Shown here: positions 1 through 64,000 of the stretch, in pieces
Layout of the letters: every line of letters begins with the position of its first letter
How positions within the stretch are numbered: position 1 is the first letter of the stretch
IMG/VR virus record: IMGVR_UViG_3300002052_000002
Location: 1-64,000 of that record
Strand: one strand, 5' to 3'
DNA from: a virus
Length of the DNA stretch: 64,000 nucleotides
Notes under the pieces: model-generated
Databases searched by the model: none
The model's input: the letters and a program-made list of their open reading frames with translations, nothing else
What the model was told of the DNA's origin: nothing
Position numbers and translations under genes: made by a program

Positions 1-103
1 CTGCTTTAGCTAGATGCAAGACGACTACTCCACATAGGAGCGCCAGAGCCACTGGAACAAAAAGCATTAGTAAGAATTCACACATCAGCCACATCGCTTC
101 CAC
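1..103 (-). CDS. Membrane-protein fragment, cut by the window edge
   Basis: Only the first 34 codons are visible. GTG at 103 follows a GGGGA ribosome site; an in-frame ATG at 94 is the alternative. The visible part is strongly hydrophobic (LLMLFVPVALALLCGVVV), so it is a membrane segment or signal anchor. Its ribosome site overlaps the end of the gene stopping at 107. Family not recognised. Confidence 0.55.
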   Translation of the reverse strand, partial: MEAMWLMCEFLLMLFVPVALALLCGVVVLHLAKA

Positions 104-106
104 TTA

Positions 107-280
107 TTATTCCCCTTTCTTTATTTGGATATCTATTTTAACAGTTATTTCATCTTTATCAGATTTATTGGCAAGTTTATACGCATCATCTAATGCATTC
201 CAAAATCGCCTTACCAACTTTATTTGCCATGCTTCTGATTTCCCACTTAATATAGAGCGTAAAGTCCTATGAAATATCAT
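107..280 (-). CDS. Small hypothetical protein (57 aa)
   Basis: I start at ATG 280 (MIFHRTL) because GAGAGG lies about nine bases upstream; a longer frame with a TTG start at 334 has no better site. The protein is charged, probably helical, and ends in a lysine-rich strand-like tail (VKIDIQIKKGE). No family recognised. It follows a terminator-like hairpin at 424-445, so it may head a new transcript. Confidence 0.55.
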   Translation of the reverse strand: MIFHRTLRSILSGKSEAWQIKLVRRFWNALDDAYKLANKSDKDEITVKIDIQIKKGE

Positions 281-408
281 AAAAACATCCCTCTCGCTGT
301 GCTCAGGATGCGTCAGAATAAGAGATAATATCAAATACTATACCAACTCTTATGCTTTTTCATCCTTAATAAATTATGTGTTAGTGCATATAAAAAATAT
401 ACCAATGA

Positions 409-445
409 TTCTAATAAGATAGAAAGTGCGCTTACAAGCGCACTT
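409..445 (-). terminator. Likely intrinsic terminator after the ParB-like gene
   Basis: AAGTGCGCTT (424-433) and AAGCGCACTT (436-445) are a perfect 10-base inverted repeat, followed on the - strand by TTTCTATCTTATT. The T-run is imperfect, so termination may be partial. It sits 50 bases past the ParB-like stop codon and before the 107-280 gene. Confidence 0.6.
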
Positions 446-496
446 ATGCTTTAACTCATTGAAAGTATTAAGGAAAATGAAAATCTTGAACTTTTT

Positions 497-1414
497 TCAA
501 TTTTCAACGTATTCTCCTATCCTGTATATTAAATCTAATTCAAATATAGAGCCTTTCTTTTTATCTAAATTCTTATAAATCTCCTTTATTGTTTCCAATA
601 TAGTTCCAAGGAACTGTTTATCCCAACTCTCTGATTTTCCAAAAGTAATCCTAAATTTCTTTTCATTCTCTGCCCATTCTATTTTTGGTTTTGATCCTCC
701 CCATTTCGGCTCATCTTTTTCCCATAACTCCTTAGCTTTCTCGTGTGAGATGTGAAGTTTCTTAGCTAAGTCCCTATGGGATATAAGACCTTTTTCATCT
801 TTTGTTGGGCGGCCCCTCCTTCTTCCAGTAGCTAAACATTTAATTTGTGCTACCGCTTTCTCTTGGTCTTCTATTGTCATTTGTCTTCGGCAGAGATTGA
901 TATTAATGAATAAATCTAATTTCTGATTATCATCCAAATCATCCACTATGATACAAGGAACCTTCTCTATTCCAACTTTCTTAGCCATTATGTAACGATT
1001 TCGACCATCGATAATTTCATTGTTTTTAGTAATGAGAAGAGGAAGTAAGACTCCCTTTTCCTTTATGTCCTCTCCAAGACGCTCTTGGTCTCTTATCGTT
1101 ATATCCATTTTTGGAATAGTTTTAATTGTTAATAGGTCTTTTACGTTCACAAAAACAATAGTATGTTTTGTAATCTTAGACCATACTTTTCTTAATTCTT
1201 CATTGGATAACTTCTTAACATCTTTAAGTTCTTCCTCTGAAGCGTGTTCAAACTTCTGCATCTTTATAAGTCTATCAGGGACTTCCTTTGCGCCTCTAAG
1301 GCGTTTAACCTTAGTACCAAGATTTCTATCTTTCTCCGCCCTGTCTACTTCTTCTTTTAAGAACTTAGCTAAACCCTTGTATTCTTTCTCTTTATAAGAA
1401 ATTGCGTCTGTCAT
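497..1414 (-). CDS. ParB/Srx-fold domain protein
   Basis: A 305-residue protein with a ParB-like nuclease/CTPase-fold segment at about residues 95-160, including EIIDGRNRYIMAKKVGIEK, the signature region where ParB proteins have a G-x-R-R motif. Residues about 210-235 (SHRDLAKKLHISHEKAKEL) look like a helix-turn-helix. ParB-fold proteins bind DNA for partitioning, transcription control or nicking; which applies here cannot be read. ATG 1414 is chosen over an in-frame ATG at 1432 because AAAGGAG sits just upstream of it and it overlaps the previous stop as ATGA. No ParA is nearby, so chromosome-type partitioning is unlikely from this context. Confidence 0.75.
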   Translation of the reverse strand: MTDAISYKEKEYKGLAKFLKEEVDRAEKDRNLGTKVKRLRGAKEVPDRLIKMQKFEHASEEELKDVKKLSNEELRKVWSKITKHTIVFVNVKDLLTIKTIPKMDITIRDQERLGEDIKEKGVLLPLLITKNNEIIDGRNRYIMAKKVGIEKVPCIIVDDLDDNQKLDLFININLCRRQMTIEDQEKAVAQIKCLATGRRRGRPTKDEKGLISHRDLAKKLHISHEKAKELWEKDEPKWGGSKPKIEWAENEKKFRITFGKSESWDKQFLGTILETIKEIYKNLDKKKGSIFELDLIYRIGEYVEN

Positions 1415-1605
1415 TCTGTCTCCTTTTTCCATTTTACTGTGGCCCCAACTGAGCTTAATTTAAGGACTTTTCTAAATCTCCATTCGAATCCGCAGAGTGG
1501 ACATTCAATTCTGACAGGAGTTAGTGATTTAAAAACGTCTTCCTCATATAAACTTTCGTCGAACGCAGCGAAAATGTGGTGACAATTTGGACATACAAAA
1601 TTCAT
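1411..1605 (-). CDS. Zinc-ribbon microprotein (64 aa)
   Basis: Two Cys pairs, CPNC near the N-terminus and CPLC near residue 37, form a classical zinc ribbon, followed by a basic tail. Translationally coupled to the ParB-like gene through an ATGA overlap, so the two may act together. Function unknown; zinc ribbons of this size usually mediate nucleic-acid or protein contact. Confidence 0.75.
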   Translation of the reverse strand: MNFVCPNCHHIFAAFDESLYEEDVFKSLTPVRIECPLCGFEWRFRKVLKLSSVGATVKWKKETE

Positions 1606-1663
1606 TTTATCCTCCCTATAATATATAAATCTGGCCTTCTAAGTCCCTCTTATACGCCAGAAA

Positions 1664-1744
1664 ATCCCAAAAAGAAAAGAGATTTAACCCATCCACAGAT
1701 AGAATCCATGCACAGAATAATTAAATCTCTTGGGACTTTGGGAT
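1664..1744 (-). other. Large imperfect hairpin in the 1606-1808 intergenic gap
   Basis: AAGAGATTTAA (1677-1687) pairs perfectly with TTAAATCTCTT (1721-1731), and outside it ATCCCAAA (1664-1671) pairs with TTTGGGAT (1737-1744). The 33-base loop carries two near-repeats, CTGTGCATGGA and CTGTGGATGGG on the - strand. It lies between the 1809-2360 gene and the zinc-ribbon gene. It lacks a clear T-run, so a structured RNA or protein-binding site is as likely as a terminator. Confidence 0.55.
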
Positions 1745-1808
1745 ATCTCCATCTATAATATATATACCATCAGCAGCTTTCTTTTGTTGTAATTTTGGGT
1801 AAATTGCA

Positions 1809-2360
1809 TCATTCTTCATCCTCATATTCTTCTTCCCACAGTTCGTCATCAAAACGAGTATGGTCAACATATATCTCATCAAGATTTATTTCATCAATAG
1901 TTGGAGTTCCTCGATGGGCAGGTCTCAATTCATCTTCCACCCATTGCCATGTAACTGTTGGTCGTCCTTCTCCCCATCTTAATGGTGGTGGAGTGGGAGG
2001 AGCTGGTTGACGCTCCATAGCTGGTTCCCAATTTGCCCACCTATATGTTCGTTCTCGTAATTCTCCCTCTACTGGTGCTGCTTCTAAGTCAACTAAAATA
2101 TCAGGGATTTCTTGCCAATAAGAACGACCACGATAATCATATATACAATGACCATGTGGTTCTCCAACATTTGGGTCTTCTAATATCAATTGTATTCTAT
2201 CAGATGTGCATTTATCGCATGTGCTAGGACAGGGTTCTATTGCGCGAACTAGCCAGACTCTTCCTACCCTAGAATTACGTTCTGACTCGTGTACTTCGTT
2301 AGGAATTTTACCTTTGAAAATATCGTGTTCTAGATTGTCCTTTTCATGCAATATCTTCAT
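1809..2360 (-). CDS. MKIL-type hypothetical protein (183 aa)
   Basis: Begins MKILHEKD, the N-terminal signature shared by many proteins of this arm. A CPSTCDKC cluster near residue 45 could bind a metal. The second half has a proline stretch (PAPPTPPP) and a very acidic C-terminus (WEEEYEDEE). Ribosome site AGAGG lies six bases before ATG 2360. No known family. Confidence 0.7.
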   Translation of the reverse strand: MKILHEKDNLEHDIFKGKIPNEVHESERNSRVGRVWLVRAIEPCPSTCDKCTSDRIQLILEDPNVGEPHGHCIYDYRGRSYWQEIPDILVDLEAAPVEGELRERTYRWANWEPAMERQPAPPTPPPLRWGEGRPTVTWQWVEDELRPAHRGTPTIDEINLDEIYVDHTRFDDELWEEEYEDEE

Positions 2361-2450
2361 ATGTGACCTCTCAGCTCGAAATCGGCGGATGAACCCCGCC
2401 CTCTACCTTCTTATATACGTCCTTATATCTAGAATCTCTTCCCCCTGCAA

Positions 2451-2627
2451 TTATTCTATTATAATAACACCATCTTCGTTACAAGTAATTCTGGTAATCA
2501 TTCGTTCACACATAATGTTCACAGGCAACATTACTGTAGATTTCTCATCATATCTTTTAAGTTGTTTTATTAGCTCCCCACAACTTAATCCTTTACGAAA
2601 ATAACGTGAATCATATTTGGTGTTCAT
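2451..2627 (-). CDS. Small hypothetical protein (58 aa)
   Basis: ATG 2627 is preceded by GGGAGG at good spacing; an in-frame ATG four codons earlier overlaps that site and is rejected. The protein has an SCGELIKQLKRYD helix and a beta-rich C-terminus ending in VIIIE. The gap upstream (2640-2800) is very A+T-rich with repeated TATATA and could hold its promoter. Confidence 0.65.
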   Translation of the reverse strand: MNTKYDSRYFRKGLSCGELIKQLKRYDEKSTVMLPVNIMCERMITRITCNEDGVIIIE

Positions 2628-2699
2628 CTTGCCTCCCATTGTAGCGTTTCCCTTCCCTCAAAATTAGATAACTTGCCCAAAATTACGCCAATTTTTACT

Positions 2700-2790
2700 T
2701 CCTGAAGGTATATATATAATAGTTATATATTAAGATTGTTCGAGGTTATATATAAAATAATATATAGTAGATGTGATTTTTATGGTTTAT
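2700..2790 (-). promoter_or_regulatory. A+T-rich intergenic stretch, possible promoter
   Basis: About 90 bases almost entirely A and T with repeated TATATATA and TATAAT-like blocks on both strands, lying between the 35-residue membrane gene and the gene at 2451-2627. I cannot place a convincing -35/-10 pair, so this is a candidate by composition only. Confidence 0.3.
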
Positions 2791-2811
2791 CACTTAGTAA
2801 AAAGCCGCCCA

Positions 2812-2919
2812 TCAGCCATCCATCTTCTTATTAGCCAGCCATCGTACAAATTTGAAGAACCAATACATAATTAAGAAGAATGTTACGATTCTGCAAACAA
2901 CATCAATCGTTGGTTCCAT
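2812..2919 (-). CDS. 35-residue single-pass membrane peptide
   Basis: ATG 2919 has GGAG seven bases upstream. The product begins MEPTIDVVCRIVTFFLIMY and forms one hydrophobic helix flanked by a basic stretch (KFVRWLANKK). It overlaps the preceding zinc-ribbon gene out of frame by 17 bases, typical for this arm. Family and role unknown. Confidence 0.6.
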   Translation of the reverse strand: MEPTIDVVCRIVTFFLIMYWFFKFVRWLANKKMDG

Positions 2920-3067
2920 CTTTTGACTCCATTTCTAATTGATTCTTTATTGGTAGTCCGCATATTGGACATAGAATAATGCCTTCTGGGCCTAATTTAC
3001 ACACAGTCCCTTCCACTAATTTACATTGACATTTCAGCCATATAGGCCATTTATATTTACTTTCCAT
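2903..3067 (-). CDS. Zinc-ribbon microprotein (54 aa)
   Basis: Carries CQC near residue 13, a further Cys at 23 and CPICG near residue 33, a compact zinc-binding arrangement. GAGAGG lies immediately before ATG 3067, a tight spacing. It starts six bases after the stop of the next zinc-ribbon gene upstream. Function unknown. Confidence 0.65.
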   Translation of the reverse strand: MESKYKWPIWLKCQCKLVEGTVCKLGPEGIILCPICGLPIKNQLEMESKDGTND

Positions 3068-3072
3068 ACCTC

Positions 3073-3288
3073 TCACTTCTCAGGGTATTTGTAATCACAT
3101 GATGTTTTAGAACATTTATATGCGGTTAATCCCCACATCTTTTCATATTCGACAAGGTCTGAACCACAGATTGGGCATATCCCAGCATTAATACAAGTAT
3201 TGATATATCGTCTTTGTCTATTCTTCTCTTCTAGAATGTTGATAGCTTTAGCCCAAATGTGTGGATTTATTGTTATTTCTTTAGACAT
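3073..3288 (-). CDS. Zinc-ribbon microprotein (71 aa)
   Basis: N-terminal helix (ITINPHIWAKAINILEEKNRQ) then CPICG and, near the end, CSKTSCDYKY, giving a four-Cys ribbon. It abuts the 63-residue membrane protein upstream, implying coupled translation. Unknown function. Confidence 0.7.
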   Translation of the reverse strand: MSKEITINPHIWAKAINILEEKNRQRRYINTCINAGICPICGSDLVEYEKMWGLTAYKCSKTSCDYKYPEK

Positions 3289-3480
3289 TTATTTATCCCT
3301 CCAGATATACCCTATTAAGCATCCGAAGAATACAAGAGTCAATGCAGCAGAGAAGAATGTACATAACGCCACACTAAAGTCATTAGTATCCGTCATCGCC
3401 TTTTCTCCTACAAACCTCCAAAACCATATTGAGCCGATACCTGCACCTGAAAATATTGTGGTTAGTACCCATTTATCCAT
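3289..3480 (-). CDS. Two-helix membrane microprotein (63 aa)
   Basis: Two predicted membrane segments: residues about 4-24 (VLTTIFSGAGIGSIWFWRFV) and about 36-59 (SVALCTFFSAALTLVFFGCL). An AGGAGG ribosome site precedes ATG 3480. Holin-like topology is possible, but there is no lysis gene beside it, so I do not assign one. Confidence 0.65.
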   Translation of the reverse strand: MDKWVLTTIFSGAGIGSIWFWRFVGEKAMTDTNDFSVALCTFFSAALTLVFFGCLIGYIWRDK

Positions 3481-3489
3481 ATTTTCCTC

Positions 3490-3615
3490 CTATACTAAAG
3501 GTAGAACGATTCTTTGACAGGCCATGCACCAGTAGTATTTCATCACTTTTTCCCAAATGACCGAAACACTTCGACAAATAGGACATTGATGTATTTCGTA
3601 AAGACCTGTTTCCAT
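3490..3615 (-). CDS. Zinc-ribbon microprotein (41 aa)
   Basis: ATG 3615 has a strong AGGAGGTGAA site. Two knuckles, CPIC and CMAC, spaced by about 17 residues with aromatic filling, make a minimal zinc ribbon. It fills the gap between two larger neighbours. Function unknown. Confidence 0.65.
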   Translation of the reverse strand: METGLYEIHQCPICRSVSVIWEKVMKYYWCMACQRIVLPLV

Positions 3616-3623
3616 TTCACCTC

Positions 3624-3818
3624 CTATAAGTTAGAAGCCCATGTTAAATCATCTAACCAGAAATAATAAAATTTATCACAAAATCCACAATGGAAATCCC
3701 CTGCAACTCTATTAACTTTGTGGTCTTCTATTACACAGTTAAATGCACACCGTTCACATCTTCGCCCACATCTTGGACATACTGCATAATCATAAATTTT
3801 ATTCTTCAGTATTTTCAT
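3624..3818 (-). CDS. MKIL-type zinc-ribbon protein (64 aa)
   Basis: Starts MKILKNKI, identical over eight residues to the N-terminus of the protein at 6512-6817 although the rest differs. Cys pairs CPRCGRRCERC and CGFCDKF suggest two metal sites. Overlaps the upstream gene by 20 bases. Unknown function. Confidence 0.7.
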   Translation of the reverse strand: MKILKNKIYDYAVCPRCGRRCERCAFNCVIEDHKVNRVAGDFHCGFCDKFYYFWLDDLTWASNL

Positions 3819-4206
3819 TCTGCACTCTTGGTCTTCGAACTCTTGTTGGCTTTACCCAAGGACGATTAAATATCCATGCAAATGCCTCTACACATAATGA
3901 ATCTACACGTCTTTTCCTTGCTCTACGATAGAATATTATATTTCCATTACACCTAGTGTGGTCAGTTATTCCCCTTATTTCTGGAATACATGGTCTATTT
4001 CCAATCCATTGTGGTCTTTCTCCTTCTGGTAGCACTCTATAACATAAAATCCCTTCTGAAGTGTCACGAGTTATCGTAACAAATTCAGGCGGTTGCGGTC
4101 TCCAAAACTGGTCTCCATAGAATTCCTGCCACGTTTCAGGGTCTGGACACCATCGTGTTCCTACTTTGTATTTCTCGAATGGGTCATTATGTTCAAGAAT
4201 CTTCAC
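3799..4206 (-). CDS. MKIL-type hypothetical protein (135 aa)
   Basis: Starts MKILEHNDPFEKY. Rich in Trp, Pro and Arg, with a basic stretch YRRARKRRV near residue 95 that could bind nucleic acid. First of a run of five overlapping MKIL-type or helicase genes reaching 6511. No known family. Confidence 0.7.
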   Translation of the reverse strand: MKILEHNDPFEKYKVGTRWCPDPETWQEFYGDQFWRPQPPEFVTITRDTSEGILCYRVLPEGERPQWIGNRPCIPEIRGITDHTRCNGNIIFYRRARKRRVDSLCVEAFAWIFNRPWVKPTRVRRPRVQNENTEE

Positions 4207-4465
4207 CAGTAAGCTCCTTTAAATCTAATGTTATATAGTCTCCTGCCACATATGGCTCTGTTCGTAGTCTCTTTATTATATAACTTAACCTAATAATCCC
4301 TAGTCTTTCCATACATTCTGTTCGCCTACAGGATACTATGGTATCTATTGGTAATGGTTCTCCACACAATGGGCAAAGTTCAAGTCCTATATCTGATAGG
4401 ACTGAGAGTTTTTCAACAAGTTTTATATTCACACATTTATTTTCTACTTGGTCGAGAATCTTCAT
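4193..4465 (-). CDS. MKIL-type zinc-finger protein (90 aa)
   Basis: Starts MKILDQVENK. CPLCGEPL near residue 31 and CRRTEC near 46 form a likely four-Cys zinc finger, followed by a helix and a short beta-rich tail. It overlaps its upstream neighbour by four bases (ATGA). Unknown function. Confidence 0.7.
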   Translation of the reverse strand: MKILDQVENKCVNIKLVEKLSVLSDIGLELCPLCGEPLPIDTIVSCRRTECMERLGIIRLSYIIKRLRTEPYVAGDYITLDLKELTGEDS

Positions 4466-4851
4466 CTTTTCCTCTTACGACGACACGCTCTCTTTATTTT
4501 CATTTCCTTATTAAATTTGATATTCTCTTTTCTAATACGAGATTCAGTGAAGAGAATTGTTTCAGTAGTTAAATTTTCAGAAAGATAAACCTTCGATTTA
4601 TTTTTCTTTATATGCTTTAAACTTTTAATGATATTATGAACTTCTTCTTCTAGTCTTTCGAAAAGTTCTTGGTCTAAGAAATCTTCATCGTCCATACAAC
4701 GAGCACATAATGGATAATATCTTGCTGTTAATAGTTTATCTCCACAAACTACACAAGTAGTTATATCTTTATCTAATTCCCACCAACCACCTCGCACCTT
4801 CCGAAAATGCATAGGAAATCGTTTTGGATGTTGGATTTCTAAAATCTTCAT
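4462..4851 (-). CDS. MKIL-type zinc-finger protein with basic tail (129 aa)
   Basis: Starts MKILEIQHP. CVVCGDK and CARCMDDED make a zinc finger near residues 33-53; a charged helix follows; and the C-terminus (KIKRACRRKRKR) is highly basic, consistent with nucleic-acid contact. ATGA overlaps at both ends indicate translational coupling. Confidence 0.7.
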   Translation of the reverse strand: MKILEIQHPKRFPMHFRKVRGGWWELDKDITTCVVCGDKLLTARYYPLCARCMDDEDFLDQELFERLEEEVHNIIKSLKHIKKNKSKVYLSENLTTETILFTESRIRKENIKFNKEMKIKRACRRKRKR

Positions 4852-5078
4852 CGGCGTCTCCTAACATAAAAATTATTTTCAAAATATTCTAACCCCCATT
4901 CTAAATGGTCTTCGCAGACCCAATGTCCCAATCCTCTATTTATTAACCAGTAATCAACATGGTTACGGCAAGGACGTTCTCCAAGATTATTGCGGTAAAT
5001 ACAGACACCGTGCGTTGGAATCCTATCAAATCTTCCATGAGGTACTTCAACTATTGGTTTCTGTTTTAGGATTTTCAT
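4848..5078 (-). CDS. MKIL-type hypothetical protein (76 aa)
   Basis: Starts MKILKQKP. Three cysteines and several histidines (CIYRNN, PCRNHVDYW, VCEDHLEW) could form a mixed Cys/His metal site, and the tail is YVRRRR. Immediately downstream of, and coupled by ATGA to, the SNF2 helicase gene. Confidence 0.7.
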   Translation of the reverse strand: MKILKQKPIVEVPHGRFDRIPTHGVCIYRNNLGERPCRNHVDYWLINRGLGHWVCEDHLEWGLEYFENNFYVRRRR

Positions 5079-6511
5079 TCATTTCCCTTTATTAATTTCA
5101 AATTCCTTTTTAATCTACTCCAAGTTTTATGATTTGTAAGCTCAGAAGAGATTTGTGTTCCTTCTTTCAAATTCTCCAATATATATTCGTCAATAGAATC
5201 CTTTAGTTGTAAGACATAATAGAAACAGGTTTGTTTTTGTCCTATTCTATGGATTCTATCCTGAGATTGGTTAAAAGCTGTTAGCCCCCAAGACATATTA
5301 TAGTATATAATATAACTAGCTGCGGTTAGAGTCAGCCCAAATCCCCCAGTAGTAGGACTGGCTATCATTATTCTAATTTCTTGGTCTTCCATAAACTTAT
5401 CTACAATTCTTTCCCTATCTTTTGGTGACATTGCTCCAGCTAATATTACATAGTTTTGTCCAACGGAAGATAACATATCAGCTATTAGCTCTGTTTCTTT
5501 TACCCACCACCTATAAATAATTATCTTTTCTCGCAATGGTATCTCGAAGATAAGGTCTCGTAATAATAGAAGTTTTGGGTTAGGATGGAATAAAACAGGG
5601 TCTTTATCCGTATAGAGGAATCCGCCAGCTATCTGACTTAGCTTCATTAATTGGGTGAGGATATTATCAACTCTAACATTCCCTTCGTCAAATTCCATTT
5701 TATGTACCAAGCCATCAGCTATCGGTCTATACAGCTCTACTTGGTCTTTACTTAAATAAGAAATCCTTTTATTCCAAACCTTTTCTGGTAGGTCAAGACA
5801 CTCTTCTTTACGCACACGGACTGCATTTATAAACATTCGCTCTTGGAATTCCTTTTCTATTTCTGGTTTTATTGCCCATTTTGGAAACTTCCATCCTATA
5901 TTCTTAAAATAAATATTCCTTGCTCTGTAAATATTTTCTCCAAAAGTTTCCCCCCTATCAATAATTCTGTATATAGTCAATAACTTAGTAAGGTCACGGT
6001 CTGATGGAGTTCCAGATAAGCCAATAACATAACCAGCTCTGTCACAAAGAATCTGTAAAGCTTTTGTTCGTAAAGTTGTCATATTTTGAGCGAAGGTTAC
6101 TTCATCCAAAATAATCATTCCGAATTTATGTTGTATAACTTTATCAAGTAATACCCCTAGAGTAGAATCTCTTCTGCCTGGAAGGGAGTCATAACTAATT
6201 ATAAATATTGAAGAATTGCTTCCAAGAAGTTTTATCTTTCTCTCTAAGCTGCCAACCAGCTTAGTATAATTGAAATAAGTATGCTCTTCTATTTGGTCTG
6301 CCCACGATTCTACTACTGATAGTGGACAAACAATCAATAGACTTTTAACTAGTCCTTGTCTATATAACATAGCAAATTTAGCCAAAGCTATCAAAGATTT
6401 ACCAGTCCCACAATCGCTCCAATCAGCACTTCTTGTTTTAGTTAAATGGAATTGCAGATTGTTAACTTGATGTTGAAATAAATCTTTCTTTAGTATCGGT
6501 ATCTTTTTCAT
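5075..6511 (-). CDS. SNF2-family DEAD-like helicase/ATPase
   Basis: A 478-residue superfamily 2 ATPase. Motif I is DCGTGKS (about residue 33), motif II ILDEVTFAQN (about 135, DEVT where many relatives have DEAH), motif III GLSGTPSD (about 167), and motif VI QSQDRIHRIGQKQ (about 417), which is typical of the SNF2 group. The family translocates along double-stranded DNA, remodelling bound proteins or aiding replication and recombination. It is compact, with no extra domains. ATGA-coupled to the MKIL-type gene downstream. Its place among accessory genes, without polymerase or primase nearby, leaves its pathway open. Confidence 0.9.
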   Translation of the reverse strand: MKKIPILKKDLFQHQVNNLQFHLTKTRSADWSDCGTGKSLIALAKFAMLYRQGLVKSLLIVCPLSVVESWADQIEEHTYFNYTKLVGSLERKIKLLGSNSSIFIISYDSLPGRRDSTLGVLLDKVIQHKFGMIILDEVTFAQNMTTLRTKALQILCDRAGYVIGLSGTPSDRDLTKLLTIYRIIDRGETFGENIYRARNIYFKNIGWKFPKWAIKPEIEKEFQERMFINAVRVRKEECLDLPEKVWNKRISYLSKDQVELYRPIADGLVHKMEFDEGNVRVDNILTQLMKLSQIAGGFLYTDKDPVLFHPNPKLLLLRDLIFEIPLREKIIIYRWWVKETELIADMLSSVGQNYVILAGAMSPKDRERIVDKFMEDQEIRIMIASPTTGGFGLTLTAASYIIYYNMSWGLTAFNQSQDRIHRIGQKQTCFYYVLQLKDSIDEYILENLKEGTQISSELTNHKTWSRLKRNLKLIKGNE

Positions 6512-6817
6512 TTATCTCTCATCGTTATCTGAATAGATTGGGTTCCCATTTGCATCATATACCATAAATGCTCCTGCTAGTAGACCTCCTCTATGGAGAT
6601 GAGCGTAGTCTTTCAGACATATTCCTGATGCTTTTCTTCCATCCTCTGACCATCTAAAATGATATAAGGTATAGTCCCACTGGCAGTTATTTTTATAACG
6701 GCATTGTGCTATTCTATGGCACACAGAGTGTCCGTAATTTGTCCAACGCCCTCTTTCTGCGCTAGACTTAAGATAACATCCTTGAAAGTTTAATATTTTA
6801 TTCTTCAATATCTTCAT
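6512..6817 (-). CDS. MKIL-type Cys-rich protein, paralogue of the 6814-7137 gene
   Basis: Starts MKILKNKI. The core (VCHRIAQCRYKNNCQWDYTLYHFRWSEDGRKA, cited in parts: a C-x5-C-x5-C cluster then TLYHF and SED) aligns with the next gene's CDREPRCAYSKRKGC, TLFHL and SEA. A shared Cys/His cluster suggests a zinc finger of CCCH type. Tandem duplication is the simplest origin. Unknown function. Confidence 0.7.
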   Translation of the reverse strand: MKILKNKILNFQGCYLKSSAERGRWTNYGHSVCHRIAQCRYKNNCQWDYTLYHFRWSEDGRKASGICLKDYAHLHRGGLLAGAFMVYDANGNPIYSDNDER

Positions 6818-7137
6818 ATTATTTCATCCTCGAAAACAGGCACCCATTCGGAGTCCCTGCTTTCACTCCTATATAATAACCACTTTCCTGCTTCTGGTCG
6901 CTCCCCACGATAGTGTAAATAATTTACAAGACATAGATTTTCTGCCTGCCGGAGAGCCTCTGAAAATTGTAGATGAAATAGAGTATGGTTAAAAGGACAT
7001 CCTTTCCTTTTAGAATATGCACAACGCGGCTCTCTATCGCATTGGTGGTAATCATATATATACCAATGTCCTACTTTCCCATTAGCCAGGAGTTGGTATT
7101 CCCGCCAATCTTTATCTTTATGACTCAGTATCTTCAT
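6814..7137 (-). CDS. MKIL-type Cys-rich protein, paralogue of the 6512-6817 gene
   Basis: Starts MKILSHKDK. Contains CDREPRCAYSKRKGC followed by FNHTLFHLQFSEA, a C-x5-C-x7-C-x3-H arrangement that resembles CCCH zinc fingers, which usually bind RNA. Overlaps the downstream paralogue by ATGA. The common core plus common N-terminus supports duplication. Confidence 0.7.
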   Translation of the reverse strand: MKILSHKDKDWREYQLLANGKVGHWYIYDYHQCDREPRCAYSKRKGCPFNHTLFHLQFSEALRQAENLCLVNYLHYRGERPEAGKWLLYRSESRDSEWVPVFEDEII

Positions 7138-7285
7138 AATATTCTTCTAATCCTTCTTCAACTCTCTTTTTCTCTTTTGACCGACTATATACTGTTGTTG
7201 GGTCTATGACTTTATTTGGCTTCAAAGGTGCTCTAACAGGGACTTTCCACTTCTTTTCCTTTAATCGCTTATAGTTAGTCTTCAT
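7118..7285 (-). CDS. Basic microprotein coupled to the amidotransferase (55 aa)
   Basis: ATG 7285 overlaps the stop of the amidotransferase gene as ATGA. The protein is very basic in its first half (NYKRLKEKKWKVPVRAP) and acidic at its end (EEGLEEYYEDTES). No domain recognised. It overlaps the start of the next MKIL-type gene by 20 bases. Confidence 0.6.
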   Translation of the reverse strand: MKTNYKRLKEKKWKVPVRAPLKPNKVIDPTTVYSRSKEKKRVEEGLEEYYEDTES

Positions 7286-8973
7286 CCTGCATGCCCTTCG
7301 CTTTCTACTTGCTTAACGCATTCATCATGCTTTTGGCAGTATAGACAACTATGTCTTTTATATTTGAGCATTACATTAAATGGCTCATACTCTCCACAGA
7401 CATACGCTCTATCTCCAAATTTATCAAACTTATCTGCGGATTGACGATTGCTGCCTACATTCTTATTTGTATTGCTGGCGTTTCCTTCAACTGGAACAGG
7501 GAGATTCTTTACTTCTTGTTTTGCCTGGTCTACTGTATCTTTCCCCTCTTGCTTATCTCTTTCATAGACACTTTCAAGAACTCTCTGTTCTATCTCATCG
7601 ACATTCGTGAAATCGAATCTCATTATTTCGTCTTCTACTTTAGTTTTTCCATGCTTTATTGTGAAGACGATTTCAACATCGTCTATTCCAATGAAGTCAT
7701 ATCCTTCTAATTCTTTTGGCATTTTATCGTCGTCTGGAGCAAGAGTTATAGCAATGATGTTGTCTCTGTGGTCGAGATACGCCCGTATGAAAGTTGTCTC
7801 TCTACGTTGGTAGGAATATCCTTGAACAAGGCCAATTTCTCCCTCAGCGATAGCGTCGTCAATATCCATGAGGAAATGTTTCTTCGCCTCTTGGTCCCAT
7901 TTCTTTGCGAGCTGCCTATCTGTACTGACATAACCTTTCCCAGAAGTTAGCTTTACCCAATCGTTGAAATCTTTAGAATTTCCATCGAACCAAAACTTAT
8001 TATGTTTCTCTGTGAAAGGAAATTCTTGATAGTCTAACCACGCTTGGATGTCGGGGTCAAAGTAATATCCATATTCCTCATCAGTCTTTGGGTCAAGTAG
8101 CTGAGTTGTATTACTTTCGTCCTTGTTCTTATCTTTATCTGTATTCCTATTGTATCTATCTCTCCAATGTTCTCCTTCAGAATATCCGTCCCATCCATTC
8201 CATCCATGACCCCCTATATAACCATGTCCAGCTCCATAGAAATATCTAGATTTGGTTTTGTATGTAAAAAGCTCTTTGATTTCGATAGGATTTACAGATA
8301 TCTCATACATAACTTCATCTTTCATTCTGAGGACTGTTCCATCTGGGAATCCATTAAATCCCCCACTATTGAGGAATTTTGGAATCGAATTGAATATGAT
8401 ATCATCGTCAGATGCAAAGATTATCATCTTTCTATGGGGACGAAATCCTAAATATACTGGAGAAACATACCTTGTGATAAAAATCTTATGCGGGTTCTTC
8501 TTTTCCAGTATAACGAAAGACCCACTACCATATCCAAGCCAAGGCATGGCTTTTTCCATCCCTTCCGTTTCTACATAGGATAGAAAGATTTCTGTATCAA
8601 CCTCACCCTGATACTTGTAATCTTTCAGCTTTGGCAAAGAATGAAGCATACCATTATGGATGGCATAGTAATGTTCAGACTCTACTGGATGGTTATTGAC
8701 ATTATCTTTCTCTGACCCCATTGTGGCAGCTCTGACATGTCCGAAAGCTAATACAGCTTTACCTAATGGTTCCATGAATTTATGCATATGAACTTTGTCA
8801 TAGTTCTCTGCATCTAATGGAGCTTTATGTGTAGTTATATTCCCTTCTTTATCCACACAAAGTAATCCAGTAGCATCACGACCTCTGAGTCTTGAGTTAT
8901 ACATAAGCCTTCGGAATACTTCAGCATTCTCTTTCTTTGGCTCTGGTGTAACGAATCCGAAAATACCGCACAT
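7282..8973 (-). CDS. Class II glutamine amidotransferase
   Basis: A 563-residue Ntn-hydrolase. Cys2 follows the initiator Met (MCGIFGF), and the class II motifs are in order: RGRDATG (about 30), GHVRAATMG (about 78), NNHP (about 92) and HNGM (about 105). The family releases ammonia from glutamine for a partner synthase or amidates a product. Residues about 250-290 are glycine-rich, and the long C-terminal half, ending in CLYCQKHDEC, matches no synthase domain I know; it may be the acceptor or channel domain. Only two bases separate it from the upstream amidoligase gene, so the two are co-translated and probably work in one pathway. Confidence 0.9.
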   Translation of the reverse strand: MCGIFGFVTPEPKKENAEVFRRLMYNSRLRGRDATGLLCVDKEGNITTHKAPLDAENYDKVHMHKFMEPLGKAVLAFGHVRAATMGSEKDNVNNHPVESEHYYAIHNGMLHSLPKLKDYKYQGEVDTEIFLSYVETEGMEKAMPWLGYGSGSFVILEKKNPHKIFITRYVSPVYLGFRPHRKMIIFASDDDIIFNSIPKFLNSGGFNGFPDGTVLRMKDEVMYEISVNPIEIKELFTYKTKSRYFYGAGHGYIGGHGWNGWDGYSEGEHWRDRYNRNTDKDKNKDESNTTQLLDPKTDEEYGYYFDPDIQAWLDYQEFPFTEKHNKFWFDGNSKDFNDWVKLTSGKGYVSTDRQLAKKWDQEAKKHFLMDIDDAIAEGEIGLVQGYSYQRRETTFIRAYLDHRDNIIAITLAPDDDKMPKELEGYDFIGIDDVEIVFTIKHGKTKVEDEIMRFDFTNVDEIEQRVLESVYERDKQEGKDTVDQAKQEVKNLPVPVEGNASNTNKNVGSNRQSADKFDKFGDRAYVCGEYEPFNVMLKYKRHSCLYCQKHDECVKQVESEGHAG

Positions 8974-8974
8974 T

Positions 8975-10654
8975 TTAAATTCCCTCCGTTTCTTGGATTG
9001 ATGCTTGTAAAATCCAACCTATCCTTCTATATAGTCTTTCATTCTTTTTAGCCCCCTGTGCCCAGATAGTAGGGAATAGAATAACCACATCTGGATATGG
9101 AGCTTGCCCACGCCGTTGTGTTAAATATTGGTAATCTTGAGAATACTTCAATAAATCATCCACTGTCTTATAATTTAGATGCTCGATATAATGTAGCCTT
9201 GCCACTCTATCTAATTGTTCAATTGCTTTCCTTGAGATTCCGAAGCTGACCAGAGAGTTACCACTATACTCTATCTGGACAGATATATTGTGTCTCAATC
9301 TGCAAGGAACAGGAGTGAAATATTTCTTTATATCGGCATTCCTAGAGATAATAGTAATAGAAGAGCGTCGCTTCTTCGCTATTCTCCAGTTTGGAGCGAT
9401 ATCGACTCCTTCCAATTTAACCTTACCTTTGTTCGTTACAAACATTTCGATGAACATATCTATATCTTTTTTGTAGGCATAATATAATGGGAGGGATTTT
9501 AATGTATGAATCGTCTCTCCATCTTTATATGCCCCATCGTATACCGCTTTAGTCAAAGCATATGTAGTCACAATGATACATTGGCACATATCTTCAGATA
9601 CTATATAAGAAGGTAATTGTCTCCATTCCCATCCACCGTGTGGCTTGTTCGGTCTAAACGCATCACGGCCACCTTCTCGTATAATGTCTGTAAGGTCATT
9701 TCTGATTCCAGTTTGATGTTTAAGTACATATATGCCAATATGCTTGTGTAATAGATGTGGTAATTCTTTAGGATACGATTTCTCACTGAAATGGATATGC
9801 CCGCCAGTATTTACTTTAGTTCCACCACCAGCAAAGATGAGAGATTCAGGTGGAATCGATTCTGAATTGAGAAGTTTCCTCATTACCCTTTTGATATTTC
9901 TCATCAAGTGATAAGGACTTCTGCCAGGGTCTGGACGTATCTCTCCAGTTTCTAGATGACCATCAGTTCCAATCTCTTTACCACCATGGAAAAATACATT
10001 AGCTCCAATGAGCCGTCCTCTCTTATCTATTATCTCAAATTCTGGGTCAGCCCCAACGAGTAAAGATTTGGAGAATATCCTACCAGAAGTTCGTACTTCG
10101 TGGATTTTAGTAAGAATATCTTTCATAAGTGGCACAAACTTTTGGGCAAGATGGGTAATGTCTGAAAGCCATAATAGATTAACTTTCAGGTTATAAAATC
10201 CCATCTCACTTCGGTCAGCATCATTTATAAAAGTGATATCCTTCTGAATATTTCCAGGCAGTTCTATATATTCTTTCTGGTAGCGATGAGATAATGGAAT
10301 GGTAACAGTGATTGGTACGAATCTTGGAGTCTTTATGCGAAGATGGGCAAGGATTTCACTTCTATTATATTCCCTTGTAGTTGCAGTTCCTTCATCATAT
10401 TCGCAGTAGATATAGATTGTGTTTGGTTGTAAGATACCGTAGCCTTGTGTTCCATCTGGATGTGGGTCATCCAGTCTTCTCATATGGTCGACACTATATT
10501 CTTTCATATCTCTACTAAGTACCATAACACCATTATGAGATACAATAGTTTTTAGTTCGCACCGTCTGATTAGAGGAGCCAATTCTTCTACAGCATCCTT
10601 TGTACAACCTTCATGCTCCATCAAGATTTCAATAGGATACTTAGCTCCTGTCAT
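8975..10654 (-). CDS. phiEco32-type COOH-NH2 amidoligase (559 aa)
   Basis: Glutamine-synthetase-fold amidoligase. Signature motifs are GADPEFE (about residue 203), GTDGHLETGEIRPD (about 230), TGGHIHF (about 285) and WEWRQLPS (about 345), the acidic and His residues that bind ATP and metals in this family. These enzymes join a carboxyl to an amine, probably on a peptide or amino-acid substrate. The first 200 residues are a distinct N-terminal region. It sits directly upstream of the glutamine amidotransferase, and a second amidoligase lies at 15602-16873. The substrate is not deducible from sequence. Confidence 0.85.
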   Translation of the reverse strand: MTGAKYPIEILMEHEGCTKDAVEELAPLIRRCELKTIVSHNGVMVLSRDMKEYSVDHMRRLDDPHPDGTQGYGILQPNTIYIYCEYDEGTATTREYNRSEILAHLRIKTPRFVPITVTIPLSHRYQKEYIELPGNIQKDITFINDADRSEMGFYNLKVNLLWLSDITHLAQKFVPLMKDILTKIHEVRTSGRIFSKSLLVGADPEFEIIDKRGRLIGANVFFHGGKEIGTDGHLETGEIRPDPGRSPYHLMRNIKRVMRKLLNSESIPPESLIFAGGGTKVNTGGHIHFSEKSYPKELPHLLHKHIGIYVLKHQTGIRNDLTDIIREGGRDAFRPNKPHGGWEWRQLPSYIVSEDMCQCIIVTTYALTKAVYDGAYKDGETIHTLKSLPLYYAYKKDIDMFIEMFVTNKGKVKLEGVDIAPNWRIAKKRRSSITIISRNADIKKYFTPVPCRLRHNISVQIEYSGNSLVSFGISRKAIEQLDRVARLHYIEHLNYKTVDDLLKYSQDYQYLTQRRGQAPYPDVVILFPTIWAQGAKKNERLYRRIGWILQASIQETEGI

Positions 10655-10678
10655 TCTAACACCTCCTTTGCTTTAGAT

Positions 10679-10909
10679 TTATAACCACCATTTCTTGTCA
10701 CCCCGATTATTCATTGTTCGACTGAAAGCAGTTGAAATTGCCTCAGAGACTCGCTCATCGACATAGTTTTCGATTTGCTGAATCATAGGAAATACTTCCG
10801 CATCAACAGCATCCTGACTCCATCTGGCAATCTCATCATCAGATTTTCCGCGAGTCACGCTCTCTACTATCTCTCTGGCAATTTCTTCCAGCCGTCGTTC
10901 AGATAACAT
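10679..10909 (-). CDS. Small acidic helical protein (76 aa)
   Basis: Helical, acidic protein (RRLEEIAREIVESV, then YVDERVSEAIS) ending KKWWL. It lies 24 bases upstream of the amidoligase gene and is probably in the same transcript. No family recognised; a small adaptor role is conceivable but not shown. Confidence 0.65.
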   Translation of the reverse strand: MLSERRLEEIAREIVESVTRGKSDDEIARWSQDAVDAEVFPMIQQIENYVDERVSEAISTAFSRTMNNRGDKKWWL

Positions 10910-10926
10910 CTTCTAGCCTCCTTTCT

Positions 10927-11364
10927 TTATTTAGCTGTTCGTTGTACAAAAAGGACATCAACCATGATAGTGCATCCCTCCAATGCTGCATCTGTCACTG
11001 TCATATCAGTATCTTTCGATTTCCTAACATATTTGCCAACTGTGTTCATAGTCTCATCCGATAAGGACGCAACAAGAAGGCATTGGTCATTCCCAATTTT
11101 GCAAGGAATTAGGTCTTTCTTACCAAATCCTATTAGTTTCCGCATCCACTCAAAAGTTTCTAAATCTGTTTTCTTAAATGCAATGATTTTGACCATTTTA
11201 CCTCCTAACACTTTCTTGAGTTTTGGCTTCTTATGCTTTCTGCCCATACTCCCATCTCTCCTTTTAGGGATTATTAGACTGACAATAGAATAGAATAGTA
11301 ATCCTACCAAGAATAAAACTATTAGAACCATAACTCCACAGAAGTTTTTAACTCTATCAATCAT
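10927..11364 (-). CDS. Membrane-anchored protein with nested in-frame starts
   Basis: Starting at ATG 11364 (site AAGGAG), the product has a membrane segment (VMVLIVLFLVGLLFYSIVSLII) followed by a basic linker and a soluble domain. Two further in-frame ATGs carry good ribosome sites: 11247 (preceded by GGAGAG) and especially 11196 (AGGAGGTAAA). The latter would give an 89-residue soluble form (MVKIIAFKKTDLETF). Either one gene makes membrane and soluble forms, or two genes have fused. Function unknown. Confidence 0.65.
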   Translation of the reverse strand: MIDRVKNFCGVMVLIVLFLVGLLFYSIVSLIIPKRRDGSMGRKHKKPKLKKVLGGKMVKIIAFKKTDLETFEWMRKLIGFGKKDLIPCKIGNDQCLLVASLSDETMNTVGKYVRKSKDTDMTVTDAALEGCTIMVDVLFVQRTAK

Positions 11365-11512
11365 ACTTCTCCTTGCCACAGATAGTACATCTCCATTTGA
11401 GTGGCATACCTTTCGCAGTTTTCATCTGATTGCAGAGTCGATACCCCTTTCCGTATTTCTTATCCTGATAGTCATCGTTACAATCACATTTCCTCAACGC
11501 TGTCATAGCCAT
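11357..11512 (-). CDS. Zinc-ribbon microprotein (51 aa)
   Basis: Starts MAMTALRKCDC; the Cys set is CDC, a single C near 27, and CTIC near 42. Its stop overlaps the start of the membrane protein gene (ATGATTGA). The ribosome site GGGAG precedes ATG 11512. Basic and Lys-rich; may contact nucleic acid. Confidence 0.65.
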   Translation of the reverse strand: MAMTALRKCDCNDDYQDKKYGKGYRLCNQMKTAKGMPLKWRCTICGKEKYD

Positions 11513-11523
11513 ATCTCGCTCCC

Positions 11524-11820
11524 TTAAATAACGTATAGAAATTGGCTATAATTGTAGACTGTTGGGCATTGTTCCACTTTATATTTAAATATACGTCCAC
11601 GCCACCATTTTCTATATTTGTTCCAGCTCCCTGCTACGTCCTCAGCATGTCCATATGAAGTATAAATTACCTTTGGACGACCATAAAGTGTAACCATCCA
11701 TAGTGTAGTTGGGTATATCCGCCGTATATCTTTTGCAGCGTAATCTACTATTGGAACTAGCGTCATATCAAAGCCCAATAATGTAGTCTTTATGGTTCCT
11801 TTATGTTCTACGACTTTCAT
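11524..11820 (-). CDS. Hypothetical protein, MKVV start (98 aa)
   Basis: I start at ATG 11820, with GGGGATGAT upstream and directly after the stop of the neighbour at 11822. The MKVVEHKG N-terminus is a variant of the MKIL signature. Rich in Tyr and Trp and probably beta-rich. A longer frame to 11925 would overlap the neighbour by 100 bases and is unlikely. Confidence 0.6.
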   Translation of the reverse strand: MKVVEHKGTIKTTLLGFDMTLVPIVDYAAKDIRRIYPTTLWMVTLYGRPKVIYTSYGHAEDVAGSWNKYRKWWRGRIFKYKVEQCPTVYNYSQFLYVI

Positions 11821-11821
11821 A

Positions 11822-12076
11822 TCATCCCCACAATTGTTCATAAAGATAGGCAATATATCTGGTTCCTTGATGGAAGTTGTGGCAAGCAGTGGGATAAAGA
11901 CGAGTACCTTCACATTTCGTGTCATTTAATTCTTGTGCTAGCTTCTCCAACTCATTAGGATTATTAGTTAAATCCTCCCTAATCCACCAGATTCTGTAGC
12001 CTTTTATTGAATTATCTCGATTCTTTTTGAATGTTTGCTGAGTAAGATATTTTGGCAGATGGTTTAGAATTTTCAC
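11822..12076 (-). CDS. MKIL-type hypothetical protein (84 aa)
   Basis: GTG start at 12076 gives MKILNHLPK; the GTG overlaps the stop of the GNAT gene (GTGA). Contains WWIREDLTNNPNELEKLAQEL, probably a helix pair, then scattered Cys and His. Unknown function. Confidence 0.65.
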   Translation of the reverse strand: MKILNHLPKYLTQQTFKKNRDNSIKGYRIWWIREDLTNNPNELEKLAQELNDTKCEGTRLYPTACHNFHQGTRYIAYLYEQLWG

Positions 12077-12606
12077 TTAATCTCCTTCATCCATACATCA
12101 GTGCCTCGATTTGTAAGCCAAACTTTGCGCCATCTAGTTCTTTTCATAGATTTCGCAGCAACAAGATTATCAGCTTGTACACGAGCTACCATTATATCTA
12201 TCCCATGAGTTTTTGCAATCTCCTCTTTCATAGCATGGAGAACATAAGAATAACCTTTATCACGATATTTCTCCTCAATGCGCATCCCAGAAGAATATAT
12301 GATAAAATTATCTCCACTTATTTCTCCAGCAAGAGTAAGACAGAAACTCCCAAAATAATCACTGAATTTTGCATTGGGAGTTCTAGTATAGATATTCACA
12401 GTTACTCTTTCTCCCCCATCATTTCCTGAATTGAACCAAAGTCTCAAAGAAGCTCCAGATGGTAATAGAACTTTCCAATTATCGAAGACTTTTTCTATGG
12501 ATTCTCTATGGAAAAGTTCTCTTTCCCAAGCATTCTTTTCAACCTTGAGTTTCTTTTCATGCTTAGATACTGTCACAAACATACTATCATTTTGTAATAC
12601 CTTCAT
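12073..12606 (-). CDS. GNAT acetyltransferase, MKVL start (177 aa)
   Basis: The GNAT acetyl-CoA loop region is MRIEEKYRDKGYSYVLHAM (about residues 105-123), followed by a strand and VQADNLVAAKSMKRTRW, where the C-terminal GNAT helix grips CoA. The family transfers acetyl or another acyl group to an amine. The glycine signature is weak (RDKGYS instead of R-x-x-G-x-G/A), so activity is likely but not certain. It starts MKVLQND, a variant of the shared N-terminus. GTGA and ATGA overlaps couple it to neighbours, including the ATP-grasp gene, suggesting a shared pathway. Confidence 0.7.
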   Translation of the reverse strand: MKVLQNDSMFVTVSKHEKKLKVEKNAWERELFHRESIEKVFDNWKVLLPSGASLRLWFNSGNDGGERVTVNIYTRTPNAKFSDYFGSFCLTLAGEISGDNFIIYSSGMRIEEKYRDKGYSYVLHAMKEEIAKTHGIDIMVARVQADNLVAAKSMKRTRWRKVWLTNRGTDVWMKEIK

Positions 12607-13319
12607 TCTTCTCTCCTTTCTAAGAAATTGTGTATGGCGTTAACGAATCGGCGAGCATTTATATCGCCAAATTCTGGTCGGCTATTAACCTCAAGAACAT
12701 ATAAGTTTCTTCCCTGCATAATAATATCTACCGCACCAAAATCATATTCTAATGCTCTCAACGCTGCCTCTCCTATATTTTTGACGTTTCGACGCAGACC
12801 TCTTTCTTCTCCAACTCCGCCCCATCTTGCTCCTCTATGTTCATTCCATCTGAAGTCCCCATTGGCAGGGGCAAACTTTTCCATAAAGAAAGCCATTATG
12901 CGATGAACCATCATCGCTCTGAACTCTCTATCCTTCTCTATATATTCCTGATATAATTGGTCCCGTTTGAAGCCAGGTCTATTAGTCAATCTCATGCCAG
13001 TTCCCATCTGTCCTACATCTGGTTTAACTACCAAGCGTGGATTACCTGCTCTCTCCCACTGTGCTCTAGTATTATAGACAGTTGGGACAGCAACTCCAGC
13101 ATTTGTAAATAAACGATTCTGCTCTACTTTTCCAATCACTAATCGTGGATTGAGAATTCTCACTCCATTTGGATAGTGTCCTTGGAACCTGCCATGATTA
13201 GCTCCCCATCTTACGATAGTATCACCACGACCAGCTCTTCCATTATAATGTCGCCATCCTCCAATATCAGCAATCCTTCTCCAAGTAGTTAAATGTGCGT
13301 CTGCATCGATGTAAATCAT
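12603..13319 (-). CDS. ATP-grasp ligase (RimK/YheC-like)
   Basis: A 238-residue ATP-grasp protein. RLVVKPDVGQMGTGMRL (about residue 97) is the nucleotide-binding Lys plus flexible glycine loop, and YVLEVNSRPEF (about 212) is the metal-binding E-x-N motif preceded by FGAVDII. ATP-grasp ligases make amide bonds through acyl-phosphates. ATG 13319 overlaps the previous stop (TAATG) and has AAAGGAG upstream; 26 extra codons in a longer frame are rejected. Its company (GNAT, amidoligases, amidotransferase) suggests peptide or amino-acid ligation. Confidence 0.85.
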   Translation of the reverse strand: MIYIDADAHLTTWRRIADIGGWRHYNGRAGRGDTIVRWGANHGRFQGHYPNGVRILNPRLVIGKVEQNRLFTNAGVAVPTVYNTRAQWERAGNPRLVVKPDVGQMGTGMRLTNRPGFKRDQLYQEYIEKDREFRAMMVHRIMAFFMEKFAPANGDFRWNEHRGARWGGVGEERGLRRNVKNIGEAALRALEYDFGAVDIIMQGRNLYVLEVNSRPEFGDINARRFVNAIHNFLERREE

Positions 13320-13618
13320 TAGCGTCGTCTCCTTTCTTTGAATAAGAAGAATTCTAATTCTGATTCGGAAATGCACCATATAGAACCATCTTCGCACTCT
13401 ACTTCCATAAAATCTGTTGTGCAGTCTTCACATAAATCAGGTTCTATTAATCTATCATTGTGGTCGGAATAACTATCCTTTGCACATTTCCTATATCCTA
13501 CTATTTTACGCCAATAAGGTTCTTCTTCGTCCTCCGTATCTTCTACATATGCAAGATATGAACCTATTGGTGCTAATTCCTCAACTGTCTTGTGATTTTT
13601 CTGCTTCAATATTTTCAT
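13319..13618 (-). CDS. MKIL-type acidic protein (99 aa)
   Basis: Starts MKILKQKN, the same first seven residues as the 4848-5078 product. An acidic stretch (EDTEDEEEPYW) and a CEDC cluster are followed by SELEFFLFKERRRR. Overlaps its upstream neighbour by 38 bases and the ATP-grasp start by one. Unknown function. Confidence 0.65.
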   Translation of the reverse strand: MKILKQKNHKTVEELAPIGSYLAYVEDTEDEEEPYWRKIVGYRKCAKDSYSDHNDRLIEPDLCEDCTTDFMEVECEDGSIWCISESELEFFLFKERRRR

Positions 13619-13838
13619 CGGCTGATTCCTCAAATTCAGCATCTATTACGTTGGCATCTCTGCCAGGTAATAGTGCTCTACCTCCCTTCATTAGGTACGT
13701 AGTGTCAGAAGTTAGACTTACTTTCTCTACATCACAACCAAGCTCTGCAGCGACGTCTTTCACTTGGTCTAGGATGTATTCGAGGTAGTCCATATCATCA
13801 TCGTGAATTTGAATGTCAAGTTCTATCTTCGCCTTCAT
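13581..13838 (-). CDS. Hypothetical protein (85 aa)
   Basis: Starts MKAKIELDIQIHDDD. Predicted alpha/beta with a helix YLEYILDQVKDVAAEL and an acidic tail; overlaps both neighbours by more than 20 bases. No domain recognised. Confidence 0.65.
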   Translation of the reverse strand: MKAKIELDIQIHDDDMDYLEYILDQVKDVAAELGCDVEKVSLTSDTTYLMKGGRALLPGRDANVIDAEFEESADENIEAEKSQDS

Positions 13839-14259
13839 CTTCCTCCCCTATTTGATAGTAATATTCTTCGTCCTCTTCATCCTCAAGCTTATCGCCTCTG
13901 AGAATTCTTTCTATTATATCTAGTGGGATTCCCCTCTCTTTTAAATCCTCTATATAGACTTCATATGGGTCTGTTATAATCATCAACTCAAAGTTTGGGG
14001 AACTATTTCCACATTCTCTGCATTCATATCTATCTATTTCAATTTGTTGATGCTCCTCATCTAAATTTTCTTCAGCTCTTCCAAACTCATCAACAAGTGA
14101 TATTCCCCTAACAGTTGATGTCCACATGGCGACTATGTTCTCTGGAGCTCTACAGGCAACACACCAATACCTACCTCCACCGCCTACACTACTCAGCCAC
14201 TCATCATACGTGGGGATATTTATTTCTTTCTTCTCTGGTTTGTTTAGAATAATTTTCAT
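13816..14259 (-). CDS. MKII-type zinc-finger protein (147 aa)
   Basis: Starts MKIILNKPEKKE. CVACRAPE near residue 33 and CRECGNS near 78 make a zinc finger split by a long acidic insertion. The C-terminus is extremely acidic (EDEEDEEYYYQ). Coupled to the upstream gene by ATGA. Possibly a nucleic-acid mimic or adaptor; not assigned. Confidence 0.65.
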   Translation of the reverse strand: MKIILNKPEKKEINIPTYDEWLSSVGGGGRYWCVACRAPENIVAMWTSTVRGISLVDEFGRAEENLDEEHQQIEIDRYECRECGNSSPNFELMIITDPYEVYIEDLKERGIPLDIIERILRGDKLEDEEDEEYYYQIGEEDEGEDRT

Positions 14260-14510
14260 AACCCATACCTCTCAATCTCTTCTATATCTGTCAATAGCAT
14301 CCTTTCTCTTGGAAAATGCTTCTTGACGATTCTACACATATTATATGTGTAATCGCAGGAAGCATCCGCCCTAAACATCTCTATGAATTTATAATTTTGC
14401 CCCCTGAAATCTAAACTAAGTTCTCGAACTTCTAAATCATCTGGTCTTTCTGAGGCGATGACGATTCCTTTTTCAGTTGCTGGATGTTTAAACACCCAAA
14501 AGTATGACAT
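14256..14510 (-). CDS. MSYFW protein, paralogue of the 14670-14873 gene
   Basis: ATG 14510 follows GGGAG and overlaps the previous stop (TAATG). The N-terminus MSYFWVFKH with downstream GIVIASERPDDLEV and LSLDF matches MKYFWLRNH, GIIREASDNAVDF and LSIEF in the nearby gene. This is a local duplication of a small alpha/beta protein of unknown role. Confidence 0.65.
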   Translation of the reverse strand: MSYFWVFKHPATEKGIVIASERPDDLEVRELSLDFRGQNYKFIEMFRADASCDYTYNMCRIVKKHFPRERMLLTDIEEIERYGL

Positions 14511-14683
14511 TATTTTCTCCCTATTTTCATTCTGCGAAGGATTTCTTCTTTGATTCTCTCCCTCTCTTCTCCCCACTTCACATTATCACCTTTACGGTAA
14601 TTTCGCTCTTGCAACTTGGTAGCTAATAAGAGAGACCGTAACAATGCCTCATCATCAAATTCTCCATAGTTATAGCTGACCAT
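14510..14683 (-). CDS. Basic microprotein (57 aa)
   Basis: A strong GGAGG site lies before ATG 14683. Mostly helical and basic at the end (ERIKEEILRRMKIGRK). It lies between the two MSYFW/MKYFW paralogues and overlaps both. No family recognised. Confidence 0.6.
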   Translation of the reverse strand: MVSYNYGEFDDEALLRSLLLATKLQERNYRKGDNVKWGEERERIKEEILRRMKIGRK

Positions 14684-14873
14684 TCTGCACCTCCTTTGTT
14701 GCTACATCTGTGGCCTCTACTTTATAGATTGTGTGGATATGTTTAGTTTTCAGGAAGAACTCAATTGATAAACCAATAAAATCCACAGCATTATCTGATG
14801 CTTCCCTAATTATACCTCTATCTACCCCTGTCCAATACTTATCAGAATGGTTTCGAAGCCAGAAGTATTTCAT
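14670..14873 (-). CDS. MKYFW protein, paralogue of the 14256-14510 gene
   Basis: A 67-residue protein with the same pattern as its neighbour: MKYFWLRNH, GIIREASDN, LSIEFFL, then KVEATDV opposite FRADASC. Stop and start overlap by one base with the next gene upstream. Function unknown. Confidence 0.65.
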   Translation of the reverse strand: MKYFWLRNHSDKYWTGVDRGIIREASDNAVDFIGLSIEFFLKTKHIHTIYKVEATDVATKEVQNGQL

Positions 14874-15151
14874 TATAACCCCCTAACACATACTGGAAAT
14901 CCTTTAGATTCCTGTGGTTCCTTTGGCATATCTGAATCTTCCTCTAATGTTTCTCTATGGGAAGCTAATGCAAGTCTCATACCTATTCTATCTTTGTTGA
15001 AATACTTGCATCGTTTCCACCAGTCTTCCCCCCGCTTTTTCGTTGGGAAAGTTTCAATCCAGATGACCTCTCCGTCTTCTTTCCTAAAGACAAACATAAG
15101 CCACCAATGGAATTCCAGCATTTTTCTACCACATTGATCTTGATTTATCAT
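14873..15151 (-). CDS. Hypothetical protein (92 aa)
   Basis: Trp-rich first half (EFHWWLMFVFRKEDGEVIWIE) then a helical, charged region. ATG 15151 has GAGG about nine bases upstream; ATG 15121 is an alternative. Overlaps the zinc-ribbon gene by 26 bases. Unknown family. Confidence 0.6.
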   Translation of the reverse strand: MINQDQCGRKMLEFHWWLMFVFRKEDGEVIWIETFPTKKRGEDWWKRCKYFNKDRIGMRLALASHRETLEEDSDMPKEPQESKGFPVCVRGL

Positions 15152-15320
15152 TTCCTTTATCCTCCTCTTCTGGAGTAAAAAGGAGTTTGAAGAATACTTT
15201 CTTACAATCTGGACATTCCATCCTATCGAAAGTAGAATGTATTTTAATCGTAGCCACTCTTACCAATTCGACATGCTTTTTACAGCGAGGACAGAAATGT
15301 ACTATCTTGTCACTTTCCAT
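15126..15320 (-). CDS. Zinc-ribbon microprotein (64 aa)
   Basis: CPRCKKHVE near residue 10 and CPDCKKVF near 36 form a tidy ribbon; the tail is charged (EEEDKGNDKSR). Overlaps the cyclotransferase-like gene by 11 bases. Function unknown. Confidence 0.7.
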   Translation of the reverse strand: MESDKIVHFCPRCKKHVELVRVATIKIHSTFDRMECPDCKKVFFKLLFTPEEEDKGNDKSRSMW

Positions 15321-15600
15321 TCTTCACTCGGTCTCCTCTATACCATACATTTTCTTTTCTAGCTGGAGTCTGTACAAACATCTGCACATCGTCTCCATCT
15401 AGTCTGCCAATAACTACAGGGATGAACAACGCAGTGTATTCCCACGCACAGAGAGGCTCGAATTCTTTCTCAGGAATCTCATAGACTTCTCCATGTATTC
15501 CTTTGAATTCTGCTGCCTGTATAAATTTCCCACCCATCTGTTTCATCTTCCACTCGTTCTCAGCACCCCTTATAAGAGTGCCCCATACGAATAATTTCAT
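15310..15600 (-). CDS. Gamma-glutamylcyclotransferase-like (GGCT/AIG2 fold)
   Basis: FVWGTLIRG at residues 4-12 matches the F-V-Y-G-T-L-R-x-G substrate loop of GGCT/AIG2 proteins. GEVYEIPEKEFEPL and CAWEYTALF follow, placing the expected catalytic Glu near residue 53, then FIPVVIGRLDG. At 96 residues it is near the small end of the family. GGCT enzymes release 5-oxoproline from gamma-glutamyl amines. It lies two bases from an amidoligase gene, an association that makes sense if the pathway builds or trims gamma-glutamyl conjugates. Confidence 0.7.
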   Translation of the reverse strand: MKLFVWGTLIRGAENEWKMKQMGGKFIQAAEFKGIHGEVYEIPEKEFEPLCAWEYTALFIPVVIGRLDGDDVQMFVQTPARKENVWYRGDRVKNGK

Positions 15601-15601
15601 T

Positions 15602-16873
15602 TTATTCCTCCTCTAATTTCTTTTCTGGCGACCATCTGTAGACACAGCCATTCTTATTATCAGAATGAGTATGCCACGACCCATCCAAATACCAATTCTT
15701 ATGAATGGCATTGATATCAAAGAAGTTGTCAACTCCTGAATAAATCATATCTAATAAAGCCTTATGGGTATTCTCGTGGTAGTTTGAGTATCTCCGTTTG
15801 ATAAGTCCTGCAAAGACTGCTTCATTAGATTTTATGACCTTCTTCGCTTTTGGGATATCATAATTATTTATGATTCCTACAATCACATCTTCTTTGACAG
15901 GAAGAATCAATTTGAATATCGGATAATTTAGCCCAAGAAATATAGCTGCTCTCGTCATATCATAAGAGAAATGATATACAACAGGAGAAACTAGGACTGC
16001 AGAACTTGGAGTCCTATATTCAATTCCATGGGATGGGAAACGATATTCCCCCGCTCTTCCATAGTACATCCGTCTTAATGGGCTTTCAACTTTTTGAAAC
16101 ATTGAGACAGACATGATTCCAAAAATGGCATCTGCTGCCTTAATCATATTTATTTTTTCTTCTTCCTTCCTTCCACTTAAGCCAAAATGGAAATGACAGC
16201 CAGCGAATCTAATTGGAAGAGCCGCAGGGTCTTGGACTTGGATGGATGGCGTGTTATAAACATTTTTACTAGGGGCACACCCTAGTTCAATATGCTCTGG
16301 TTTAGCGTCCGCCATTACCTCTGTTGGGATATCCATCACACTTTTGTATGTGAACTGACATTTTCTGTCGAAGGCTCTAGCAGCTTTCCATAATTTGACG
16401 AGTTGATAGTGTGTAGCATCTGTGAAGTATGCTAAACATCCACCATGAGGAACAGTAAATTCCGCCTGGAATCCATCCCAAAATACTCCTTCCCCACTTT
16501 GTTTCGCTGCCTTTTTGTTAGGCAAGAATTTGAAGGCTGGAATTACGATGCCATCTTTGTCCACTACGAATATCTCTGGGTCACCTCCGACGGTGCATCC
16601 TGATACTTGAGCGTAGTGCAATAGCTTTGCCCTACTCTCTGCAGTCATCCCCTTTAAGTCGGCTGTTCCCGCTATAGTACAACGTTCACTCTCTTCCGTC
16701 CTGATGTAGGAACTGTTGCCATTATCGATGTCGATGAGTCTTCCAGATACTATCTTACTTGGTCTGTCATGATACATATCTGTGAAGACGCCGATGGTGC
16801 CCTGGTATTTGATTATCTTACCAGCGCATTCTATCAATAATGGGGGCATCTTCGACCGCCGTTTAAGAATCAT
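15602..16873 (-). CDS. Second phage-type COOH-NH2 amidoligase (423 aa)
   Basis: Motifs are GGDPEIFVVDKDG (about residue 96), FQAEFTVP (about 135), GCHFHFG (about 228) and IEYRTPSS (about 284), parallel to those in the 559-residue amidoligase but divergent between them. The glutamine-synthetase-like fold is expected to form an amide from a carboxylate and an amine using ATP. ATG 16873 has GGAGG at good spacing and overlaps the upstream stop (ATGA). Two different amidoligases in one arm imply either two steps or two substrates. Confidence 0.85.
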   Translation of the reverse strand: MILKRRSKMPPLLIECAGKIIKYQGTIGVFTDMYHDRPSKIVSGRLIDIDNGNSSYIRTEESERCTIAGTADLKGMTAESRAKLLHYAQVSGCTVGGDPEIFVVDKDGIVIPAFKFLPNKKAAKQSGEGVFWDGFQAEFTVPHGGCLAYFTDATHYQLVKLWKAARAFDRKCQFTYKSVMDIPTEVMADAKPEHIELGCAPSKNVYNTPSIQVQDPAALPIRFAGCHFHFGLSGRKEEEKINMIKAADAIFGIMSVSMFQKVESPLRRMYYGRAGEYRFPSHGIEYRTPSSAVLVSPVVYHFSYDMTRAAIFLGLNYPIFKLILPVKEDVIVGIINNYDIPKAKKVIKSNEAVFAGLIKRRYSNYHENTHKALLDMIYSGVDNFFDINAIHKNWYLDGSWHTHSDNKNGCVYRWSPEKKLEEE

Positions 16874-17103
16874 CTTCTATACCTCCTTTTCTTTTTTGGT
16901 TTCTCCTCTTCAGGGAGTTGTTGAATTGTTAAAGTACTAATCCTTTCCACGTCAAGCTCGCTTCCCCACGTATTTTTACCTTCTAAATGTAAGAAACAAT
17001 TCTTCGGGTTTCTCACAATATCTCGAAGGTTCTCATCTAAACTTTCTTCCTCATCATAATAATTATCAATTAGTTCTCCTTCGAGAATTACTCTAATCCG
17101 CAT
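16870..17103 (-). CDS. Hypothetical protein (77 aa)
   Basis: An AGGAGGTGATGTG site precedes ATG 17103. An N-terminal strand (MRIRVILEGELI), an acidic turn and a basic end (KPKKKRRYRR). Coupled to the amidoligase by ATGA. No family recognised. Confidence 0.65.
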   Translation of the reverse strand: MRIRVILEGELIDNYYDEEESLDENLRDIVRNPKNCFLHLEGKNTWGSELDVERISTLTIQQLPEEEKPKKKRRYRR

Positions 17104-17125
17104 CACATCACCTCCTTAATGTCGA

Positions 17126-17353
17126 CTACATATGTAAGTCTACTAGTTCTTTCAAATGCTTTCGTGCTTCATTTTTCTCTTCTTCAGTAGAAGCCATCCA
17201 ACAATTGAAGTGCATATAAGTACGAGTATTCTCTTTGGGTTCTCCACATTTGAAACAGTGAGTTAAAACGAATTGCGAATTTCCAAGGTCATTTCTGATA
17301 AGAGTGATGCCGATGTCTACTTTTTTCTCTTCCCATTTATGAAATACTTTCAT
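17126..17353 (-). CDS. MKVF-type zinc-finger protein (75 aa)
   Basis: Starts MKVFHKWEEKK and resembles MHLFHEWEKVVEKK (22670-22897) and MCWHKWKAI (27925-28182), so it belongs to an H-x-W group in this arm. CFKCGEP near residue 33 with NCWMAS later gives a partial zinc finger. Shares one base with the zincin stop/start region upstream. Confidence 0.65.
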   Translation of the reverse strand: MKVFHKWEEKKVDIGITLIRNDLGNSQFVLTHCFKCGEPKENTRTYMHFNCWMASTEEEKNEARKHLKELVDLHM

Positions 17354-17766
17354 TAGTTATGCCATTTCCCATCTAAGATATGAGCCATTTCATGCCCGAA
17401 AGTCCGTAAAATTATGGAGCCATCTTTCTGACGTGGAATATATATTTCCTTGAAATCGATTTGCCCATTGTCCTTCCTCTCCCAGTCAATCTCCATCCCA
17501 CCTACTTGCTCAGGTGTATACTTTGGGTAATGCTCTTTGATTACTCTCTCCCATGTCTCTTCATCCACAAATCTAATAGTTATTGGGATTTCTACCATCT
17601 TATCCCCACGTTCCTCTTTCTGGAAAATTTTGTACATATCTTGTTTTGGAACCCAAGTATAATCTCTTGCAGGGATTGGAGAAGAGTATGTACCCATAAC
17701 AAGAAAGATGGCGATAATGCCTGTAAAGATTAAACTAACATAGTTTCTCTTCAAAAACTTCAGCAT
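17353..17766 (-). CDS. Membrane-anchored HExxH metalloprotease-like protein
   Basis: N-terminal signal anchor at residues about 10-29 (VSLIFTGIIAIFLVMG), then a soluble domain ending in FGHEMAHILDGKWHN, a zincin HExxH motif with a further His. At 137 residues it is a minimal zincin, and the motif lies at the extreme C-terminus. The anchor places the domain outside the inner membrane, probably in the periplasm. Catalysis is plausible but the target is unknown; lysis or entry control are options. Confidence 0.7.
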   Translation of the reverse strand: MLKFLKRNYVSLIFTGIIAIFLVMGTYSSPIPARDYTWVPKQDMYKIFQKEERGDKMVEIPITIRFVDEETWERVIKEHYPKYTPEQVGGMEIDWERKDNGQIDFKEIYIPRQKDGSIILRTFGHEMAHILDGKWHN

Positions 17767-18016
17767 CTACACTCCCCTTTCCTTCATTGTTTTCCTTCTT
17801 CCCTTCCTCCATCTTTTGACCACGAGAAAGAAGTCCAACAAATGATTCAATAGTTATAGCTTCTGCTAGTAAGGAATTGTCTCTCATTCCAACAAGTTTG
17901 CCATAGAATGTATCTATAGGTAGGACAGCGATTTCCCTTACTAAGCGAAGGCTCCTCTCTATGTAGGCTAAGTCATATGGGTACATCTCCGATATATTTT
18001 TGATTAATCCTTTCAT
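17735..18016 (-). CDS. Hypothetical protein (93 aa)
   Basis: Helical N-terminal half (AYIERSLRLVREIAVL), then a low-complexity charged region (MEEGKKENNEGKG). Overlaps the zincin start by 32 bases. Unknown. Confidence 0.6.
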   Translation of the reverse strand: MKGLIKNISEMYPYDLAYIERSLRLVREIAVLPIDTFYGKLVGMRDNSLLAEAITIESFVGLLSRGQKMEEGKKENNEGKGSVDAEVFEEKLC

Positions 18017-18027
18017 AGAGCCTCCTT

Positions 18028-18207
18028 TTAGACATCCTTATATGTTTTATGTGGCGGGATTCTATATCCTATTCCACCTTCATACTTTAGTTCTTGTGGT
18101 AATAACCTGCGGTTACAAATAGGACATCTCACACGCCTACGCTTATCCAAGAATAAGACATTACTACATGGACACCACTTATAGGTTCGTTTCTTTTTTA
18201 GTAGCAT
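18028..18207 (-). CDS. Zinc-ribbon microprotein (59 aa)
   Basis: Starts inside the RNA-ligase gene end, out of frame, with AAGGGAAG six bases before ATG 18207. CPC near residue 12 and CPICNRR near 28 form the ribbon, with basic flanks (KKKRTYKW, KRRRVR). Coupling and basic charge suggest a role alongside the RNA ligase, by inference only. Confidence 0.65.
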   Translation of the reverse strand: MLLKKKRTYKWCPCSNVLFLDKRRRVRCPICNRRLLPQELKYEGGIGYRIPPHKTYKDV

Positions 18208-19060
18208 AGTGTTCTTCCCTTACTCTACGTTTCACCATCAACGCAGTTTCCCTTCCAATAGCCTTTTTTGCTGCTTCGGTTATTTTAACTTCCTCTTTGC
18301 CCTCTTTCTCAATATCTTCTATCATTAAGGAAATGATTTCCCCTATATTTTCAATTGCTAATTCAACCTTCCCACTCGTGATTATATGATTTAACCTTTC
18401 CTCAGTCACCCACTCATCCACGATGTCTTTTGCTTCTTCCAACATCTTAAGTTTATCTAATACTTTCCTTGGAGTAGCTGTTTCTCTGAACTCATCCCGC
18501 TTATGTTTAGCAATTATTCTTTTACCATCGTTCTTAGTCACCTCTTCTAATGGGCGGAGAACAATTCCCTCTCTTTTATGTCCAGCTCCCATACCGTTAC
18601 GAATAGCTTGGACAGAGTCTGCATCTCTCTCCGCATCAATAGCTTCGAGAGTTGTGGGTATTCGTTTGTAATGCACAAACTCAAGTCCTAATCTCTCACA
18701 GAACTTCTCTGCTTTGAGAACGTTCAACCAAACATTCCCAATCTTTACTTCGAAGCAAACGAATTTTGGTGCATCTCCGTAAGTAGCTGACATCCTTTGG
18801 AATTTACTACCATAGAACTCTCCGTATACGTGGATACTCCTATTTGGAGGAGATACCTCTTTGAATATCTCAAGCAATTTCCCCTCATCAAATAACTTTA
18901 CGAATATTTTATGAGGAAATCCGCCTGAGAAGAATGATATATTACCATTCTTATAACTAATATGAGCGGAAGTTCCATGTATCTTTTCCAGCGCATAGCA
19001 CTCTTTGAATTGAAAGATGTCTTGATTTTTGTAGAGATTATCTATATCCATATAGCTCAT
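18179..19060 (-). CDS. Rnl2-type RNA ligase
   Basis: A 293-residue nucleotidyltransferase. Motif I is ALEKIHGTSA with Lys near residue 26; motif III HVYGEFYG (about 80); IIIa FEVKI (about 105); IV EGIVLRP (about 167); V IAKHK (about 185). The family adenylates itself, then seals 3'-OH and 5'-phosphate RNA ends, commonly repairing host-cleaved RNA in phages. A helical C-terminal domain of about 90 residues follows. ATG 19060 is preferred to 19096 because GGGAGG lies six bases upstream. No polynucleotide kinase is seen in the window. Confidence 0.88.
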   Translation of the reverse strand: MSYMDIDNLYKNQDIFQFKECYALEKIHGTSAHISYKNGNISFFSGGFPHKIFVKLFDEGKLLEIFKEVSPPNRSIHVYGEFYGSKFQRMSATYGDAPKFVCFEVKIGNVWLNVLKAEKFCERLGLEFVHYKRIPTTLEAIDAERDADSVQAIRNGMGAGHKREGIVLRPLEEVTKNDGKRIIAKHKRDEFRETATPRKVLDKLKMLEEAKDIVDEWVTEERLNHIITSGKVELAIENIGEIISLMIEDIEKEGKEEVKITEAAKKAIGRETALMVKRRVREEHYATKKETNL

Positions 19061-19081
19061 ATAACGCCTCCCTATAAAATC

Positions 19082-19119
19082 AGATTGGCTTTTCAAGGGT
19101 TAGTTGCTGAAACCAATCT
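19082..19119 (-). repeat. Stem-loop element 1
   Basis: Closing stem AGATTGG (19082-19088) with CCAATCT (19113-19119). The - strand loop begins TTTCAGCAACTAAC and ends TGAAAAG, allowing an inner TTTCA/TGAAA pairing. It lies upstream of the RNA-ligase start. A degenerate companion, GCAGGAT (19130-19136) with ATCCTGC (19151-19157), follows and shares the CAGGATAG flank seen beside element 5. Confidence 0.75.
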
Positions 19120-19164
19120 TCGAAGATTTGCAGGATAGATAGGATTCCTCATCCTGCGAGTTAT

Positions 19165-19401
19165 TTATAAATACCTATTGGGCCAAAATACACTATCAGT
19201 CGAAACATCTCCCGAAGAACCACAAATATCTCGATAATAGAATTCCGTATGACAGTGTACACAAATTCCTTCAGATTTGAGAATTTTGCAGATGGCTTGA
19301 GCTGCCTTTTTACTTAATCCGTTTAACCGTGTATCACCTGTTATGATATAATGTTTTTTCCTCCACAAAAGTTTCTCTCTACTATTAATTTCGTATCTCA
19401 T
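19165..19401 (-). CDS. Hypothetical protein (78 aa)
   Basis: ATG 19401 follows GGAGG. A central helical stretch (LSKKAAQAICKILKSEG) precedes CVHCHTEF, one half of a zinc knuckle, with a further Cys in RDICGSS. Flanked on both sides by stem-loop elements 1 and 2. Unknown function. Confidence 0.6.
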   Translation of the reverse strand: MRYEINSREKLLWRKKHYIITGDTRLNGLSKKAAQAICKILKSEGICVHCHTEFYYRDICGSSGDVSTDSVFWPNRYL

Positions 19402-19435
19402 AAGACCTCCTTTAGTCATCCCCTCTAAACTATTC

Positions 19436-19489
19436 AGGCTGGAGGTTTTCAGATTAAATGTCTGAGCCTTTGGTTGCTGAAACCAGCCT
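19436..19489 (-). repeat. Stem-loop element 2
   Basis: AGGCTGG (19436-19442) pairs with CCAGCCT (19483-19489). The loop, read on the - strand, starts TTTCAGCAACCAAAG and contains an extra hairpin CAGA/TCTG. It is preceded on the + strand by CTAAACTATTC, the same 11 bases that precede element 6. Confidence 0.75.
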
Positions 19490-19496
19490 TCAACAC

Positions 19497-19715
19497 TTAT
19501 ATTATCTTTACCTGATTAAGTTCGATGAAAAACTTCTCTCCGCAACCTGCACACTGTAGATAGACAGGATTATTTCTGTCGTCTCTTATTCTGAAGAATG
19601 CGTAGCCACAACTACATACCCACGTTCTTGGTTCTACTACTACAGGAGACCAGTGGGCTTCTCGTTTTAGTGTTGGTTTTGTGGCATGGGAACCAATCCA
19701 AAATTTTATACTCAT
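19497..19715 (-). CDS. Zinc-ribbon protein, paralogue of the 21248-21451 gene
   Basis: WVCSCGYAFFRI and LQCAGCGEKFFI form a ribbon that aligns with FTCSCGTSSFEI and AECVGCNEKFPL in the paralogue; both have a C-x-C first knuckle. Starts MSIKFWIGS. Immediately follows element 2. Unknown role. Confidence 0.7.
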   Translation of the reverse strand: MSIKFWIGSHATKPTLKREAHWSPVVVEPRTWVCSCGYAFFRIRDDRNNPVYLQCAGCGEKFFIELNQVKII

Positions 19716-19963
19716 CTCTTTCCCCCTCTCTTACTTAACTTCATTGGGTTGATTTTCTTTTTACTTGTTGGGTCAATTACTACAGGTAGTATGTGAGTTC
19801 TACTTGCACATCCGCCCAGCTTTGTCCATAATTTAGTAGGCTCTACGTGCCTATCACAAATCTGCCCCCATTTGATATGGTCACATCCTTCATCTTGTTG
19901 GCACTTCTGATGGAGCTCTAAGTTACTGAATTGATTAATGCTTCTTGATATTCCGAATATCAT
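19712..19963 (-). CDS. Cys-rich hypothetical protein (83 aa)
   Basis: ATG 19963 has AGAGGAG upstream. Cysteines and histidines (HQKCQQDEGCDH, ICDRH, GGCASRTH) could bind two metals; the tail is basic (KKKINPMKLSKRGGKR). ATGA-coupled to the zinc-ribbon gene downstream. Confidence 0.6.
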   Translation of the reverse strand: MIFGISRSINQFSNLELHQKCQQDEGCDHIKWGQICDRHVEPTKLWTKLGGCASRTHILPVVIDPTSKKKINPMKLSKRGGKR

Positions 19964-20036
19964 TTCTTCTCCTCTTCGTAGACCCATCTTGCCCAAAAGT
20001 TTGTCCATCAAGGTCGTTATGGTGGAATATCTTCAT
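19935..20036 (-). CDS. 33-residue MKIF peptide resembling a DHH-phosphoesterase N-terminus
   Basis: GGAGGG precedes ATG 20036. MKIFHHNDLDG is the typical opening strand and metal motif of DHH-family phosphoesterases (H-N-D-x-D-G), but the frame stops after 33 codons. It may be a truncated relic of such a gene, a free peptide, or just a member of the MKIL group that resembles DHH by chance. Overlaps the next gene out of frame. Confidence 0.45.
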   Translation of the reverse strand: MKIFHHNDLDGQTFGQDGSTKRRRNDIRNIKKH

Positions 20037-20038
20037 TA

Positions 20039-20203
20039 TTATCCCTCCGATGCTGCTTTTAGTTGGCAGTAGATTTCGTAGCAGGTCGGATGGAAATACC
20101 AAATTCCTCCGTCCCACAATTCTAAAGGTTTGTAGATTTCCATTATTTCTTCATTACACCATTTACATATTGGGTTATGGCTTTTAGTTTTTTCCATCGT
20201 CAT
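20039..20203 (-). CDS. Zinc-finger microprotein (54 aa)
   Basis: Starts MTMEKTKSHN (ATG 20203; a second ATG is at 20197). CKWCNEE and HPTCYEIYC make a mixed Cys/His finger. Its stop is next to the 33-residue MKIF start. Family unknown. Confidence 0.6.
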   Translation of the reverse strand: MTMEKTKSHNPICKWCNEEIMEIYKPLELWDGGIWYFHPTCYEIYCQLKAASEG

Positions 20204-20214
20204 ATTTTATATGG

Positions 20215-20367
20215 TCACACAGTGTGTAGAACTATTAAACCATCGCCATCTCTTAAATCTTCTTTGCAATGTTCACATTTATGTACGAATCCATATTTCT
20301 TTTCATCATAATTTCCAGGCACTAGTACGTGGGGCTTCTGTACTAACTTACTTCTCCTCCTCTTCAT
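20215..20367 (-). CDS. Basic zinc-finger microprotein (50 aa)
   Basis: GGAGG six bases before ATG 20367. Begins MKRRRSKLVQKP and has CEHCKED near residue 31 with His near both ends. Overlaps the 45-residue acidic gene by 20 bases out of frame. Confidence 0.6.
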   Translation of the reverse strand: MKRRRSKLVQKPHVLVPGNYDEKKYGFVHKCEHCKEDLRDGDGLIVLHTV

Positions 20368-20485
20368 CTAACGCCTCCTCTCCTTCTTCCTCTTCTTCCC
20401 TCTTCGCTTTATATAAGAATGGGTGTAGGTATCCAATCCTCTCTTCGATGCTCATGTAACTTAGCTGCGGTTTAATGAGTCCCAT
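20348..20485 (-). CDS. Acidic microprotein (45 aa)
   Basis: ATG 20485 follows GGGAG. N-terminal half MGLIKPQLSYMSIEERIGY is helix-like; the second half is almost pure Glu. The overlapping basic partner downstream could form a complex with it, by charge only. Confidence 0.55.
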   Translation of the reverse strand: MGLIKPQLSYMSIEERIGYLHPFLYKAKREEEEEGEEALDEEEEK

Positions 20486-20499
20486 CTTTTCTCCCTCCA

Positions 20500-20688
20500 C
20501 TAATCGCTCTCTAAGTAAATCTCCCCATCGTCTAACTGCCCTACTCCATGCTTCTTACATTCTTCTTCATGTATTCTCTTCGCAGGACAGTTGCCAGCGA
20601 AGCATTTATAAAACTTATGCTTTTTTGGATGGAGATATCCGCATTCGTTGCACGCTTCCTTTATAGCTTTATTCTTCTTCTCTTCCAT
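20500..20688 (-). CDS. Cys/His-rich microprotein (62 aa)
   Basis: CNECGYLHPKKHKFYKC and CPAKRIHEEECKKH give up to two metal sites. Starts MEEKKNKA within the end of the upstream membrane protein gene (20-base overlap). Unknown. Confidence 0.65.
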   Translation of the reverse strand: MEEKKNKAIKEACNECGYLHPKKHKFYKCFAGNCPAKRIHEEECKKHGVGQLDDGEIYLESD

Positions 20689-20899
20689 CTTTCCATTTCC
20701 TCTTCATCTTCTCTAGCTTTTCTCGTTCTCGTTGAAGATAGTTCCATCCCCACGCCATTGTAAAGACCCCGAAAAATATTAATGGTAATGCAGGATGGAG
20801 CATCTTAAGTCCTTTGCCCAGTAAAACCGCCCCAAAGGCGAGGACACCAAGTCCTACCAAACCGTCAATAATTGGAACTATAAAGTCTCTATTTTTCAT
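20669..20899 (-). CDS. Two-helix membrane protein (76 aa)
   Basis: Hydrophobic segments at about residues 8-28 (VPIIDGLVGLGVLAFGAVLL) and 35-52 (ALPLIFFGVFTMAWGW), then a charged cytoplasmic-type tail (REREKLEKMKRKWK). ATGA-coupled to another membrane protein upstream. Could belong to a holin or membrane-stress set; not assigned. Confidence 0.65.
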   Translation of the reverse strand: MKNRDFIVPIIDGLVGLGVLAFGAVLLGKGLKMLHPALPLIFFGVFTMAWGWNYLQREREKLEKMKRKWKDGREEE

Positions 20900-21111
20900 C
20901 CGTATCCTCCTGCTCCCATCTTCCGTAATATAGTTTGCAATGCCCCATGATATTCTTTTGGGACTCCAAATCCCTCACAAAATGGGCAACGTGGAATCTT
21001 ATTCTTTTCCAACTGCTTTTCATACCTATAGATTAGAATAAATAGCCAGAGGAATCCAACTCCACAAGCCATAAGGAACATCGATAGCAACATAAGTATA
21101 ACATTAATCAT
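20896..21111 (-). CDS. Membrane protein with zinc knuckle (71 aa)
   Basis: ATG 21111 has AAGGAG upstream; a longer frame to 21171 would run through stem-loop element 3 and is rejected. Residues 1-26 are one membrane helix (INVILMLLSMFLMACGVGF), followed by CPFCEGFG. Unknown function. Confidence 0.6.
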   Translation of the reverse strand: MINVILMLLSMFLMACGVGFLWLFILIYRYEKQLEKNKIPRCPFCEGFGVPKEYHGALQTILRKMGAGGYG

Positions 21112-21142
21112 CTTAGCTCCTTTCTTAAATGATTTGTTTAGC

Positions 21143-21200
21143 AGATTGACTAGTGGGTTCGACCCCACCATTTATCCAAGTGTTGTGCGGAAGTCAATCT
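21143..21200 (-). repeat. Stem-loop element 3 (long form)
   Basis: AGATTGACT (21143-21151) pairs perfectly with AGTCAATCT (21192-21200). The - strand loop begins TCCGCACAAC and contains a strong hairpin, GTGGGG/CCCAC around TCGAAC, resembling a tRNA T-arm, though no tRNA is present. It lies in the leader of the 20896-21111 gene. Confidence 0.65.
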
Positions 21201-21247
21201 TCTGGGGGGCTTAACTTATTTCTCTGCAGCGAAAAGCTTTTCCCGTA

Positions 21248-21451
21248 TTAAGAAATAGAGATTATATCTTCGTCGTCGTCGCCTAATGGGAATTTCTCAT
21301 TGCAACCCACACACTCTGCATACCAGCGTAAGTCACAATCCCCACCATCCTCTTTATATATTTCGAAACTACTAGTACCACAAGAGCAAGTGAATATGGA
21401 TATTTTTCTATTTGTGACTTGTTTCCATTTTCCGTTCTTCTTTCTCCCCAT
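21248..21451 (-). CDS. Zinc-ribbon protein, paralogue of the 19497-19715 gene
   Basis: FTCSCGTSSFEI and AECVGCNEKFPL match the other copy; the N-terminus is basic (MGRKKNGKWKQ) and the C-terminus acidic (DDDEDI). Both copies sit beside a stem-loop element, which suggests the gene and element duplicated together. Confidence 0.7.
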   Translation of the reverse strand: MGRKKNGKWKQVTNRKISIFTCSCGTSSFEIYKEDGGDCDLRWYAECVGCNEKFPLGDDDEDIISIS

Positions 21452-21477
21452 CGTCCTCTCCTTTCAAAATGCCTCCT

Positions 21478-21591
21478 TTATGCTGTGGTAATCCACCATA
21501 TATCGTTGCGTAATACTATAGACCAATCCTGCCTAACAAAAAGATAAGAATCCCAATCGAGTATCATCCAATTGAAATGTCCGTTTCTCAT
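21478..21591 (-). CDS. Trp-rich microprotein (37 aa)
   Basis: ATG 21591 overlaps the upstream stop (ATGA). Sequence begins MRNGHFNWMILDWDSY and has five tryptophans. It bridges the inner-membrane protein and zinc-ribbon genes. Its ribosome site is weak, so it relies on coupling. Confidence 0.5.
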   Translation of the reverse strand: MRNGHFNWMILDWDSYLFVRQDWSIVLRNDIWWITTA

Positions 21592-21998
21592 TCCTTTACC
21601 ATCTTCCTTGTTTTCTGCTCTAGGACTTTAGACATATTCTCAATGGATTGTAACACGTTCTCGCCAGTATTCTTAATGGTCTTATCCGTGGTTACTATAT
21701 CCACGCCATACTTCACCGCTGCCATTTTGAGCATACTATCCGTACTTGGCATGGCTACAGATAATAGCAGAGCTATTATAAGAGCAGGAACGAAACGCCG
21801 CAGATATGCTTTAACCATTGGTGCCTGTTTCTCCGCCACCTTGTTGTGGCTTAAATGTTCACTATTAGCATCAACTATATTAACTATTTTCCATATGATG
21901 CCAATAACAACACCTATACTACATACCACTGTAGTTGCGATGAATAGCCCTTGAATAGCTGTTAGTTTGAACAATAAATATACTTGCCACCATTCCAT
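21588..21998 (-). CDS. Phage inner-membrane protein (136 aa)
   Basis: Membrane helices at about residues 13-37 (TAIQGLFIATTVVCSIGVVI) and 68-84 (FVPALIIALLLSVAMPS), then a helical soluble tail with STDSMLKMAAVKYG. Proteins of this layout, with an LPST-like motif after the second helix, recur in phages of Gram-negative hosts; function is not established. A coiled-coil-like C-terminus follows. Confidence 0.65.
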   Translation of the reverse strand: MEWWQVYLLFKLTAIQGLFIATTVVCSIGVVIGIIWKIVNIVDANSEHLSHNKVAEKQAPMVKAYLRRFVPALIIALLLSVAMPSTDSMLKMAAVKYGVDIVTTDKTIKNTGENVLQSIENMSKVLEQKTRKMVKE

Positions 21999-22043
21999 TT
22001 TACTTCCTCCTCTCGAATATTAAAAATGCCTCACTCTCCATTC

Positions 22044-22301
22044 TCATCCACCATCAGTGTGAAAGGAGTCTATCTTATAACAGATTGTACATTCATAAAT
22101 AGAATCAGCCATAGTTCCACCTATACAGGTATATCTATGTCTCCTCCCTGTTATAATATAACATATCACCTTTCGCCGAATCCATTCAAAGAGTGGAATC
22201 CTCCTCATTGTGATTCTTTCTTCATCATATTCACCTTTTGCTTTTGCAGGCCTTTCACTCTTAGCATATAATTCTAGAAGGTACGGATTATTTGTTATCA
22301 T
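22044..22301 (-). CDS. Hypothetical protein with CTIC knuckle (85 aa)
   Basis: ATG 22301 follows GGGGGTGAG. Basic middle (WIRRKVICYIITGRRHRY) and CTICYKID near the end. Overlap with the upstream frame is avoided by this start. Unknown. Confidence 0.55.
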   Translation of the reverse strand: MITNNPYLLELYAKSERPAKAKGEYDEERITMRRIPLFEWIRRKVICYIITGRRHRYTCIGGTMADSIYECTICYKIDSFHTDGG

Positions 22302-22314
22302 TTTACTCACCCCC

Positions 22315-22479
22315 TTACTCATTCCTATTAACAACGATGTTTAAACGAAAGAACATATACTCGATGCTTAATTCTATAACCCAATGACTCATGCCAAAAT
22401 TAAAACCAAACCACACCTCATCTGGGTCGTAGAATAAACTCCATTGCCCCCAACTTGTTCCTTTACCCCACGCTTTCAC
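22315..22479 (-). CDS. Trp-rich hypothetical protein, GTG start (54 aa)
   Basis: GTG 22479 overlaps the upstream stop as GTGA, and AAGGAG lies eight bases before it. Begins (V)KAWGKGTSWGQWSLFYD; beta-rich, perhaps part of a small beta-sandwich. Unknown. Confidence 0.55.
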   Translation of the reverse strand: MKAWGKGTSWGQWSLFYDPDEVWFGFNFGMSHWVIELSIEYMFFRLNIVVNRNE

Positions 22480-22685
22480 AATCTTTTCTCCTTCTTAATG
22501 GTTTCATCCACAATTTGGAAGTGAGTATCAGATACAAAGAAACTTACAAGGTGCCCAGTTCTTCTTTCTAACCATCTTGCAAATTCTCGTGGAGTGATAT
22601 CAATTAGCGGATTGCCTTCTTTATCCACGATTTGAAACCAAGTGCCTTCGCCTGCTATTTTAACTGTCCTTAGTTCTCCGTACAT
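22476..22685 (-). CDS. Hypothetical protein (69 aa)
   Basis: ATG 22685 has GGGAGG upstream. Mixed alpha/beta: VDKEGNPLIDITPREFARW then GHLVSFFVSDTHFQIVDE. No cysteine knuckle. Coupled on both sides. Confidence 0.6.
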   Translation of the reverse strand: MYGELRTVKIAGEGTWFQIVDKEGNPLIDITPREFARWLERRTGHLVSFFVSDTHFQIVDETIKKEKRL

Positions 22686-22897
22686 GGCTTTCCTTCCTCC
22701 CAATTTATGAATCGTGGGTCTATGTTATGCACACCCCCGTCGAATTCTGTTGCTGTTGCCTTCATCTTTGGACACTTCCTGCATTTCCATAGCTCATATA
22801 TTATAGGAACTCTTCGCACAGTGCTTGAGAATATCAACTGGATTGTGCCGTGCCCTTTCTTCTCTACGACTTTCTCCCACTCATGAAACAGATGCAT
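22670..22897 (-). CDS. H-x-W zinc-finger protein, MHLF start (75 aa)
   Basis: MHLFHEWEKVVEKK resembles MKVFHKWEEKK at 17126-17353, and CRKCPKMKATA resembles CSKCGKLKAMV at 27925-28182. A GGGGA site precedes ATG 22897. The gene directly follows the three-element cluster at 22963-23111, so those elements form its leader. Confidence 0.65.
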   Translation of the reverse strand: MHLFHEWEKVVEKKGHGTIQLIFSSTVRRVPIIYELWKCRKCPKMKATATEFDGGVHNIDPRFINWEEGKPCTEN

Positions 22898-22962
22898 TGC
22901 ATTCCCCTTTCTTTAAATCTCTCTTACTTTTTCACCCCCTTTCCTTTTTGACCTGAATATGC

Positions 22963-23002
22963 AGATTGGCTTTTTTCAGGGTTCTATTGCTGAAACCAAT
23001 CT
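22963..23002 (-). repeat. Stem-loop element 4
   Basis: AGATTGG (22963-22969) with CCAATCT (22996-23002). The - strand loop reads TTTCAGCAATAGAACC, then CTGAAAAAAG, giving an inner TTTCAG/CTGAAA stem. Last of three tandem copies in the leader of the 22670-22897 gene. Confidence 0.8.
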
Positions 23003-23014
23003 TTGAAGATTCAC

Positions 23015-23054
23015 AGGATAGCTTTTTTCATAGTTTGGTTGCTGAAACTATCCT
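23015..23054 (-). repeat. Stem-loop element 5
   Basis: AGGATAG (23015-23021) with CTATCCT (23048-23054): the stem bases differ from element 4 on both sides, which is covariation. The loop keeps TTTCAGCAACCAAAC and TGAAAAAAG. Confidence 0.8.
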
Positions 23055-23066
23055 TCTAAACTATTC

Positions 23067-23111
23067 AGAGTGGTATTTGTCCGTGCAAGGATTTATTGCT
23101 GTAACCACTCT
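23067..23111 (-). repeat. Stem-loop element 6
   Basis: AGAGTGGT (23067-23074) with ACCACTCT (23104-23111). The loop is the second subtype, starting TACAGCAATAAATCC and ending ACGGACAAAT, nearly the same as element 8. Preceded on the + strand by CTAAACTATTC, as in element 2. Confidence 0.8.
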
Positions 23112-23119
23112 TCAAAGTT

Positions 23120-23326
23120 TTATAAGTTTTTATCTGGCGGTCCAATATCTACTTCTACATACCTCTTGTCATCACCATCATAAATAGAAAGTAATACCAT
23201 ATCACATCCATCAAAAGAAGTATGGAAGCGGACTATCTTGTCCTGGTTAAACTGGCTGAGCCATTCGATAACTGTTTTTACCGTTGAGCCCTGCTCTTTC
23301 AATAGCTTATGAGTTACCCTCTTCAT
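23120..23326 (-). CDS. Hypothetical protein (68 aa)
   Basis: ATG 23326 with GGGGA upstream is preferred over 23356. A helix (RVTHKLLKEQGSTVKTVIEWL) precedes a beta hairpin rich in Asp (CDMVLLSIYDGDDKR). Resembles small phage proteins that carry an SH3-like or barrel turn; not identified. Confidence 0.55.
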   Translation of the reverse strand: MKRVTHKLLKEQGSTVKTVIEWLSQFNQDKIVRFHTSFDGCDMVLLSIYDGDDKRYVEVDIGPPDKNL

Positions 23327-23421
23327 TTTTCCCCACCAATTTCGTATACGAGCCACCAGTTTCTAAATCTGGGTGACGAGAATTTAGAAGGGATCGCTAA
23401 TTTCCTGTACGGTGAGAAGAT

Positions 23422-23712
23422 TCATTTTTTTATTTTAAGATCCCGGATTTGACGTTTAAGTTCATCATTTTCTAAAATAAGAAGATTCATTTCATCTGTT
23501 TGCCCCACTAAGTGTTTTCGTTTGTGAGCGAAACACAATCCTTGCCCCCTAGGTGCGATTTGCGGTCTAGGATATTCAATTTTCCAGTTACATTCTTCAT
23601 CTCCAAATTCTTTACATATTCTTGCACCGATTCCCCATAAACTTTTTTTAATATTTTTATTGTTGCAATATGCATCATCATCATTAAAAATACAGTTTAT
23701 TTTTTTATTCAT
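23422..23712 (-). CDS. Cys-rich protein with C-terminal coiled coil (96 aa)
   Basis: Cysteines in CIFNDDDAYC, ICKEFGDEEC and LCFAHKRKH could bind metal; the C-terminus (EMNLLILENDELKRQIRD) is a short coiled coil. It lies in a segment (23.39-23.92 kb) that has three of the five GATC sites of the whole - arm, so it may be a recent arrival. Confidence 0.6.
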   Translation of the reverse strand: MNKKINCIFNDDDAYCNNKNIKKSLWGIGARICKEFGDEECNWKIEYPRPQIAPRGQGLCFAHKRKHLVGQTDEMNLLILENDELKRQIRDLKIKK

Positions 23713-23897
23713 TTAACTTCTCCTTTCTATCTCGTATTCTCTTTGAAATTCCGCTTAAATCCTTTTAATAATCCAACTATCATCTACTCAACATTTATCT
23801 ATATATGTTCTCGTCAGAAACACAACCCCCTTGTCCTTTCTAACTCCTTCCCCATCCTTGGCATATTCCCGTCAGTGGTCTTTCACCGGTGTTCTGG

Positions 23898-24152
23898 TTA
23901 CTGCGGGACCGCTATGCGATCACTCGTATACGAGTAGCTGTATCCAGTCTTAATCTCTAACCCAAGACGGTTAAGTAATAATGAAAGAATGGAGGAGACA
24001 GACCATTTTGGTGCTCCATATATAGTATGTGGTGGACTATCTCTGAATCTGCCGTCATAGATATTGGCATCTAATGTTAACTGGTCTACCCTACTCTGCA
24101 GGAATTTTACTTCTCTTTCTAATGCTTCAATTCTTTTCTTCTTTGATGGCAT
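23898..24152 (-). CDS. Coiled-coil protein (84 aa)
   Basis: N-terminal coiled coil (RIEALEREVKFLQSRVDQL), then IYGAPKWSVSSILSLLLNRLG and a Tyr/Ser-rich end. The 185-base gap on its downstream side (23713-23897) holds only 16-18 codon frames that I do not support. Unknown function. Confidence 0.6.
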   Translation of the reverse strand: MPSKKKRIEALEREVKFLQSRVDQLTLDANIYDGRFRDSPPHTIYGAPKWSVSSILSLLLNRLGLEIKTGYSYSYTSDRIAVPQ

Positions 24153-24154
24153 AG

Positions 24155-24469
24155 TTATCCCTCATATCTGTGACCTACGAATGGACGCACTCTTCGGAGC
24201 TTTTTATCTAGTGCTTCCAAAGCCCTCTTAGCTGCGATATTCCAGCCACAGTCCTCATTGTTCTTATCGATGAATGACTTTTTCGTGACACCTTCACCGA
24301 TGATTTGTCTTCCTGTTTTAGGAAGAGTCAGAGTAGCAACTACTACAGTGAAAGCTACACCCTGAAATCCTACCTCTGTATCAACGCTTTCAAGATTATT
24401 TGAAACTTGTAGTAGAGTCCGAAACTCCTTCGCTAACTCTAATGCTGTCTTCTTTCTATACTGTGTCAT
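24155..24469 (-). CDS. Hypothetical protein (104 aa)
   Basis: ATG 24469 has GGAGG upstream. Alpha/beta with a central hydrophobic strand (VAFTVVVATLTL) and a helix WNIAAKRALEALDKKL; the pattern is similar to small dsRNA-binding-like or phage DUF folds but not diagnosable by eye. Confidence 0.55.
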   Translation of the reverse strand: MTQYRKKTALELAKEFRTLLQVSNNLESVDTEVGFQGVAFTVVVATLTLPKTGRQIIGEGVTKKSFIDKNNEDCGWNIAAKRALEALDKKLRRVRPFVGHRYEG

Positions 24470-24540
24470 CCTTTTCACCTCCTTTTATATCTACACTCTC
24501 CTTTTTCCCATTGCTTATACGGACCTTTGTATAGCCCCCT

Positions 24541-24729
24541 TCATTTGACTTTCAAACCAGCAAGTCTCTTTCGACATCTGCAAAGTTCTAAAATTGCAGA
24601 AAATAATTCATCAGCTTCACCATAGGTTAATACTATATCCCAATGAAAATAACCTTCGTTTCTTTCCATACCTCTCTTCAATGTCTTTTTCAATTCGCTT
24701 AATCGTTTATAGCTCACACAAATTGGCAT
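24541..24729 (-). CDS. Hypothetical protein (62 aa)
   Basis: GGGAGG precedes ATG 24729. Two helices (RLSELKKTLKRGMERN and ADELFSAILELCRCRKRL) around a strand (FHWDIVLTYG). Overlaps the 34-residue CxC gene by 23 bases. Confidence 0.6.
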   Translation of the reverse strand: MPICVSYKRLSELKKTLKRGMERNEGYFHWDIVLTYGEADELFSAILELCRCRKRLAGLKVK

Positions 24730-24811
24730 ATTCTCCTCCCTTGGATTTACCCCGTCTCTCATTACACTCGTTACAAGTGCAATTATCACTATATCTATGG
24801 ATGTATTTCAT
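24707..24811 (-). CDS. 34-residue Cys-knuckle peptide
   Basis: ATG 24811 overlaps the previous stop (ATGA). CTCNECNERRGK gives C-x-C-x2-C near residue 11 with one more Cys near the end. No own strong ribosome site, so its translation depends on coupling. Confidence 0.45.
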   Translation of the reverse strand: MKYIHRYSDNCTCNECNERRGKSKGGEYANLCEL

Positions 24812-24966
24812 TCTTTCTTCTCTTCTTTCCCATCCTCTTTCGAGTTAACTGTCTCGATACAATACATAACTTGGTTTGCCATGACCAAGACTTTATAGCG
24901 ATTTCTCGCTGCTTCTAAGCTTGGTGCCCTTACTCGTACCTTAGTTGTTATTTTGTACTCAGGCAT
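24808..24966 (-). CDS. Hypothetical protein (52 aa)
   Basis: GGAGG before ATG 24966. A strand-helix-strand unit (YKITTKVRVRAPSLEAARN then KVLVMANQVMYCIETV), a common phage microprotein fold, with a charged tail. Confidence 0.6.
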   Translation of the reverse strand: MPEYKITTKVRVRAPSLEAARNRYKVLVMANQVMYCIETVNSKEDGKEEKKE

Positions 24967-24979
24967 TCTCTTACCTCCT

Positions 24980-25270
24980 TTATACTGAATCGACATAGAC
25001 TTTCTTAACTTCGTATATCCCCGTCCTGTTATTCCATTGGATTATGAAATCTATGCAAGCTCTTTGGGTGACTGTAGCCACTCCAGAAGAGGAGAGTCCG
25101 ATATGTGCTTCTAATTTTTGCAACATCTCCCTGACCTCTGTCACTCTCTCTTTATTGAAGAACATCATTGTATATTCTTCACCGTTGGGTGCTGGGAATG
25201 TAATCTTTGGCGTTGGTGTCCATATATCCGCCAATGCTATGTTGTTTTCTTGTGCTTTCTTTGTGTGCAT
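24980..25270 (-). CDS. Hypothetical protein (96 aa)
   Basis: Starts MHTKKAQENN at ATG 25270, one base past the TROVE stop. Contains YTMMFFNKERVTEVREML and a helical stretch. It directly follows the Ro60-like gene and could be co-functional; no domain recognised. Confidence 0.6.
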   Translation of the reverse strand: MHTKKAQENNIALADIWTPTPKITFPAPNGEEYTMMFFNKERVTEVREMLQKLEAHIGLSSSGVATVTQRACIDFIIQWNNRTGIYEVKKVYVDSV

Positions 25271-25271
25271 C

Positions 25272-26747
25272 TTATCCCTTTGTCCTCCTTTTCCTTGGAA
25301 TCTTAATCTTATATTTCTCAAGCGTCCTTAACATAACACCTTTAGGAGTCAAGTCTTCCGCACCAAAGATGGCTTTCAATATAGCTGGACTAAAGCCAGA
25401 TACTAATGCCACATTCTTATGTTTCGTAGTCGTTGGTTGTCCCGCATAACCAGTCGTATTCCAATAGACAACTTGAGGAATATCATATCCAGCCTCAAGC
25501 CATTCATCCAATACATTCTCAACCTCTGCTTTCTTACCTGTTGTTCCTTGATGGAACTGCATATCAGAAACGATAAGAAGCATATTAGGCATGCCCTCTT
25601 TCGATACGTTGAAGAACTTCGCTGCTTTTAATAATGTTCTTAATGCTTTAGCTATCTGCGTAGAGCCAACCGCACCATCAAAGATGGTATGACTCTTCAC
25701 CGCTTGAGAGAACTTCATACCATTCCAATCCTTAAGTTTGCCCTCAGAGCAGAAAGCTAGGAACTTCTTATAGAATGGATTGTCCTTGGGAATCTTAGCG
25801 GAGCAGTATAATGCCATCCCTTGGCTGATGTGAACAGCTTGCACAGAGCCACTTACTGCTGTGCTCATAGAACCAGAAGTATCACAGACTACAATAGGTC
25901 TTGCTCCTGTTTCCATGTAATTTGGTAGGGCATCAAACTGTGCATCGGCAATCTTGCTATCACCACTAAGTACAGTTCTTACACAGTCGTGTGGAAACAG
26001 CACATCACTATGGATAGTCGCTTTGCCCTTTTCCAAAGCTTCCTTATACGCTTCGAATCTCTCCGCATCATGCCTTCCAAATGCTTTGGTGTAGCGTGCC
26101 ATAGCCACTGAAGGAACATGCTCGTATGTAATTTTGTTCCATTGATTTGAACACATCTTATACTCAACGATGTGGTCTTTCCGAATCTCAGCGAGGATTT
26201 TCCTAAATGCCCTCTCATTTAACGAGCCTGCTCTTCGCAAAGGCTTATCGCTTCTGTCTGCCCACTTAGCAGCCAGCACATCCTTCTCACTCAAAGCGTG
26301 TGTCCATAGCTTTACAGCTATCTTCTCACACTCTGTGCCGAATAGAGTGCGAAGGTCATCCCACCTTCCAACCAATGGAATCCAGCCAATATTGAGGTCA
26401 ATCCATCTTGGGTCTTCCTTAGCCAACCATCCAAGACAGGCTCTGAATCCACTTCTATTCCCTGCTCCACCACGACAATCTCTCAGCCATAATAGAAGCT
26501 TAAAAGATACTGTTGGGTCAACTATCCAGGTCTTTTGGAACAGAGATAAAGCGGAATCTTCGCTGCCGTAGAAGGTTCCCTTCTTAATAAATAGAGAACC
26601 AGCCTTACTAAAGAATTCCACAGCATGGTCTAGAGAATGCTCATACTGTTTCGCTCCTTCATGTGTCTTATCAGGAGTCTTTGGAATCCTATAGTCTTCC
26701 CCTTCCATCTCTTCATCTTCAAATTCGTCTTCGTAATCGTCCCACAT
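25272..26747 (-). CDS. Ro60/TROVE-domain RNA-binding protein
   Basis: A 491-residue protein with a HEAT-like TROVE region (KQYEHSLDHAVEFFSKAG near 30, LLLWLRDCRGGAGNRSGF near 80) and a C-terminal von Willebrand A domain. The MIDAS is DTSGSMS at about residue 287, with GSTQIAKAL (about 360) and LLIVSDMQ (about 396) completing the metal site. Ro proteins form a ring that binds misfolded or damaged RNA ends and Y RNAs; bacterial versions are tied to RNA decay and repair. ATG 26747 follows GGAGGATTAATT. The N-terminal 25 residues are very acidic. An RNA ligase lies 7 kb away in the same arm. Confidence 0.9.
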   Translation of the reverse strand: MWDDYEDEFEDEEMEGEDYRIPKTPDKTHEGAKQYEHSLDHAVEFFSKAGSLFIKKGTFYGSEDSALSLFQKTWIVDPTVSFKLLLWLRDCRGGAGNRSGFRACLGWLAKEDPRWIDLNIGWIPLVGRWDDLRTLFGTECEKIAVKLWTHALSEKDVLAAKWADRSDKPLRRAGSLNERAFRKILAEIRKDHIVEYKMCSNQWNKITYEHVPSVAMARYTKAFGRHDAERFEAYKEALEKGKATIHSDVLFPHDCVRTVLSGDSKIADAQFDALPNYMETGARPIVVCDTSGSMSTAVSGSVQAVHISQGMALYCSAKIPKDNPFYKKFLAFCSEGKLKDWNGMKFSQAVKSHTIFDGAVGSTQIAKALRTLLKAAKFFNVSKEGMPNMLLIVSDMQFHQGTTGKKAEVENVLDEWLEAGYDIPQVVYWNTTGYAGQPTTTKHKNVALVSGFSPAILKAIFGAEDLTPKGVMLRTLEKYKIKIPRKRRTKG

Positions 26748-26785
26748 AATTAATCCTCCTTCCTTTCGTAACTGTAATACTATAG

Positions 26786-27667
26786 TTACTCCTTCCTTAT
26801 ACACGCAGTCCCATTGAATTCTTCAGATGCTCTAAAATATCTACCAGTGAACTGGATAGTATCCACATGTGAGTATAATATACCAGACCACATTCCAAAT
26901 CGAGATTGATGCCAATTAATATGGAACAAGATTGTGTATTCTTCATCGCTTGGTAGATATCTTAAGTCCCAGTACCCTTGTAATGGTCTGAAATAGTTGT
27001 AAGTATCCCTTCTCGTCATCTCAAATTCAAGTATTTGATAGGGCAGAAGGCACTCCTCACACTCCACAATCATCTGCCCAGTAGCATTCTTATCTTCATC
27101 TAATTTTCCATATAGGGTGTAGAAGACATCACAAGGTGCTACTTGTGGAGCTCTCCAATCTCCTTGAGGAAGCCATCTTATGTGTGGACTTGAGGTATGC
27201 CATGATGGGTCGCCAGTATGATATAGGAAATGTCTATTCAGTTCCCAAAAGAAAGCTGTACCTACAAACGCATCATTCCCTTGTCCTTCGTCATCCCCCA
27301 TATGTATCACGATAGTATTTGGTGCCCTGTAGTACCCATCTAGACAGCCATATGCAGTACGCATTTCTTTAGTGTCTAGCTGTTCCTTATCTACACACCG
27401 TTTATTCCAAGGGCGTATAACTACTCGTAGCTGTTGAGGATTTAGCGATGTTTCGAATAGCCCATTCATGATAGTAAACGCTTCATCTAACGCTTCCCAT
27501 TCTATTTCATTCCAATCCTCATAAAGCCAGTGCTCTTCGTACTGGTTGATGGCTCTATCTCTTGCTTTGATGAGTATCCCATTAGGCGTGGTAGTAGTCC
27601 ACGCATCAGAGATAGAACAAGTTGCCATTAACAATAACCACGCTAATATAACAATGAACTTCGTCAT
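26786..27667 (-). CDS. Secreted zincin-like protein with altered HExxH
   Basis: N-terminal signal peptide (FIVILAWLLLMATCSISDA; Cys17 could be a lipid site but MATC is not a perfect lipobox). About residue 150 reads FFWELNRHFLYHTGDPSWH, which lines up with zincin helices of the form HELxxHFL but has Trp where the first His should be. So the fold is probably zincin-like, the enzyme possibly inactive or using another ligand. 293 residues, with paired cysteines suiting an oxidising periplasm. Target unknown. Confidence 0.6.
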   Translation of the reverse strand: MTKFIVILAWLLLMATCSISDAWTTTTPNGILIKARDRAINQYEEHWLYEDWNEIEWEALDEAFTIMNGLFETSLNPQQLRVVIRPWNKRCVDKEQLDTKEMRTAYGCLDGYYRAPNTIVIHMGDDEGQGNDAFVGTAFFWELNRHFLYHTGDPSWHTSSPHIRWLPQGDWRAPQVAPCDVFYTLYGKLDEDKNATGQMIVECEECLLPYQILEFEMTRRDTYNYFRPLQGYWDLRYLPSDEEYTILFHINWHQSRFGMWSGILYSHVDTIQFTGRYFRASEEFNGTACIRKE

Positions 27668-27670
27668 CTT

Positions 27671-27919
27671 TCAGCCCTCCAATACTCTTTCGTGTGAAAG
27701 GTTATAATGATATTTCTCGAAGTTAGGGAATTTTCCTAGCGATTCTTTGATAGTCTCCCTAATTGAGTCGGACTTCCCTAAGCCAAACCATTTGTCAAAT
27801 AAACGGGCGAATGGCGTGTAATTGAATAGGGCGAATAGTCTATCAGCCTCTTCCTCTCTCTCTAATATAAGTTGTAGGCTCAGATTAAATTTCCTTTCGA
27901 AAGAACTTTTAACTATCAT
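27671..27919 (-). CDS. Hypothetical helical protein (82 aa)
   Basis: AGGAGGTGAATAAG precedes ATG 27919; the same leader form precedes the next gene. Helical (LSLQLILEREEEADRLFALF) with no cysteines. Unknown. Confidence 0.6.
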   Translation of the reverse strand: MIVKSSFERKFNLSLQLILEREEEADRLFALFNYTPFARLFDKWFGLGKSDSIRETIKESLGKFPNFEKYHYNLSHERVLEG

Positions 27920-27924
27920 CTTAT

Positions 27925-28182
27925 TCACCTCCTTTGAGAACGAGCTTCTTCCTTTTCGACTGCATTTGCTATTTCCCTCTCGGTGAAGACCACGTATGGG
28001 TCTTTATTCCATTTATGGTTGGCGTCGTCAAGTACCATAGCCTTCAGCTTTCCACACTTACTACATATAAGCAGCTTTTTAACTGCAATCGACTTTCTCT
28101 CATACCTTTTGCCGTAGCGCATAAGGTATGATATAGCCTCGAAAGATATGGCTAATATAGCCTTCCATTTATGCCAACACAT
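27925..28182 (-). CDS. H-x-W zinc-knuckle protein (85 aa)
   Basis: Starts MCWHKWKAI at ATG 28182 (AGGAGGTGGATAAG upstream). CSKCGKLKAMV and a later H...DP match CRKCPKMKATA in the 22670-22897 product, marking a divergent paralogue. Basic N-half, acidic C-half. Confidence 0.6.
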   Translation of the reverse strand: MCWHKWKAILAISFEAISYLMRYGKRYERKSIAVKKLLICSKCGKLKAMVLDDANHKWNKDPYVVFTEREIANAVEKEEARSQRR

Positions 28183-28197
28183 CTTATCCACCTCCTT

Positions 28198-28380
28198 CTA
28201 CTCCTTATCTAAATCCTTCAAGACATTATTATAGTAGGCCATTGAGGCTTCGAATAGTGCAATATCACTAAGTTGCACCGAATACGTTTTCATTAGCTTA
28301 AGTATATCAGCCAAGGCTTTCTTTTGTCTATAGTACAACTTAGAACTTCTCTCCTTAGCTATCTCCATATTAAGTACCAT
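28198..28380 (-). CDS. Helical microprotein (60 aa)
   Basis: Starts MVLNMEIAKER at ATG 28380 after AGGTGG. Probably two helices (KLYYRQKKALADILKLMK and IALFEASMAYYNNVL). It overlaps the PagL-like gene end by no more than the stop region. Confidence 0.55.
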   Translation of the reverse strand: MVLNMEIAKERSSKLYYRQKKALADILKLMKTYSVQLSDIALFEASMAYYNNVLKDLDKE

Positions 28381-28385
28381 CTCTC

Positions 28386-28952
28386 TCACCACCTAAATCC
28401 TGTATTTACTCCGAAAGTATTTATTCCTCTATCACCAGGTCTTAAAGAAGATAAATGAGAATATCTTCCACCAAGAGTAAACTCTACTCTTTCCCATTTA
28501 ATAGGATATATGAAACCAAGTCCACCATCTATTAATCCTATAATGCCAGGATGTAAGATATTAGGACGTTCACTAGCATCTGTGTATCCAACACCAACTC
28601 CCATGTCAAAATAGAATCTCAACTTGCGTGGATAACAATCCTCTGCAGAGATGTATATAGCAGGGTCAAAGCGGATAATGAAAGATGTGCCCATTTGTAT
28701 GCCAGAAGATTCCTCATACCAAACTTTACCTACATGTCCCTCAGCTCTTAGGCTTAACCAATCATTGATATATTTACCACGAGAGATGCATAGTTTCCCT
28801 GATGTCGCTCCCTTCTGCATCGTATAGGCTTGGTCAAACTGCCAGTACCAACCATCTTCAGCTCTTGCTAATTTAACATAGAAAATGAGCATTGCTAAAA
28901 TAGCAATGATTACATAGATGATTGTCCCATACCTGTAGAGAAACTTATCCAT
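28386..28952 (-). CDS. PagL-like outer-membrane lipid A deacylase
   Basis: A 188-residue protein with an N-terminal signal segment (IIYVIIAILAMLIFYVKLARA, likely cut before EDGW) and an eight-stranded beta-barrel pattern ending in aromatic Trp. Near residue 160, GGRYSHLSSLRPGDRGIN matches the H-x-S...G-I-N/E signature of PagL-type acyloxyacyl hydrolases. PagL removes the 3-O-acyl chain of lipid A in the outer leaflet. In a phage it could alter the host envelope to block rivals or ease lysis. The position of the catalytic Glu in the P. aeruginosa enzyme holds Asn here, as in some relatives, so activity needs a check. Confidence 0.7.
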   Translation of the reverse strand: MDKFLYRYGTIIYVIIAILAMLIFYVKLARAEDGWYWQFDQAYTMQKGATSGKLCISRGKYINDWLSLRAEGHVGKVWYEESSGIQMGTSFIIRFDPAIYISAEDCYPRKLRFYFDMGVGVGYTDASERPNILHPGIIGLIDGGLGFIYPIKWERVEFTLGGRYSHLSSLRPGDRGINTFGVNTGFRW

Positions 28953-28953
28953 A

Positions 28954-29193
28954 TTAATTCCTCCTCAATGCCTCTTTAAATAATTCAGCATTCTCACCAC
29001 AATGTTCGCTGGTTAACCTGACGTTAACCACAGTATTAGGGAATCGTATTAGGTCTCTCCCTTCTACTTCATGGTCTTCAAGAACTCTTTGGCAGCGATG
29101 ACAAATATAAGCAGGGATTCTTCGATTCTTTGTCTTCACTACCTCTATTAGTTCTATGTTACTGGAATTACACGCTTTATGATATGGTCTCAT
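28954..29193 (-). CDS. Zinc-knuckle protein (79 aa)
   Basis: ICHRCQRVLEDHEVEG near residue 30 with CNSS and EHC gives a plausible zinc site. Lies one base from the PagL-like start region. Unknown. Confidence 0.6.
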   Translation of the reverse strand: MRPYHKACNSSNIELIEVVKTKNRRIPAYICHRCQRVLEDHEVEGRDLIRFPNTVVNVRLTSEHCGENAELFKEALRRN

Positions 29194-29381
29194 TACGCTC
29201 TCCTTATGTTGAATTGACTACCACAATCTTCGCATTTGAGTCCTATGACACTGTGATTCTCGTCGAATAAGAAAACGAGTAGACCATGCGCCCTACTAGC
29301 CACTCTCTTCTTCTCTTTCTCCACTCTACAAGAGCAGTAGAGATTATATAAATAGCTGATGACCGTTCGCTCTTCACTCAT
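29193..29381 (-). CDS. Zinc-ribbon microprotein (62 aa)
   Basis: CSCRVEKEKK near residue 16 and CEDCGSQFNIRR near the end form a C-x-C / C-x2-C ribbon, the same first-knuckle style as 19497 and 21248. Stop and start share one base with its neighbour. Confidence 0.65.
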   Translation of the reverse strand: MSEERTVISYLYNLYCSCRVEKEKKRVASRAHGLLVFLFDENHSVIGLKCEDCGSQFNIRRA

Positions 29382-29648
29382 TTAGCCCAGCCTCCTGTAG
29401 ATATATTCTCTTGCTTTTTTCTTAGAACGGAATCGTTTAATGTCTCCTTCTACTCTTCGACAGCGATGACAAATGTTGTTCATCACTTCGTAGAGTTTTC
29501 CTTTCGCCTCAAATGGATTCCAAATCCAAATCAGAGAGCATTCCCCTTTCCTAGATACGAAAGTTTCAATGTAACTACCAAAGACATTGAGCTTATCTTT
29601 CCCTCTGTAGAAGGGATGTTTCCTTCTTTTCATTATGACTTCTGTCAT
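29382..29648 (-). CDS. Basic hypothetical protein (88 aa)
   Basis: ATG 29648 follows GAGGACGGTAAG. Basic throughout (MKRRKHPFYRGKDK, KRFRSKKKAREYIYRRL) with CHRCRRVE near residue 70 like the CHRC knuckle of the gene at 28954. Probably nucleic-acid binding by charge. Confidence 0.6.
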   Translation of the reverse strand: MTEVIMKRRKHPFYRGKDKLNVFGSYIETFVSRKGECSLIWIWNPFEAKGKLYEVMNNICHRCRRVEGDIKRFRSKKKAREYIYRRLG

Positions 29649-29812
29649 CTTACCGTCCTCTCTATTAGTTTCCCTATAATCCAAGCACTTAAGAATAATG
29701 CGAATCCACCTATCACAATAGCTACTGCCTCTTCAGGATTGGTAAACATTGCTAGAAGAATTACAAGTGCGAGAAGTATTTCAATAATAGGTTTGTCTTT
29801 CTTTCTATCCAT
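29645..29812 (-). CDS. Two-helix membrane microprotein (55 aa)
   Basis: IIEILLALVILLAMFTN and AVAIVIGGFALFLSAWII are two membrane spans in a hairpin. ATGA overlap with the basic protein gene downstream. Holin-like size but no lysis partner beside it. Confidence 0.6.
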   Translation of the reverse strand: MDRKKDKPIIEILLALVILLAMFTNPEEAVAIVIGGFALFLSAWIIGKLIERTVR

Positions 29813-29913
29813 TTTGCTATCCTCAACGCCTTCTTCTTACCGTATCTTCTCTTCAGTTTATATTCAATAACTAGGATTTTGTTTCTGGCGAAGTGTTCGA
29901 TAGTTCTTCGCAT
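29761..29913 (-). CDS. Basic microprotein (50 aa), overlapping neighbours
   Basis: ATG 29913 lies inside the end of the 29871 gene, and the frame overlaps the membrane microprotein by 52 bases. Very basic (IEYKLKRRYGKKKALRIAKW). AGGAG sits 11 bases upstream, long spacing, so support is moderate; it does fill an otherwise empty gap. Confidence 0.4.
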   Translation of the reverse strand: MRRTIEHFARNKILVIEYKLKRRYGKKKALRIAKWIERKTNLLLKYFSHL

Positions 29914-30065
29914 CTCTCTATTGACTCCTTGAAGTGGTCGAGAAAGTCTTCAAATAGTTTCTTTCTCCATCTCCAAAATATAGGAGCAATCCTCCTGATG
30001 ATACCATCCTCATCAACATCTATTCCTACTGTGGCAAATGCCATACTTACATAGTAGCTTCTCAT
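29871..30065 (-). CDS. Hypothetical protein (64 aa)
   Basis: MRSYYVSMAFATVGID then a helix FEDFLDHFKESIERCEEL. GGAAG precedes ATG 30065. No domain recognised. Confidence 0.6.
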   Translation of the reverse strand: MRSYYVSMAFATVGIDVDEDGIIRRIAPIFWRWRKKLFEDFLDHFKESIERCEELSNTSPETKS

Positions 30066-30066
30066 C

Positions 30067-30234
30067 TCACTTCCTTTTATATCTTTTTCTGTTAGCTTCA
30101 GCTATAGCTAACTGTCTTGGAGTATGGAATCTTGTTGGGACATGCACACCTATCTCCAGCTCCTCTTGATGATACTGTTTGTGTGCTTCCCAATATCTTT
30201 TATCAACGCGTTTGCCACAAAGTGTGCATTTCAT
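30067..30234 (-). CDS. C2H2-like zinc-finger microprotein (55 aa)
   Basis: ATG 30234 follows GGGAGAAATAG. MKCTLCGKRVDKRYWEAHK followed by QYH is C-x2-C...H-x3-H, a classical C2H2 finger, then a basic tail (RQLAIAEANRKRYKRK). Likely DNA or RNA binding. ATGA overlap with the gene upstream. Confidence 0.7.
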   Translation of the reverse strand: MKCTLCGKRVDKRYWEAHKQYHQEELEIGVHVPTRFHTPRQLAIAEANRKRYKRK

Positions 30235-30500
30235 TCTATTTCTCCCATCTCTATCTTCTTCCAATGCTCGTAATATCCATGCCCGCAATAAGGACAATGG
30301 AATGTTTTGTTAAAGACTTCTTGCGGATTATTCTTCTCTTCATTAATCAAATCCGTATAGTTTCTTCTCTTCCCTAATACTTTGATTCCTTCTACGAATC
30401 CACATCCTACACATTGTATAGGATATCTAGGGTTTTTGTAACAAGCGATATAGGTAGGTCTTTTACACCAGCTTGGTTTTAATTGTTTTGTTAGTGCCAT
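30231..30500 (-). CDS. Zinc-ribbon protein (89 aa)
   Basis: CVGCGFVEG near residue 30 and CPYCGHGYYEHW near 70 form a ribbon; the rest is basic. Overlaps the GIY-YIG gene by 38 bases, so probably coexpressed. Confidence 0.65.
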   Translation of the reverse strand: MALTKQLKPSWCKRPTYIACYKNPRYPIQCVGCGFVEGIKVLGKRRNYTDLINEEKNNPQEVFNKTFHCPYCGHGYYEHWKKIEMGEIE

Positions 30501-30783
30501 CTTGTTCTCTCCTTTTGCATATTGGACAGTATTTCCTTGCGTTCTTCTTATTCTTTATTAATCTTTCATATTGTTTACTCCCCTTCCATAAGCCAAATAC
30601 CACAAACGGTATTCGCTTCTTATAGTATGCTTCTATATATTTCACTCCACTCTTACCAGTAGCGTGGAGTTGTAACCTCTTGTAAAGATTGAGTTTCTTG
30701 CATGAACCGATGTAATGTTGGGCAGGTCTGGTGGGATTTAACGGTGAGATAAAATGAAGCCCATAGACGATTTCAGTTTGCAT
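30463..30783 (-). CDS. GIY-YIG family nuclease (106 aa)
   Basis: VYGLHFISPLNP and AQHYIGSCK carry the G-L-H / Y-I-G core, then LYKRLQLHATGKSGVKYI supplies the conserved Arg and His. WKGSKQYERLIKNKKNARKYCPIC matches the helix and R-x-C-P-x-C end typical of small free-standing phage and plasmid GIY-YIG proteins. Such proteins nick DNA in repair, restriction or homing. A Glu in the QYERLIK helix fits the metal ligand. No intron or split gene is seen beside it. Confidence 0.8.
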   Translation of the reverse strand: MQTEIVYGLHFISPLNPTRPAQHYIGSCKKLNLYKRLQLHATGKSGVKYIEAYYKKRIPFVVFGLWKGSKQYERLIKNKKNARKYCPICKRREQDGTNKTIKTKLV

Positions 30784-31199
30784 TGTGCTTCCCTATAATG
30801 TAAACGAATCATAGAATATTGATTTGGTTGAAAGTTTGCACATAGTAATCCTGCTTGTTTATATGTATTACATTGTTGACAAGCATTGGATTCAATACTA
30901 AAGTTCGCACAAGTATTCTTTAAAGGCTTCAATGCTACGAAGCCTCTCTTTACGTAGAAATCGTATTTATGATGGGCACAGTCTAATTTTGGAGTCCTAT
31001 GTAGTTCCTTATTACAATAGGATACCGCGGCCTCTAACAATGCAGTTCCATATCCTTTCTCTCTATATGCTTCTTTTATATAAAAGCCCGCAATATATCC
31101 CGTCTCATCTACCTCTAGTTCTCCAATAGATTCTTCTCCTGAAAGGAGTTCTATCTTTTCCCAGCTACCGAAGGCACGTCTTACTATCTCCATCTTCAT
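30738..31199 (-). CDS. GNAT acetyltransferase with Cys-rich tail (153 aa)
   Basis: FYIKEAYREKGYGTALLEA is a clear GNAT acyl-CoA motif (R-x-K-G-x-G) at residues about 38-56. The tail after residue 100 has a cluster (CANF, CQQCNTYK, LCANF) not found in ordinary GNATs and possibly metal-binding. The acceptor is unknown. Confidence 0.8.
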   Translation of the reverse strand: MKMEIVRRAFGSWEKIELLSGEESIGELEVDETGYIAGFYIKEAYREKGYGTALLEAAVSYCNKELHRTPKLDCAHHKYDFYVKRGFVALKPLKNTCANFSIESNACQQCNTYKQAGLLCANFQPNQYSMIRLHYREAQCKLKSSMGFILSHR

Positions 31200-31387
31200 T
31201 GGGATTCCCCTTTCTCTATTGCTCCGATTCCTAAGAATGCACGAAGCCTTCCAAGTAATCCAATGTTAGGTTCTTCCCTATCTTTCTCCTCATTATAGAG
31301 CCTTTGCGCTCTCTTCCTTGTAAGGTCAAACTTATGATAGACGGAAGTCCCTCTTAATCTCTTGTTTAAGTTGGCGAAAGGTTGCAT
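31196..31387 (-). CDS. Basic hypothetical protein (63 aa)
   Basis: MQPFANLNKRLRGTSVYHK then KRAQRLYNEEKDREEPN and a short hydrophobic helix (IGLLGRLRAFLGIGAI). ATGA overlap with the GNAT gene. Unknown. Confidence 0.6.
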   Translation of the reverse strand: MQPFANLNKRLRGTSVYHKFDLTRKRAQRLYNEEKDREEPNIGLLGRLRAFLGIGAIEKGESQ

Positions 31388-31388
31388 C

Positions 31389-31547
31389 CTATTTCTCCTT
31401 CCTTAATACTTTGATAGTACTCTTCGCGGCTTTATCCCATTTACGTCTGGTCTTTTCTGATGCATATTTAAAAGTCTTTCCCTTTTCGAGTAGTTCCTTT
31501 ACTTCTTCCTCACTCTTCGCTTCGAGTATCTGATTCCTTAGCGACAT
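31389..31547 (-). CDS. Helical basic microprotein (52 aa)
   Basis: GGAGG before ATG 31547. Two helices (ILEAKSEEEVKELLEKGK and TRRKWDKAAKSTIKVL) joined by TFKYAS, a layout common in small phage DNA-binding proteins; not identified further. Confidence 0.6.
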   Translation of the reverse strand: MSLRNQILEAKSEEEVKELLEKGKTFKYASEKTRRKWDKAAKSTIKVLRKEK

Positions 31548-31559
31548 AAAGCACCTCCT

Positions 31560-31742
31560 TTATGTAACTGCGAATATGGGATAAATACCCAGCTCTCCCC
31601 TATCAATGGCATTCAATGTTTCTTCTGAGCAGAGCTCATTCAAATATTCTATGATGACACGCCACGCTATTCGCTTTGCTTCCCTTATTGAACGCCGCTC
31701 TGCTGGGTTATAACTGATTGTTCCATTAGAATTCCATCTCAT
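31560..31742 (-). CDS. Hypothetical protein (60 aa)
   Basis: MRWNSNGTISYNPAERRS then a helix EAKRIAWRVIIEYLNEL. No ribosome site is outstanding, but coding fits the tight packing here. Unknown. Confidence 0.55.
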   Translation of the reverse strand: MRWNSNGTISYNPAERRSIREAKRIAWRVIIEYLNELCSEETLNAIDRGELGIYPIFAVT

Positions 31743-31745
31743 GGC

Positions 31746-32012
31746 TTACTTCCTTTCTTCTGGATGACCACAAAATATACAATGGTCATAGTCTTCATCG
31801 ACGTATACACAGTGGTCAATAGGAGAATTAGGGCATTCCCATCCATCTTCTAAACTGAATGAGACTGTGCTGACCTCCTCTATATCTGTGCACTGACGGA
31901 TGATTTCTTTGCCCAATTTCTTCAAGGCACTTTCCTTCCTTGCTTCAGCGTCATCGATTAATAGTTGCATAGCCTTGATATTAGCAACTAATCCCATGAA
32001 TCCTTCGAGCAT
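31746..32012 (-). CDS. Hypothetical protein with C-terminal Cys/His knuckle (88 aa)
   Basis: N-terminal helix (ANIKAMQLLIDDAEARKESAL), then beta region and DHCVYVDEDYDHCIFCGHPEE, an acidic Cys/His cluster. An internal ATG (MGLVANI) is an alternative start. Unknown. Confidence 0.6.
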   Translation of the reverse strand: MLEGFMGLVANIKAMQLLIDDAEARKESALKKLGKEIIRQCTDIEEVSTVSFSLEDGWECPNSPIDHCVYVDEDYDHCIFCGHPEERK

Positions 32013-32023
32013 ATCTTAACCTC

Positions 32024-32203
32024 CTATACCATCTCAGGGTGTGCCTTAGCTACCCTTTTAGATAGCTTCAGTCCTTCTTGCACTTCCTCTTTCTCTATAG
32101 GAATGTTATGTCCACACCCTGAGCAATGGAGATATGAACAGCAAGTGATTAACATTCCTTTACCACAGATAGGACAAGCTTTTGGTTCAATAAATGTATT
32201 CAT
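32024..32203 (-). CDS. Zinc-ribbon microprotein (59 aa)
   Basis: CPICGKGML near residue 10 and CSGCGHNIP near 27 with an extra CC between them. GGAG seven bases before ATG 32203. Overlaps the next gene by four bases. Confidence 0.65.
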   Translation of the reverse strand: MNTFIEPKACPICGKGMLITCCSYLHCSGCGHNIPIEKEEVQEGLKLSKRVAKAHPEMV

Positions 32204-32442
32204 GGTCGCACTCCCCTTTCTCTTTTATATCTCCCATTTTGCTTGACAAATATCTCTATTTGCCTTGGCTTCTTAACTATGGGAGTGGGATTGCATTTAA
32301 CATGGGCGAGCTTATAGGAAGTGGTATGATGACCCAAGACTTTATACATAGTGGGATATAACTCTGGAGATTTTCTGCTAACTAACTGATTGCATATTTG
32401 ACAAATCCCTCTGTATCTATGCACAATATCTTTGAGCCTCAT
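32200..32442 (-). CDS. HNH-like small protein (80 aa)
   Basis: ATG 32442 follows GGGAGG. RGICQICNQLVSRKS, later GHHTTSYKLAHVKCNP, give C-x2-C...HH...H-x2-C, the metal-ligand frame of HNH-type folds, but the nuclease Asn/His line is not clear. It is the first gene past the ncRNA terminator, so it needs read-through or its own promoter. Confidence 0.55.
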   Translation of the reverse strand: MRLKDIVHRYRGICQICNQLVSRKSPELYPTMYKVLGHHTTSYKLAHVKCNPTPIVKKPRQIEIFVKQNGRYKRERGVRP

Positions 32443-32468
32443 ATAATCACCTCCCTTATGTGGTAAGT

Positions 32469-32512
32469 AGATAAAATAAAAGGGGAGCAAGGCCAAGAAC
32501 CTTACTCCCCTT
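32469..32512 (-). terminator. Strong intrinsic terminator of the ncRNA region
   Basis: AGGGGAGCAAGG (32481-32492) and CCTTACTCCCCT (32500-32511) form a 12-base stem (one wobble) around a 7-base loop, followed on the - strand by TTTATTTTATCT. A textbook terminator for transcripts coming from the right. Confidence 0.9.
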
Positions 32513-33549
32513 TCTGATGTTATTCCTTTTTAGTTTCTCTTCGGCATTGGAACAACTACTATATTGAAGCACTCAGTTTCATGTTATCGTGTTGAACTGA
32601 GTGGGTAAACCATCACTCTCTATTGACTTAGAAGCTTCCGCTTCTCTCTCTGCATTTTAGTTGACGGCTTTCCACTTTAGTCCGCCTGATTACCAGATTA
32701 GGATGAACGCTTGTATTAACTCCCATATCATCCTTACTTGGAGCATATAATCTATGTAGGCTTTTATTCCTTGCCATAGATAGCAGGTAATATTTCAGCT
32801 CTCCTTGGTTTATCTCCGAACGTAACCAACTTGGTTACTTGACTGTTTCCCTCTCTCCGCTTACTCAAGTGTATAAGCAGAATTCACGGCTTATTTCTTG
32901 CCTTAATCTGTAGCTTAGATAGGCAAGCTACTTTAGGCAATAACACCGTGAGAGAGTAAACCCAAGAGCTTTCTCCGTTACCACGGCTTCGGTATACCCC
33001 GCAGGATAACCAGCGTTTTTGTTGACGGGGAACTCGCATCCATAAGGCGTTGCCTTTATCCGCTGTTACAAGCTGGCATCACCAGTCCATCTGTGCAACT
33101 GGCTTGCTACTTGTTAAGAATCGCTATGTTACAGTAAGGTATCCGCTTAGGGTATATATCCGACCACCTTTCGTATGGCTCCACCCATCATCTTCTAACC
33201 CTCACATAGCTAATAGTTGTCACCAAGCTAATGAAACTTGATGGAAAGTTTAAAGGAGTTTAACCATTTTTCGTTGACTATCGCATCCCTTGTGTGAGAT
33301 ACCAGTTAAGGGATGTCCAAGTTATCCACTCCTCAAGGCAGGCATATAATATTTGAGTCCTCTAAGGTTCGCATTTATCCGAAAGTTAATTGGCATTATG
33401 ACGAATAAATCATTTGAACCGCTCTACCCTTATATGCCACATATATTCAGGCACTTTCAAGCCTTGGCTATATGCAAGCCATATATGATGTTATCTCTAT
33501 GCTTATATTAGCCATAGAGAATTGCATCCATACCATAGAATAGAGTAGG
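32469..33549 (-). ncRNA. Candidate large structured non-coding RNA (about 1.05 kb)
   Basis: No coding frame with a ribosome site exists here on the - strand, although every neighbour is packed gene to gene. Perfect stems include CACTCAGTT/AACTGAGTG (32570-32603), AGAAGC/GCTTCT with a GGAA tetraloop on the - strand (32630-32645), GTAACC/GGTTAC (32822-32838), CATCCCTT/AAGGGATG (33284-33315) and TCTCTATG/CATAGAGA (33494-33520). A three-way junction spans 32851-32956: CTCTCTC/GAGAGAG encloses GCTTA/TAAGC and a nested helix CACGG/CCGTG, TTGCCT/AGGCAA, GTAGCTT/AAGCTAC. The - strand terminator closes the region. Phage-borne RNAs of this size exist (GOLLD, ROOL), but I cannot assign the class by eye. 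Its 5' end is probably near the stop codon at 33550; no clear promoter was seen. Confidence 0.75.
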
Positions 33550-33801
33550 TCAGTCTATAAATTGTTTCATATCACCAGCTTTGCGAAGAATAATAGTGGG
33601 AATAAACTTCTTCTTAGCTATTCCCCTTGCATTCTTATTGAATATCTTAATCTTCGCTCTGCCCTTTACCATCAAAGCACCCTCATTACATTTGCCATAC
33701 CGAACTCTATGGCGTATAATATCCCAGTTGGTATGACCCTTAAGGTGTCGCTTTATATGTCCGTAAGCGTGGCGTCTATGATAGCATTTAATTCCTATCA
33801 T
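33550..33801 (-). CDS. Basic hypothetical protein (83 aa)
   Basis: GGAG before ATG 33801. Rich in His, Arg and Lys (RRHAYGHIKRHLKGH, KGRAKIKIFNKNARG), so RNA or DNA binding is likely. It lies directly upstream of the structured-RNA region and could be part of the same transcript, perhaps a partner for it. Confidence 0.6.
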   Translation of the reverse strand: MIGIKCYHRRHAYGHIKRHLKGHTNWDIIRHRVRYGKCNEGALMVKGRAKIKIFNKNARGIAKKKFIPTIILRKAGDMKQFID

Positions 33802-33988
33802 CTTTAAGCTCCACAAAGAGCAGAGTCTTAAGCATCTCCATCACTTCCCAATATGCGGAAGCCTTACCCTCAAAGTAAGCCTTAAGTTGCTTACTATTTC
33901 TCTTCTCTTCTGCTTCTTCCACAATGGTCTGTGCTGTATGATGCTTAGACGCTAAACTCTCCAGTATTCTTTCGATAGCCTTTCTCAT
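33788..33988 (-). CDS. Helical protein (66 aa)
   Basis: Nearly all helix (AIERILESLASKHHTAQTI, YWEVMEMLKTLLF). Overlaps both neighbours by 4-14 bases. Unknown. Confidence 0.65.
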   Translation of the reverse strand: MRKAIERILESLASKHHTAQTIVEEAEEKRNSKQLKAYFEGKASAYWEVMEMLKTLLFVELKDDRN

Positions 33989-34164
33989 ATGCCACGCTCC
34001 TTTCTGCTACCAATATTCCTGCGTTTTATTTCAGCAGGATAATAGCACTTAAAGTCCTGCGTGGCATTAGGCTTCTTATGGAGCAGATTCATTTTGAGCC
34101 TGTCGCCGCAGGATTGACAGCATTTAGTCGGATGTAAGTCCGTGTTTTTATAAGGCTTCTTCAT
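33985..34164 (-). CDS. Zinc-knuckle protein (59 aa)
   Basis: Starts MKKPYKNTDLHP at ATG 34164 (GGGGAAAG upstream). CCQSCGDRL near residue 16 and a later Cys; basic. Overlaps the membrane microprotein by 17 bases out of frame. Confidence 0.6.
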   Translation of the reverse strand: MKKPYKNTDLHPTKCCQSCGDRLKMNLLHKKPNATQDFKCYYPAEIKRRNIGSRKERGI

Positions 34165-34291
34165 CGACTTTCCCCTTTCTATCTCCTTTAATCGTTCCAT
34201 ACACTATTAAGTATGCTAATACACACAAGCAAGGAAACCACAAAGGAGATGTGAAGAATAGAATTGTCAGCATAAATGCATATGCTTCCAT
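34148..34291 (-). CDS. Membrane microprotein (47 aa)
   Basis: AAGGAG six bases before ATG 34291. Residues about 5-32 (FMLTILFFTSPLWFPCLCV) are one or two membrane spans, then a charged tail (GDRKGKVDEEAL). Stem-loop elements 7 and 8 lie in its leader. Confidence 0.6.
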   Translation of the reverse strand: MEAYAFMLTILFFTSPLWFPCLCVLAYLIVYGTIKGDRKGKVDEEAL

Positions 34292-34373
34292 ATTATTCTC
34301 CTTCCCGACTAACCTACTCTATTCAATTTTCAAAGAACGGGGACTCATCAGTGTAGCTATGAGCTACATATAG

Positions 34374-34444
34374 GGGAGCATCAGATTGATTTGGGTTTGC
34401 ATTCACGCAGTTTAGTTGCGGAAATCAACCTTCAACTGCTCCCT
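34374..34444 (-). repeat. Stem-loop element 7 (extended)
   Basis: AGATTGATTT (34383-34392) with AAATCAACCT (34422-34431), wrapped by a further stem GGGAGCA/TGCTCCC. The - strand loop starts CCGCAACTAAAC and holds a hairpin CGCA/TGCG. It is the largest member of the family. Confidence 0.75.
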
Positions 34445-34463
34445 CTATTTCGTCCTTCTATGC

Positions 34464-34508
34464 AGGTTGGAATTGTCCGTATAAGGGTTTAATTGCTGTA
34501 TCCAACCT
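34464..34508 (-). repeat. Stem-loop element 8
   Basis: AGGTTGGA (34464-34471) with TCCAACCT (34501-34508). Loop TACAGCAATTAAACCC then ACGGACAAT, the same subtype as element 6. It begins 11 bases after the stop codon at 34519. Confidence 0.8.
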
Positions 34509-34518
34509 TCATATAGGA

Positions 34519-34692
34519 TTAATCGCCGATAGACACCTTCAACTCCTCTTCTAGTAGCGGCTTCAATTCCGCCCTATCCTGTGCATTGAACCCCTTGATT
34601 TCACGAGCGAATTCGCCAACAGACTGGTTATGGAGTTTACCAAAGAATCGGCTACAAGCAGCAGCAAAACTAATCTTCTCTCCGTCTGCCAT
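34519..34692 (-). CDS. Hypothetical protein (57 aa)
   Basis: ATG 34692 follows GGGGTGAC. MADGEKISFAAACSRFFGK then a helix FNAQDRAELKPLLEEEL. A similar small helical protein (with the sequence style D-x-x-E-L-x-x-x-L-E-E-E) is frequent in phages without assigned role. Confidence 0.6.
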   Translation of the reverse strand: MADGEKISFAAACSRFFGKLHNQSVGEFAREIKGFNAQDRAELKPLLEEELKVSIGD

Positions 34693-34781
34693 TCTTGTCA
34701 CCCCTTTCTTATTTGGATTTAAAAGAACAATATAGATAAGGGATAAGGGAAGGATAGAAGATGGGAAGTAATCAAGACCAT

Positions 34782-35054
34782 TTAGTAGCGGTATCTAAAC
34801 GCCCTTAGAACCGCCCAGAGCTTTTTCAGTTCGAGCTTATTTAGCATGGCTACATCCCATGAGAAGTGAATAGGGTAGCCATTAAGGGTATACATCGAAT
34901 CGACAGGAACCAACTCTTCTATGACCTTTGGCATTGACTCTTTACCTTTCTTTTTTTGCCAATATATGTCATGAAGAATGGAAGATGTACATCGGTATCT
35001 ATTGACCAACTTCTCATCCAACTCAATCGGCATATTGTTGACAACGATTACCAT
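34782..35054 (-). CDS. Hypothetical protein (90 aa)
   Basis: GGGGA before ATG 35054. Strand-rich start (MVIVVNNMPIELDE), a basic middle (YWQKKKGKE) and helix MLNKLELKKLWAVLR. First gene downstream of the terminator at 35163-35211, so it begins a transcription unit. Unknown. Confidence 0.6.
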   Translation of the reverse strand: MVIVVNNMPIELDEKLVNRYRCTSSILHDIYWQKKKGKESMPKVIEELVPVDSMYTLNGYPIHFSWDVAMLNKLELKKLWAVLRAFRYRY

Positions 35055-35162
35055 AGCGTATTCCCCTTTCTGCAGTAAAGGGAACTGCGACTTCCCTTTC
35101 CTTCTTCCTTTCCCTTTCCCTTATTCTATTTTCAAAGAGCTGTAAAGTGGTGTCAAATAGGC

Positions 35163-35211
35163 ATAAAAAAAGCCCATATAGACGACCATTATAGTCAATC
35201 CATATGGGCTT
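35163..35211 (-). terminator. Strong intrinsic terminator
   Basis: AAGCCCATAT (35170-35179) with ATATGGGCTT (35202-35211), followed by TTTTTTTATG on the - strand. It ends the transcript of the 35340-35708 gene. Confidence 0.9.
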
Positions 35212-35343
35212 ATATATGCTGTTATAAGCAGGAATCTGATTGACAGATTATATCGTTATATCGCTCGGCTTATAAGACGGTCTATATAGGCAACAAAAGG
35301 TCGCTTAGATGATGTAATCTACAAACAACTTGGTGCAGATTAC
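35212..35343 (-). other. Structured 3' region after the 35340-35708 gene
   Basis: GTAATCT (35314-35320) pairs with AGATTAC (35337-35343), which includes the stop codon, and GCTTATAACAGCATATATAAGC folds just before the terminator. The roughly 130-base stretch has no gene and could be a 3'-derived small RNA. Confidence 0.4.
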
Positions 35344-35708
35344 AAATCAAGCAATTCGGCCAGCAAGGTCATGTTCTTCTTCGTGGACTCCTTGACCTTA
35401 TGCTCAACGGTCTTGACGAAAGATAGGCTAAATCCGCCCTTCACAGGCTTGCCGTATATCTTTCCTTCCCGAATGAGTTTCTGGCTTTCATCGATAGGGT
35501 CATAACCCAGCTCTCGAAGAGTGTCATTTAGCGACTTCATCTTCTGGTCGCCAATGACTGGCTTGAAATAGACGGTATGGCAAGAATAGACGACTCTAGG
35601 CTTGCCATCATTCCCTAACTTAGGTGTGCCATCTTCGTTCTTTAGTGGCACTCCCCTTTCAGCGGCTTTGATATAAGCACTGATAACTGCTTCTGCAGTA
35701 GGCTTCAT
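35340..35708 (-). CDS. Hypothetical protein at the head of the - arm (122 aa)
   Basis: Lysine- and Asp-rich protein (LKNEDGTPKLGNDGKP) with strands around YSCHTVYFKPV and helices at both ends. It has a short own transcript ending at the terminator, which suggests strong early expression. Ribosome site AAAGGAG before ATG 35708. No family recognised. Confidence 0.7.
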   Translation of the reverse strand: MKPTAEAVISAYIKAAERGVPLKNEDGTPKLGNDGKPRVVYSCHTVYFKPVIGDQKMKSLNDTLRELGYDPIDESQKLIREGKIYGKPVKGGFSLSFVKTVEHKVKESTKKNMTLLAELLDL

Positions 35709-35857
35709 AGTGTTCTCCTTTCCACTCCATCTGGAGTGCGATAATGAGGGTTTAGTAGCACATAGATAGCCTATACAGACCGCCTAACAAGCCGAACGAT
35801 ATGTAGTTTAGAAAGAGCGTCATCGTTGCATCCGTTTGCACCGATGATTCAGTCGGC

Positions 35858-36064
35858 CTAACCGACTTTCGACCCCAACTTAACACGATTTTGGTTATCC
35901 ACATCGGTCGGATGGGCAAAAACTCCAATGATTTTCGATACTTCCGAATCCAAATCCACAAATTTCGATATTTCAATCGGAGAAGTGCCACCTAACCAAG
36001 GTTGTGATGAACCACATACCCCCCCACCATGCCTAAACAATCCCTTACACCGACTCCGTTTCAT
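35858..36064 (-). CDS. Possible hypothetical protein (68 aa)
   Basis: GAGG lies seven bases before ATG 36064 (MKRSRCKGLFRHGGG). The frame ends in SKVG at 35858. Composition is unremarkable and two other frames overlap it, so I hold it as possible only. Confidence 0.3.
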   Translation of the reverse strand: MKRSRCKGLFRHGGGVCGSSQPWLGGTSPIEISKFVDLDSEVSKIIGVFAHPTDVDNQNRVKLGSKVG

Positions 36065-36186
36065 ATAAAAACCTCGATATATAACATAGAATGCTTATCT
36101 GGACTGGAAAACCCATAAACTTGCCGGAAATTACAACATTTCTTACATAGATAAAGGTATATATCTTATAGAAGCCAATAACTTGG

Positions 36187-36252
36187 TTATATATTATTTG
36201 GAAAATGCGCATTGGCGCAATTAATTTGGGCCCCATTGACAATTTGTACCAT
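36187..36252 (-). CDS. Possible 21-residue leader peptide
   Basis: AAGGAGGTGAT, a near-complete match to the anti-Shine-Dalgarno sequence, sits just before ATG 36252, giving MVQIVNGAQINCANAHF and four more residues. An alternative ATG at 36257 gives a 70-codon frame to 36045 but with spacing too short. The GGGCCC repeat arm falls inside the peptide gene, hinting at control by structure. Confidence 0.35.
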   Translation of the reverse strand: MVQIVNGAQINCANAHFPNNI

Positions 36253-36294
36253 CCCATCACCTCCTTGAGCGGGAAATCCTCCTTTATGGGGCCC
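36228..36294. repeat. Inverted repeat GGGCCCCAT / ATGGGGCCC
   Basis: GGGCCCCAT (36228-36236) and ATGGGGCCC (36286-36294) are perfect inverted arms 49 bases apart, with TTT/AAA extensions. G+C-rich blocks are rare in this genome, so chance is unlikely. It lies immediately before the first + strand gene and over the strong - strand ribosome site. Confidence 0.6.
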
Positions 36295-36305
36295 TAAATT
36301 TAAAT

Positions 36306-36557
36306 ATGAAGAGTATAAAGGGTATAGTTACTAGAGAAAGATGTCATCTGTGTAATAAGATAAACTCTGTTGGGTTTTGGGTTCCTAATAAGGTATGGAA
36401 GGCTGTTGTACCCAAGAACCTACAAGAATCTGTATTATGCATAGCCTGTTTTACCGACTTTGCGGATGAAAGACTTATAGAATGGGATGAGGAAATAGCA
36501 TTCTTTCCTGTCAGTCTAATCAATCATCTTAGATTTATAGAGGTTATAGATAAATGA
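36306..36557 (+). CDS. First gene of the + arm, zinc-ribbon protein (83 aa)
   Basis: CHLCNKINSVGFW near residue 13 and CIACFTDF near 45 form a ribbon; the tail is mixed. ATG 36306 has no ribosome site within its leader (TAAATTTAAAT), so it may be leaderless or start elsewhere. No alternative start codon with a site was found. Confidence 0.6.
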   Translation: MKSIKGIVTRERCHLCNKINSVGFWVPNKVWKAVVPKNLQESVLCIACFTDFADERLIEWDEEIAFFPVSLINHLRFIEVIDK

Positions 36558-36658
36558 AGAACTTAATAAAGAGGATAGGGAGATGGATTATGGATTCCCT
36601 GGAGACTGTAGGGAAGATATATGACAGATATCCTTGGTATCCTTTAGGAGGATTATAA
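36554..36658 (+). CDS. Microprotein (34 aa)
   Basis: ATG 36554 overlaps the upstream stop (ATGA). Begins MKNLIKRIGRWIMDSLETV, an amphipathic helix, and ends YPWYPLGGL. GGAGG near its end serves the next gene. Confidence 0.5.
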   Translation: MKNLIKRIGRWIMDSLETVGKIYDRYPWYPLGGL

Positions 36659-36909
36659 TGAAAGAGGATTATAAGGATTATATATTAGAGATTGGGCTTC
36701 CGGAAGGATTTAAACTTCTGGACTGTAATAGTGAGATACTAGGATGGAAAGCTCCTAATGGAGAGGCAGCTAGACTTGGTATTATATCCATAGATACATG
36801 CCCTATTAGAATGTTTGTAAAGGTAGTTGGTTTCGAGGACTTCCGAGCTCCTGTAAGATCCTGGGGAGAGAGACGTATATATGATACAGATAAGGCAGAT
36901 CAATCCTAA
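36658..36909 (+). CDS. Hypothetical protein (83 aa)
   Basis: ATG 36658 follows GGAGG and overlaps the stop (TAATG). Beta-rich (ILEIGLPEGFKLLDC, LGWKAPNGEAARLGI). It overlaps the GNAT gene by 29 bases. Unknown. Confidence 0.6.
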   Translation: MKEDYKDYILEIGLPEGFKLLDCNSEILGWKAPNGEAARLGIISIDTCPIRMFVKVVGFEDFRAPVRSWGERRIYDTDKADQS

Positions 36910-37318
36910 AGAGTTTGCTGAGGTCTTCCAGGCTGAGAATAAATGGAAGGAACATACTCAGAAGAGATTCCGTAAGGATACCATAGAGATGGTAGCCACA
37001 GGGGAAGGTATAGATTGGATGGCCGTAGCCGAAGAGGACGGTCAGATGGTTGGAATTACCTTCACCATAGAGCGCCAGGGAACTCATTGGGGCTGTACAA
37101 TAGTTAAGAAGGAATATAGGAAGTCAGGTATAGGTAGGAAGTTATTATCCTATAGAAAGAAACATTGCCCTTATAGGGTGGTATCCAAGGTCGGATGTAC
37201 CAATCTGGCCTCCATAAAAGTCTGCTTGCAGGCTGGGATGGAGCTTAAGGATGCTAAGTTAGCGGATCTAAAGGAAGAATTTCCCGATCCGGATCCGATA
37301 TTATTATTAATGGAATAG
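36881..37318 (+). CDS. GNAT acetyltransferase (145 aa)
   Basis: VKKEYRKSGIGRKLLSY carries the acetyl-CoA loop R-K-x-G-x-G (about residues 82-90), followed by VGCTNLASIKVCLQAGM, where GNATs have the N-x-x-x-x-x-x-x-x-x-x-G-F/M helix. Third GNAT of the window. It lies in an early position of the + arm; the acceptor is unknown. Confidence 0.8.
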   Translation: MIQIRQINPKEFAEVFQAENKWKEHTQKRFRKDTIEMVATGEGIDWMAVAEEDGQMVGITFTIERQGTHWGCTIVKKEYRKSGIGRKLLSYRKKHCPYRVVSKVGCTNLASIKVCLQAGMELKDAKLADLKEEFPDPDPILLLME

Positions 37319-37327
37319 GAGGATACA

Positions 37328-37510
37328 ATGATTAAAGTAACTTGGAAAAGTGGCGAGGAGAATGTATTCCATGGGAATGGAATGAGAGTAGTTGGGGATT
37401 ATATTGAGATCTATGAAGGGGCATTGGATTCCTGCTGCCCCATAGCTATTCTAGCAGGAGTGATGGTTCAGAAAGTGATGTATATATTCGACGTAGAGGA
37501 GGAAGAATAA
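37328..37510 (+). CDS. Hypothetical protein (60 aa)
   Basis: Beta-rich (VTWKSGEENVFHGNGMRVVG) with a Cys pair (SCCP), ending FDVEEEE. TAATGG couples it to the next gene. Unknown. Confidence 0.6.
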   Translation: MIKVTWKSGEENVFHGNGMRVVGDYIEIYEGALDSCCPIAILAGVMVQKVMYIFDVEEEE

Positions 37511-37944
37511 TGGACGAAAGGCCTAAAGAAAGTATATATTCCAGTAGCCTGGATATAGAACATCAGCTTATAAATCTTGTTCTACAGGATGTGAGTGGAA
37601 CAGTAGAGCCCTCTAAGTTTGGAGATTGTCATAATTATAGGCTACTTATGACTAGACAGGGAGCTGTTGATATGGCTGCTCATCTCATGTGTACTATATT
37701 CGCACTTGATTGTAGTATAGACCATGAGAGCCCCTCCACCGTTTTAGAGGATGTACAGGACGCAGTGCATAGAATCTTGGAGAAATGGAGAGAGGAAAAT
37801 AAGGAGGTAGAAGAGGATGGAACTGAAAGTGAGCCAACTTGTGAAGTATGTGGGGACAGATTACCCAAGCTTGACGGGGAAGTTAGCGAGAGTGGAGAGG
37901 CTGGATTACAACAGCCGACCAGTGATTCGCTTCCCGTTTCCTGA
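37510..37944 (+). CDS. Hypothetical protein with Cys knuckle (144 aa)
   Basis: Helical core (MTRQGAVDMAAHLMCTIF, VLEDVQDAVHRILEKW), then an acidic linker and CEVCGDRLPKLDG. The last 43 codons overlap the 37817-37996 gene in another frame, so the tail is dual-coding. Unknown function. Confidence 0.6.
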   Translation: MDERPKESIYSSSLDIEHQLINLVLQDVSGTVEPSKFGDCHNYRLLMTRQGAVDMAAHLMCTIFALDCSIDHESPSTVLEDVQDAVHRILEKWREENKEVEEDGTESEPTCEVCGDRLPKLDGEVSESGEAGLQQPTSDSLPVS

Positions 37945-37996
37945 TTATGTATCGGCTACGGTTAAAGAATCTGATATAGAGGTGCTAAGTGAGTAG
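37817..37996 (+). CDS. Overlapping small protein, SH3-like (59 aa)
   Basis: GGAGG lies nine bases before ATG 37817. Begins MELKVSQLVKYVGTDY and reads as a small beta-barrel (GKLARVERLDYN, VIRFPFPDYVSAT). It overlaps the previous gene by 128 bases in a different frame and leads into the GTG of the next. Confidence 0.6.
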   Translation: MELKVSQLVKYVGTDYPSLTGKLARVERLDYNSRPVIRFPFPDYVSATVKESDIEVLSE

Positions 37997-38177
37997 TCTA
38001 AAAGGCTTCCTCATATCCATACTGCTCTTTGTGGCAGTGGCGTTGATTATGATCTGTAGAGTGGTATTTTCCCCTCTACTGATCTCATGGGAATGGCTAT
38101 GGGATAGTCATGATAGAATATGGCCAGAAGTAGCTATGGATTATTTTAAAGACTTAGTCGGGAGGAATAATGACTGA
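37989..38177 (+). CDS. Membrane microprotein, GTG start (62 aa)
   Basis: GTG 37989 follows AGAGG. Residues about 6-31 (FLISILLFVAVALIMICRVVF) are one membrane helix; the rest is charged. Overlaps both neighbours by eight bases. Unknown. Confidence 0.6.
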   Translation: MSSLKGFLISILLFVAVALIMICRVVFSPLLISWEWLWDSHDRIWPEVAMDYFKDLVGRNND

Positions 38178-38313
38178 TAAGTGTGTGCATTGTGGCAAGG
38201 CACTAGAGAACGTCTTTGCTATATATATGTATAATAAGAAGCTTTATTGCTCTAAAGAATGTAAGGATATAGTACGATTTGAGGAGATAGCCAAAGATGC
38301 AAGTGAAGTATAA
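38170..38313 (+). CDS. MYM-like zinc-finger microprotein (47 aa)
   Basis: GGAGG before ATG 38170. CVHCGKALE and later YCSKECKDIV give C-x2-C...C-x3-C, the TRASH/MYM-type treble-clef pattern. Overlaps the next gene by 17 bases. Confidence 0.65.
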   Translation: MTDKCVHCGKALENVFAIYMYNKKLYCSKECKDIVRFEEIAKDASEV

Positions 38314-38641
38314 GGGTATATTATTAGATTTAGAATATCACCTAGGGAATAAAATTAACCTTACAGGAGATATGGGGCGAGTCGTAGACGAGCAGAAGGC
38401 TGGGATGTTAATGACCTACGTAGTCAACACATATCTTACTGGCGTATTAACGCACTCTAAGGTAGAGAAATTATTGACAAAATTATTGAAAAAAAGGATG
38501 AAACAAGCTATTAAGTTTGTGTATAAGGAACTCCAGTCAGGAGCGTACGATGCTACAAAGGAGGAAAAGAAGGATGGAGATGGAGAGGCTAGACCAGAGC
38601 CCGACAAAGGAACAGATGAAGCCCAAAGTGGGCAGATGTGA
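38297..38641 (+). CDS. Hypothetical protein (114 aa)
   Basis: Helical middle with many Lys (SKVEKLLTKLLKKRMKQ) and an acidic, Gly-rich tail (KDGDGEARPEPDKG). The last 68 bases overlap the next gene in another frame. Unknown. Confidence 0.6.
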   Translation: MQVKYKGILLDLEYHLGNKINLTGDMGRVVDEQKAGMLMTYVVNTYLTGVLTHSKVEKLLTKLLKKRMKQAIKFVYKELQSGAYDATKEEKKDGDGEARPEPDKGTDEAQSGQM

Positions 38642-38744
38642 ATATTGTAAAAAAGATAAGGAATTAGCTGGAACCGTTGGTGGATTACCTATTTGCTATA
38701 GTTGTCGAAACGAGCTGAGGGAGATCTATGGACACGGAGTCTAA
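38574..38744 (+). CDS. Zinc-ribbon microprotein (56 aa)
   Basis: GGAGG upstream favours ATG 38574. CEYCKKDKELAGTVG and CYSCRNELREI form a ribbon of the common C-x2-C...C-x2-C type. Overlaps genes on both sides. Confidence 0.6.
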   Translation: MEMERLDQSPTKEQMKPKVGRCEYCKKDKELAGTVGGLPICYSCRNELREIYGHGV

Positions 38745-38922
38745 GAAAAATTTAAGAGCGTATAGAAATGAGGATGATCATTGCTGGTGGTGTGGTAAAA
38801 TGGTTATTACTGCTGCTGGTGGAGACCCTGAACATTCGACTTTCTGCTCTCGTGACTGTGAAGATAGATGGAAAAGAGCTATTGGAGAGATAGAAGATAG
38901 GTTTAAAGAATGGGAGGACTAA
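38728..38922 (+). CDS. Zinc-finger microprotein (64 aa)
   Basis: CWWCGKMVITAAGG and FCSRDCEDRW give C-x2-C...C-x3-C, like the 38170 product. Overlaps the previous gene by 17 bases and abuts the next. Confidence 0.65.
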   Translation: MDTESKKNLRAYRNEDDHCWWCGKMVITAAGGDPEHSTFCSRDCEDRWKRAIGEIEDRFKEWED

Positions 38923-39228
38923 ATGGGAGAGTGTAAAAAATGTGGTGAGTGCTGTAAATGGGTTTATATTTCCTCTCTAAAAACTCCTGAGATAGATGAT
39001 GAATGGTGCAAAGGCAGAGGAATCATCTATGATATAAAAGGAGCCTATATTATATTTAAGATACCCTTAAAATGTAAATATCTTACAGAGGATAACCTAT
39101 GTAGCATACATGATCATAAGCCTGACGTATGTAATAGCTTCCCAGAAAAAACACATAGGTTTTTAATCCCAGAGGAGTGTAGGTATTATGACGCCCCAAT
39201 ACCAGAAGTACCAGAAACGGCTGATTAA
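38923..39228 (+). CDS. YkgJ-type Cys-cluster protein (101 aa)
   Basis: CKKCGECCKW at the N-terminus, then CKYLTEDNLCSIHDHKPDVC and FPEKTH: the CxxCxxCC plus C..L...C-x-I-H..K/RP..C pattern of the zinc/iron-chelating YkgJ family. Substrate unknown; these proteins may carry or modify metal clusters. Confidence 0.75.
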   Translation: MGECKKCGECCKWVYISSLKTPEIDDEWCKGRGIIYDIKGAYIIFKIPLKCKYLTEDNLCSIHDHKPDVCNSFPEKTHRFLIPEECRYYDAPIPEVPETAD

Positions 39229-39982
39229 GATATGCGGAGAACGTGGCTACTGGATGAAGGTCTTGGGATTCGTAGGCGATAAGCCTATATGGTTTGTTAG
39301 TATAGATGGTCCTATAGACCAATCAGAAATGTCCCCTTCAAGCCAAGTACCTAAGATACTAGTTGTGGCAGGATTTCATGGGGAGGAAAAAGCGGGTCCT
39401 TGGGCCATCCTGGAATGGCTAGCAACTTATGAAGTAGAGGACGCCACCTATATCTCTGTAATACCAGTTGTTAATCCAACGGCATTTAATCTAGGTAAGC
39501 GTTATAATACATGGGGAGAACGAAGCAATGCAGGATTTAGAGGAAGGGACGGTCTTTCAGAAGAAGGCAAGATTCTTATGGCTAATAAGGACCTTATATT
39601 GGACTGCGCTCATAATGGCATGCTATCTCTCCACGAAGATATAACATGTCCAGATTATTATGCATATACATTTGAAAAGTCTAAAGAGCCAGGTAAATTT
39701 ACTTGTGGGCTCCTAGATGAATTATCTAAGCATTTTGAGAAACCAGCGAATAACGAAACAATTTATACAGATGCAGAGAATCCTGGCCCTTATATAGTGA
39801 ATGGCTTAGTATATAAACATAAAGATGGATCATTTGAGGACTGGCTTTTCCACGAGGGAGTAGCCAGAACGGCAGTAACGGAAACGCCGGGCAAGAGAAT
39901 TCAGTTACAACGGCGGATTAAGGCCAATGTAGATATTATTAATAGATTCATAGAGTTGTGTACGGAGACCTGTAATGAATAG
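39188..39982 (+). CDS. M14-type zinc carboxypeptidase / amidohydrolase
   Basis: A 264-residue protein with the zinc site GFHGEEKAG (H-x-x-E, about residue 63), PVVNPTAFN (about 94), LHED (about 149, third zinc His) and TAVTETPG (about 228, catalytic Glu). This is the succinylglutamate-desuccinylase/aspartoacylase-like M14 layout. Such enzymes remove a C-terminal amino acid or an acyl group. Possible jobs are cell-wall peptide trimming or undoing an amide made by the phage ligases. Overlaps the YkgJ-type gene by 41 bases. Confidence 0.8.
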   Translation: MTPQYQKYQKRLIKICGERGYWMKVLGFVGDKPIWFVSIDGPIDQSEMSPSSQVPKILVVAGFHGEEKAGPWAILEWLATYEVEDATYISVIPVVNPTAFNLGKRYNTWGERSNAGFRGRDGLSEEGKILMANKDLILDCAHNGMLSLHEDITCPDYYAYTFEKSKEPGKFTCGLLDELSKHFEKPANNETIYTDAENPGPYIVNGLVYKHKDGSFEDWLFHEGVARTAVTETPGKRIQLQRRIKANVDIINRFIELCTETCNE

Positions 39983-40160
39983 GATACAAATTGATGCGAG
40001 ATTGTCTAATAAAAAGACTTTTGTTCCCAGAAACTGTGAGGTTTGCCCAATGTTGGCATGTGGCATGGTAGATTGGTGTAACTATTATAATAAGCGCATA
40101 GATGTACCAGATTCTAAGCCAGATTTTTGTGAAGTGAAATCTATTATAGTGGAGGAATAA
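39975..40160 (+). CDS. Cys-rich microprotein (61 aa)
   Basis: CEVCPMLACGMVDWC then DFC near residue 52: a cluster able to bind an iron-sulfur or zinc centre. Overlaps the carboxypeptidase stop by eight bases. Unknown. Confidence 0.6.
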   Translation: MNRIQIDARLSNKKTFVPRNCEVCPMLACGMVDWCNYYNKRIDVPDSKPDFCEVKSIIVEE

Positions 40161-40161
40161 T

Positions 40162-40455
40162 ATGTCAGAGGAGATGGCACAGAAAAAGAAAGAAGAAGAG
40201 GAAGCTATAGAAGCGGCTAAGGAAGAGTGGAAAGAATCCATGAAGCATGATATATGCCCAAGCTGCGGTACTAAAACTATAAATTTTCCTGATAAGTGGA
40301 CCAAGTTAACGAATTGCCAAGGGTTTTTAATGCTTGGTGCTTTAGTTTGCCCTAATTGTGGTATACTATTTGTTCCTCTTTCAATTAGAAAGATGATGAT
40401 AGAGGATATTAGAAAGACCATAGAATCTCCTAGTCGTATAGTATTAGCAGGATAA
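40162..40455 (+). CDS. Zinc-ribbon protein (97 aa)
   Basis: Acidic/basic helix at the N-terminus (KKKEEEEAIEAAKEEWK), then CPSCGTKTIN and CPNCGILFVP. The ribbon resembles those of phage RNA-polymerase-like zinc ribbons but is not specific. Confidence 0.65.
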   Translation: MSEEMAQKKKEEEEAIEAAKEEWKESMKHDICPSCGTKTINFPDKWTKLTNCQGFLMLGALVCPNCGILFVPLSIRKMMIEDIRKTIESPSRIVLAG

Positions 40456-40458
40456 TAT

Positions 40459-40707
40459 ATGAGAGATAATCATAGAGAAACAGTAATTCTACCATCAGAC
40501 TTTGAGGAATGGGAATCCGCTCGGAATGGTGAAAGTTATACAAAAAGAAGAAGTGGCTATATTAAAATCTATACCCCAGAAGAGGTTATAGAATTTGCCA
40601 AAATTCATCCAGAAACAGTCCTTTCATTTGGTGCGTGGAAGGCTGAGCGGGATCGTAAAAATCTAGTAGATTCAGCTAGTTGTATCTTGCCGTGGAATCG
40701 GAGTTGA
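40459..40707 (+). CDS. Hypothetical protein (82 aa)
   Basis: Contains YTPEEVIEFAKIHPETVLSF and a basic stretch; no recognised domain. Ends seven bases before the GTG of the HTH gene. Confidence 0.6.
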   Translation: MRDNHRETVILPSDFEEWESARNGESYTKRRSGYIKIYTPEEVIEFAKIHPETVLSFGAWKAERDRKNLVDSASCILPWNRS

Positions 40708-40713
40708 TGTCAT

Positions 40714-41040
40714 GTGAGCGAAACATGCGAGCTTTGTACAAGTTGTCCACATAGGGATTATTGCAGTTCTCTATGTCCAGAAGCAGAACTATATGTAAAG
40801 CAAGATGAAGCCCCCCAGAATGAGCTTACCATAGGCGTTCCCACATATGGCAGATGGCCTGATTCAAAAGAGAAAGCCCTATTTACTAAACGAGAGAAAG
40901 AAGTTCTCTCACGCCTAATCGACGGGAAATCAAGAGAAGAAATTGTACAAGAGCTTGATATCACTCTAGAAAATCTACGAGATATTATTAGAAGAATACG
41001 CAGAAAGCGTGAGAAAATTATACCCAAGATAGATGGGTGA
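40714..41040 (+). CDS. Cys-cluster plus helix-turn-helix regulator (108 aa)
   Basis: N-terminal CELCTSCPHRDYC and SLCPE; C-terminal LFTKREKEVLSRLIDG, then SREEIVQELDITLENL, a LuxR/sigma-region-4-type helix-turn-helix, with a basic end (RRIRRKREKI). GTG 40714 starts it. It lies just before the packaging and virion genes, the usual place for a late-gene regulator, by inference. Confidence 0.7.
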   Translation: MSETCELCTSCPHRDYCSSLCPEAELYVKQDEAPQNELTIGVPTYGRWPDSKEKALFTKREKEVLSRLIDGKSREEIVQELDITLENLRDIIRRIRRKREKIIPKIDG

Positions 41041-41137
41041 CTATGCGCCCACATAGAACTCCTTGGGCCTAGCACAGACTAATATAGAGCCGGAAGCGGT
41101 GGGATAACGTATATATGGGGACCCTGCCTTATATATT

Positions 41138-41248
41138 ATGGCTACAACAGTTATCGTTATATATGGTTGCAGAGGAACAACGAATATTCTTCCAGCACGT
41201 CTGGAGAAAGATATAAAACCACGTCCAAAGAAAGGCGGGAGGAAGTAA
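41138..41248 (+). CDS. Possible basic microprotein (36 aa)
   Basis: Reads MATTVIVIYGCRGTTNILP and a basic end (KPRPKKGGRK). No ribosome site; kept because it fills the 41041-41250 gap and ends right before a good start. The rest of the gap shows no clear terminator. Confidence 0.35.
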   Translation: MATTVIVIYGCRGTTNILPARLEKDIKPRPKKGGRK

Positions 41249-41250
41249 TT

Positions 41251-41415
41251 ATGCCGTATAGGATTGAGAAGCAAGGCGGGAGATACGCCATCATTAATAA
41301 AGAAACAGGCAAAGTTGTTGGACATTCCGATTCTCTAGAGAAAGCCAAAGCTTCCGTAAGAGCCAGGTTGGCTGGAGAGCATGGATGGAAGCCAACTGGT
41401 AAGAAAAGGAGTTAA
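41251..41415 (+). CDS. Small phage protein (54 aa)
   Basis: GGGAGG upstream of ATG 41251. YAIINKETGKVVGHSDSLEKA is a short beta-hairpin and helix often seen in phage proteins of unknown role; basic tail (WKPTGKKRS). Confidence 0.65.
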   Translation: MPYRIEKQGGRYAIINKETGKVVGHSDSLEKAKASVRARLAGEHGWKPTGKKRS

Positions 41416-41416
41416 T

Positions 41417-41644
41417 ATGGCAGAGAGATTGGAAAATCTAACTCCAGAGGAAGAGAAGCATGTTGAAAGAGTTATGAATCTCTTTAATAGGAGACGGCTC
41501 CGTTCCTCCGATGGAGAAACTGTTACGGATAGAAGTAAAGCCCTAGCTATCGCTTATTCAGAAGTTAGAGCTAAAAGAGCCCACGGTGGGTTCGAAGAAA
41601 GAACATGGAAAGGACGCAAAAGACTGCGCCCCAAGAAAGCTTAA
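41417..41644 (+). CDS. Hypothetical protein (75 aa)
   Basis: AAAGGAG before ATG 41417. Basic, with RVMNLFNRRRLRSSDG and KGRKRLRPKKA; likely nucleic-acid binding. Precedes the terminase genes. Confidence 0.6.
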   Translation: MAERLENLTPEEEKHVERVMNLFNRRRLRSSDGETVTDRSKALAIAYSEVRAKRAHGGFEERTWKGRKRLRPKKA

Positions 41645-41658
41645 GGAGTGATGTATTA

Positions 41659-41868
41659 ATGTCAGATCAAGCTGCATTTGGACCCAGTGGTGGGGAATCT
41701 GATGTGAAAGTGCCTGAGAATAAGGCCCCTGGTTGCAAAACTAAGAGCTCAATGGATGTTGTAATGGTTCCTGATAATCCGAAAGAACCAACTCAAGGTA
41801 GGCCAAGCGAAGGTATCGATTTACAGAAACAATCTGAGGATTTCACTGACCCTCTTTGTTTAGGGTAA
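41659..41868 (+). CDS. Hypothetical protein (69 aa)
   Basis: Starts MSDQAAFGPSGG after AAGGAGTG. Low complexity, probably disordered. Unknown. Confidence 0.55.
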   Translation: MSDQAAFGPSGGESDVKVPENKAPGCKTKSSMDVVMVPDNPKEPTQGRPSEGIDLQKQSEDFTDPLCLG

Positions 41869-41882
41869 AGTGATATAGTGTT

Positions 41883-42083
41883 ATGGATATAACAACTAAG
41901 AAGGCCAATAGACCAAAGTCTGAAAAATTAGATCCGTCTACCCTTATGGACTCTGGCAGGATAGCACATCCTCCTAGGTTAAAACGACCCGATGATGCTC
42001 CTCTTAGAGAAACTTTAGGTAGAGAAGTGTTTATTAAAGGGACACCTCCTAAGGTGTTAGAGGTTGTGATCAAGTCTGAGTGA
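41883..42083 (+). CDS. Small protein before terminase small subunit (66 aa)
   Basis: Begins MDITTKKANRPKSEK and ends KVLEVVIKSE. Its TGA (42081-42083) overlaps the beginning of the terminase small-subunit frame, one base ahead, which allows either re-initiation or a +1 shift. Disordered and basic. Confidence 0.6.
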   Translation: MDITTKKANRPKSEKLDPSTLMDSGRIAHPPRLKRPDDAPLRETLGREVFIKGTPPKVLEVVIKSE

Positions 42084-42600
42084 TACCGCTATTGATGTTG
42101 AAGTTATAGAAGATATCGAAGACGATGGAGAAGAAAGTTCTCCTCGTGCACCTTATTTAAAAACATTAAGTCCAGAAGAAGCAAAATTCGTACAGCTAGT
42201 TGGAGCTGAAGGATATACTCTTGCGGATGCATATAGAGAAGTATATCCTGAGCGTGCATCTTCAAAATGGTTGGGAAGGTACGCTTCCAAATTAGCAAAA
42301 TCACCTAGAATTAGAGAACAGATAGAGCTCCTGCAGCAAGCTGTACGGGCTCATTTTGTTATTATGGCCCCAAAGGCCGCGGATCGTATAGAAGAGTTGG
42401 CAGAAACTGCCAAAAGTGAAAAGGTTAAACTCGCTGCTAATCAGGAGATCCTGAGGCAGGGTGGAATAACTCCACCTCAAAGAGTAGAAAGCATACATAT
42501 AGGTATTTTTGGAAATGCATCTGCTGAGGATATGCGAAATGTGGTAAGAGCTAAGATCGCAGAGGCAAAATATGATGAAACTGGGAGGTTGATTGACTAA
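42076..42600 (+). CDS. Terminase small subunit (non-ATG start)
   Basis: Frame coding LKTLSPEEAKFVQLVGAEG, YTLADAYREVYPERA and WLGRYASKLAKS, the helix-turn-helix pattern of phage small terminases that bind the packaging site. The tail ends YDETGRLID. It has no ATG, GTG or TTG start before residue 65; CTG 42076 gives the natural-looking LSDTAIDVEVIED. A +1 shift from the preceding gene at TCT GAG TGA is the alternative. Overlaps the next gene by one base (TAATG). Confidence 0.7.
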   Translation: MSDTAIDVEVIEDIEDDGEESSPRAPYLKTLSPEEAKFVQLVGAEGYTLADAYREVYPERASSKWLGRYASKLAKSPRIREQIELLQQAVRAHFVIMAPKAADRIEELAETAKSEKVKLAANQEILRQGGITPPQRVESIHIGIFGNASAEDMRNVVRAKIAEAKYDETGRLID

Positions 42601-42977
42601 TGCCAAGTTACGGGCGAAAAAAGCACTCTTTTAGTTTTGCAGCAACTGGAACTTCGTACGTAGATTGGGATATTGATTTTGTGAATTGGTTGTTCCATTC
42701 CTGGGTCGTGCAGGTACCCACATTTTCAGGGGATACTACTTCTAATTCTGGTTGTTCTGGAATCAATATATCAATTATAGATGAAGACGGATATGTGCTG
42801 TATACAAGTACCGAGTATCCTTCAGCAGGAACAGTAGTAGTGACTGGTATGGATTCGCTTATGGGCGCTGGAAGAGAGATTACTATCCGTGCACAACTAG
42901 CCGGAGGATCAACGATAGTTGAAGTTCCACATCCTGAAGCAAATGCTGATGTCATATTAGTACTTTATATCTGGTAA
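42600..42977 (+). CDS. Beta-rich virion-associated protein (125 aa)
   Basis: A beta-sandwich-like sequence with ISIIDEDGYVLYTSTEYP and EITIRAQLAGGSTI. Position beside the terminase and LamG-like proteins suggests a virion decoration or tail component. Not recognised further. Confidence 0.55.
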   Translation: MPSYGRKKHSFSFAATGTSYVDWDIDFVNWLFHSWVVQVPTFSGDTTSNSGCSGINISIIDEDGYVLYTSTEYPSAGTVVVTGMDSLMGAGREITIRAQLAGGSTIVEVPHPEANADVILVLYIW

Positions 42978-42983
42978 AAGATT

Positions 42984-43727
42984 ATGGGCATGCGAACGTA
43001 TTATGATGAAGATGAAGTAGCACACAAGGTCTCCATCATACGGAGGCATCGTAGTGGTGTAAGCTTCATACCAACAAATATTAGTGGATGTATACTTTGG
43101 CTTCGTTCTGACCTTGGTATAACAATGGATGGTTCTAATCGTGTTAGTAAATGGGCAGACCAGAGTGGAATTGGAAATGATTTCTCTCAGTCTATAGATG
43201 CCAATAAGTTTGTCTGGACTGACAGTGAGTTAAATGGGTATCCAGGACTTATAGCAGATGGTTCAAGTGATGAGATGCATTGCGTAGGATTTACGTATAT
43301 GCAGCCGATTGATTTTTACATGGTTGTAAAACAGATATCTTGGACTTCAACCGATAGGATTATGGGAGATACGGCGGCCCATGGCTATGCTTTTAATATA
43401 GCACAATTGCTGGTCGGGTCTCCTGATATTGCCATTTACTCTGGTACGGATTGGGTTTGCGTTAATAGTGATTTAACGGTTGGAAGCTATAAATTACTCC
43501 AGGCAACATTTAACGGGGCTTCATCTCTAACCAGGGTGAACGGAGGTTCACCTGTAACTGGAAATCCTGGGGTTGTGGGTTCAACAGACCTTTGGCTTGC
43601 AAGTATTGATGGGGCAAATCATGGAAATATTAGTTTTGTAGAGATCGTTGCGTACAACTCAGCCATTGGTGACAGTGACCGAATAAATTTACAAAATTAT
43701 TTCAACGGAAAATACATAATTTATTAA
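42984..43727 (+). CDS. LamG/concanavalin-like virion protein, copy 1 (247 aa)
   Basis: SGCILWLRSDLGITMDGSN, VSKWADQSG and ELNGYPGLIADGSSD then FVEIVAYNSAIGDSDRINL: the W-L-R...D-x-S-G...F/Y-E pattern of LamG-type carbohydrate-binding domains found on phage fibres. Closely related to the next gene, so tandem duplication. Likely surface sugar binding. Confidence 0.65.
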   Translation: MGMRTYYDEDEVAHKVSIIRRHRSGVSFIPTNISGCILWLRSDLGITMDGSNRVSKWADQSGIGNDFSQSIDANKFVWTDSELNGYPGLIADGSSDEMHCVGFTYMQPIDFYMVVKQISWTSTDRIMGDTAAHGYAFNIAQLLVGSPDIAIYSGTDWVCVNSDLTVGSYKLLQATFNGASSLTRVNGGSPVTGNPGVVGSTDLWLASIDGANHGNISFVEIVAYNSAIGDSDRINLQNYFNGKYIIY

Positions 43728-43751
43728 AAGTAGGAGATATGCAATATACTA

Positions 43752-44474
43752 ATGAGACTCCCACGAAGTAAGATTGAATCACCGTATATAGCTAAAGCAG
43801 TAAAAAGATACCGTCCTGGTGGCTTTATGCCCACGCAATTTGATGGATGTATCCTTTGGCTGCGTGCTGATTTGGGGATAACAATTGATGTAGGAGTATC
43901 AGAATGGAAAAATCAAGCAGCAGATAATCTTCATCCTGTTCAAGCAAATACAGATTATCAACCAACTGTACATAATAATGCGATTAATGGGCATGCTGCT
44001 ATCCAATTTGATGGCACTGATGATTATCTTCAATGTACTGATACATTAGCACAGCCGTATATTTATTATATAGTATTAAACCATATAACTTATGAATTTT
44101 CAGATTATATATATGCGGGAGCAGGATTATCTAATGCAGGTAATATAATTACCTGGACAAATTACTATTTACATTCAGGATCCTCCGTTGATACTGGTAT
44201 AAATGCATCTAGTAAATCTGGTGTATGGGTTATACTTTCTGTGTTATATAATGGAGCAAATTCTAAATTTCGATTAAATAATGGAGAATGGGTAACGAGT
44301 CTTGATCCTGGAACAGATGCTGGTGGAGGAGTTACTCTTGGTGGGTATCCTCCTGCTAGTAACTGGGCTAATGTAGAATATGCAGAAGCCATTACTTATC
44401 TTGAAGATAAAACTATATTAGGAGAAGATTCTATAATTTTAAATTATCTTAATTCAAGATACGCAATATATTAA
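43752..44474 (+). CDS. LamG/concanavalin-like virion protein, copy 2 (240 aa)
   Basis: DGCILWLRADLGITIDVGV, ALQ-type strand HAAIQFDGTDDYLQC and EAITYLEDKTILGEDSI match copy 1 through the whole length, diverged in the binding loops. Two versions may offer different receptor specificities. Confidence 0.65.
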   Translation: MRLPRSKIESPYIAKAVKRYRPGGFMPTQFDGCILWLRADLGITIDVGVSEWKNQAADNLHPVQANTDYQPTVHNNAINGHAAIQFDGTDDYLQCTDTLAQPYIYYIVLNHITYEFSDYIYAGAGLSNAGNIITWTNYYLHSGSSVDTGINASSKSGVWVILSVLYNGANSKFRLNNGEWVTSLDPGTDAGGGVTLGGYPPASNWANVEYAEAITYLEDKTILGEDSIILNYLNSRYAIY

Positions 44475-44489
44475 AAAGGAGTGATATTA

Positions 44490-44606
44490 ATGATAACAGC
44501 ATTTTTGATTGGTGTAGGAATTGGTATTGGTGCAGGAGCATTTGGGCTCTATTTAGCGATTAAGAGAAGGATTATATCTGTTAAGATAGATGAGCCTTCA
44601 AATTAA
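44490..44606 (+). CDS. Gly-rich membrane microprotein (38 aa)
   Basis: GGAGTG before ATG 44490. FLIGVGIGIGAGAFGLYLA is one membrane helix with repeated glycine, followed by KRRIIS. Possibly a phage membrane or pilot peptide; unknown. Confidence 0.55.
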   Translation: MITAFLIGVGIGIGAGAFGLYLAIKRRIISVKIDEPSN

Positions 44607-44619
44607 GGAGTGAAAGTTA

Positions 44620-45201
44620 GTGGACTTACTCAATATATTACAAGGAAGGCAATCTATATGGGCACCCCAAATGCCACAACCACTTCCTGAATGGCCTCAA
44701 CTTCCTGGCCCAAGAAGTCCAGAACCGACAGAAGGAGCAGAAAGAGGAAGAGGAGGTTGGGCGGATTACTTTCAAGGACGAGTTTCAGATTGGGTACAAA
44801 GGCAACGGGAAAGAATGAATATGCTAAGAGGTATGCCAATACCTCAGCCATTACAATTCAGTCCACAGATTCCGCCATTTGGTGGGACCCAACCGATACC
44901 ATTGATGCAATTTGGTGGACGGCTCATGCCAGGACAAACTGGGATAGTCGGGGAAGCTGGAAGACCTGAAATGGTAACTGCTGGACAAGGAGGAGCAAGA
45001 GTTACTCCGATGATGCCTCAGCAAGGATTAGTTCCTCCCACAGGACAAGGACCAAATTGGGCGGAGTTGTTACCATTTATTTTGATGGCCCTACAACAGC
45101 TACAGCAAGGTGGAATCGGAGGACTTGGACAGCCTAATTGGGGGATGCCGAGACAGATGACTGGCACGCCAAATATATCGCCTCCAACGCGATCTAGGTA
45201 A
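44620..45201 (+). CDS. Pro/Gly/Gln-rich virion protein, GTG start (193 aa)
   Basis: AAGGAG nine bases before GTG 44620. Low complexity with PQPLPEWPQLPGPRSPEP, repeated PQ, and GIVGEAGRPEMVTAG, a motif found at the end of many tape-measure proteins (G-E-A-G). Probably an internal or tail protein ejected with DNA, by analogy only. Confidence 0.55.
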   Translation: MDLLNILQGRQSIWAPQMPQPLPEWPQLPGPRSPEPTEGAERGRGGWADYFQGRVSDWVQRQRERMNMLRGMPIPQPLQFSPQIPPFGGTQPIPLMQFGGRLMPGQTGIVGEAGRPEMVTAGQGGARVTPMMPQQGLVPPTGQGPNWAELLPFILMALQQLQQGGIGGLGQPNWGMPRQMTGTPNISPPTRSR

Positions 45202-45204
45202 TTT

Positions 45205-46614
45205 ATGGAATATGATGTCACGACCGAACAAAAGCTAAGATCTTTTGAGAAGTTGTTTAATTACAGACCTAATAATTTGAAATTGGCAAATATGCATAAG
45301 AGCGATTCCAAGACTCGTTTGATTCTTGGAGGTAAAAGGTCTGGCAAAACAACTTTTGGAGTCGTAGAGTGTGCATGGGCTGGATTAGGAATACACCCGT
45401 ATTTGAGTTATCCAGAGCCTCCACTGAACATCCGAATTTGTACCACTTCATTGACATCAGGAATAAAGGGAATCATTCTTCCTATGTTATATGATTGGAT
45501 TCCCAAACATGCCATAAAGAAATATTGGGCAGACGACCATATCCTAGAATTAGTGAATGGTACTTTATTCGATCTCAAATCCTACGAAATGGATTTGGAT
45601 AAGTTTGAAGGTGTCGCAAGGCACTTGGTATGGATGGATGAGGAGCCTCCCAAAGCTATCTATCAATCAAATCAATTGCGTACTATCGCAGCGGATTTAG
45701 GAATGGGCGAGATGGGAGGAAAGTTATTAATAACTTGTACTCCATTATACGGCATGACATGGTTATATTCTGACCTCTACGACAATACGGAGGCCAAGCC
45801 ACCTATTGTCGAACACTGTCATGTTACAATATTTGAGAATCCGACATTGCCTTTAGCCGCCATAGAAGCTGTAAAGAAAGATCCTGCTATGAAGGATAAT
45901 CTTGAGGCAGCCCTGTATGGGCGATTCTTCTCCAGATCTGGCCTTGTTTATCCAGAATTTGGGGATAGAAATTTAATGAAGCCAATAACAGAAATTCCTG
46001 ATGATTGGCTAGTTGTAATGGGAATAGATCCTTCTGGAGGTAGACACCCACATGGTGTTGTATTCTGCGGACTTACGAAAAGCAATATATGGGTTGTTTT
46101 TGATGAGGTACTTCAGACAGGGACTATTGATGAGTTGGTTAAAGAGATACAGAAAAGGCTCGGAAAAAGATTCCCGCCAAACTTAGTGGTGATGGATACT
46201 TCTGGCAAAGCGAAGCAAACTATCTCTGGAAAGAGTATTAAGGATATATTAGAAGCCCCTCCATACCGTTTGTACATAGAAGATGCGAGTAAGGATATTG
46301 AGGCGGGGCGACTGACAATGACTCAGTTATTGGATCCTGGCAAAATGCCTGATGGTAAGTTAATGGAGCCGAAATTATATGTCACTGAGAATTGCCACAA
46401 CTTGAAGCGAGAATTCAGAAACTATATATGGGATAACTGGACTCCAAAGAAAGCGGATAAGTCGGACCCAAAGGAAAGACCGCTAAAGAAAGATGATCAC
46501 TTGTTGGATGCTCTACGTTATGTCGTTATGCTTAACATTGTGTACCGACATCCAAAAATGACGTACAAACCAAAGCTTCCACAAGATGCTAGTAGGGTGA
46601 CGGGATATTTCTAA
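45205..46614 (+). CDS. terL: Terminase large subunit
   Basis: A 469-residue packaging ATPase/nuclease. Walker A GGKRSGKT (about 42), Walker B VWMDEE (about 143), coupling motif ITCTP (about 175); the nuclease carboxylates are GIDPSGG (about 273), VMDTSG (about 328) and DDHLLDALRY (about 430). It cuts concatemers and drives DNA into the prohead through the portal. The sequence order (ATPase then RNase-H-fold nuclease) and length are usual. Its stop shares bases with the next start. Confidence 0.95.
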   Translation: MEYDVTTEQKLRSFEKLFNYRPNNLKLANMHKSDSKTRLILGGKRSGKTTFGVVECAWAGLGIHPYLSYPEPPLNIRICTTSLTSGIKGIILPMLYDWIPKHAIKKYWADDHILELVNGTLFDLKSYEMDLDKFEGVARHLVWMDEEPPKAIYQSNQLRTIAADLGMGEMGGKLLITCTPLYGMTWLYSDLYDNTEAKPPIVEHCHVTIFENPTLPLAAIEAVKKDPAMKDNLEAALYGRFFSRSGLVYPEFGDRNLMKPITEIPDDWLVVMGIDPSGGRHPHGVVFCGLTKSNIWVVFDEVLQTGTIDELVKEIQKRLGKRFPPNLVVMDTSGKAKQTISGKSIKDILEAPPYRLYIEDASKDIEAGRLTMTQLLDPGKMPDGKLMEPKLYVTENCHNLKREFRNYIWDNWTPKKADKSDPKERPLKKDDHLLDALRYVVMLNIVYRHPKMTYKPKLPQDASRVTGYF

Positions 46615-46922
46615 TGCTTACAGGAAGAAATCCAGATACAGGAGAATTTCAGGAAGTATCAGTTACTAGTGGTGGAGAAGTCTTAATAACAGGAGACATT
46701 GAAGCCGCTGCTGGCCCTACTGATGTGTATAAAGCGTCGGATATAGATGAGGGAACTACTAGCTATTTTGGTTTTATTGATGCGGATGGAAATTGGTATA
46801 TTTTGAAACTAACTGATACTCAAGCACGATATGCCGTTGGTACACCCCCAACATCCGCTTATACTGATGCCTGGACTGCTAGAGCTAGTCTAACTTATTA
46901 TTATTTTTATGAGGTGTTTTAA
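46614..46922 (+). CDS. Small structural protein (102 aa)
   Basis: Begins LTGRNPDTGEFQEVSV with ATAT-type repeats; beta-rich. The sequence GYFGFIDADGNWYI-like strands (IDADGNWYILKL) are typical of phage virion proteins. Unknown specific role. Confidence 0.6.
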   Translation: MLTGRNPDTGEFQEVSVTSGGEVLITGDIEAAAGPTDVYKASDIDEGTTSYFGFIDADGNWYILKLTDTQARYAVGTPPTSAYTDAWTARASLTYYYFYEVF

Positions 46923-48482
46923 TTGGCAACACCAAGCTATACGACAGGATTAACAGGATTACTTCTTGAAATGCCAAGTACTTCAGGGTGGACAGCCCTT
47001 GGTGGTGGAGCTGGTGCATTAAATGCTCCTGAGACCGATGTTTTTATCCAAGGAGCAAATTGCATTGATAAAGGTTATTGGTCATCTGCCATTAAAGGTA
47101 TGATCTATAATATGGGATCTGACCAAGCTATTCCTGCTGACAATGCCCTTTACATATGGTTCCAATATACCGCTCCTCCTTCATTAGATACAGAAGCTAA
47201 TGGTGGAATCCGAGTAATAATTGGAAGTGGAACTGGTGATTATAATTATTGGTATGTAAAAGGGAAAGATACTTATACTTACGGTGGCTGGTTTTGTGCT
47301 GTAGTAGATCCTACTATCACTCCTGATAGTGCAGTTGGTTCTCCAACAGGTGCTCATCAATATTTTGGTGGAGTAGCAAATCTCCCTGGAGATGGTCCTA
47401 GTAAAGGGTATCCTTGGTGTATAGATGCTTTTAGATACGGAAGAGACTTTTATATAGGGAATGGAGAAGATGGAGACGAAGCTACTTTTGCGGGAGCAGC
47501 GGCTACAAATGATTTATCTGGAAATAGGTATGGACAATTCCAGGCAATAGATGGTGGATATTTAATGCAGTGCCGCCTAGTTATTGGGACTGCGACTTCT
47601 GCTGTGTATTTTGAGGATGCAAATACTCAAGTAATTATAGCCAATACTAAAAGAGTTTGTGCTGATTTTAATAAACTCGAAGTTAATAATGCTTCAAGTT
47701 ATGTATCTTGGACAGCAATTTCATTCTTAGCTCTTGGAACAGTTTCAAGAGGTGATTTTGAAGCGGTAGATGACGCTGATATAAATATAGATTCCTGTAC
47801 TTTTACGGATATGGGAACCTTCCTATTTAAAAGCAATAGTGCAATCGATAACACTACCTTTAGACGATGCGGCCAGGTTACACAGAATTCAGCTGAATTT
47901 GGTGGATGTATATTTGCTAATTCTTATGCTGCAATAGCTTTGTGTGCCAATGATCCCTCAAAACTTACTGATTGCTCGTGGACTTCAACTGGAACTGGTC
48001 ATGGTATTGAATTTACTACTACAGGTGAATACACATTCAATGGAAATTCATTCAGTAATTATGGAGCAGATGAAACAACTGATGCGGCCATCTATAATAA
48101 TTCAGGTGGGCTAATCACTCTAAACATTGGTGGTGGAGGGGATGGTAGTCCGACAGTTCGAAATGGATCAGGAGCCTCTACAGTACTTTGTGCTGGATTA
48201 GTCACATTAACATTAACAAACGTGTTCTCTGGCAGTGACGTAAGGATTTTCGACCAAGCTGGACCACCTCCAAATATCTTAGCTTCGGCAGATCCTTTTA
48301 CTGCAGCTGGATCAACAGGGAATTTCGAATATTCTTATACATATTCTCCTGATACATATGTGGATGTTGTAATTCATAAAGAAGATAAACAATGGTATTT
48401 TATTAACGATTATTTATTGGGGAATGCAGATGCTAGCATCCCAATTTCCCAGTTAACTGATAGACAATACACAAACCCTTAA
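46923..48482 (+). CDS. Beta-helix virion protein, TTG start (519 aa)
   Basis: GAGGTG then TTG 46923. The middle (DINIDSCTFTDMGTFLF, SAIDNTTFRRCGQ, SAEFGGCIFANSY) repeats short strands with Cys/Thr/Phe stacks, the sign of a parallel beta-helix. Such proteins are baseplate, spike or tail-surface parts. Exact family unknown. Confidence 0.6.
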   Translation: MATPSYTTGLTGLLLEMPSTSGWTALGGGAGALNAPETDVFIQGANCIDKGYWSSAIKGMIYNMGSDQAIPADNALYIWFQYTAPPSLDTEANGGIRVIIGSGTGDYNYWYVKGKDTYTYGGWFCAVVDPTITPDSAVGSPTGAHQYFGGVANLPGDGPSKGYPWCIDAFRYGRDFYIGNGEDGDEATFAGAAATNDLSGNRYGQFQAIDGGYLMQCRLVIGTATSAVYFEDANTQVIIANTKRVCADFNKLEVNNASSYVSWTAISFLALGTVSRGDFEAVDDADINIDSCTFTDMGTFLFKSNSAIDNTTFRRCGQVTQNSAEFGGCIFANSYAAIALCANDPSKLTDCSWTSTGTGHGIEFTTTGEYTFNGNSFSNYGADETTDAAIYNNSGGLITLNIGGGGDGSPTVRNGSGASTVLCAGLVTLTLTNVFSGSDVRIFDQAGPPPNILASADPFTAAGSTGNFEYSYTYSPDTYVDVVIHKEDKQWYFINDYLLGNADASIPISQLTDRQYTNP

Positions 48483-48498
48483 GGAGGTTGAATAAACT

Positions 48499-50082
48499 AT
48501 GGCAATTATGGTTGATCCCGATTATTTAAATGACGGGACAGAAATTATTATTACTCCAGCTAGTAAGACTGTGCAGCTAGTAGAAACTGGCAATCTGACG
48601 AGTGATGGAGTAACTATCAAATGTGTTTATTCGAAATTGAAGGAACTATGGAAAACGAATAATACATACATAAAGTATGCATTTCCTATGACTCCAATTA
48701 CGGACGAGCAGTTTGAAATGGTTAATGACTGGGATTGGGCAGATAGTACTACACGATACCTACTTAGAACTGGTGGGTGGGCTGTTAAGAATACTGGTGG
48801 AATTTCTACCGCAGAATGGTCTGGTATTGTAGGACTAGGTAGCCTTGAATCAGATGCTCAGGTATACTTTCAGCAAGGCTTAGCAGGAGCAGCAGGAAGT
48901 GCTGCATCTAATTTCCAATTAACAGGGCAAGTAAATCAGGCTATCCAAGTTTATGCATCTGGTGGGGATGATTTTAGATCATACTTAAAATTATTCTGTC
49001 GACATTGGGGATATTCGTTTGCTCAAGTTGAAATAGATGATATTGGTGTTTCAACTCTTACTTATCAGGCATATCGATTCCCATTGACTCATGTAGCAGA
49101 TCCTAAAGTTACTCAACCAATGTCAGCGATGTCTGCATCTCCATATACCGATATTAGTGCTGCTTGGTATTCGGCCGCTCAGCAAAGAGATATTGGAGGA
49201 ACAAATCGTGATTTCCACGTCATAATTGATGCTTCTGATGAAAACCTTGAAGATGCATATATGAGAATACAGTATTTATTGCTATCAGGTGGAAATATTA
49301 ATACTGGCGGAACTTATGGAACAGTAGTTGGAGACACAGCAGATCACCTGTTACATTTTACTGGAGACACTCTATATACAGAATTCTATTCTATTGAACC
49401 TACTGGTGGAACATATATAGATAATTTCCAAACTGATGACATCAATCGACTAATCTTTGTAGATGATACTGGAACAGAACGGCAATTCCCATATACTGCA
49501 GTCCTTACGCTTCAGTTTGGAGCTAATGTCTACGGCGATTCTAATTCTAAATATTGGGTATATTTTACGGATATTCCAAGTGGTAATTATGGAGATTCGG
49601 ATGCTTATTTAGTTAATACAGATAATTATGTTGCTACTGTTGCTAGAGCACGTAATTCTAATACCGCATACTTAACTGCAGCCAATGCTCATGGATTGTC
49701 TGCTGAGGATGGTATCGAAGTAGTGGATGTTGGTGGAGCTGGATATAATGGTGTATGGATAGTTTTAGATACTCCAAGTAACACTGAACTATCTTATGCT
49801 TGTACAGCTGGAGATGAAAGTTATACTGCTGATACTGATGGAACAATCTATGAGCAAATGGCTGGTAAAGTATGGGGACAATCCTCTGTTCAGAAATCAT
49901 TTGCCTATGATACTAATAGCCAGGGTGGAAGAACATCTGGTTCTAATGCAGACGTAACTGCGGTATCTATTGGCCTATCGTCTTCTCAGTTTGTTCTAGC
50001 AACTGGAACTATTCAGAGAAGTACTGCCAACTCGGTTTCATTGGTTTCGGCCTTGGAAAGAAACTACCAGAATCCTGCATAA
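48499..50082 (+). CDS. Large structural protein (527 aa)
   Basis: Begins MAIMVDPDYLNDGTEI; middle is beta-rich with repeated D/N-x-Y (QVYFQQGLAGAAGSAASNF). In phage genomes such proteins come just after terminase and before the portal and often form tail or head-surface components. Not assigned to a known fold. Confidence 0.6.
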   Translation: MAIMVDPDYLNDGTEIIITPASKTVQLVETGNLTSDGVTIKCVYSKLKELWKTNNTYIKYAFPMTPITDEQFEMVNDWDWADSTTRYLLRTGGWAVKNTGGISTAEWSGIVGLGSLESDAQVYFQQGLAGAAGSAASNFQLTGQVNQAIQVYASGGDDFRSYLKLFCRHWGYSFAQVEIDDIGVSTLTYQAYRFPLTHVADPKVTQPMSAMSASPYTDISAAWYSAAQQRDIGGTNRDFHVIIDASDENLEDAYMRIQYLLLSGGNINTGGTYGTVVGDTADHLLHFTGDTLYTEFYSIEPTGGTYIDNFQTDDINRLIFVDDTGTERQFPYTAVLTLQFGANVYGDSNSKYWVYFTDIPSGNYGDSDAYLVNTDNYVATVARARNSNTAYLTAANAHGLSAEDGIEVVDVGGAGYNGVWIVLDTPSNTELSYACTAGDESYTADTDGTIYEQMAGKVWGQSSVQKSFAYDTNSQGGRTSGSNADVTAVSIGLSSSQFVLATGTIQRSTANSVSLVSALERNYQNPA

Positions 50083-50095
50083 CTAGGAGGATGGC

Positions 50096-50548
50096 ATGGC
50101 GTATACTTTCGATGGTACTAATAAAATTATCACGTACTCTATTGGAACAACTGCAATAGATGTGAAAGATATCTATTCCAGATGGAAGAATTGGGTCCAA
50201 GATGAAGGAAGTATGTATCTAAAAGCTATAGATATTGTTGGTGGGGATCCAATTGATGAAATTAATGGGATTTATATTTCTACGTATGTATTTCTTATAA
50301 ATGGTTGGAGGATTCGGCCAGCAGAGGAGAATCATAAGGTAAAAGTACATAGTGGGATCCTACTGACTGATGTTGGAGAAAGTCCCTTTATCTCAACTGT
50401 AGGAAGTTATAATGTACTTGTAGAGTATTCACAGCCAGTTACTTCACAGACTGTAATGCTAGAAACGGGAATTAGTGGATTAACACAGGAAGAAAGTGAA
50501 CAGTTATTTAAAGCATTAACTACTGCAAAATTCTTGGCTTTGAAATAG
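50096..50548 (+). CDS. Structural protein (150 aa)
   Basis: The pattern DVKDIYSRWKNWVQ, then VGGDPID, YVFLINGWRIRPAEENH and FISTVGSYNVLVEY recurs in phage structural proteins of unknown role, frequently next to large beta-rich proteins as here. Probable tail or decoration component. Confidence 0.6.
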   Translation: MAYTFDGTNKIITYSIGTTAIDVKDIYSRWKNWVQDEGSMYLKAIDIVGGDPIDEINGIYISTYVFLINGWRIRPAEENHKVKVHSGILLTDVGESPFISTVGSYNVLVEYSQPVTSQTVMLETGISGLTQEESEQLFKALTTAKFLALK

Positions 50549-50556
50549 GAGTACTG

Positions 50557-50916
50557 ATGAATTGGTTATATAATATATTATCTCCTAGAAATGAATTAGA
50601 ATCGATAGAAGCGATGCTGGTCCACAGATTACCAGAATTCTTATACACGTCAGTTCCTGATATAGCGTTTCCTGAGCCGACGACCAGTGAATTGTTAAAT
50701 AACTTGATTAGACATGATTTTATTATACATCCTTCGACAGGGAATGTTATGACCGCATGGGATGTTAATAAAGTAGTAAAAGATAATTTAAAAACTATCT
50801 CCCATAATATGGCTTTAGAGTCACAAGTTGTGGAGAAAATCAAACCTATTCTTACGCGAGGTCTTCTTCCGGAATACCAATCACCAGGATGGGCACGATT
50901 TCTAAGATATTTGTAG
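50557..50916 (+). CDS. Hypothetical protein (119 aa)
   Basis: Helical (ESIEAMLVHRLPEFLYT, WDVNKVVKDNLKTISHN). Its tail runs into the next ribosome site (GGAGG). Unknown. Confidence 0.6.
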   Translation: MNWLYNILSPRNELESIEAMLVHRLPEFLYTSVPDIAFPEPTTSELLNNLIRHDFIIHPSTGNVMTAWDVNKVVKDNLKTISHNMALESQVVEKIKPILTRGLLPEYQSPGWARFLRYL

Positions 50917-50927
50917 GAGGTTTAATA

Positions 50928-51137
50928 ATGCCGAAGAAGAGCGATAACGAAATGAATGGAGAACAATCATACATATCTAAGATTGAAAGTGCAGCTAGAA
51001 AAAAGATGTATGATTTTCTAGGGTGGAAGAAAGAACAAGGCCCAGAAGCTCCAAGGGCTTGGAGAGCAAGAAAAGAACAAGGTCCAGGATTCTGGGGAGC
51101 AGATATTGGAGTTTCAGAAGAGAAAAAGAAAAAGTAA
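50928..51137 (+). CDS. Small basic protein upstream of portal (69 aa)
   Basis: AGGAGG before ATG 50928. Contains ISKIESAARKKMYDFLGWKK and repeated EQGP with Trp/Arg; ends EEKKKK. Position suggests a small head or scaffold partner. Confidence 0.6.
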   Translation: MPKKSDNEMNGEQSYISKIESAARKKMYDFLGWKKEQGPEAPRAWRARKEQGPGFWGADIGVSEEKKKK

Positions 51138-51147
51138 GGGGTAAATT

Positions 51148-52950
51148 ATGCCTATAATTGCTGCGCATCAAGGAATGATGTCCGACGTCCCATTGAAAGA
51201 GGATCCAGCTACACATATTGCTAACCTGTATCTATCTGGAAAACAGTGGCGTCAGGCAACGGAAGATAGGTGGAAGAGATTCTATAAACTCTACCGAAGT
51301 TATAGAGACGCAAGTTCCCATCCGTTTAAAAGTAACATCTTTGTTCCTTATATATTTTCTATTGTGGAAAGTTTAGTTCCAAAGATGTTGGGTACGGTAT
51401 TTAATACTAGGCCGATCATATCAATCCAGCCTAGAAAGGGAAGAACAGTTGGCCTCTGTAAGTTATTGGAATCATTACTGGAATATCAACTAGACGAAGA
51501 GCAATTAGAGTTCTTCTCTAAGATTTTGGAGTTCTTCAAAGAGACTTGTATTTATGGAACTGCATTCATGAAAGTAATTCCAAGATTTAATGATGATGAG
51601 TTAGTTTCTTTCAACTATATAGATTTAGAACCAATTGACCTATTTAATATATTTCCTGATTACCGTGCCAAATCGATACGGCGGATGAAATATATAATTC
51701 AGCTATCCTATATGGACTTGGATGAACTACAACATATGGAGAAACAAGGGTTCTACAAGAATGTAAAGGAAGTAGGAAATATATTAGAGGCTAATATGAA
51801 TATTGATGAGGCTAAACGACAAAGGTTGGCTTCAGTCGGAATCTTAGATGAGTATGGATTCGATGCACAGCGTAAAACAGTTGAAGTTTTAGAATATTGG
51901 GACAGAGATAAGATTTATGTAATCGGCGGAAGAAAAGTAATTCTTAAGGAAGAGGATAACCCATTTAGCGGCTTGTTGCCCTATATAATGGCAAGATATG
52001 TACCAGTTCAACACGAACTATATGGAATTGGAATCCCAGAAGTCGCAGAATCTTTACAAGAAGAACTTAATACTGTACGTAATCAGAGAATGGACAATGT
52101 TAATTTAATCATTAATCGAATGTTTGTTGCTCATAAATACGCAGACATTGACTTTGACCAATTAGTATCATATCCAGGAAATGTAATCTTAACTAATAAC
52201 ATGGATGCCGTAAAGCCTTTAGATACAAGAGACATTACCAAATCGGCCTACATGGAAGAAGAAATTATTAAGAGAGACATAGATAACGCTACTGGAGAAT
52301 TTGCTTATTCGCGAGGAGAAGCACCAGAAAGACGAGAAACAGCAACAGGAATAGTTAGACTGCAGCAAGCCGCTAATATTAGATTTGACACAATAGTGAA
52401 ATCATTAGAGTTTACTGTACTACGACATATCGCTAAGATGTTCTTATGGTTAGATTACCACTTCTTGTCACCAGAAGCGATGGCTAAAATTGTTGGGCAA
52501 GAAGAATTCATGAAGTATAATGGAATAGAGTTTTATAATCAGGATATAGAAGATGTTTTAAAGCAGTATAACTTCCAGCCTATGGGCTCCGCTACTACGG
52601 CTGTAAAAGAAGTACGAATCCAGCAAATGATGCAAGCCTATAGATTGTTTAATATGGATCCAATGATCAATCAGTTAGCATTAAGGAGAATGGTCCTTAG
52701 TGCATTGGAAATCAAGAATGAAGACGAATTACTTCAGCCACCTCCCATGATGGGACCAGGAGCAGGAATGCCTGGAATGATGGGGCCTGGACAAGCTGGT
52801 CCTGGCGGGGTACAAGCTCCAGCTCCTCCTCAAGCTCCGCAACCTGGTCAGAAGGCTATCCCAGCAGAACGGCAAATGGCCGAAATGATGAGGGTAGCTG
52901 GTGGTGGCCTTATCAAAGGAGGCCCGACGTTTCCTCAAAACGTGGGCTAA
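51148..52950 (+). CDS. Portal protein
   Basis: A 600-residue protein containing the N-terminal YRSYRDASSHPFKSNIFV and the typical portal core (FKETCIYGTAFMKVIP, IDLEPIDLFNIFPDY), and a Pro/Gly/Met-rich tail (PPPMMGPGAGMPGMMG). Portals form the dodecameric DNA channel at one vertex. Size and order (terminase, portal, scaffold, capsid) agree with P22/SU10-like podoviruses. Confidence 0.88.
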   Translation: MPIIAAHQGMMSDVPLKEDPATHIANLYLSGKQWRQATEDRWKRFYKLYRSYRDASSHPFKSNIFVPYIFSIVESLVPKMLGTVFNTRPIISIQPRKGRTVGLCKLLESLLEYQLDEEQLEFFSKILEFFKETCIYGTAFMKVIPRFNDDELVSFNYIDLEPIDLFNIFPDYRAKSIRRMKYIIQLSYMDLDELQHMEKQGFYKNVKEVGNILEANMNIDEAKRQRLASVGILDEYGFDAQRKTVEVLEYWDRDKIYVIGGRKVILKEEDNPFSGLLPYIMARYVPVQHELYGIGIPEVAESLQEELNTVRNQRMDNVNLIINRMFVAHKYADIDFDQLVSYPGNVILTNNMDAVKPLDTRDITKSAYMEEEIIKRDIDNATGEFAYSRGEAPERRETATGIVRLQQAANIRFDTIVKSLEFTVLRHIAKMFLWLDYHFLSPEAMAKIVGQEEFMKYNGIEFYNQDIEDVLKQYNFQPMGSATTAVKEVRIQQMMQAYRLFNMDPMINQLALRRMVLSALEIKNEDELLQPPPMMGPGAGMPGMMGPGQAGPGGVQAPAPPQAPQPGQKAIPAERQMAEMMRVAGGGLIKGGPTFPQNVG

Positions 52951-52964
52951 TATAGGAGACTAAT

Positions 52965-53282
52965 ATGCCAAAAAGCAGATTAGAAATGGTAATGGCTGAT
53001 GAAGCTACTAAAGTAGATGACTCAGCTAAACTACGGCAGCAAGCCGATGAATTTTATGCCTTGAAAGTCACGCTCGATAGTCGTGGCTGGAAAGAGATTA
53101 TTGGTAAGTATCTAGCAAACCGCCTAGATCTTAACAGATTTCTCCAAACTAAAACAACTCAAGAAAGGCACGAAATGTATGGTGCTCTTAACGAGGTGCA
53201 AGAATTTATAAGTTTCTTAGAACAGAAACTCAAAGATGGAGAAAAGGCAGTTATGGTACTTAACCGAAGGGAGGAAAAATGA
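52965..53282 (+). CDS. Small protein between portal and scaffold (105 aa)
   Basis: Mainly helical (LRQQADEFYALKVTLDSRGWK, ALNEVQEFISFLEQKLK). ATGA-type overlap (4 bases) with the scaffold gene. In other phages this slot holds portal-associated or head-completion proteins; unassigned. Confidence 0.6.
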   Translation: MPKSRLEMVMADEATKVDDSAKLRQQADEFYALKVTLDSRGWKEIIGKYLANRLDLNRFLQTKTTQERHEMYGALNEVQEFISFLEQKLKDGEKAVMVLNRREEK

Positions 53283-54379
53283 GTAAAACAATGGACGACT
53301 TACAAAGTCAAGTTAACGACATGCAGATGGGTCTAACTTCGGACGACGATCTGCAAGCCCTGTTCGATGGTCTACCAGAAGTGGGAACGACTGAACCCGT
53401 ACAGGCTGCTTCGGCGGGAGATAATCCGCCAACACCTCCGGCCCCTGAGCCAACCCCTGCTCCTGCGCCAGCTCCGGCCCCACAGCCGACGCCTGCGCCG
53501 AAGCCAGAACCTACTCCGGCACCAACGCCGGATCCGACCCAGGGAAAACCGCCCGTTTCTGATGTGCCTGACAAATTCAGAGACGTGGATGTGCAAGCTT
53601 CATTGAATAAAGCCGTAAAATCGTATGAGGAATTAGAAGCTCGGCACGCAGCTCAAGAAAAAGAGCTAGCAAATTTGAGGAAACTAGTTGGTCAATTGAC
53701 TACTGGTACTACTCCTCAGCCGACTCCTAGCGTACCTACACAGGTTCCGGTAGCGACACCGACAGTAGTGGACGAGGAAATTCCCGATTCGGATTACTTC
53801 GAAAAACCCAATGAAGCTGTAGGCAAAAAGGTCCTTCAGGATCTTAATAAATATGCTCCTGAATTGATCGCTAAGAAGATCATGGAGTATCACGATTGGA
53901 ATACCCGCCAGATGATACTTCGAGATTTTCGAAGGGAACATCCAGATTTCGATAATTATGTTCAGGATATTCTACAAATCGCTCAGGCTCGGCCTGATAT
54001 AGATAGATTACCTCCTGATCAATCATTGCCTATGTTATATGATTTAGCTAAAGAAAGAGCTAGATTAAAACTTGAGACAATGAAGAGAGATCTAGGTATT
54101 CCTGAGATAACGCCTGCGCCTCAACCTGCACCAGCCCCCGCACCTTCAACAGAAGAGATAGCGAAGATGGTTCAGGCTAGGTTGATCGAAGAAATCAATC
54201 GACGAAGACGCGCTTCAGGCATCACTGGAGCAGAAGGAACGCCCCCTGTGAATCCACAGGATAGAGCAACTCCGGCTCCGAAACCACAAGAGAAAACCTA
54301 CGGTGAAGAGGTTTTCGATAGAATGATGGCTACTAAACCAAAGCATCCTGATGATATATTGGGAACTGCGAGGTTATAA
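53279..54379 (+). CDS. Scaffolding protein
   Basis: A 366-residue protein with an N-terminal helix, a long Pro/Ala stretch (many PAPAPAP repeats at about residues 50-90), then coiled coil (SLNKAVKSYEELEARHAAQEKEL, read in parts) and another Pro/Ala segment. Lies between portal and capsid. This is the common make-up of phage scaffolds, which guide capsid assembly and leave the head. Protease activity is not evident. Confidence 0.8.
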   Translation: MSKTMDDLQSQVNDMQMGLTSDDDLQALFDGLPEVGTTEPVQAASAGDNPPTPPAPEPTPAPAPAPAPQPTPAPKPEPTPAPTPDPTQGKPPVSDVPDKFRDVDVQASLNKAVKSYEELEARHAAQEKELANLRKLVGQLTTGTTPQPTPSVPTQVPVATPTVVDEEIPDSDYFEKPNEAVGKKVLQDLNKYAPELIAKKIMEYHDWNTRQMILRDFRREHPDFDNYVQDILQIAQARPDIDRLPPDQSLPMLYDLAKERARLKLETMKRDLGIPEITPAPQPAPAPAPSTEEIAKMVQARLIEEINRRRRASGITGAEGTPPVNPQDRATPAPKPQEKTYGEEVFDRMMATKPKHPDDILGTARL

Positions 54380-54423
54380 GCTATCACTTGCACATTTTAT
54401 AAAGAGGAGGTGCTTCATAGACT

Positions 54424-55611
54424 ATGGCAGTGACCGTTATTTCTGGTGCAACCGGAAGTTTAGGAACTAATGCTATTTTAGCAGCTCAGAAAGTTGTTGA
54501 CATTAGCGATAAGATCTACTTACTGGAACCCAACGCGGCTCCTTTATATGTTCTTGTTTCTAAGTTAGGGAAAGACGTTACTATCAATCCAGCTTTTAGT
54601 TGGTTGGAAGACGAGCTTCAGCCCTCTTGGACAACTCTTGCAGTTTCAGCAGCAGCAGGCGATGGCACTCTGACGGCGTCTAACGGATACGTTAATAAAT
54701 TTGATCTGTTGAAAGTCCCTTCTACGGGCGAGGTTATGCTTGCTCATACAGTGTCTTCGACAGCAGTTCAGGTTTATCGTGCGTACGGTACGACAATCGC
54801 AGCGTGCGCTGATGCTGGTGTTGATATCCTAATTCTTGGTCCAGCTTTTGCAGAAGGTTCTCTTGGAACAGACCTTGCAACCGTAACAACCCAGACAAAT
54901 GAGGTATGGAATTATACTCAGTTGTTTAGAAAGTCCTGCGAAGTAACTCGTACATTGGCTAATACCGAGCTCTATGGTGGGCCCGAAAGGAACAACCAGA
55001 GGAGAAAGAAAGGTATCGAGCTTATGCGAGATTTCGAAAGGATGTTCTTGTTCGGCGAAGGACTCCAAGATACTGGTGCTGGTAAAGACACTAACCTAAC
55101 CCATGCGCGTAGGACAATGAGAGGAGTAGATTCTTTTATTGCTTCTAATGCGACTGCGGCAGGCGGAGTTCTTACCGAATCAGAATTTGAGGCTTTCTTG
55201 CGAACCGTATTTCGGTACGGCGGATCATCCAGGTATTTGTTCTGCGCTCCCCTGATCCTTTCAGTGATCAGCCAGTGGGCACAGGGTAAACTCCAGATGT
55301 TCCCTAAGGACAAGAGTTATGGTGTTGCTATTACTCAGTATCTGTCTCCTCAGGGCTCAGTGAATTTGATTCGTGAGTTCATGTTGGAGAATGCTGGTGG
55401 AGTTTCTAGTGTTTCCTACTATGGCGGATATGCCTTTGCACTCGCTCTAGAAGAGATCAGGTATCGTTACCTGCAGAACAGAGATGTTCAGCTTGAAACT
55501 GATATCCAGGCTCCTGGGGACGATTCGTTCAAAGATCAGTATATCTGCGAAGTTAGTATGGAATTTCGTCAGCAGAGAATGCACGGAAAACTTACTGGCG
55601 TGACTGGTTAA
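54424..55611 (+). CDS. Major capsid protein (SU10-like, HK97 fold)
   Basis: A 395-residue protein. Motifs IYLLEPNAAPLYVLVSKLG, VNKFDLLKVPSTGEV, FRKSCEVTRTLANTELYGG and RDFERMFLFGEG are typical of the SU10-type capsid family. The RBS region AAGAGGAGGTG is strong, as needed for a highly made protein. A hairpin CCATTAG/CTAATGG at 55662-55686 lies just downstream. Confidence 0.9.
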   Translation: MAVTVISGATGSLGTNAILAAQKVVDISDKIYLLEPNAAPLYVLVSKLGKDVTINPAFSWLEDELQPSWTTLAVSAAAGDGTLTASNGYVNKFDLLKVPSTGEVMLAHTVSSTAVQVYRAYGTTIAACADAGVDILILGPAFAEGSLGTDLATVTTQTNEVWNYTQLFRKSCEVTRTLANTELYGGPERNNQRRKKGIELMRDFERMFLFGEGLQDTGAGKDTNLTHARRTMRGVDSFIASNATAAGGVLTESEFEAFLRTVFRYGGSSRYLFCAPLILSVISQWAQGKLQMFPKDKSYGVAITQYLSPQGSVNLIREFMLENAGGVSSVSYYGGYAFALALEEIRYRYLQNRDVQLETDIQAPGDDSFKDQYICEVSMEFRQQRMHGKLTGVTG

Positions 55612-55661
55612 TTCTAGTTATTCCAAGTTTTCTTTAGCATAGATACTATAGATTTATTGCT

Positions 55662-55686
55662 CCATTAGCGAAAGGGCGTCTAATGG
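55662..55686 (+). other. Hairpin downstream of the capsid gene
   Basis: CCATTAG (55662-55668) pairs with CTAATGG (55680-55686), 11-base loop. There is no T-run, so it is more likely a processing or stability element for the capsid message than a terminator. Confidence 0.4.
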
Positions 55687-55711
55687 ATGAATATAGATGG
55701 AGGTGGAGCTG

Positions 55712-56128
55712 ATGTCAAAACCCACGGAAGTTCATGACCCTTTACTTATTTATATTGCTGCTGCATTAGACATTGCTGGTAGCATAAGAATTGAAGTACC
55801 TAGGAAAACTGGAGAAGACAAAGGAGCATCCCTTTTAGTATGGATTCAATCAAAGAAATTCAAATTGATGGAATTATTACAAAGGAGAGGAGCTTTTGTT
55901 ACTCCTGTATCTGATGGACAATTTAGAGGAAAATGGAAGGATAAGAAAGCAGCAAGACTGCTTAGGCAATTATTGCCTTATCTCCATTTAAGAAGAGAAC
56001 AAGCAAAGATTGGGGTAGAGTTCATGGATGAAAGAGAACTGAACCCGACCGAACATACCGATGCGATATACCGTCTCAGGCTTAAGCTACAAAAGAAAGC
56101 GGATGAAGAGGACGGAAAGGAGAGATAA
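55712..56128 (+). CDS. Degenerate LAGLIDADG-like protein (138 aa)
   Basis: LLIYIAAALDIAGSIRIEV at residues about 11-29 resembles the LAGLIDADG motif, and LLRQLLPYLHLRREQAK with GVEF matches the family's second signature (L-L-P-Y-L...K/R-x-E/K-Q-A). The catalytic acid of the D-A-D-G core is replaced by Ala, so cutting activity is doubtful. GGAGGTGGAG precedes ATG 55712. Its position between capsid and adaptor genes suits an invaded homing gene or a domesticated DNA binder. Confidence 0.6.
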   Translation: MSKPTEVHDPLLIYIAAALDIAGSIRIEVPRKTGEDKGASLLVWIQSKKFKLMELLQRRGAFVTPVSDGQFRGKWKDKKAARLLRQLLPYLHLRREQAKIGVEFMDERELNPTEHTDAIYRLRLKLQKKADEEDGKER

Positions 56129-56130
56129 AT

Positions 56131-56652
56131 ATGGCTATATTTGCAAGTAGAATGAGAAGTCTAGTAGTGATTTTAGTTCCAACTGAAACTGTCCTAGACG
56201 AGCTTAGACGACCCATGACTATTAAAGGTAAGAAAGCTACCTTTGCTAATGGTCGATATAAAACTGATGACCCGAAAGAAATTGAGATGTTAAGAAATCA
56301 TGCACAGTTTAATATTGAATTTTTTGAGGTCACAGATGAAGCAAAAAGGATTAAAGAATTCCATGAAACTAAAGTTATTCATGGTGCATTAGGTGCTGGC
56401 CCAAAAGTGGAGGGAGATATAGCTCCTCCAGCGATTCCGAGTTTAAAAGAAGAAATTTTGGCAGCAGTTGATGTTAAAATAACCAACGTAATGGGACAGA
56501 TTTTGTCAGCCATTGAAGGGATGCCAAAGCCCGCAGCTGATGAGCCTGTAAAACCCAAGAAAATATTTACGTGCCCTATCTGCAAAGAGCCTTTCCCAAG
56601 TGGTATTGCAGTTGGGAAGCACAAGAAAGAGGCACATCCTGAGGTGAGTTAA
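56131..56652 (+). CDS. Virion-module protein with C-terminal C2H2-type finger (173 aa)
   Basis: N-terminal alpha/beta region, a linker, then FTCPICKEPFPSGIAVGKH with a further His (KKEAH): a C2H2 finger at about residues 145-170. A decoration or completion protein is possible from position. Confidence 0.65.
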   Translation: MAIFASRMRSLVVILVPTETVLDELRRPMTIKGKKATFANGRYKTDDPKEIEMLRNHAQFNIEFFEVTDEAKRIKEFHETKVIHGALGAGPKVEGDIAPPAIPSLKEEILAAVDVKITNVMGQILSAIEGMPKPAADEPVKPKKIFTCPICKEPFPSGIAVGKHKKEAHPEVS

Positions 56653-56655
56653 ACT

Positions 56656-57378
56656 TTGAATTTTAGTACTCTAAAAGAACGAGTTACGGAGTATCTTGAA
56701 GATCGTACAGATACTGATTTTCAGATTAAAGTTGGTAACTGGATTAATGATACTCGGAAGGACTTGGCCCTAGAGTATGAATTTGATTACCTGTATGTGG
56801 AGGCAACCTATTCCACGAGCGCGGGCTCGGCGGAGTACGCGTTGCCTTCTAGTTTTATAGGTCTAGAAGACGTATGGGTAGGGACCAAGAAATTAGAGAG
56901 ATTATATCTTCCTGAGAGAGATGTGCTTTCTCCAACTGATGTTGATAGCCCTTCTGGAGAGACTTTCTTACTACCAATAGAACAGGGATTAAGTGGAGAC
57001 AGCAACCAGTCGATTCCAGATTATTATATAATTAGAGGCTTTGCACTTGAGCTATGGCCCGTCCCTGATGCTGCATATACTCTGAAGATTAAGTATTATG
57101 CACAGCCTACAGATTTTACTTTAGATGCAGACTACGATCATATTTCAAATTTCCATTTTGATGCCGTGATTTGGGGAGCTGCATTGCGTGGAGCCATATA
57201 CTTAGATGATAATGATAAGATTCAAAAATACGAAGGGTATTATCAGAAGGCCATAGAGAAGATGATAATGAAAGAGAAAAAGAGAGTGGCTAAAGATCAG
57301 CGCCCAAGAATGAAGACTTTCAAAGATTTCTATCTGCCTACATTTAAACGTATGACGAAGATGATACCAATAGAATAA
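56656..57378 (+). CDS. Head-tail adaptor protein (240 aa), TTG start
   Basis: FSTLKERVTEYLEDRTDTD and IKVGNWINDTRKDLALEY match the helical gp4/adaptor family of podoviruses (SU10/P22-type), which joins portal to tail. The C-terminal part is helical and basic (KMIMKEKKRVAKDQR). TTG 56656 is the only start with suitable context. Confidence 0.75.
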   Translation: MNFSTLKERVTEYLEDRTDTDFQIKVGNWINDTRKDLALEYEFDYLYVEATYSTSAGSAEYALPSSFIGLEDVWVGTKKLERLYLPERDVLSPTDVDSPSGETFLLPIEQGLSGDSNQSIPDYYIIRGFALELWPVPDAAYTLKIKYYAQPTDFTLDADYDHISNFHFDAVIWGAALRGAIYLDDNDKIQKYEGYYQKAIEKMIMKEKKRVAKDQRPRMKTFKDFYLPTFKRMTKMIPIE

Positions 57379-57388
57379 GGGATCTGTA

Positions 57389-58513
57389 ATGGGATTTAAA
57401 GAAGATTTTGAAAACCTTAAACAGGAAATTTCAGGATTACAAGAAAAAGTAGAGAAATTTCGTAAGCTATCTTATACATATGCTAACATGGATAGCATAC
57501 AAGAATTATATAATAAGATATTAGTCGCTCCGATAATAACTGATTTCTCTTACGCTAAACATTCGTCTATTCATGGTAGTGGTGGGATTGACCCATTAGA
57601 TCATGGTACTTTAGATGGGTTAACTGATGATGATCATCCACAATACTCATTAGTGGATGCAACTAGAGCCTTCACTGGAGCCTTAACTGGTACTAGCGGT
57701 TATTTCGCTACATCAGTTAGTGCTGATGCTTTTGATGGCGGAGTAATGGCTACGCGTGTGAATAGTGGATCAGATACGGCGCGTAGACCTAGATTCAACT
57801 TTATAGAAGGGGATTATATCTCCATTGTAGCTACAGACAATCCTGCTGGTGATGAGACTAATATAACTATTGGAGCAGATGCTCAAGGTTTTGATCCCAC
57901 AAGCTATGCAGAATTTTATGATGATTTCATGTCCATTAATGGTGTTGCATCCCCAGTTATCTCTGATAAACCTTGGATTTTTATAGGAGTATATGGATGG
58001 TCTGAAGACAATAATGGGGTTATACTTATTCGATCAGATGCAACAAATAGAGGACATTTTAGTCAATCTGATGGTAGTGGTACTTTCGCAAAAACTTGGA
58101 TATATTCTCTTAATCCAACTTTTATTTCTCGCATTGCTCAACTTGGAGCTAGTGCGAGCACTCGAAGACTAGGACTCGTTGATGCTACTCTAAATACGGC
58201 GGCTGAACCAGATAATGGGATTTATTTCAGATTTACAGTAGATGGGAATTACATAGCTGTTTGCAGATCAGGTGGATCTGAAGATACTATTGATACAAAC
58301 GTAGCCGCTGCTGACGGAACTTTCAATATATTGAAATTCGTTGTATCTGGAGATGGAACATCGGTTGAATTTTTCGTAGATGGAGTTTCCAAAGGAAGCA
58401 TAACTAATTACATCCCAACAGTTATATTAGGAATTAGTTTTGGAAGTAATACCACAGGAACAGGTAGAGGAGTATATATAGATTTTGTTCATGTTAGACA
58501 GGATAGATCATGA
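57389..58513 (+). CDS. Tail-fibre-like protein (374 aa)
   Basis: Coiled coil near the start (QEISGLQEKVEKFRKL), then HSSIHGSGGIDPLDHG and LTDDDHPQYS, the well-known fibre shaft motif D-H-P-Q-Y, then a LamG-like C-terminal domain (WSEDNNGVILIRSDAT; YIDFVHVRQDRS). Probable receptor-binding fibre. Confidence 0.75.
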   Translation: MGFKEDFENLKQEISGLQEKVEKFRKLSYTYANMDSIQELYNKILVAPIITDFSYAKHSSIHGSGGIDPLDHGTLDGLTDDDHPQYSLVDATRAFTGALTGTSGYFATSVSADAFDGGVMATRVNSGSDTARRPRFNFIEGDYISIVATDNPAGDETNITIGADAQGFDPTSYAEFYDDFMSINGVASPVISDKPWIFIGVYGWSEDNNGVILIRSDATNRGHFSQSDGSGTFAKTWIYSLNPTFISRIAQLGASASTRRLGLVDATLNTAAEPDNGIYFRFTVDGNYIAVCRSGGSEDTIDTNVAAADGTFNILKFVVSGDGTSVEFFVDGVSKGSITNYIPTVILGISFGSNTTGTGRGVYIDFVHVRQDRS

Positions 58514-58635
58514 CAATCATTCCAACAAAACTGTGTTTGCTACGACGAGGAGAAATATGCACTAATTGTGGTGCCTGCGAGTCGTGGTGGAATGATACAT
58601 GGTGTGATGTTTCGTATAAGGAGAAAAAGAAATAA
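58510..58635 (+). CDS. Cys-rich microprotein between fibre genes (41 aa)
   Basis: ATGA overlap upstream and TAATG overlap downstream. CLLRRGEICTNCGACESWW and WCDVSY have six Cys, able to form a small metal or disulfide knot. Unusual in a fibre operon; may be a chaperone or protease control peptide. Unknown. Confidence 0.55.
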   Translation: MTIIPTKLCLLRRGEICTNCGACESWWNDTWCDVSYKEKKK

Positions 58636-59351
58636 TGGCATGGTTAGCATACTGGCCAACAGAAAGCGTAGAAGTAAGTGGTAGTACAACCCAAATAAGA
58701 GCTAATTGGGCCGCGATGCAAGCATGGTGGGAAGTGGAACATGTTAGTATAGCCAGTGCTTCTTCAGGAGCAGGGCAACATTTAGCTGGGACTGTTGGAT
58801 TTGTAATTTGGGGAGACTTCTCTGCCCTTCCAAGTACCGCTGCAACGGGAGCCCTCGCTTATACTGATATTGGATTCTTTATATACACCCCCAACGATGC
58901 ATGGGACTCGATAACAGAGACTTATTGGTCCAGAATTAGACAAAGTAATTTAGATTATCTTAATACATCTTATAATGATTTAGTAATACCAGCAAGTACT
59001 TGGACTAAAATGGCGATGAGTGCAACTAGCTCTCATCTTATATATGATTCAATGTCCGAGTATTCAACAGCGGCCAATAGGTGGACAGCGAAAGAAGAAG
59101 GATTTTATATGGTTATAGGAAATATCGTATTTCCTGATGCGGAGACTAATTATCAAAAGGCCGCAGCTATTTCACAAAATGGTGCTGCAGTTGCGGTTGG
59201 AAGAAAATATGGATCTCCAGTAAAGTCGGTACTAGTAAAAGATGTCCTGTATATTGATACTGGAGATTATTTAGAATTATATGGATGGCATAATCATACA
59301 GCAGCAGTAACTGCTGATGCCGCTACATTAATGATACAAAGGGTGAGCTAA
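58635..59351 (+). CDS. Fibre/appendage protein with C1q-like tip, copy 1 (238 aa)
   Basis: N-terminal domain (WAAMQAWWEVEHVSIASA) is shared with the next two genes (EEEHYGFSSPLSG, GVEHYTITHALSG). C-terminal half (EEGFYMVIGNIVF, DTGDYLELYGWHNHT) resembles C1q/TNF-like jelly-roll folds. Likely a trimeric appendage. Confidence 0.65.
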   Translation: MAWLAYWPTESVEVSGSTTQIRANWAAMQAWWEVEHVSIASASSGAGQHLAGTVGFVIWGDFSALPSTAATGALAYTDIGFFIYTPNDAWDSITETYWSRIRQSNLDYLNTSYNDLVIPASTWTKMAMSATSSHLIYDSMSEYSTAANRWTAKEEGFYMVIGNIVFPDAETNYQKAAAISQNGAAVAVGRKYGSPVKSVLVKDVLYIDTGDYLELYGWHNHTAAVTADAATLMIQRVS

Positions 59352-61006
59352 TGGCGTACGCAGAATGGAATACCTCCGTTCCTACAACTGGGACTAAAAT
59401 AGTTAATATACCTAGTGTTCATTCGAAAAACTGGTACGCTTTCCAATATACTTTAGAAGAGGAACACTATGGATTTAGTAGTCCACTTTCTGGAAGACAT
59501 ATGCTTGGAAGGACTACTATGGTTAGTGCCGCTCCTTCGGCAACCATTTTAGGAATAGCTGCCCCATTTACAGGAGCAATGGGTTGGGATACTGATTCTG
59601 GACAGGGTTGGCTCTATGATGGGGATGCCTGGGTTGTCTGGTCAGAATTGCCAAATAGTAGAGTATTTGCATATATAGGAACAAATCAAACAATACCTGA
59701 AACTTTAGATAATTGTGATTCTATAACAGGCTGGCAAACCACTAATACATGCGCGTGCACTATCTCTTCAGATACTTCTCAAAAATGGGAGGGATCTGCA
59801 TCTATAAAAGTAATACTTGCACCAGCAGAAACAAGTGAGTTTATGGCCTTCGAAACATATACTACTTGTGCAGTAGCGGGTCAGGCATATCCAACATGGT
59901 TTGCTCAACAGTTTGAGACCCCTGAAGCTGCCGAAGTGAACTTTAATAAAGCTTCAATATATATAGCACGCAATACCTTTACGGAAATTCCTATGGCATT
60001 TTATTATATTTATACTGATAATGGCGCCACAGGTGGGGATGCCGGACCTGAAACCATGATAGCTTCCGGTACTAAAACTATGTCTTGGTCCTCCTCATAT
60101 ACATATGAATGGAAGGAATGCACTTTTACTACAGTTTCTACTGGATCAAGTGGTACTAAATATTGGTTAGTAATAAATGACCCGAATCTCGTACTGGAAG
60201 AGCATTATATAGCAATAGATGGAGATGAAGGATATACAGATGGTATATATAAGTTGGGGACTACATTTGCAAACATGGCCACTGCGGCAGCAGATATGGC
60301 GTTTAGAATAGAGGCCTCTACTGGTAGAGATGATTTTTATGTCTATAAAGATTTAGTTCCTTATAAAGATTTTACAGGACTAGGTAATTATAATTCCTAT
60401 GTAAAATCGGATACTAATACTGGTTCCTCAGTAATAGCACATGCTTTTGGGAAATACTCAATAGATGAAAATACTCGTAGCTTAACAATAACTCAAACTG
60501 CTAATTGGGAAGAATTTCGATCAACTATTGGAGAGATCCCTTATTACTCTATAGCTCATATAGGATATCATATTACTGCCACTAATTCTGGGAATATATG
60601 GTTCGACTTTATTACTGTTGGGGATTTCAGTGGTAGCAAAGCTACAGTTGAATTTGATACGGAGAGTTTAGATTCTTTGGGAGAATGGGACGCCTCAACA
60701 TATACTTTTACCGCATGTGCAGATGGATACTATGAGTTATTGTCCTCCTTAACCCTAAGTGGATATGGCGGAACTGAAGTATCAACTTACTTTGTGGTAT
60801 CTAATATTGGGAGCGAGCCAGTTACAGCTGGAAAAAGCGAAATGATAGCGTTATCTGATGATTCTTTTACAATAACATCGAACACTATAGCGAAAGTAGT
60901 AAGTGGTGGAACAGTTAATTTACAAATAGCTCAAGATTGTCCAATAATCTTTACGATACTTAGTGGAGAGGACAAATCATTTTTGAAAATTCATAAACTT
61001 TCTTAG
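59351..61006 (+). CDS. Fibre/appendage protein with C1q-like tip, copy 2 (551 aa)
   Basis: Same N-terminal domain (KNWYAFQYTLEEEHYGF then TGAMGWDTDSGQGWLYD). A long middle holds one carbohydrate-binding-like segment (CAISSDT-type strands and TSWSSSYTYEWKEC). The end (FTACADGYYELLSSLTLSG) is C1q-like. Longer variant of the same family. Confidence 0.65.
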   Translation: MAYAEWNTSVPTTGTKIVNIPSVHSKNWYAFQYTLEEEHYGFSSPLSGRHMLGRTTMVSAAPSATILGIAAPFTGAMGWDTDSGQGWLYDGDAWVVWSELPNSRVFAYIGTNQTIPETLDNCDSITGWQTTNTCACTISSDTSQKWEGSASIKVILAPAETSEFMAFETYTTCAVAGQAYPTWFAQQFETPEAAEVNFNKASIYIARNTFTEIPMAFYYIYTDNGATGGDAGPETMIASGTKTMSWSSSYTYEWKECTFTTVSTGSSGTKYWLVINDPNLVLEEHYIAIDGDEGYTDGIYKLGTTFANMATAAADMAFRIEASTGRDDFYVYKDLVPYKDFTGLGNYNSYVKSDTNTGSSVIAHAFGKYSIDENTRSLTITQTANWEEFRSTIGEIPYYSIAHIGYHITATNSGNIWFDFITVGDFSGSKATVEFDTESLDSLGEWDASTYTFTACADGYYELLSSLTLSGYGGTEVSTYFVVSNIGSEPVTAGKSEMIALSDDSFTITSNTIAKVVSGGTVNLQIAQDCPIIFTILSGEDKSFLKIHKLS

Positions 61007-61013
61007 GAGATAT

Positions 61014-62762
61014 ATGTCGACGTGGAGACCAACTAGACCAAATTCATCTGATGATATCGCTGATATCCCTAGTTTGACTCAGGATAATTTTAGTGCTATA
61101 GAGGCCGTATTAGGAGTAGAACATTATACTATTACCCATGCTCTTAGTGGTCTACATAAAGGTGGAATAGCAGGAGGAATGTTTGTAGGTACTACCGCTC
61201 AAATCGCGGCTTTATCAAATCCTCCTACTGGAGCGATGGCACAAGATACAGATCTTGGTGTTGTAGTAGAGTATAGAGGGGGTGCCCTTGGTTGGGATAA
61301 GATCGGGCAAAGTGAATGGTCTAGATCGGCTGCCTATCCAACTACCGCAGTCGCCGTTACCGCAGATGAGCCTCCTTATACTATAATATGGGATACAGAG
61401 ATATATAATACTCTTAGTGAAATGAATACAGCAGATGGAGTTTTTACAGCGAAAGCTAGTGCTGGGTCCTATACTATTGTTGTATCACTAGGATTGGTAG
61501 CCTCTGGTACTCAAGTGGTAGAGGGGTACGCACTTCCTGTAGGAGATTACGCGGTTACTTGGAGTAGGGTGACTACTGGAGCAACCTACAATTATGAAAC
61601 AGTAGATGATTACCCAGGAGCGGATGACGCAGATTATAATGCTGCATGGACAGAGGGACGAGAGGACGAATTCTATGTGGGAAGTTTAGAAGATTCTTGG
61701 ACTACTGGAGAAGATAGTTATTATAGCCTTAAATTAAATGCCGCTAATCATGCTGGTGCTCAGGGATTTATGCTTAGTGCTAATTCTGTAATTAATCATG
61801 TAGAGTTATCTTTAGATAAGCAGAGTCCTGGAGCTGCACAAAATACTAAGGTAGTCTGGGCAGAAATATGGTATGGAGATCCTAGTACTGACGTCCCATC
61901 GGGGGATTCAACTAATTATATTGCTAGAAGTAGCAGTGCTACATTTCAAACTATCCCTACTGCTGGTCCAACTTGGATTAACTTCTATTTTAATCCTCCT
62001 GTAATTCTATCTGCTGATACAGAATATCATATAGTAGCACAAGCAGATTATGGTAGTTCTCTTACTGAATATATAAGATGGGCGAAGGATACTAGTATAG
62101 CGGAATCTGGGAATGGCGGTGGATCAATAGCTAATGATAGTTGGGTATGGACATGTGAAGCAGATGATACGAATACATTATTTAAAATCTATACGCAACC
62201 TTATATACCTGCCGGGTCTACAGGGATTAAAGTTATGACTCATTATAGGGCACGTGCTCAAGGAACCACGGAAGCGACTATAGATTCCTTTATAGTTACA
62301 CCGAATGGCAAAAGTTATGGAATAACTGAGGAACTAACAACTGGACCATTTGTAGATTATGAATGGGAATGGGATTATGATCCGGAAACAAATGAATTAT
62401 GGACTCCCTCAGGAGCTATGCAAATATTAAGATATGGGTATGATTTATGTAATGAATCCCCAACAAGTGCTTCTTCCGCAAATATTTCCCAGATGTATTT
62501 AGAATGGACATGGAATCCTCCCAGACCAATAGTTACTATAGGACTATATAAAGATGATGTACTATTTGAAGCCTCGAAAACTCCCCTTTTTGAAGCTGGG
62601 GAAGCTTCTTACCAGACTGCACAGTTATTCTCTACAGCTAGATTAACGGCTGGACAGGATTTACGAGTAAAAGTGGATAAGACATTAGTGGATGATGAGA
62701 TAGTCGTAGATTCTAAATATACATGGATTTCAATTCATAGAGTTAGTGGAGCGGTATTATAA
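61014..62762 (+). CDS. Fibre/appendage protein, copy 3, tip domain interrupted (582 aa)
   Basis: N-terminal SLTQDNFSAIEAVLGVEHY and TGAMAQDTDLGVVVEY as in the paralogues. A jelly-roll-like half begins near residue 120 (EMNTADGVFTAKASAG) and its partner strands appear near 540 (GQDLRVKVDKTLV); between them is an inserted beta-sandwich (SLDKQSPGAAQNTKVVWAE, FNPPVILSADTEYHIV). AGGAG before ATG 61014. Confidence 0.65.
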   Translation: MSTWRPTRPNSSDDIADIPSLTQDNFSAIEAVLGVEHYTITHALSGLHKGGIAGGMFVGTTAQIAALSNPPTGAMAQDTDLGVVVEYRGGALGWDKIGQSEWSRSAAYPTTAVAVTADEPPYTIIWDTEIYNTLSEMNTADGVFTAKASAGSYTIVVSLGLVASGTQVVEGYALPVGDYAVTWSRVTTGATYNYETVDDYPGADDADYNAAWTEGREDEFYVGSLEDSWTTGEDSYYSLKLNAANHAGAQGFMLSANSVINHVELSLDKQSPGAAQNTKVVWAEIWYGDPSTDVPSGDSTNYIARSSSATFQTIPTAGPTWINFYFNPPVILSADTEYHIVAQADYGSSLTEYIRWAKDTSIAESGNGGGSIANDSWVWTCEADDTNTLFKIYTQPYIPAGSTGIKVMTHYRARAQGTTEATIDSFIVTPNGKSYGITEELTTGPFVDYEWEWDYDPETNELWTPSGAMQILRYGYDLCNESPTSASSANISQMYLEWTWNPPRPIVTIGLYKDDVLFEASKTPLFEAGEASYQTAQLFSTARLTAGQDLRVKVDKTLVDDEIVVDSKYTWISIHRVSGAVL

Positions 62763-64000
62763 TGCCTTATGAAAAGTACGTTATAGAGAAATTTCAAGTT
62801 GGACTGATAGATGAGAATGAATTATCTAAATTGAGTCATCCTCCTGGAGCATCTATAGATTGTCAAAATGTTATTTGGATGCCTAGTGGGGCGCTGACTA
62901 AGCGAAAAGGCCTTAGAAAGCTAAATGCTGTGGGCCCATTAGTAGACTCTGCTATAGTCCATATGCAGCAGATGAAGGACAAAAATGGGTCTGATTATGT
63001 TGTAGCCTTTTCCTGTGCTTCAGGGAGTACCTCCGCTAGTATTGGTAGATTTGATGATTCTAGTGGGATTGGAACGTTCCATCCTATATATGTGGATGGA
63101 TGGCTAGTAGGAGATGGGCATCCAGTTTCAACTACAACTTTCATGGGATCTGGAGCTTGGACTTCTTGGAGTAATGTAGGTCCAATATATGGATGGGATG
63201 CCGCTGCAGCAACCCCATCAGCAGCTGTCCCAATAACAGATACTCCTAGTGGAGCAAAAGTTGTAGTTGCTTTTGGTAATTTCTTATTTCTTTGTAATAT
63301 GTTGGGGGATACTGGTGCGGAAGCTGGCGTGCAGCAAAGATCCAGAATTAGATGGTCTGCTGCTAGAGATTGGACAGATTGGCCTGTCACATATTATATG
63401 GATTTGGACACGGATGATGGAGACGAGATAAAAGCAGCCACTATGTTCCGTAACTCCCTAATAATATTCAAGGAATTTAAGATGTACGCTATACGTTGGG
63501 TTGGTGGCACGGAGTTATTTAGGGCAGAGCGTATAGATGATAGTGTAGGGTGTGTCGGCCCAAATGCATGGGTAGAGTCTGGCGGAGATTTATACTTCCT
63601 AGGCTGCCAGGTGCCTTATAAGTACACAGGACAAGGAGTACCAGAAAGTATAGGCGACGCGGTACAGAGTACATTTGATGAGATGGATCTTACTATTAGT
63701 CAAATGAATGATGTAGATAGTGATGAAGAATTCTATGAAGTTATGTTTAACATGGCTACAAGTGATTCTGAAGCTGCCAGGAAAGATACACAACTTGTAT
63801 ATGATACACGATTTGGTAGTTGGACTAGATTTGATATGACAGCCTCTTGTATACGTGGGATAGATTATGGCACTAATGCTATGTATATTACTTTAACACA
63901 GCCATATTCCGCGTATGCTGGTACACAAATTAGAGATTGGGCAGGGGCTAAAGAAGGAATGTTGGCAGTAGGCTCATACTCTGGAGATATCAGAGAGTAT
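62762..64000 (+). CDS. Nozzle-like tail protein, partial
   Basis: ATG 62762 overlaps the upstream stop (TAATG); the frame stays open for 413 codons to the window edge. SHPPGASIDCQNVIWMPSG, LTKRKGLRK, then repeated blade-like strands (VVVAFGNFLFLCNM, NSLIIFKEFKMYAIRW, GDLYFLGCQVPYK) fit the beta-propeller tail nozzle of podoviruses. Ends out of view. Confidence 0.75.
   Translation, partial: MPYEKYVIEKFQVGLIDENELSKLSHPPGASIDCQNVIWMPSGALTKRKGLRKLNAVGPLVDSAIVHMQQMKDKNGSDYVVAFSCASGSTSASIGRFDDSSGIGTFHPIYVDGWLVGDGHPVSTTTFMGSGAWTSWSNVGPIYGWDAAAATPSAAVPITDTPSGAKVVVAFGNFLFLCNMLGDTGAEAGVQQRSRIRWSAARDWTDWPVTYYMDLDTDDGDEIKAATMFRNSLIIFKEFKMYAIRWVGGTELFRAERIDDSVGCVGPNAWVESGGDLYFLGCQVPYKYTGQGVPESIGDAVQSTFDEMDLTISQMNDVDSDEEFYEVMFNMATSDSEAARKDTQLVYDTRFGSWTRFDMTASCIRGIDYGTNAMYITLTQPYSAYAGTQIRDWAGAKEGMLAVGSYSGDIREY

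Follow-up and report, generated by a model that had tools for sequence, protein, structure and literature searches.

The window analyzed here, 64,000 nucleotides in length, corresponds to positions 1-64000 of a 112.9 kb phage contig from IMG/VR (labelled G000), in which the structural genes occupy the plus strand at about 36-90 kb and the minus-strand arms carry the replication genes together with many small genes. No close cultured relative of the phage was found: a search of phage records with its DNA returned no match, and its best protein matches are those of the terminase (about 28% identity) and the portal (about 20-25%). Nineteen genes of this contig can be considered convincing carriers of one N-terminal motif, MK[IV][LF]x[HNQ][KDN] or a close variant of it (hereafter the tag); 13 of them lie within the window and the other six at 94-109 kb (Table 1). 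The tagged genes are confined to 1-20 kb and 94-109 kb, and the arm at 20-36 kb contains none among its 32 small called genes. In the following, individual genes of the window are designated by the coordinate at which they start.

Table 1. Genes with the N-terminal tag in G000, with the doubtful and rejected candidates of the window.
Feature	Coordinates	Strand	Length	Remarks
Tagged gene	1809..2360	-	183 aa	MKILHEKD...
Tagged gene	3624..3818	-	64 aa	MKILKNK..., Cys-rich; 20 nt overlap with preceding gene
Tagged gene	3799..4206	-	135 aa	GTG start, MKILEHND...
Tagged gene	4193..4465	-	90 aa	MKILDQV..., CxxC pair
Tagged gene	4462..4851	-	129 aa	MKILEIQ..., CxxC pairs
Tagged gene	4848..5078	-	76 aa	MKILKQK...
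Tagged gene	6512..6817	-	101 aa	MKILKNK...; paralog of 7137
Tagged gene	6814..7137	-	107 aa	MKILSHKD...; paralog of 6817
Tagged gene (variant)	11524..11820	-	98 aa	MKVVEHK...
Tagged gene	11822..12076	-	84 aa	GTG start, MKILNHL...
Tagged gene	12073..12606	-	177 aa	MKVLQND...; acetyltransferase-like by eye only, no match in Pfam or PHROGs
Tagged gene	13319..13618	-	99 aa	MKILKQK...
Tagged gene	13816..14259	-	147 aa	MKIILNK...; orthologs in G006 and G009
Doubtful member	19935..20036	-	33 aa	ORF MKIFHHND, overlaps a gene conserved in G009
Not counted as tagged	17126..17353	-		MKVFHKWE...
No tag	22670..22897	-		MHLFHEWE...
Six tagged genes beyond the window	94342, 94523, 97056, 106604, 106767, 108798			contig positions

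The initial annotation had drawn attention to a series of MKIL-type starts, and every one that it listed is present on the minus strand where it was reported. Thirteen of these, including the variant at 11820, were retained; 17353 and 22897 were dropped, and 20036 is doubtful. The product of 22897 belongs to a family that begins with MHLFHxW; its ortholog in the related phage G009 (1.7e-8) starts with MHLFHKW and not with the tag of that phage (see below), and 17353, on likeness judged by eye, probably belongs to the same family. The shared start is of the MK(I/V) type, as had been claimed, and extends to residue 7: in a per-position table built from 22 genes of G000, three of which were dropped later, residues 2-4 carry much information (K, I/V, L/F), residues 5-7 still give a clear signal (polar, with H/N/Q at 6 and K/D/N at 7), and the information declines from residue 8 on.

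Such a start is not equally common in other phage proteins, a check that had been proposed together with the motif. Of the 166 genes called automatically in G000, 13 begin with MK[IV][LF]; a set of 131 other viral contigs has 3 such genes among 1223 (Fisher p=3e-10). This comparison is conservative, since many of these contigs were chosen because they contain a stretch coding for MKILKHK. The MK[IV][LF] start was found in one of 313 genes in two relatives of the phage taken together and was absent from the portions of SPO1, T4, phiEco32 and CHP58 that were sampled. When all N-terminal patterns of three positions were scanned without supervision, K2-I3-L4 was likewise singled out; it occurs in 10 genes of G000 (shuffled maximum: 5). 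Copies of the motif inside genes mostly reflect starts that the gene caller had placed too early, including the sole full-motif copy, and the rest are at chance level. A search of viral contigs for stretches that code for MKI[LF]KHK or MEISKN[KR] (the latter from the relative described below) revealed several starts only in the contigs of these phages, in addition to a Gly-rich repeat (L108).

Two relatives with long contigs were identified via the portal protein: G006 (102.6 kb; 63% identity, tblastn) and G009 (110 kb; 69%, with an alignment). Portal relatives were also sought in bacterial genome contigs, with no result, and the shorter portal-related contigs contain chiefly structural genes and are uninformative on tags. 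The comparison of tags covers three genomes and uses predicted gene starts. Both relatives bear their own version of the tag instead of MKIL. In G006 it takes the form M[EQ][IL]S[KEP]N[KR] (wider form M[EQDK][ILKM]S[KEP]N[KR]) and is found in 46 genes; a search of this genome with ATG-AAR-ATH-YTN-NNN-MA, which codes for MKI[LF]x[HNQK], gave no match. In G009 it is of the MPLEILxN type, M[PSGTV]L[EDK][IF][LI]xN, and is found in 13 genes. The unsupervised scan recovered both versions, as E2-S4-N6 in 12 genes of G006 and as L3-E4-I5 (and L6, N8) in 8 genes of G009, with column shuffles reaching at most 4-5; the portions sampled from SPO1, T4, phiEco32 and CHP58, like one bacterial sequence, gave no such outlier. 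The tag comprises 7 residues (9 in G009) and is carried by 13 to 46 genes per phage. Its versions differ strongly between lineages (K2/L4 vs E2/S4), and yet M-KILKNK, M-EISKNR and MPLEILENK, when aligned by eye, have the core [M/L]-[K/E]-[I/L]-[L/S]-x-[N/H]-[K/R] in common.

One trio of orthologs consists of 14259 in G000, 13250 in G006 and 104358 in G009, whose bodies are homologous (blastp E 1e-6, 3e-7 and 0.004) and whose N-termini represent the own tag of each lineage: MKIILNK, METSKNK and MSLDFIKNK, respectively. A Cys-rich family common to G006 and G009, whose homology was judged from the shared C..C..C.H..PH..C pattern in the alignment, behaves in the same way (MEISKNR vs MPLEILINQ). 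The DNA polymerase is tagged in G006 (MDISQNV), whereas its orthologs in G000 (MTPKLTK, about 47% identical) and G009 (MTECQDC) are not, which indicates that the tag is an optional addition. Taken together, these predicted proteins indicate that the version of the tag goes with the genome rather than with the gene.

It is well supported that selection acts on the peptide and not on the DNA or RNA, as the initial annotation had argued from the free variation of codons. The mean pairwise nucleotide difference within the tag is the same as when these peptides are encoded with synonymous codons drawn at random, both in G000 (0.395 observed vs 0.389 +/- 0.008) and in G006 (0.427 vs 0.432 +/- 0.008); in G009 the codons are slightly more alike than expected (0.244 vs 0.293 +/- 0.018). 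In G006, AGY encodes the invariant Ser of the tag in 25 genes and TCN in 21; these two codon classes are more than one mutation apart. Some codons of the G006 tag are skewed (GAA at residue 2, AAG at residue 5), and those of G000 agree with the codon usage of the genome. No motif was found upstream of the tagged starts apart from the ordinary ribosome-binding peak, and a search of Rfam returned no family match. The codon diversity, together with these two negative results, rules out a DNA or RNA signal or a start cassette, and the codon test rules out recent copying of such a cassette in G000 and G006, with the slight excess of similarity noted above for G009.

The proteins that carry the tag are mostly 40-180 residues long. 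About half of those in G000 are small and Cys-rich, and in G006 four or more Cys residues are present in 30 of the 46 tagged proteins vs 16 of 80 untagged small proteins (p=8e-7). The G006 set also includes, besides the DNA polymerase, three membrane-like proteins. The bodies had been described as unrelated, which goes too far: most of them show no similarity at E 0.01, but a few homologous pairs were detected, such as the products of 6817 and 7137 (2.5e-10), and G006 contains groups of paralogs as well. The tagged bodies that were compared with PHROGs and with cultured phages matched neither a family nor a phage protein. In an AlphaFold model of the trio protein, which covers this one protein and was built from an alignment of three sequences, residues 1-7, i.e. 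the tag, have pLDDT below 50, while the body is mostly confident; in this well-modelled case the tag is thus predicted to sit outside the fold, as an unstructured N-terminal tail. A fold search with this model gave no significant match; the best one, to the anti-CRISPR AcrVIA2, had an E value of 0.026, superposed poorly and was left aside. A model of the Cys-rich family had low confidence and was set aside.

The tag is short, predicted to be disordered, retained at the N-termini of different proteins, and altered in concert from one lineage to the next; a docking motif accounts best for these properties. With belief and doubt about evenly balanced, we propose that the tag is a short linear motif by which the tagged proteins dock to a common partner. 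According to this scenario, the first 7 residues (9 in G009) would serve as a docking tag on mostly small accessory, non-structural phage proteins, and the partner, most likely encoded by the phage itself or a host factor to which the phage has adapted, would bind it and thereby gather the tagged proteins at one place or in one complex. Tag and partner would change together, resulting in a separate version of the tag in each lineage. We infer the existence of the binding partner and its co-evolution with the tag, as well as recruitment as the outcome, in preference to degradation, packaging or modification; a single type of partner across the lineages is presumed as well, although the K2/L4 vs E2/S4 difference counts against it. 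Short terminal peptides that dock unrelated proteins to a common partner are known from the cargo of encapsulins and bacterial microcompartments; most of these form amphipathic helices or extend the C-terminus, unlike the tags described here. A search of the open PMC literature with a few terms returned no description of such a tag, and searching for the tag sequences themselves yielded no relevant hit.

The nearest precedent among phages is provided by the internal proteins of T4, in which ipI, ipII and ipIII have a common short N-terminal sequence before different bodies. The internal proteins of T-even phages are highly diverse and only this capsid targeting sequence (CTS) is conserved (PMC3012670). 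By analogy, the tag could send proteins into the prohead, and the likeness is real inasmuch as both are short conserved peptides at the N-termini of otherwise different small proteins. However, the T4 sequence (MKTYQEF / MKTFKEF) differs from MKILxHK, MEISKNR and MPLEILxN, and three ip genes were read in T4 compared with the 13-46 tagged genes here. Moreover, the tags are lineage-specific, the DNA polymerase and the membrane-like proteins tagged in G006 are unlikely capsid cargo, and no prohead protease of the Peptidase_S77 or S78 families was matched in G000, G006 or G009, although a very divergent protease could escape such a search. T4-style packaging is weakened by these differences as a role of the tag, and we regard it as quite improbable. 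Even less probable, in our opinion, is that amidoligase-type enzymes encoded in the neighborhood attach something to the tag. It is true that genes for COOH-NH2 ligases, ATP-grasp, glutamine amidotransferase and GGCT-like proteins are interleaved with the tagged genes in the window, that peptide-modifying modules of this type are known from phages (phiEco32-like COOH-NH2 ligase, PF14395), and that G009 also encodes ligases and an amidotransferase. However, G006, which has the largest number of tags, exhibits no match to the ligase (PF14395) or amidotransferase (PF13522) families, and modification by amidoligases is therefore unlikely as a general role, as far as family matches can tell.

It is also conceivable that the tag has no function of its own and represents the conserved N-terminus of a single ancient family of small zinc-knuckle-like proteins, which evolves rapidly and underwent repeated duplication. 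The enrichment of Cys-rich bodies among the tagged genes of G006, the groups of paralogs in G006 and G000, and the C..C..C.H..PH..C family shared by G006 and G009 agree with such an origin, and part of the tagged set, in which many proteins are Cys-rich and some are paralogs, may indeed have its common tag by descent. Nonetheless, the tag is also found on membrane-like proteins and on a DNA polymerase with untagged orthologs, and its retention where the bodies have no detectable similarity left would itself require a function; we consider this explanation unlikely for the set as a whole, yet deserving serious attention. A somewhat poorer candidate is an adaptor of a protease that would read the N-terminus and, at a particular time during infection, remove the tagged set or spare it. 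Such a mechanism would suit soluble, membrane and enzyme proteins alike, and a short, N-terminal and predicted disordered motif would be an appropriate substrate, but no adaptor was found. Furthermore, the change from K2/L4 to E2/S4 would, to our knowledge, alter any known class of N-terminal degron, and the G009 motif begins only at residue 3, after a residue that we take to favor removal of Met. Finally, expression of the tagged genes could be boosted by their initial codons or by the emerging peptide, as early codons do affect protein yield (PMC6920384). The tagged genes of G000 tend to have weaker ribosome-binding sites, as estimated with a crude score that is biased, because the gene caller selects starts by this very score. 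However, the tag codons are free, the tags do not fit the pattern favored in E. coli at codons 3-5, i.e. K or N followed by I or Y (PMC6920384), and three different peptides would need to serve highly conserved ribosomes. Such an aid to translation is hardly probable.

The initial annotation had proposed a shared targeting, packaging or modification tag. The shared tag itself is supported by two relatives with their own versions and by the orthologous trio, while the arguments given above speak against amidoligase modification as its general role and weaken packaging of the T4 type. It is tempting, albeit rather far-fetched, to extend the docking hypothesis and to regard the tag as a 7-residue address of each lineage with a matching reader, which would distinguish the phage's own proteins from host proteins or from the proteins of related phages that infect the same cell. 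Such an arrangement, no less speculative, would amount to an orthogonal, genome-wide address code for proteins, present on a large part of the accessory ones.

Whatever binds the tag would bind all tagged proteins, and would therefore offer a handle on the function of small uncharacterized phage proteins. The tag would also mark a coordinated set of proteins in phages without a cultured relative, and it would provide phage biology with a short, portable targeting peptide.

Of the genes that open with the common N-terminal peptide (the tagged genes), three each share exactly 20 nt with the gene before them. At these overlaps tag codons 6-7, which read CAT or AAT and then AAA or GAT, provide in another frame the TAA or TGA stop of that preceding gene. 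At the doubtful tag member, the MKIFHHND start lies in a frame different from that of the conserved gene, to which a frameshift could join it.

Location of the features discussed
Feature	Record	Position
20-nt overlaps	window	3799-3818; 7118-7137
20-nt overlap	whole phage contig	94323-94342
Amidoligase-type set	window	7282-10654; 12603-13319; 15310-16873
MKIILNK tagged gene	window	13816-14259 (-)
RNA ligase (PF09414)	window	18179-19060
MKIFHHND start	window	20036
Conserved gene (with the start, 19712-20036)	window	19712-20011
DUF2828/DUF7788 protein	window	25272-26747
C[IV]NGS[LI]C paralogs	G006 (L123)	3.7-4.8 kb
MKILKHKY ORFs	L108	879; 1016; 1374

Interspersed with the tagged genes is an amidoligase-type set, comprising two phiEco32-like COOH-NH2 ligases, a GATase_6 amidotransferase, a RimK-like ATP-grasp protein and, weakly, a GGCT-like protein. 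The ligases and the amidotransferase are present as well in the portal-related phage G009; none were found in G006, another such relative. The RNA ligase, also conserved in G009, is encoded on the same strand as the DUF2828/DUF7788 protein, some 6 kb away.

A fold search with the predicted structure of the MKIILNK protein gave no significant match, the top hit being the anti-CRISPR AcrVIA2 (E 0.026, with poor superposition).

In the unrelated viral contig L108, MKILKHKY opens three ORFs ahead of Gly-rich stretches; these ORFs probably make up a tandem-repeat gene. The record MW495066 (L210), deposited as Microcystis phage MaAM05, looks from its gene content like a piece of a bacterial genome rather than a phage: genes for ribosomal proteins, SecE, NusG and enzymes of metabolism lie in its first 50 kb.

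In G006, four adjacent tagged paralogs share the C[IV]NGS[LI]C motif, which suggests that a small Cys-rich family has expanded.
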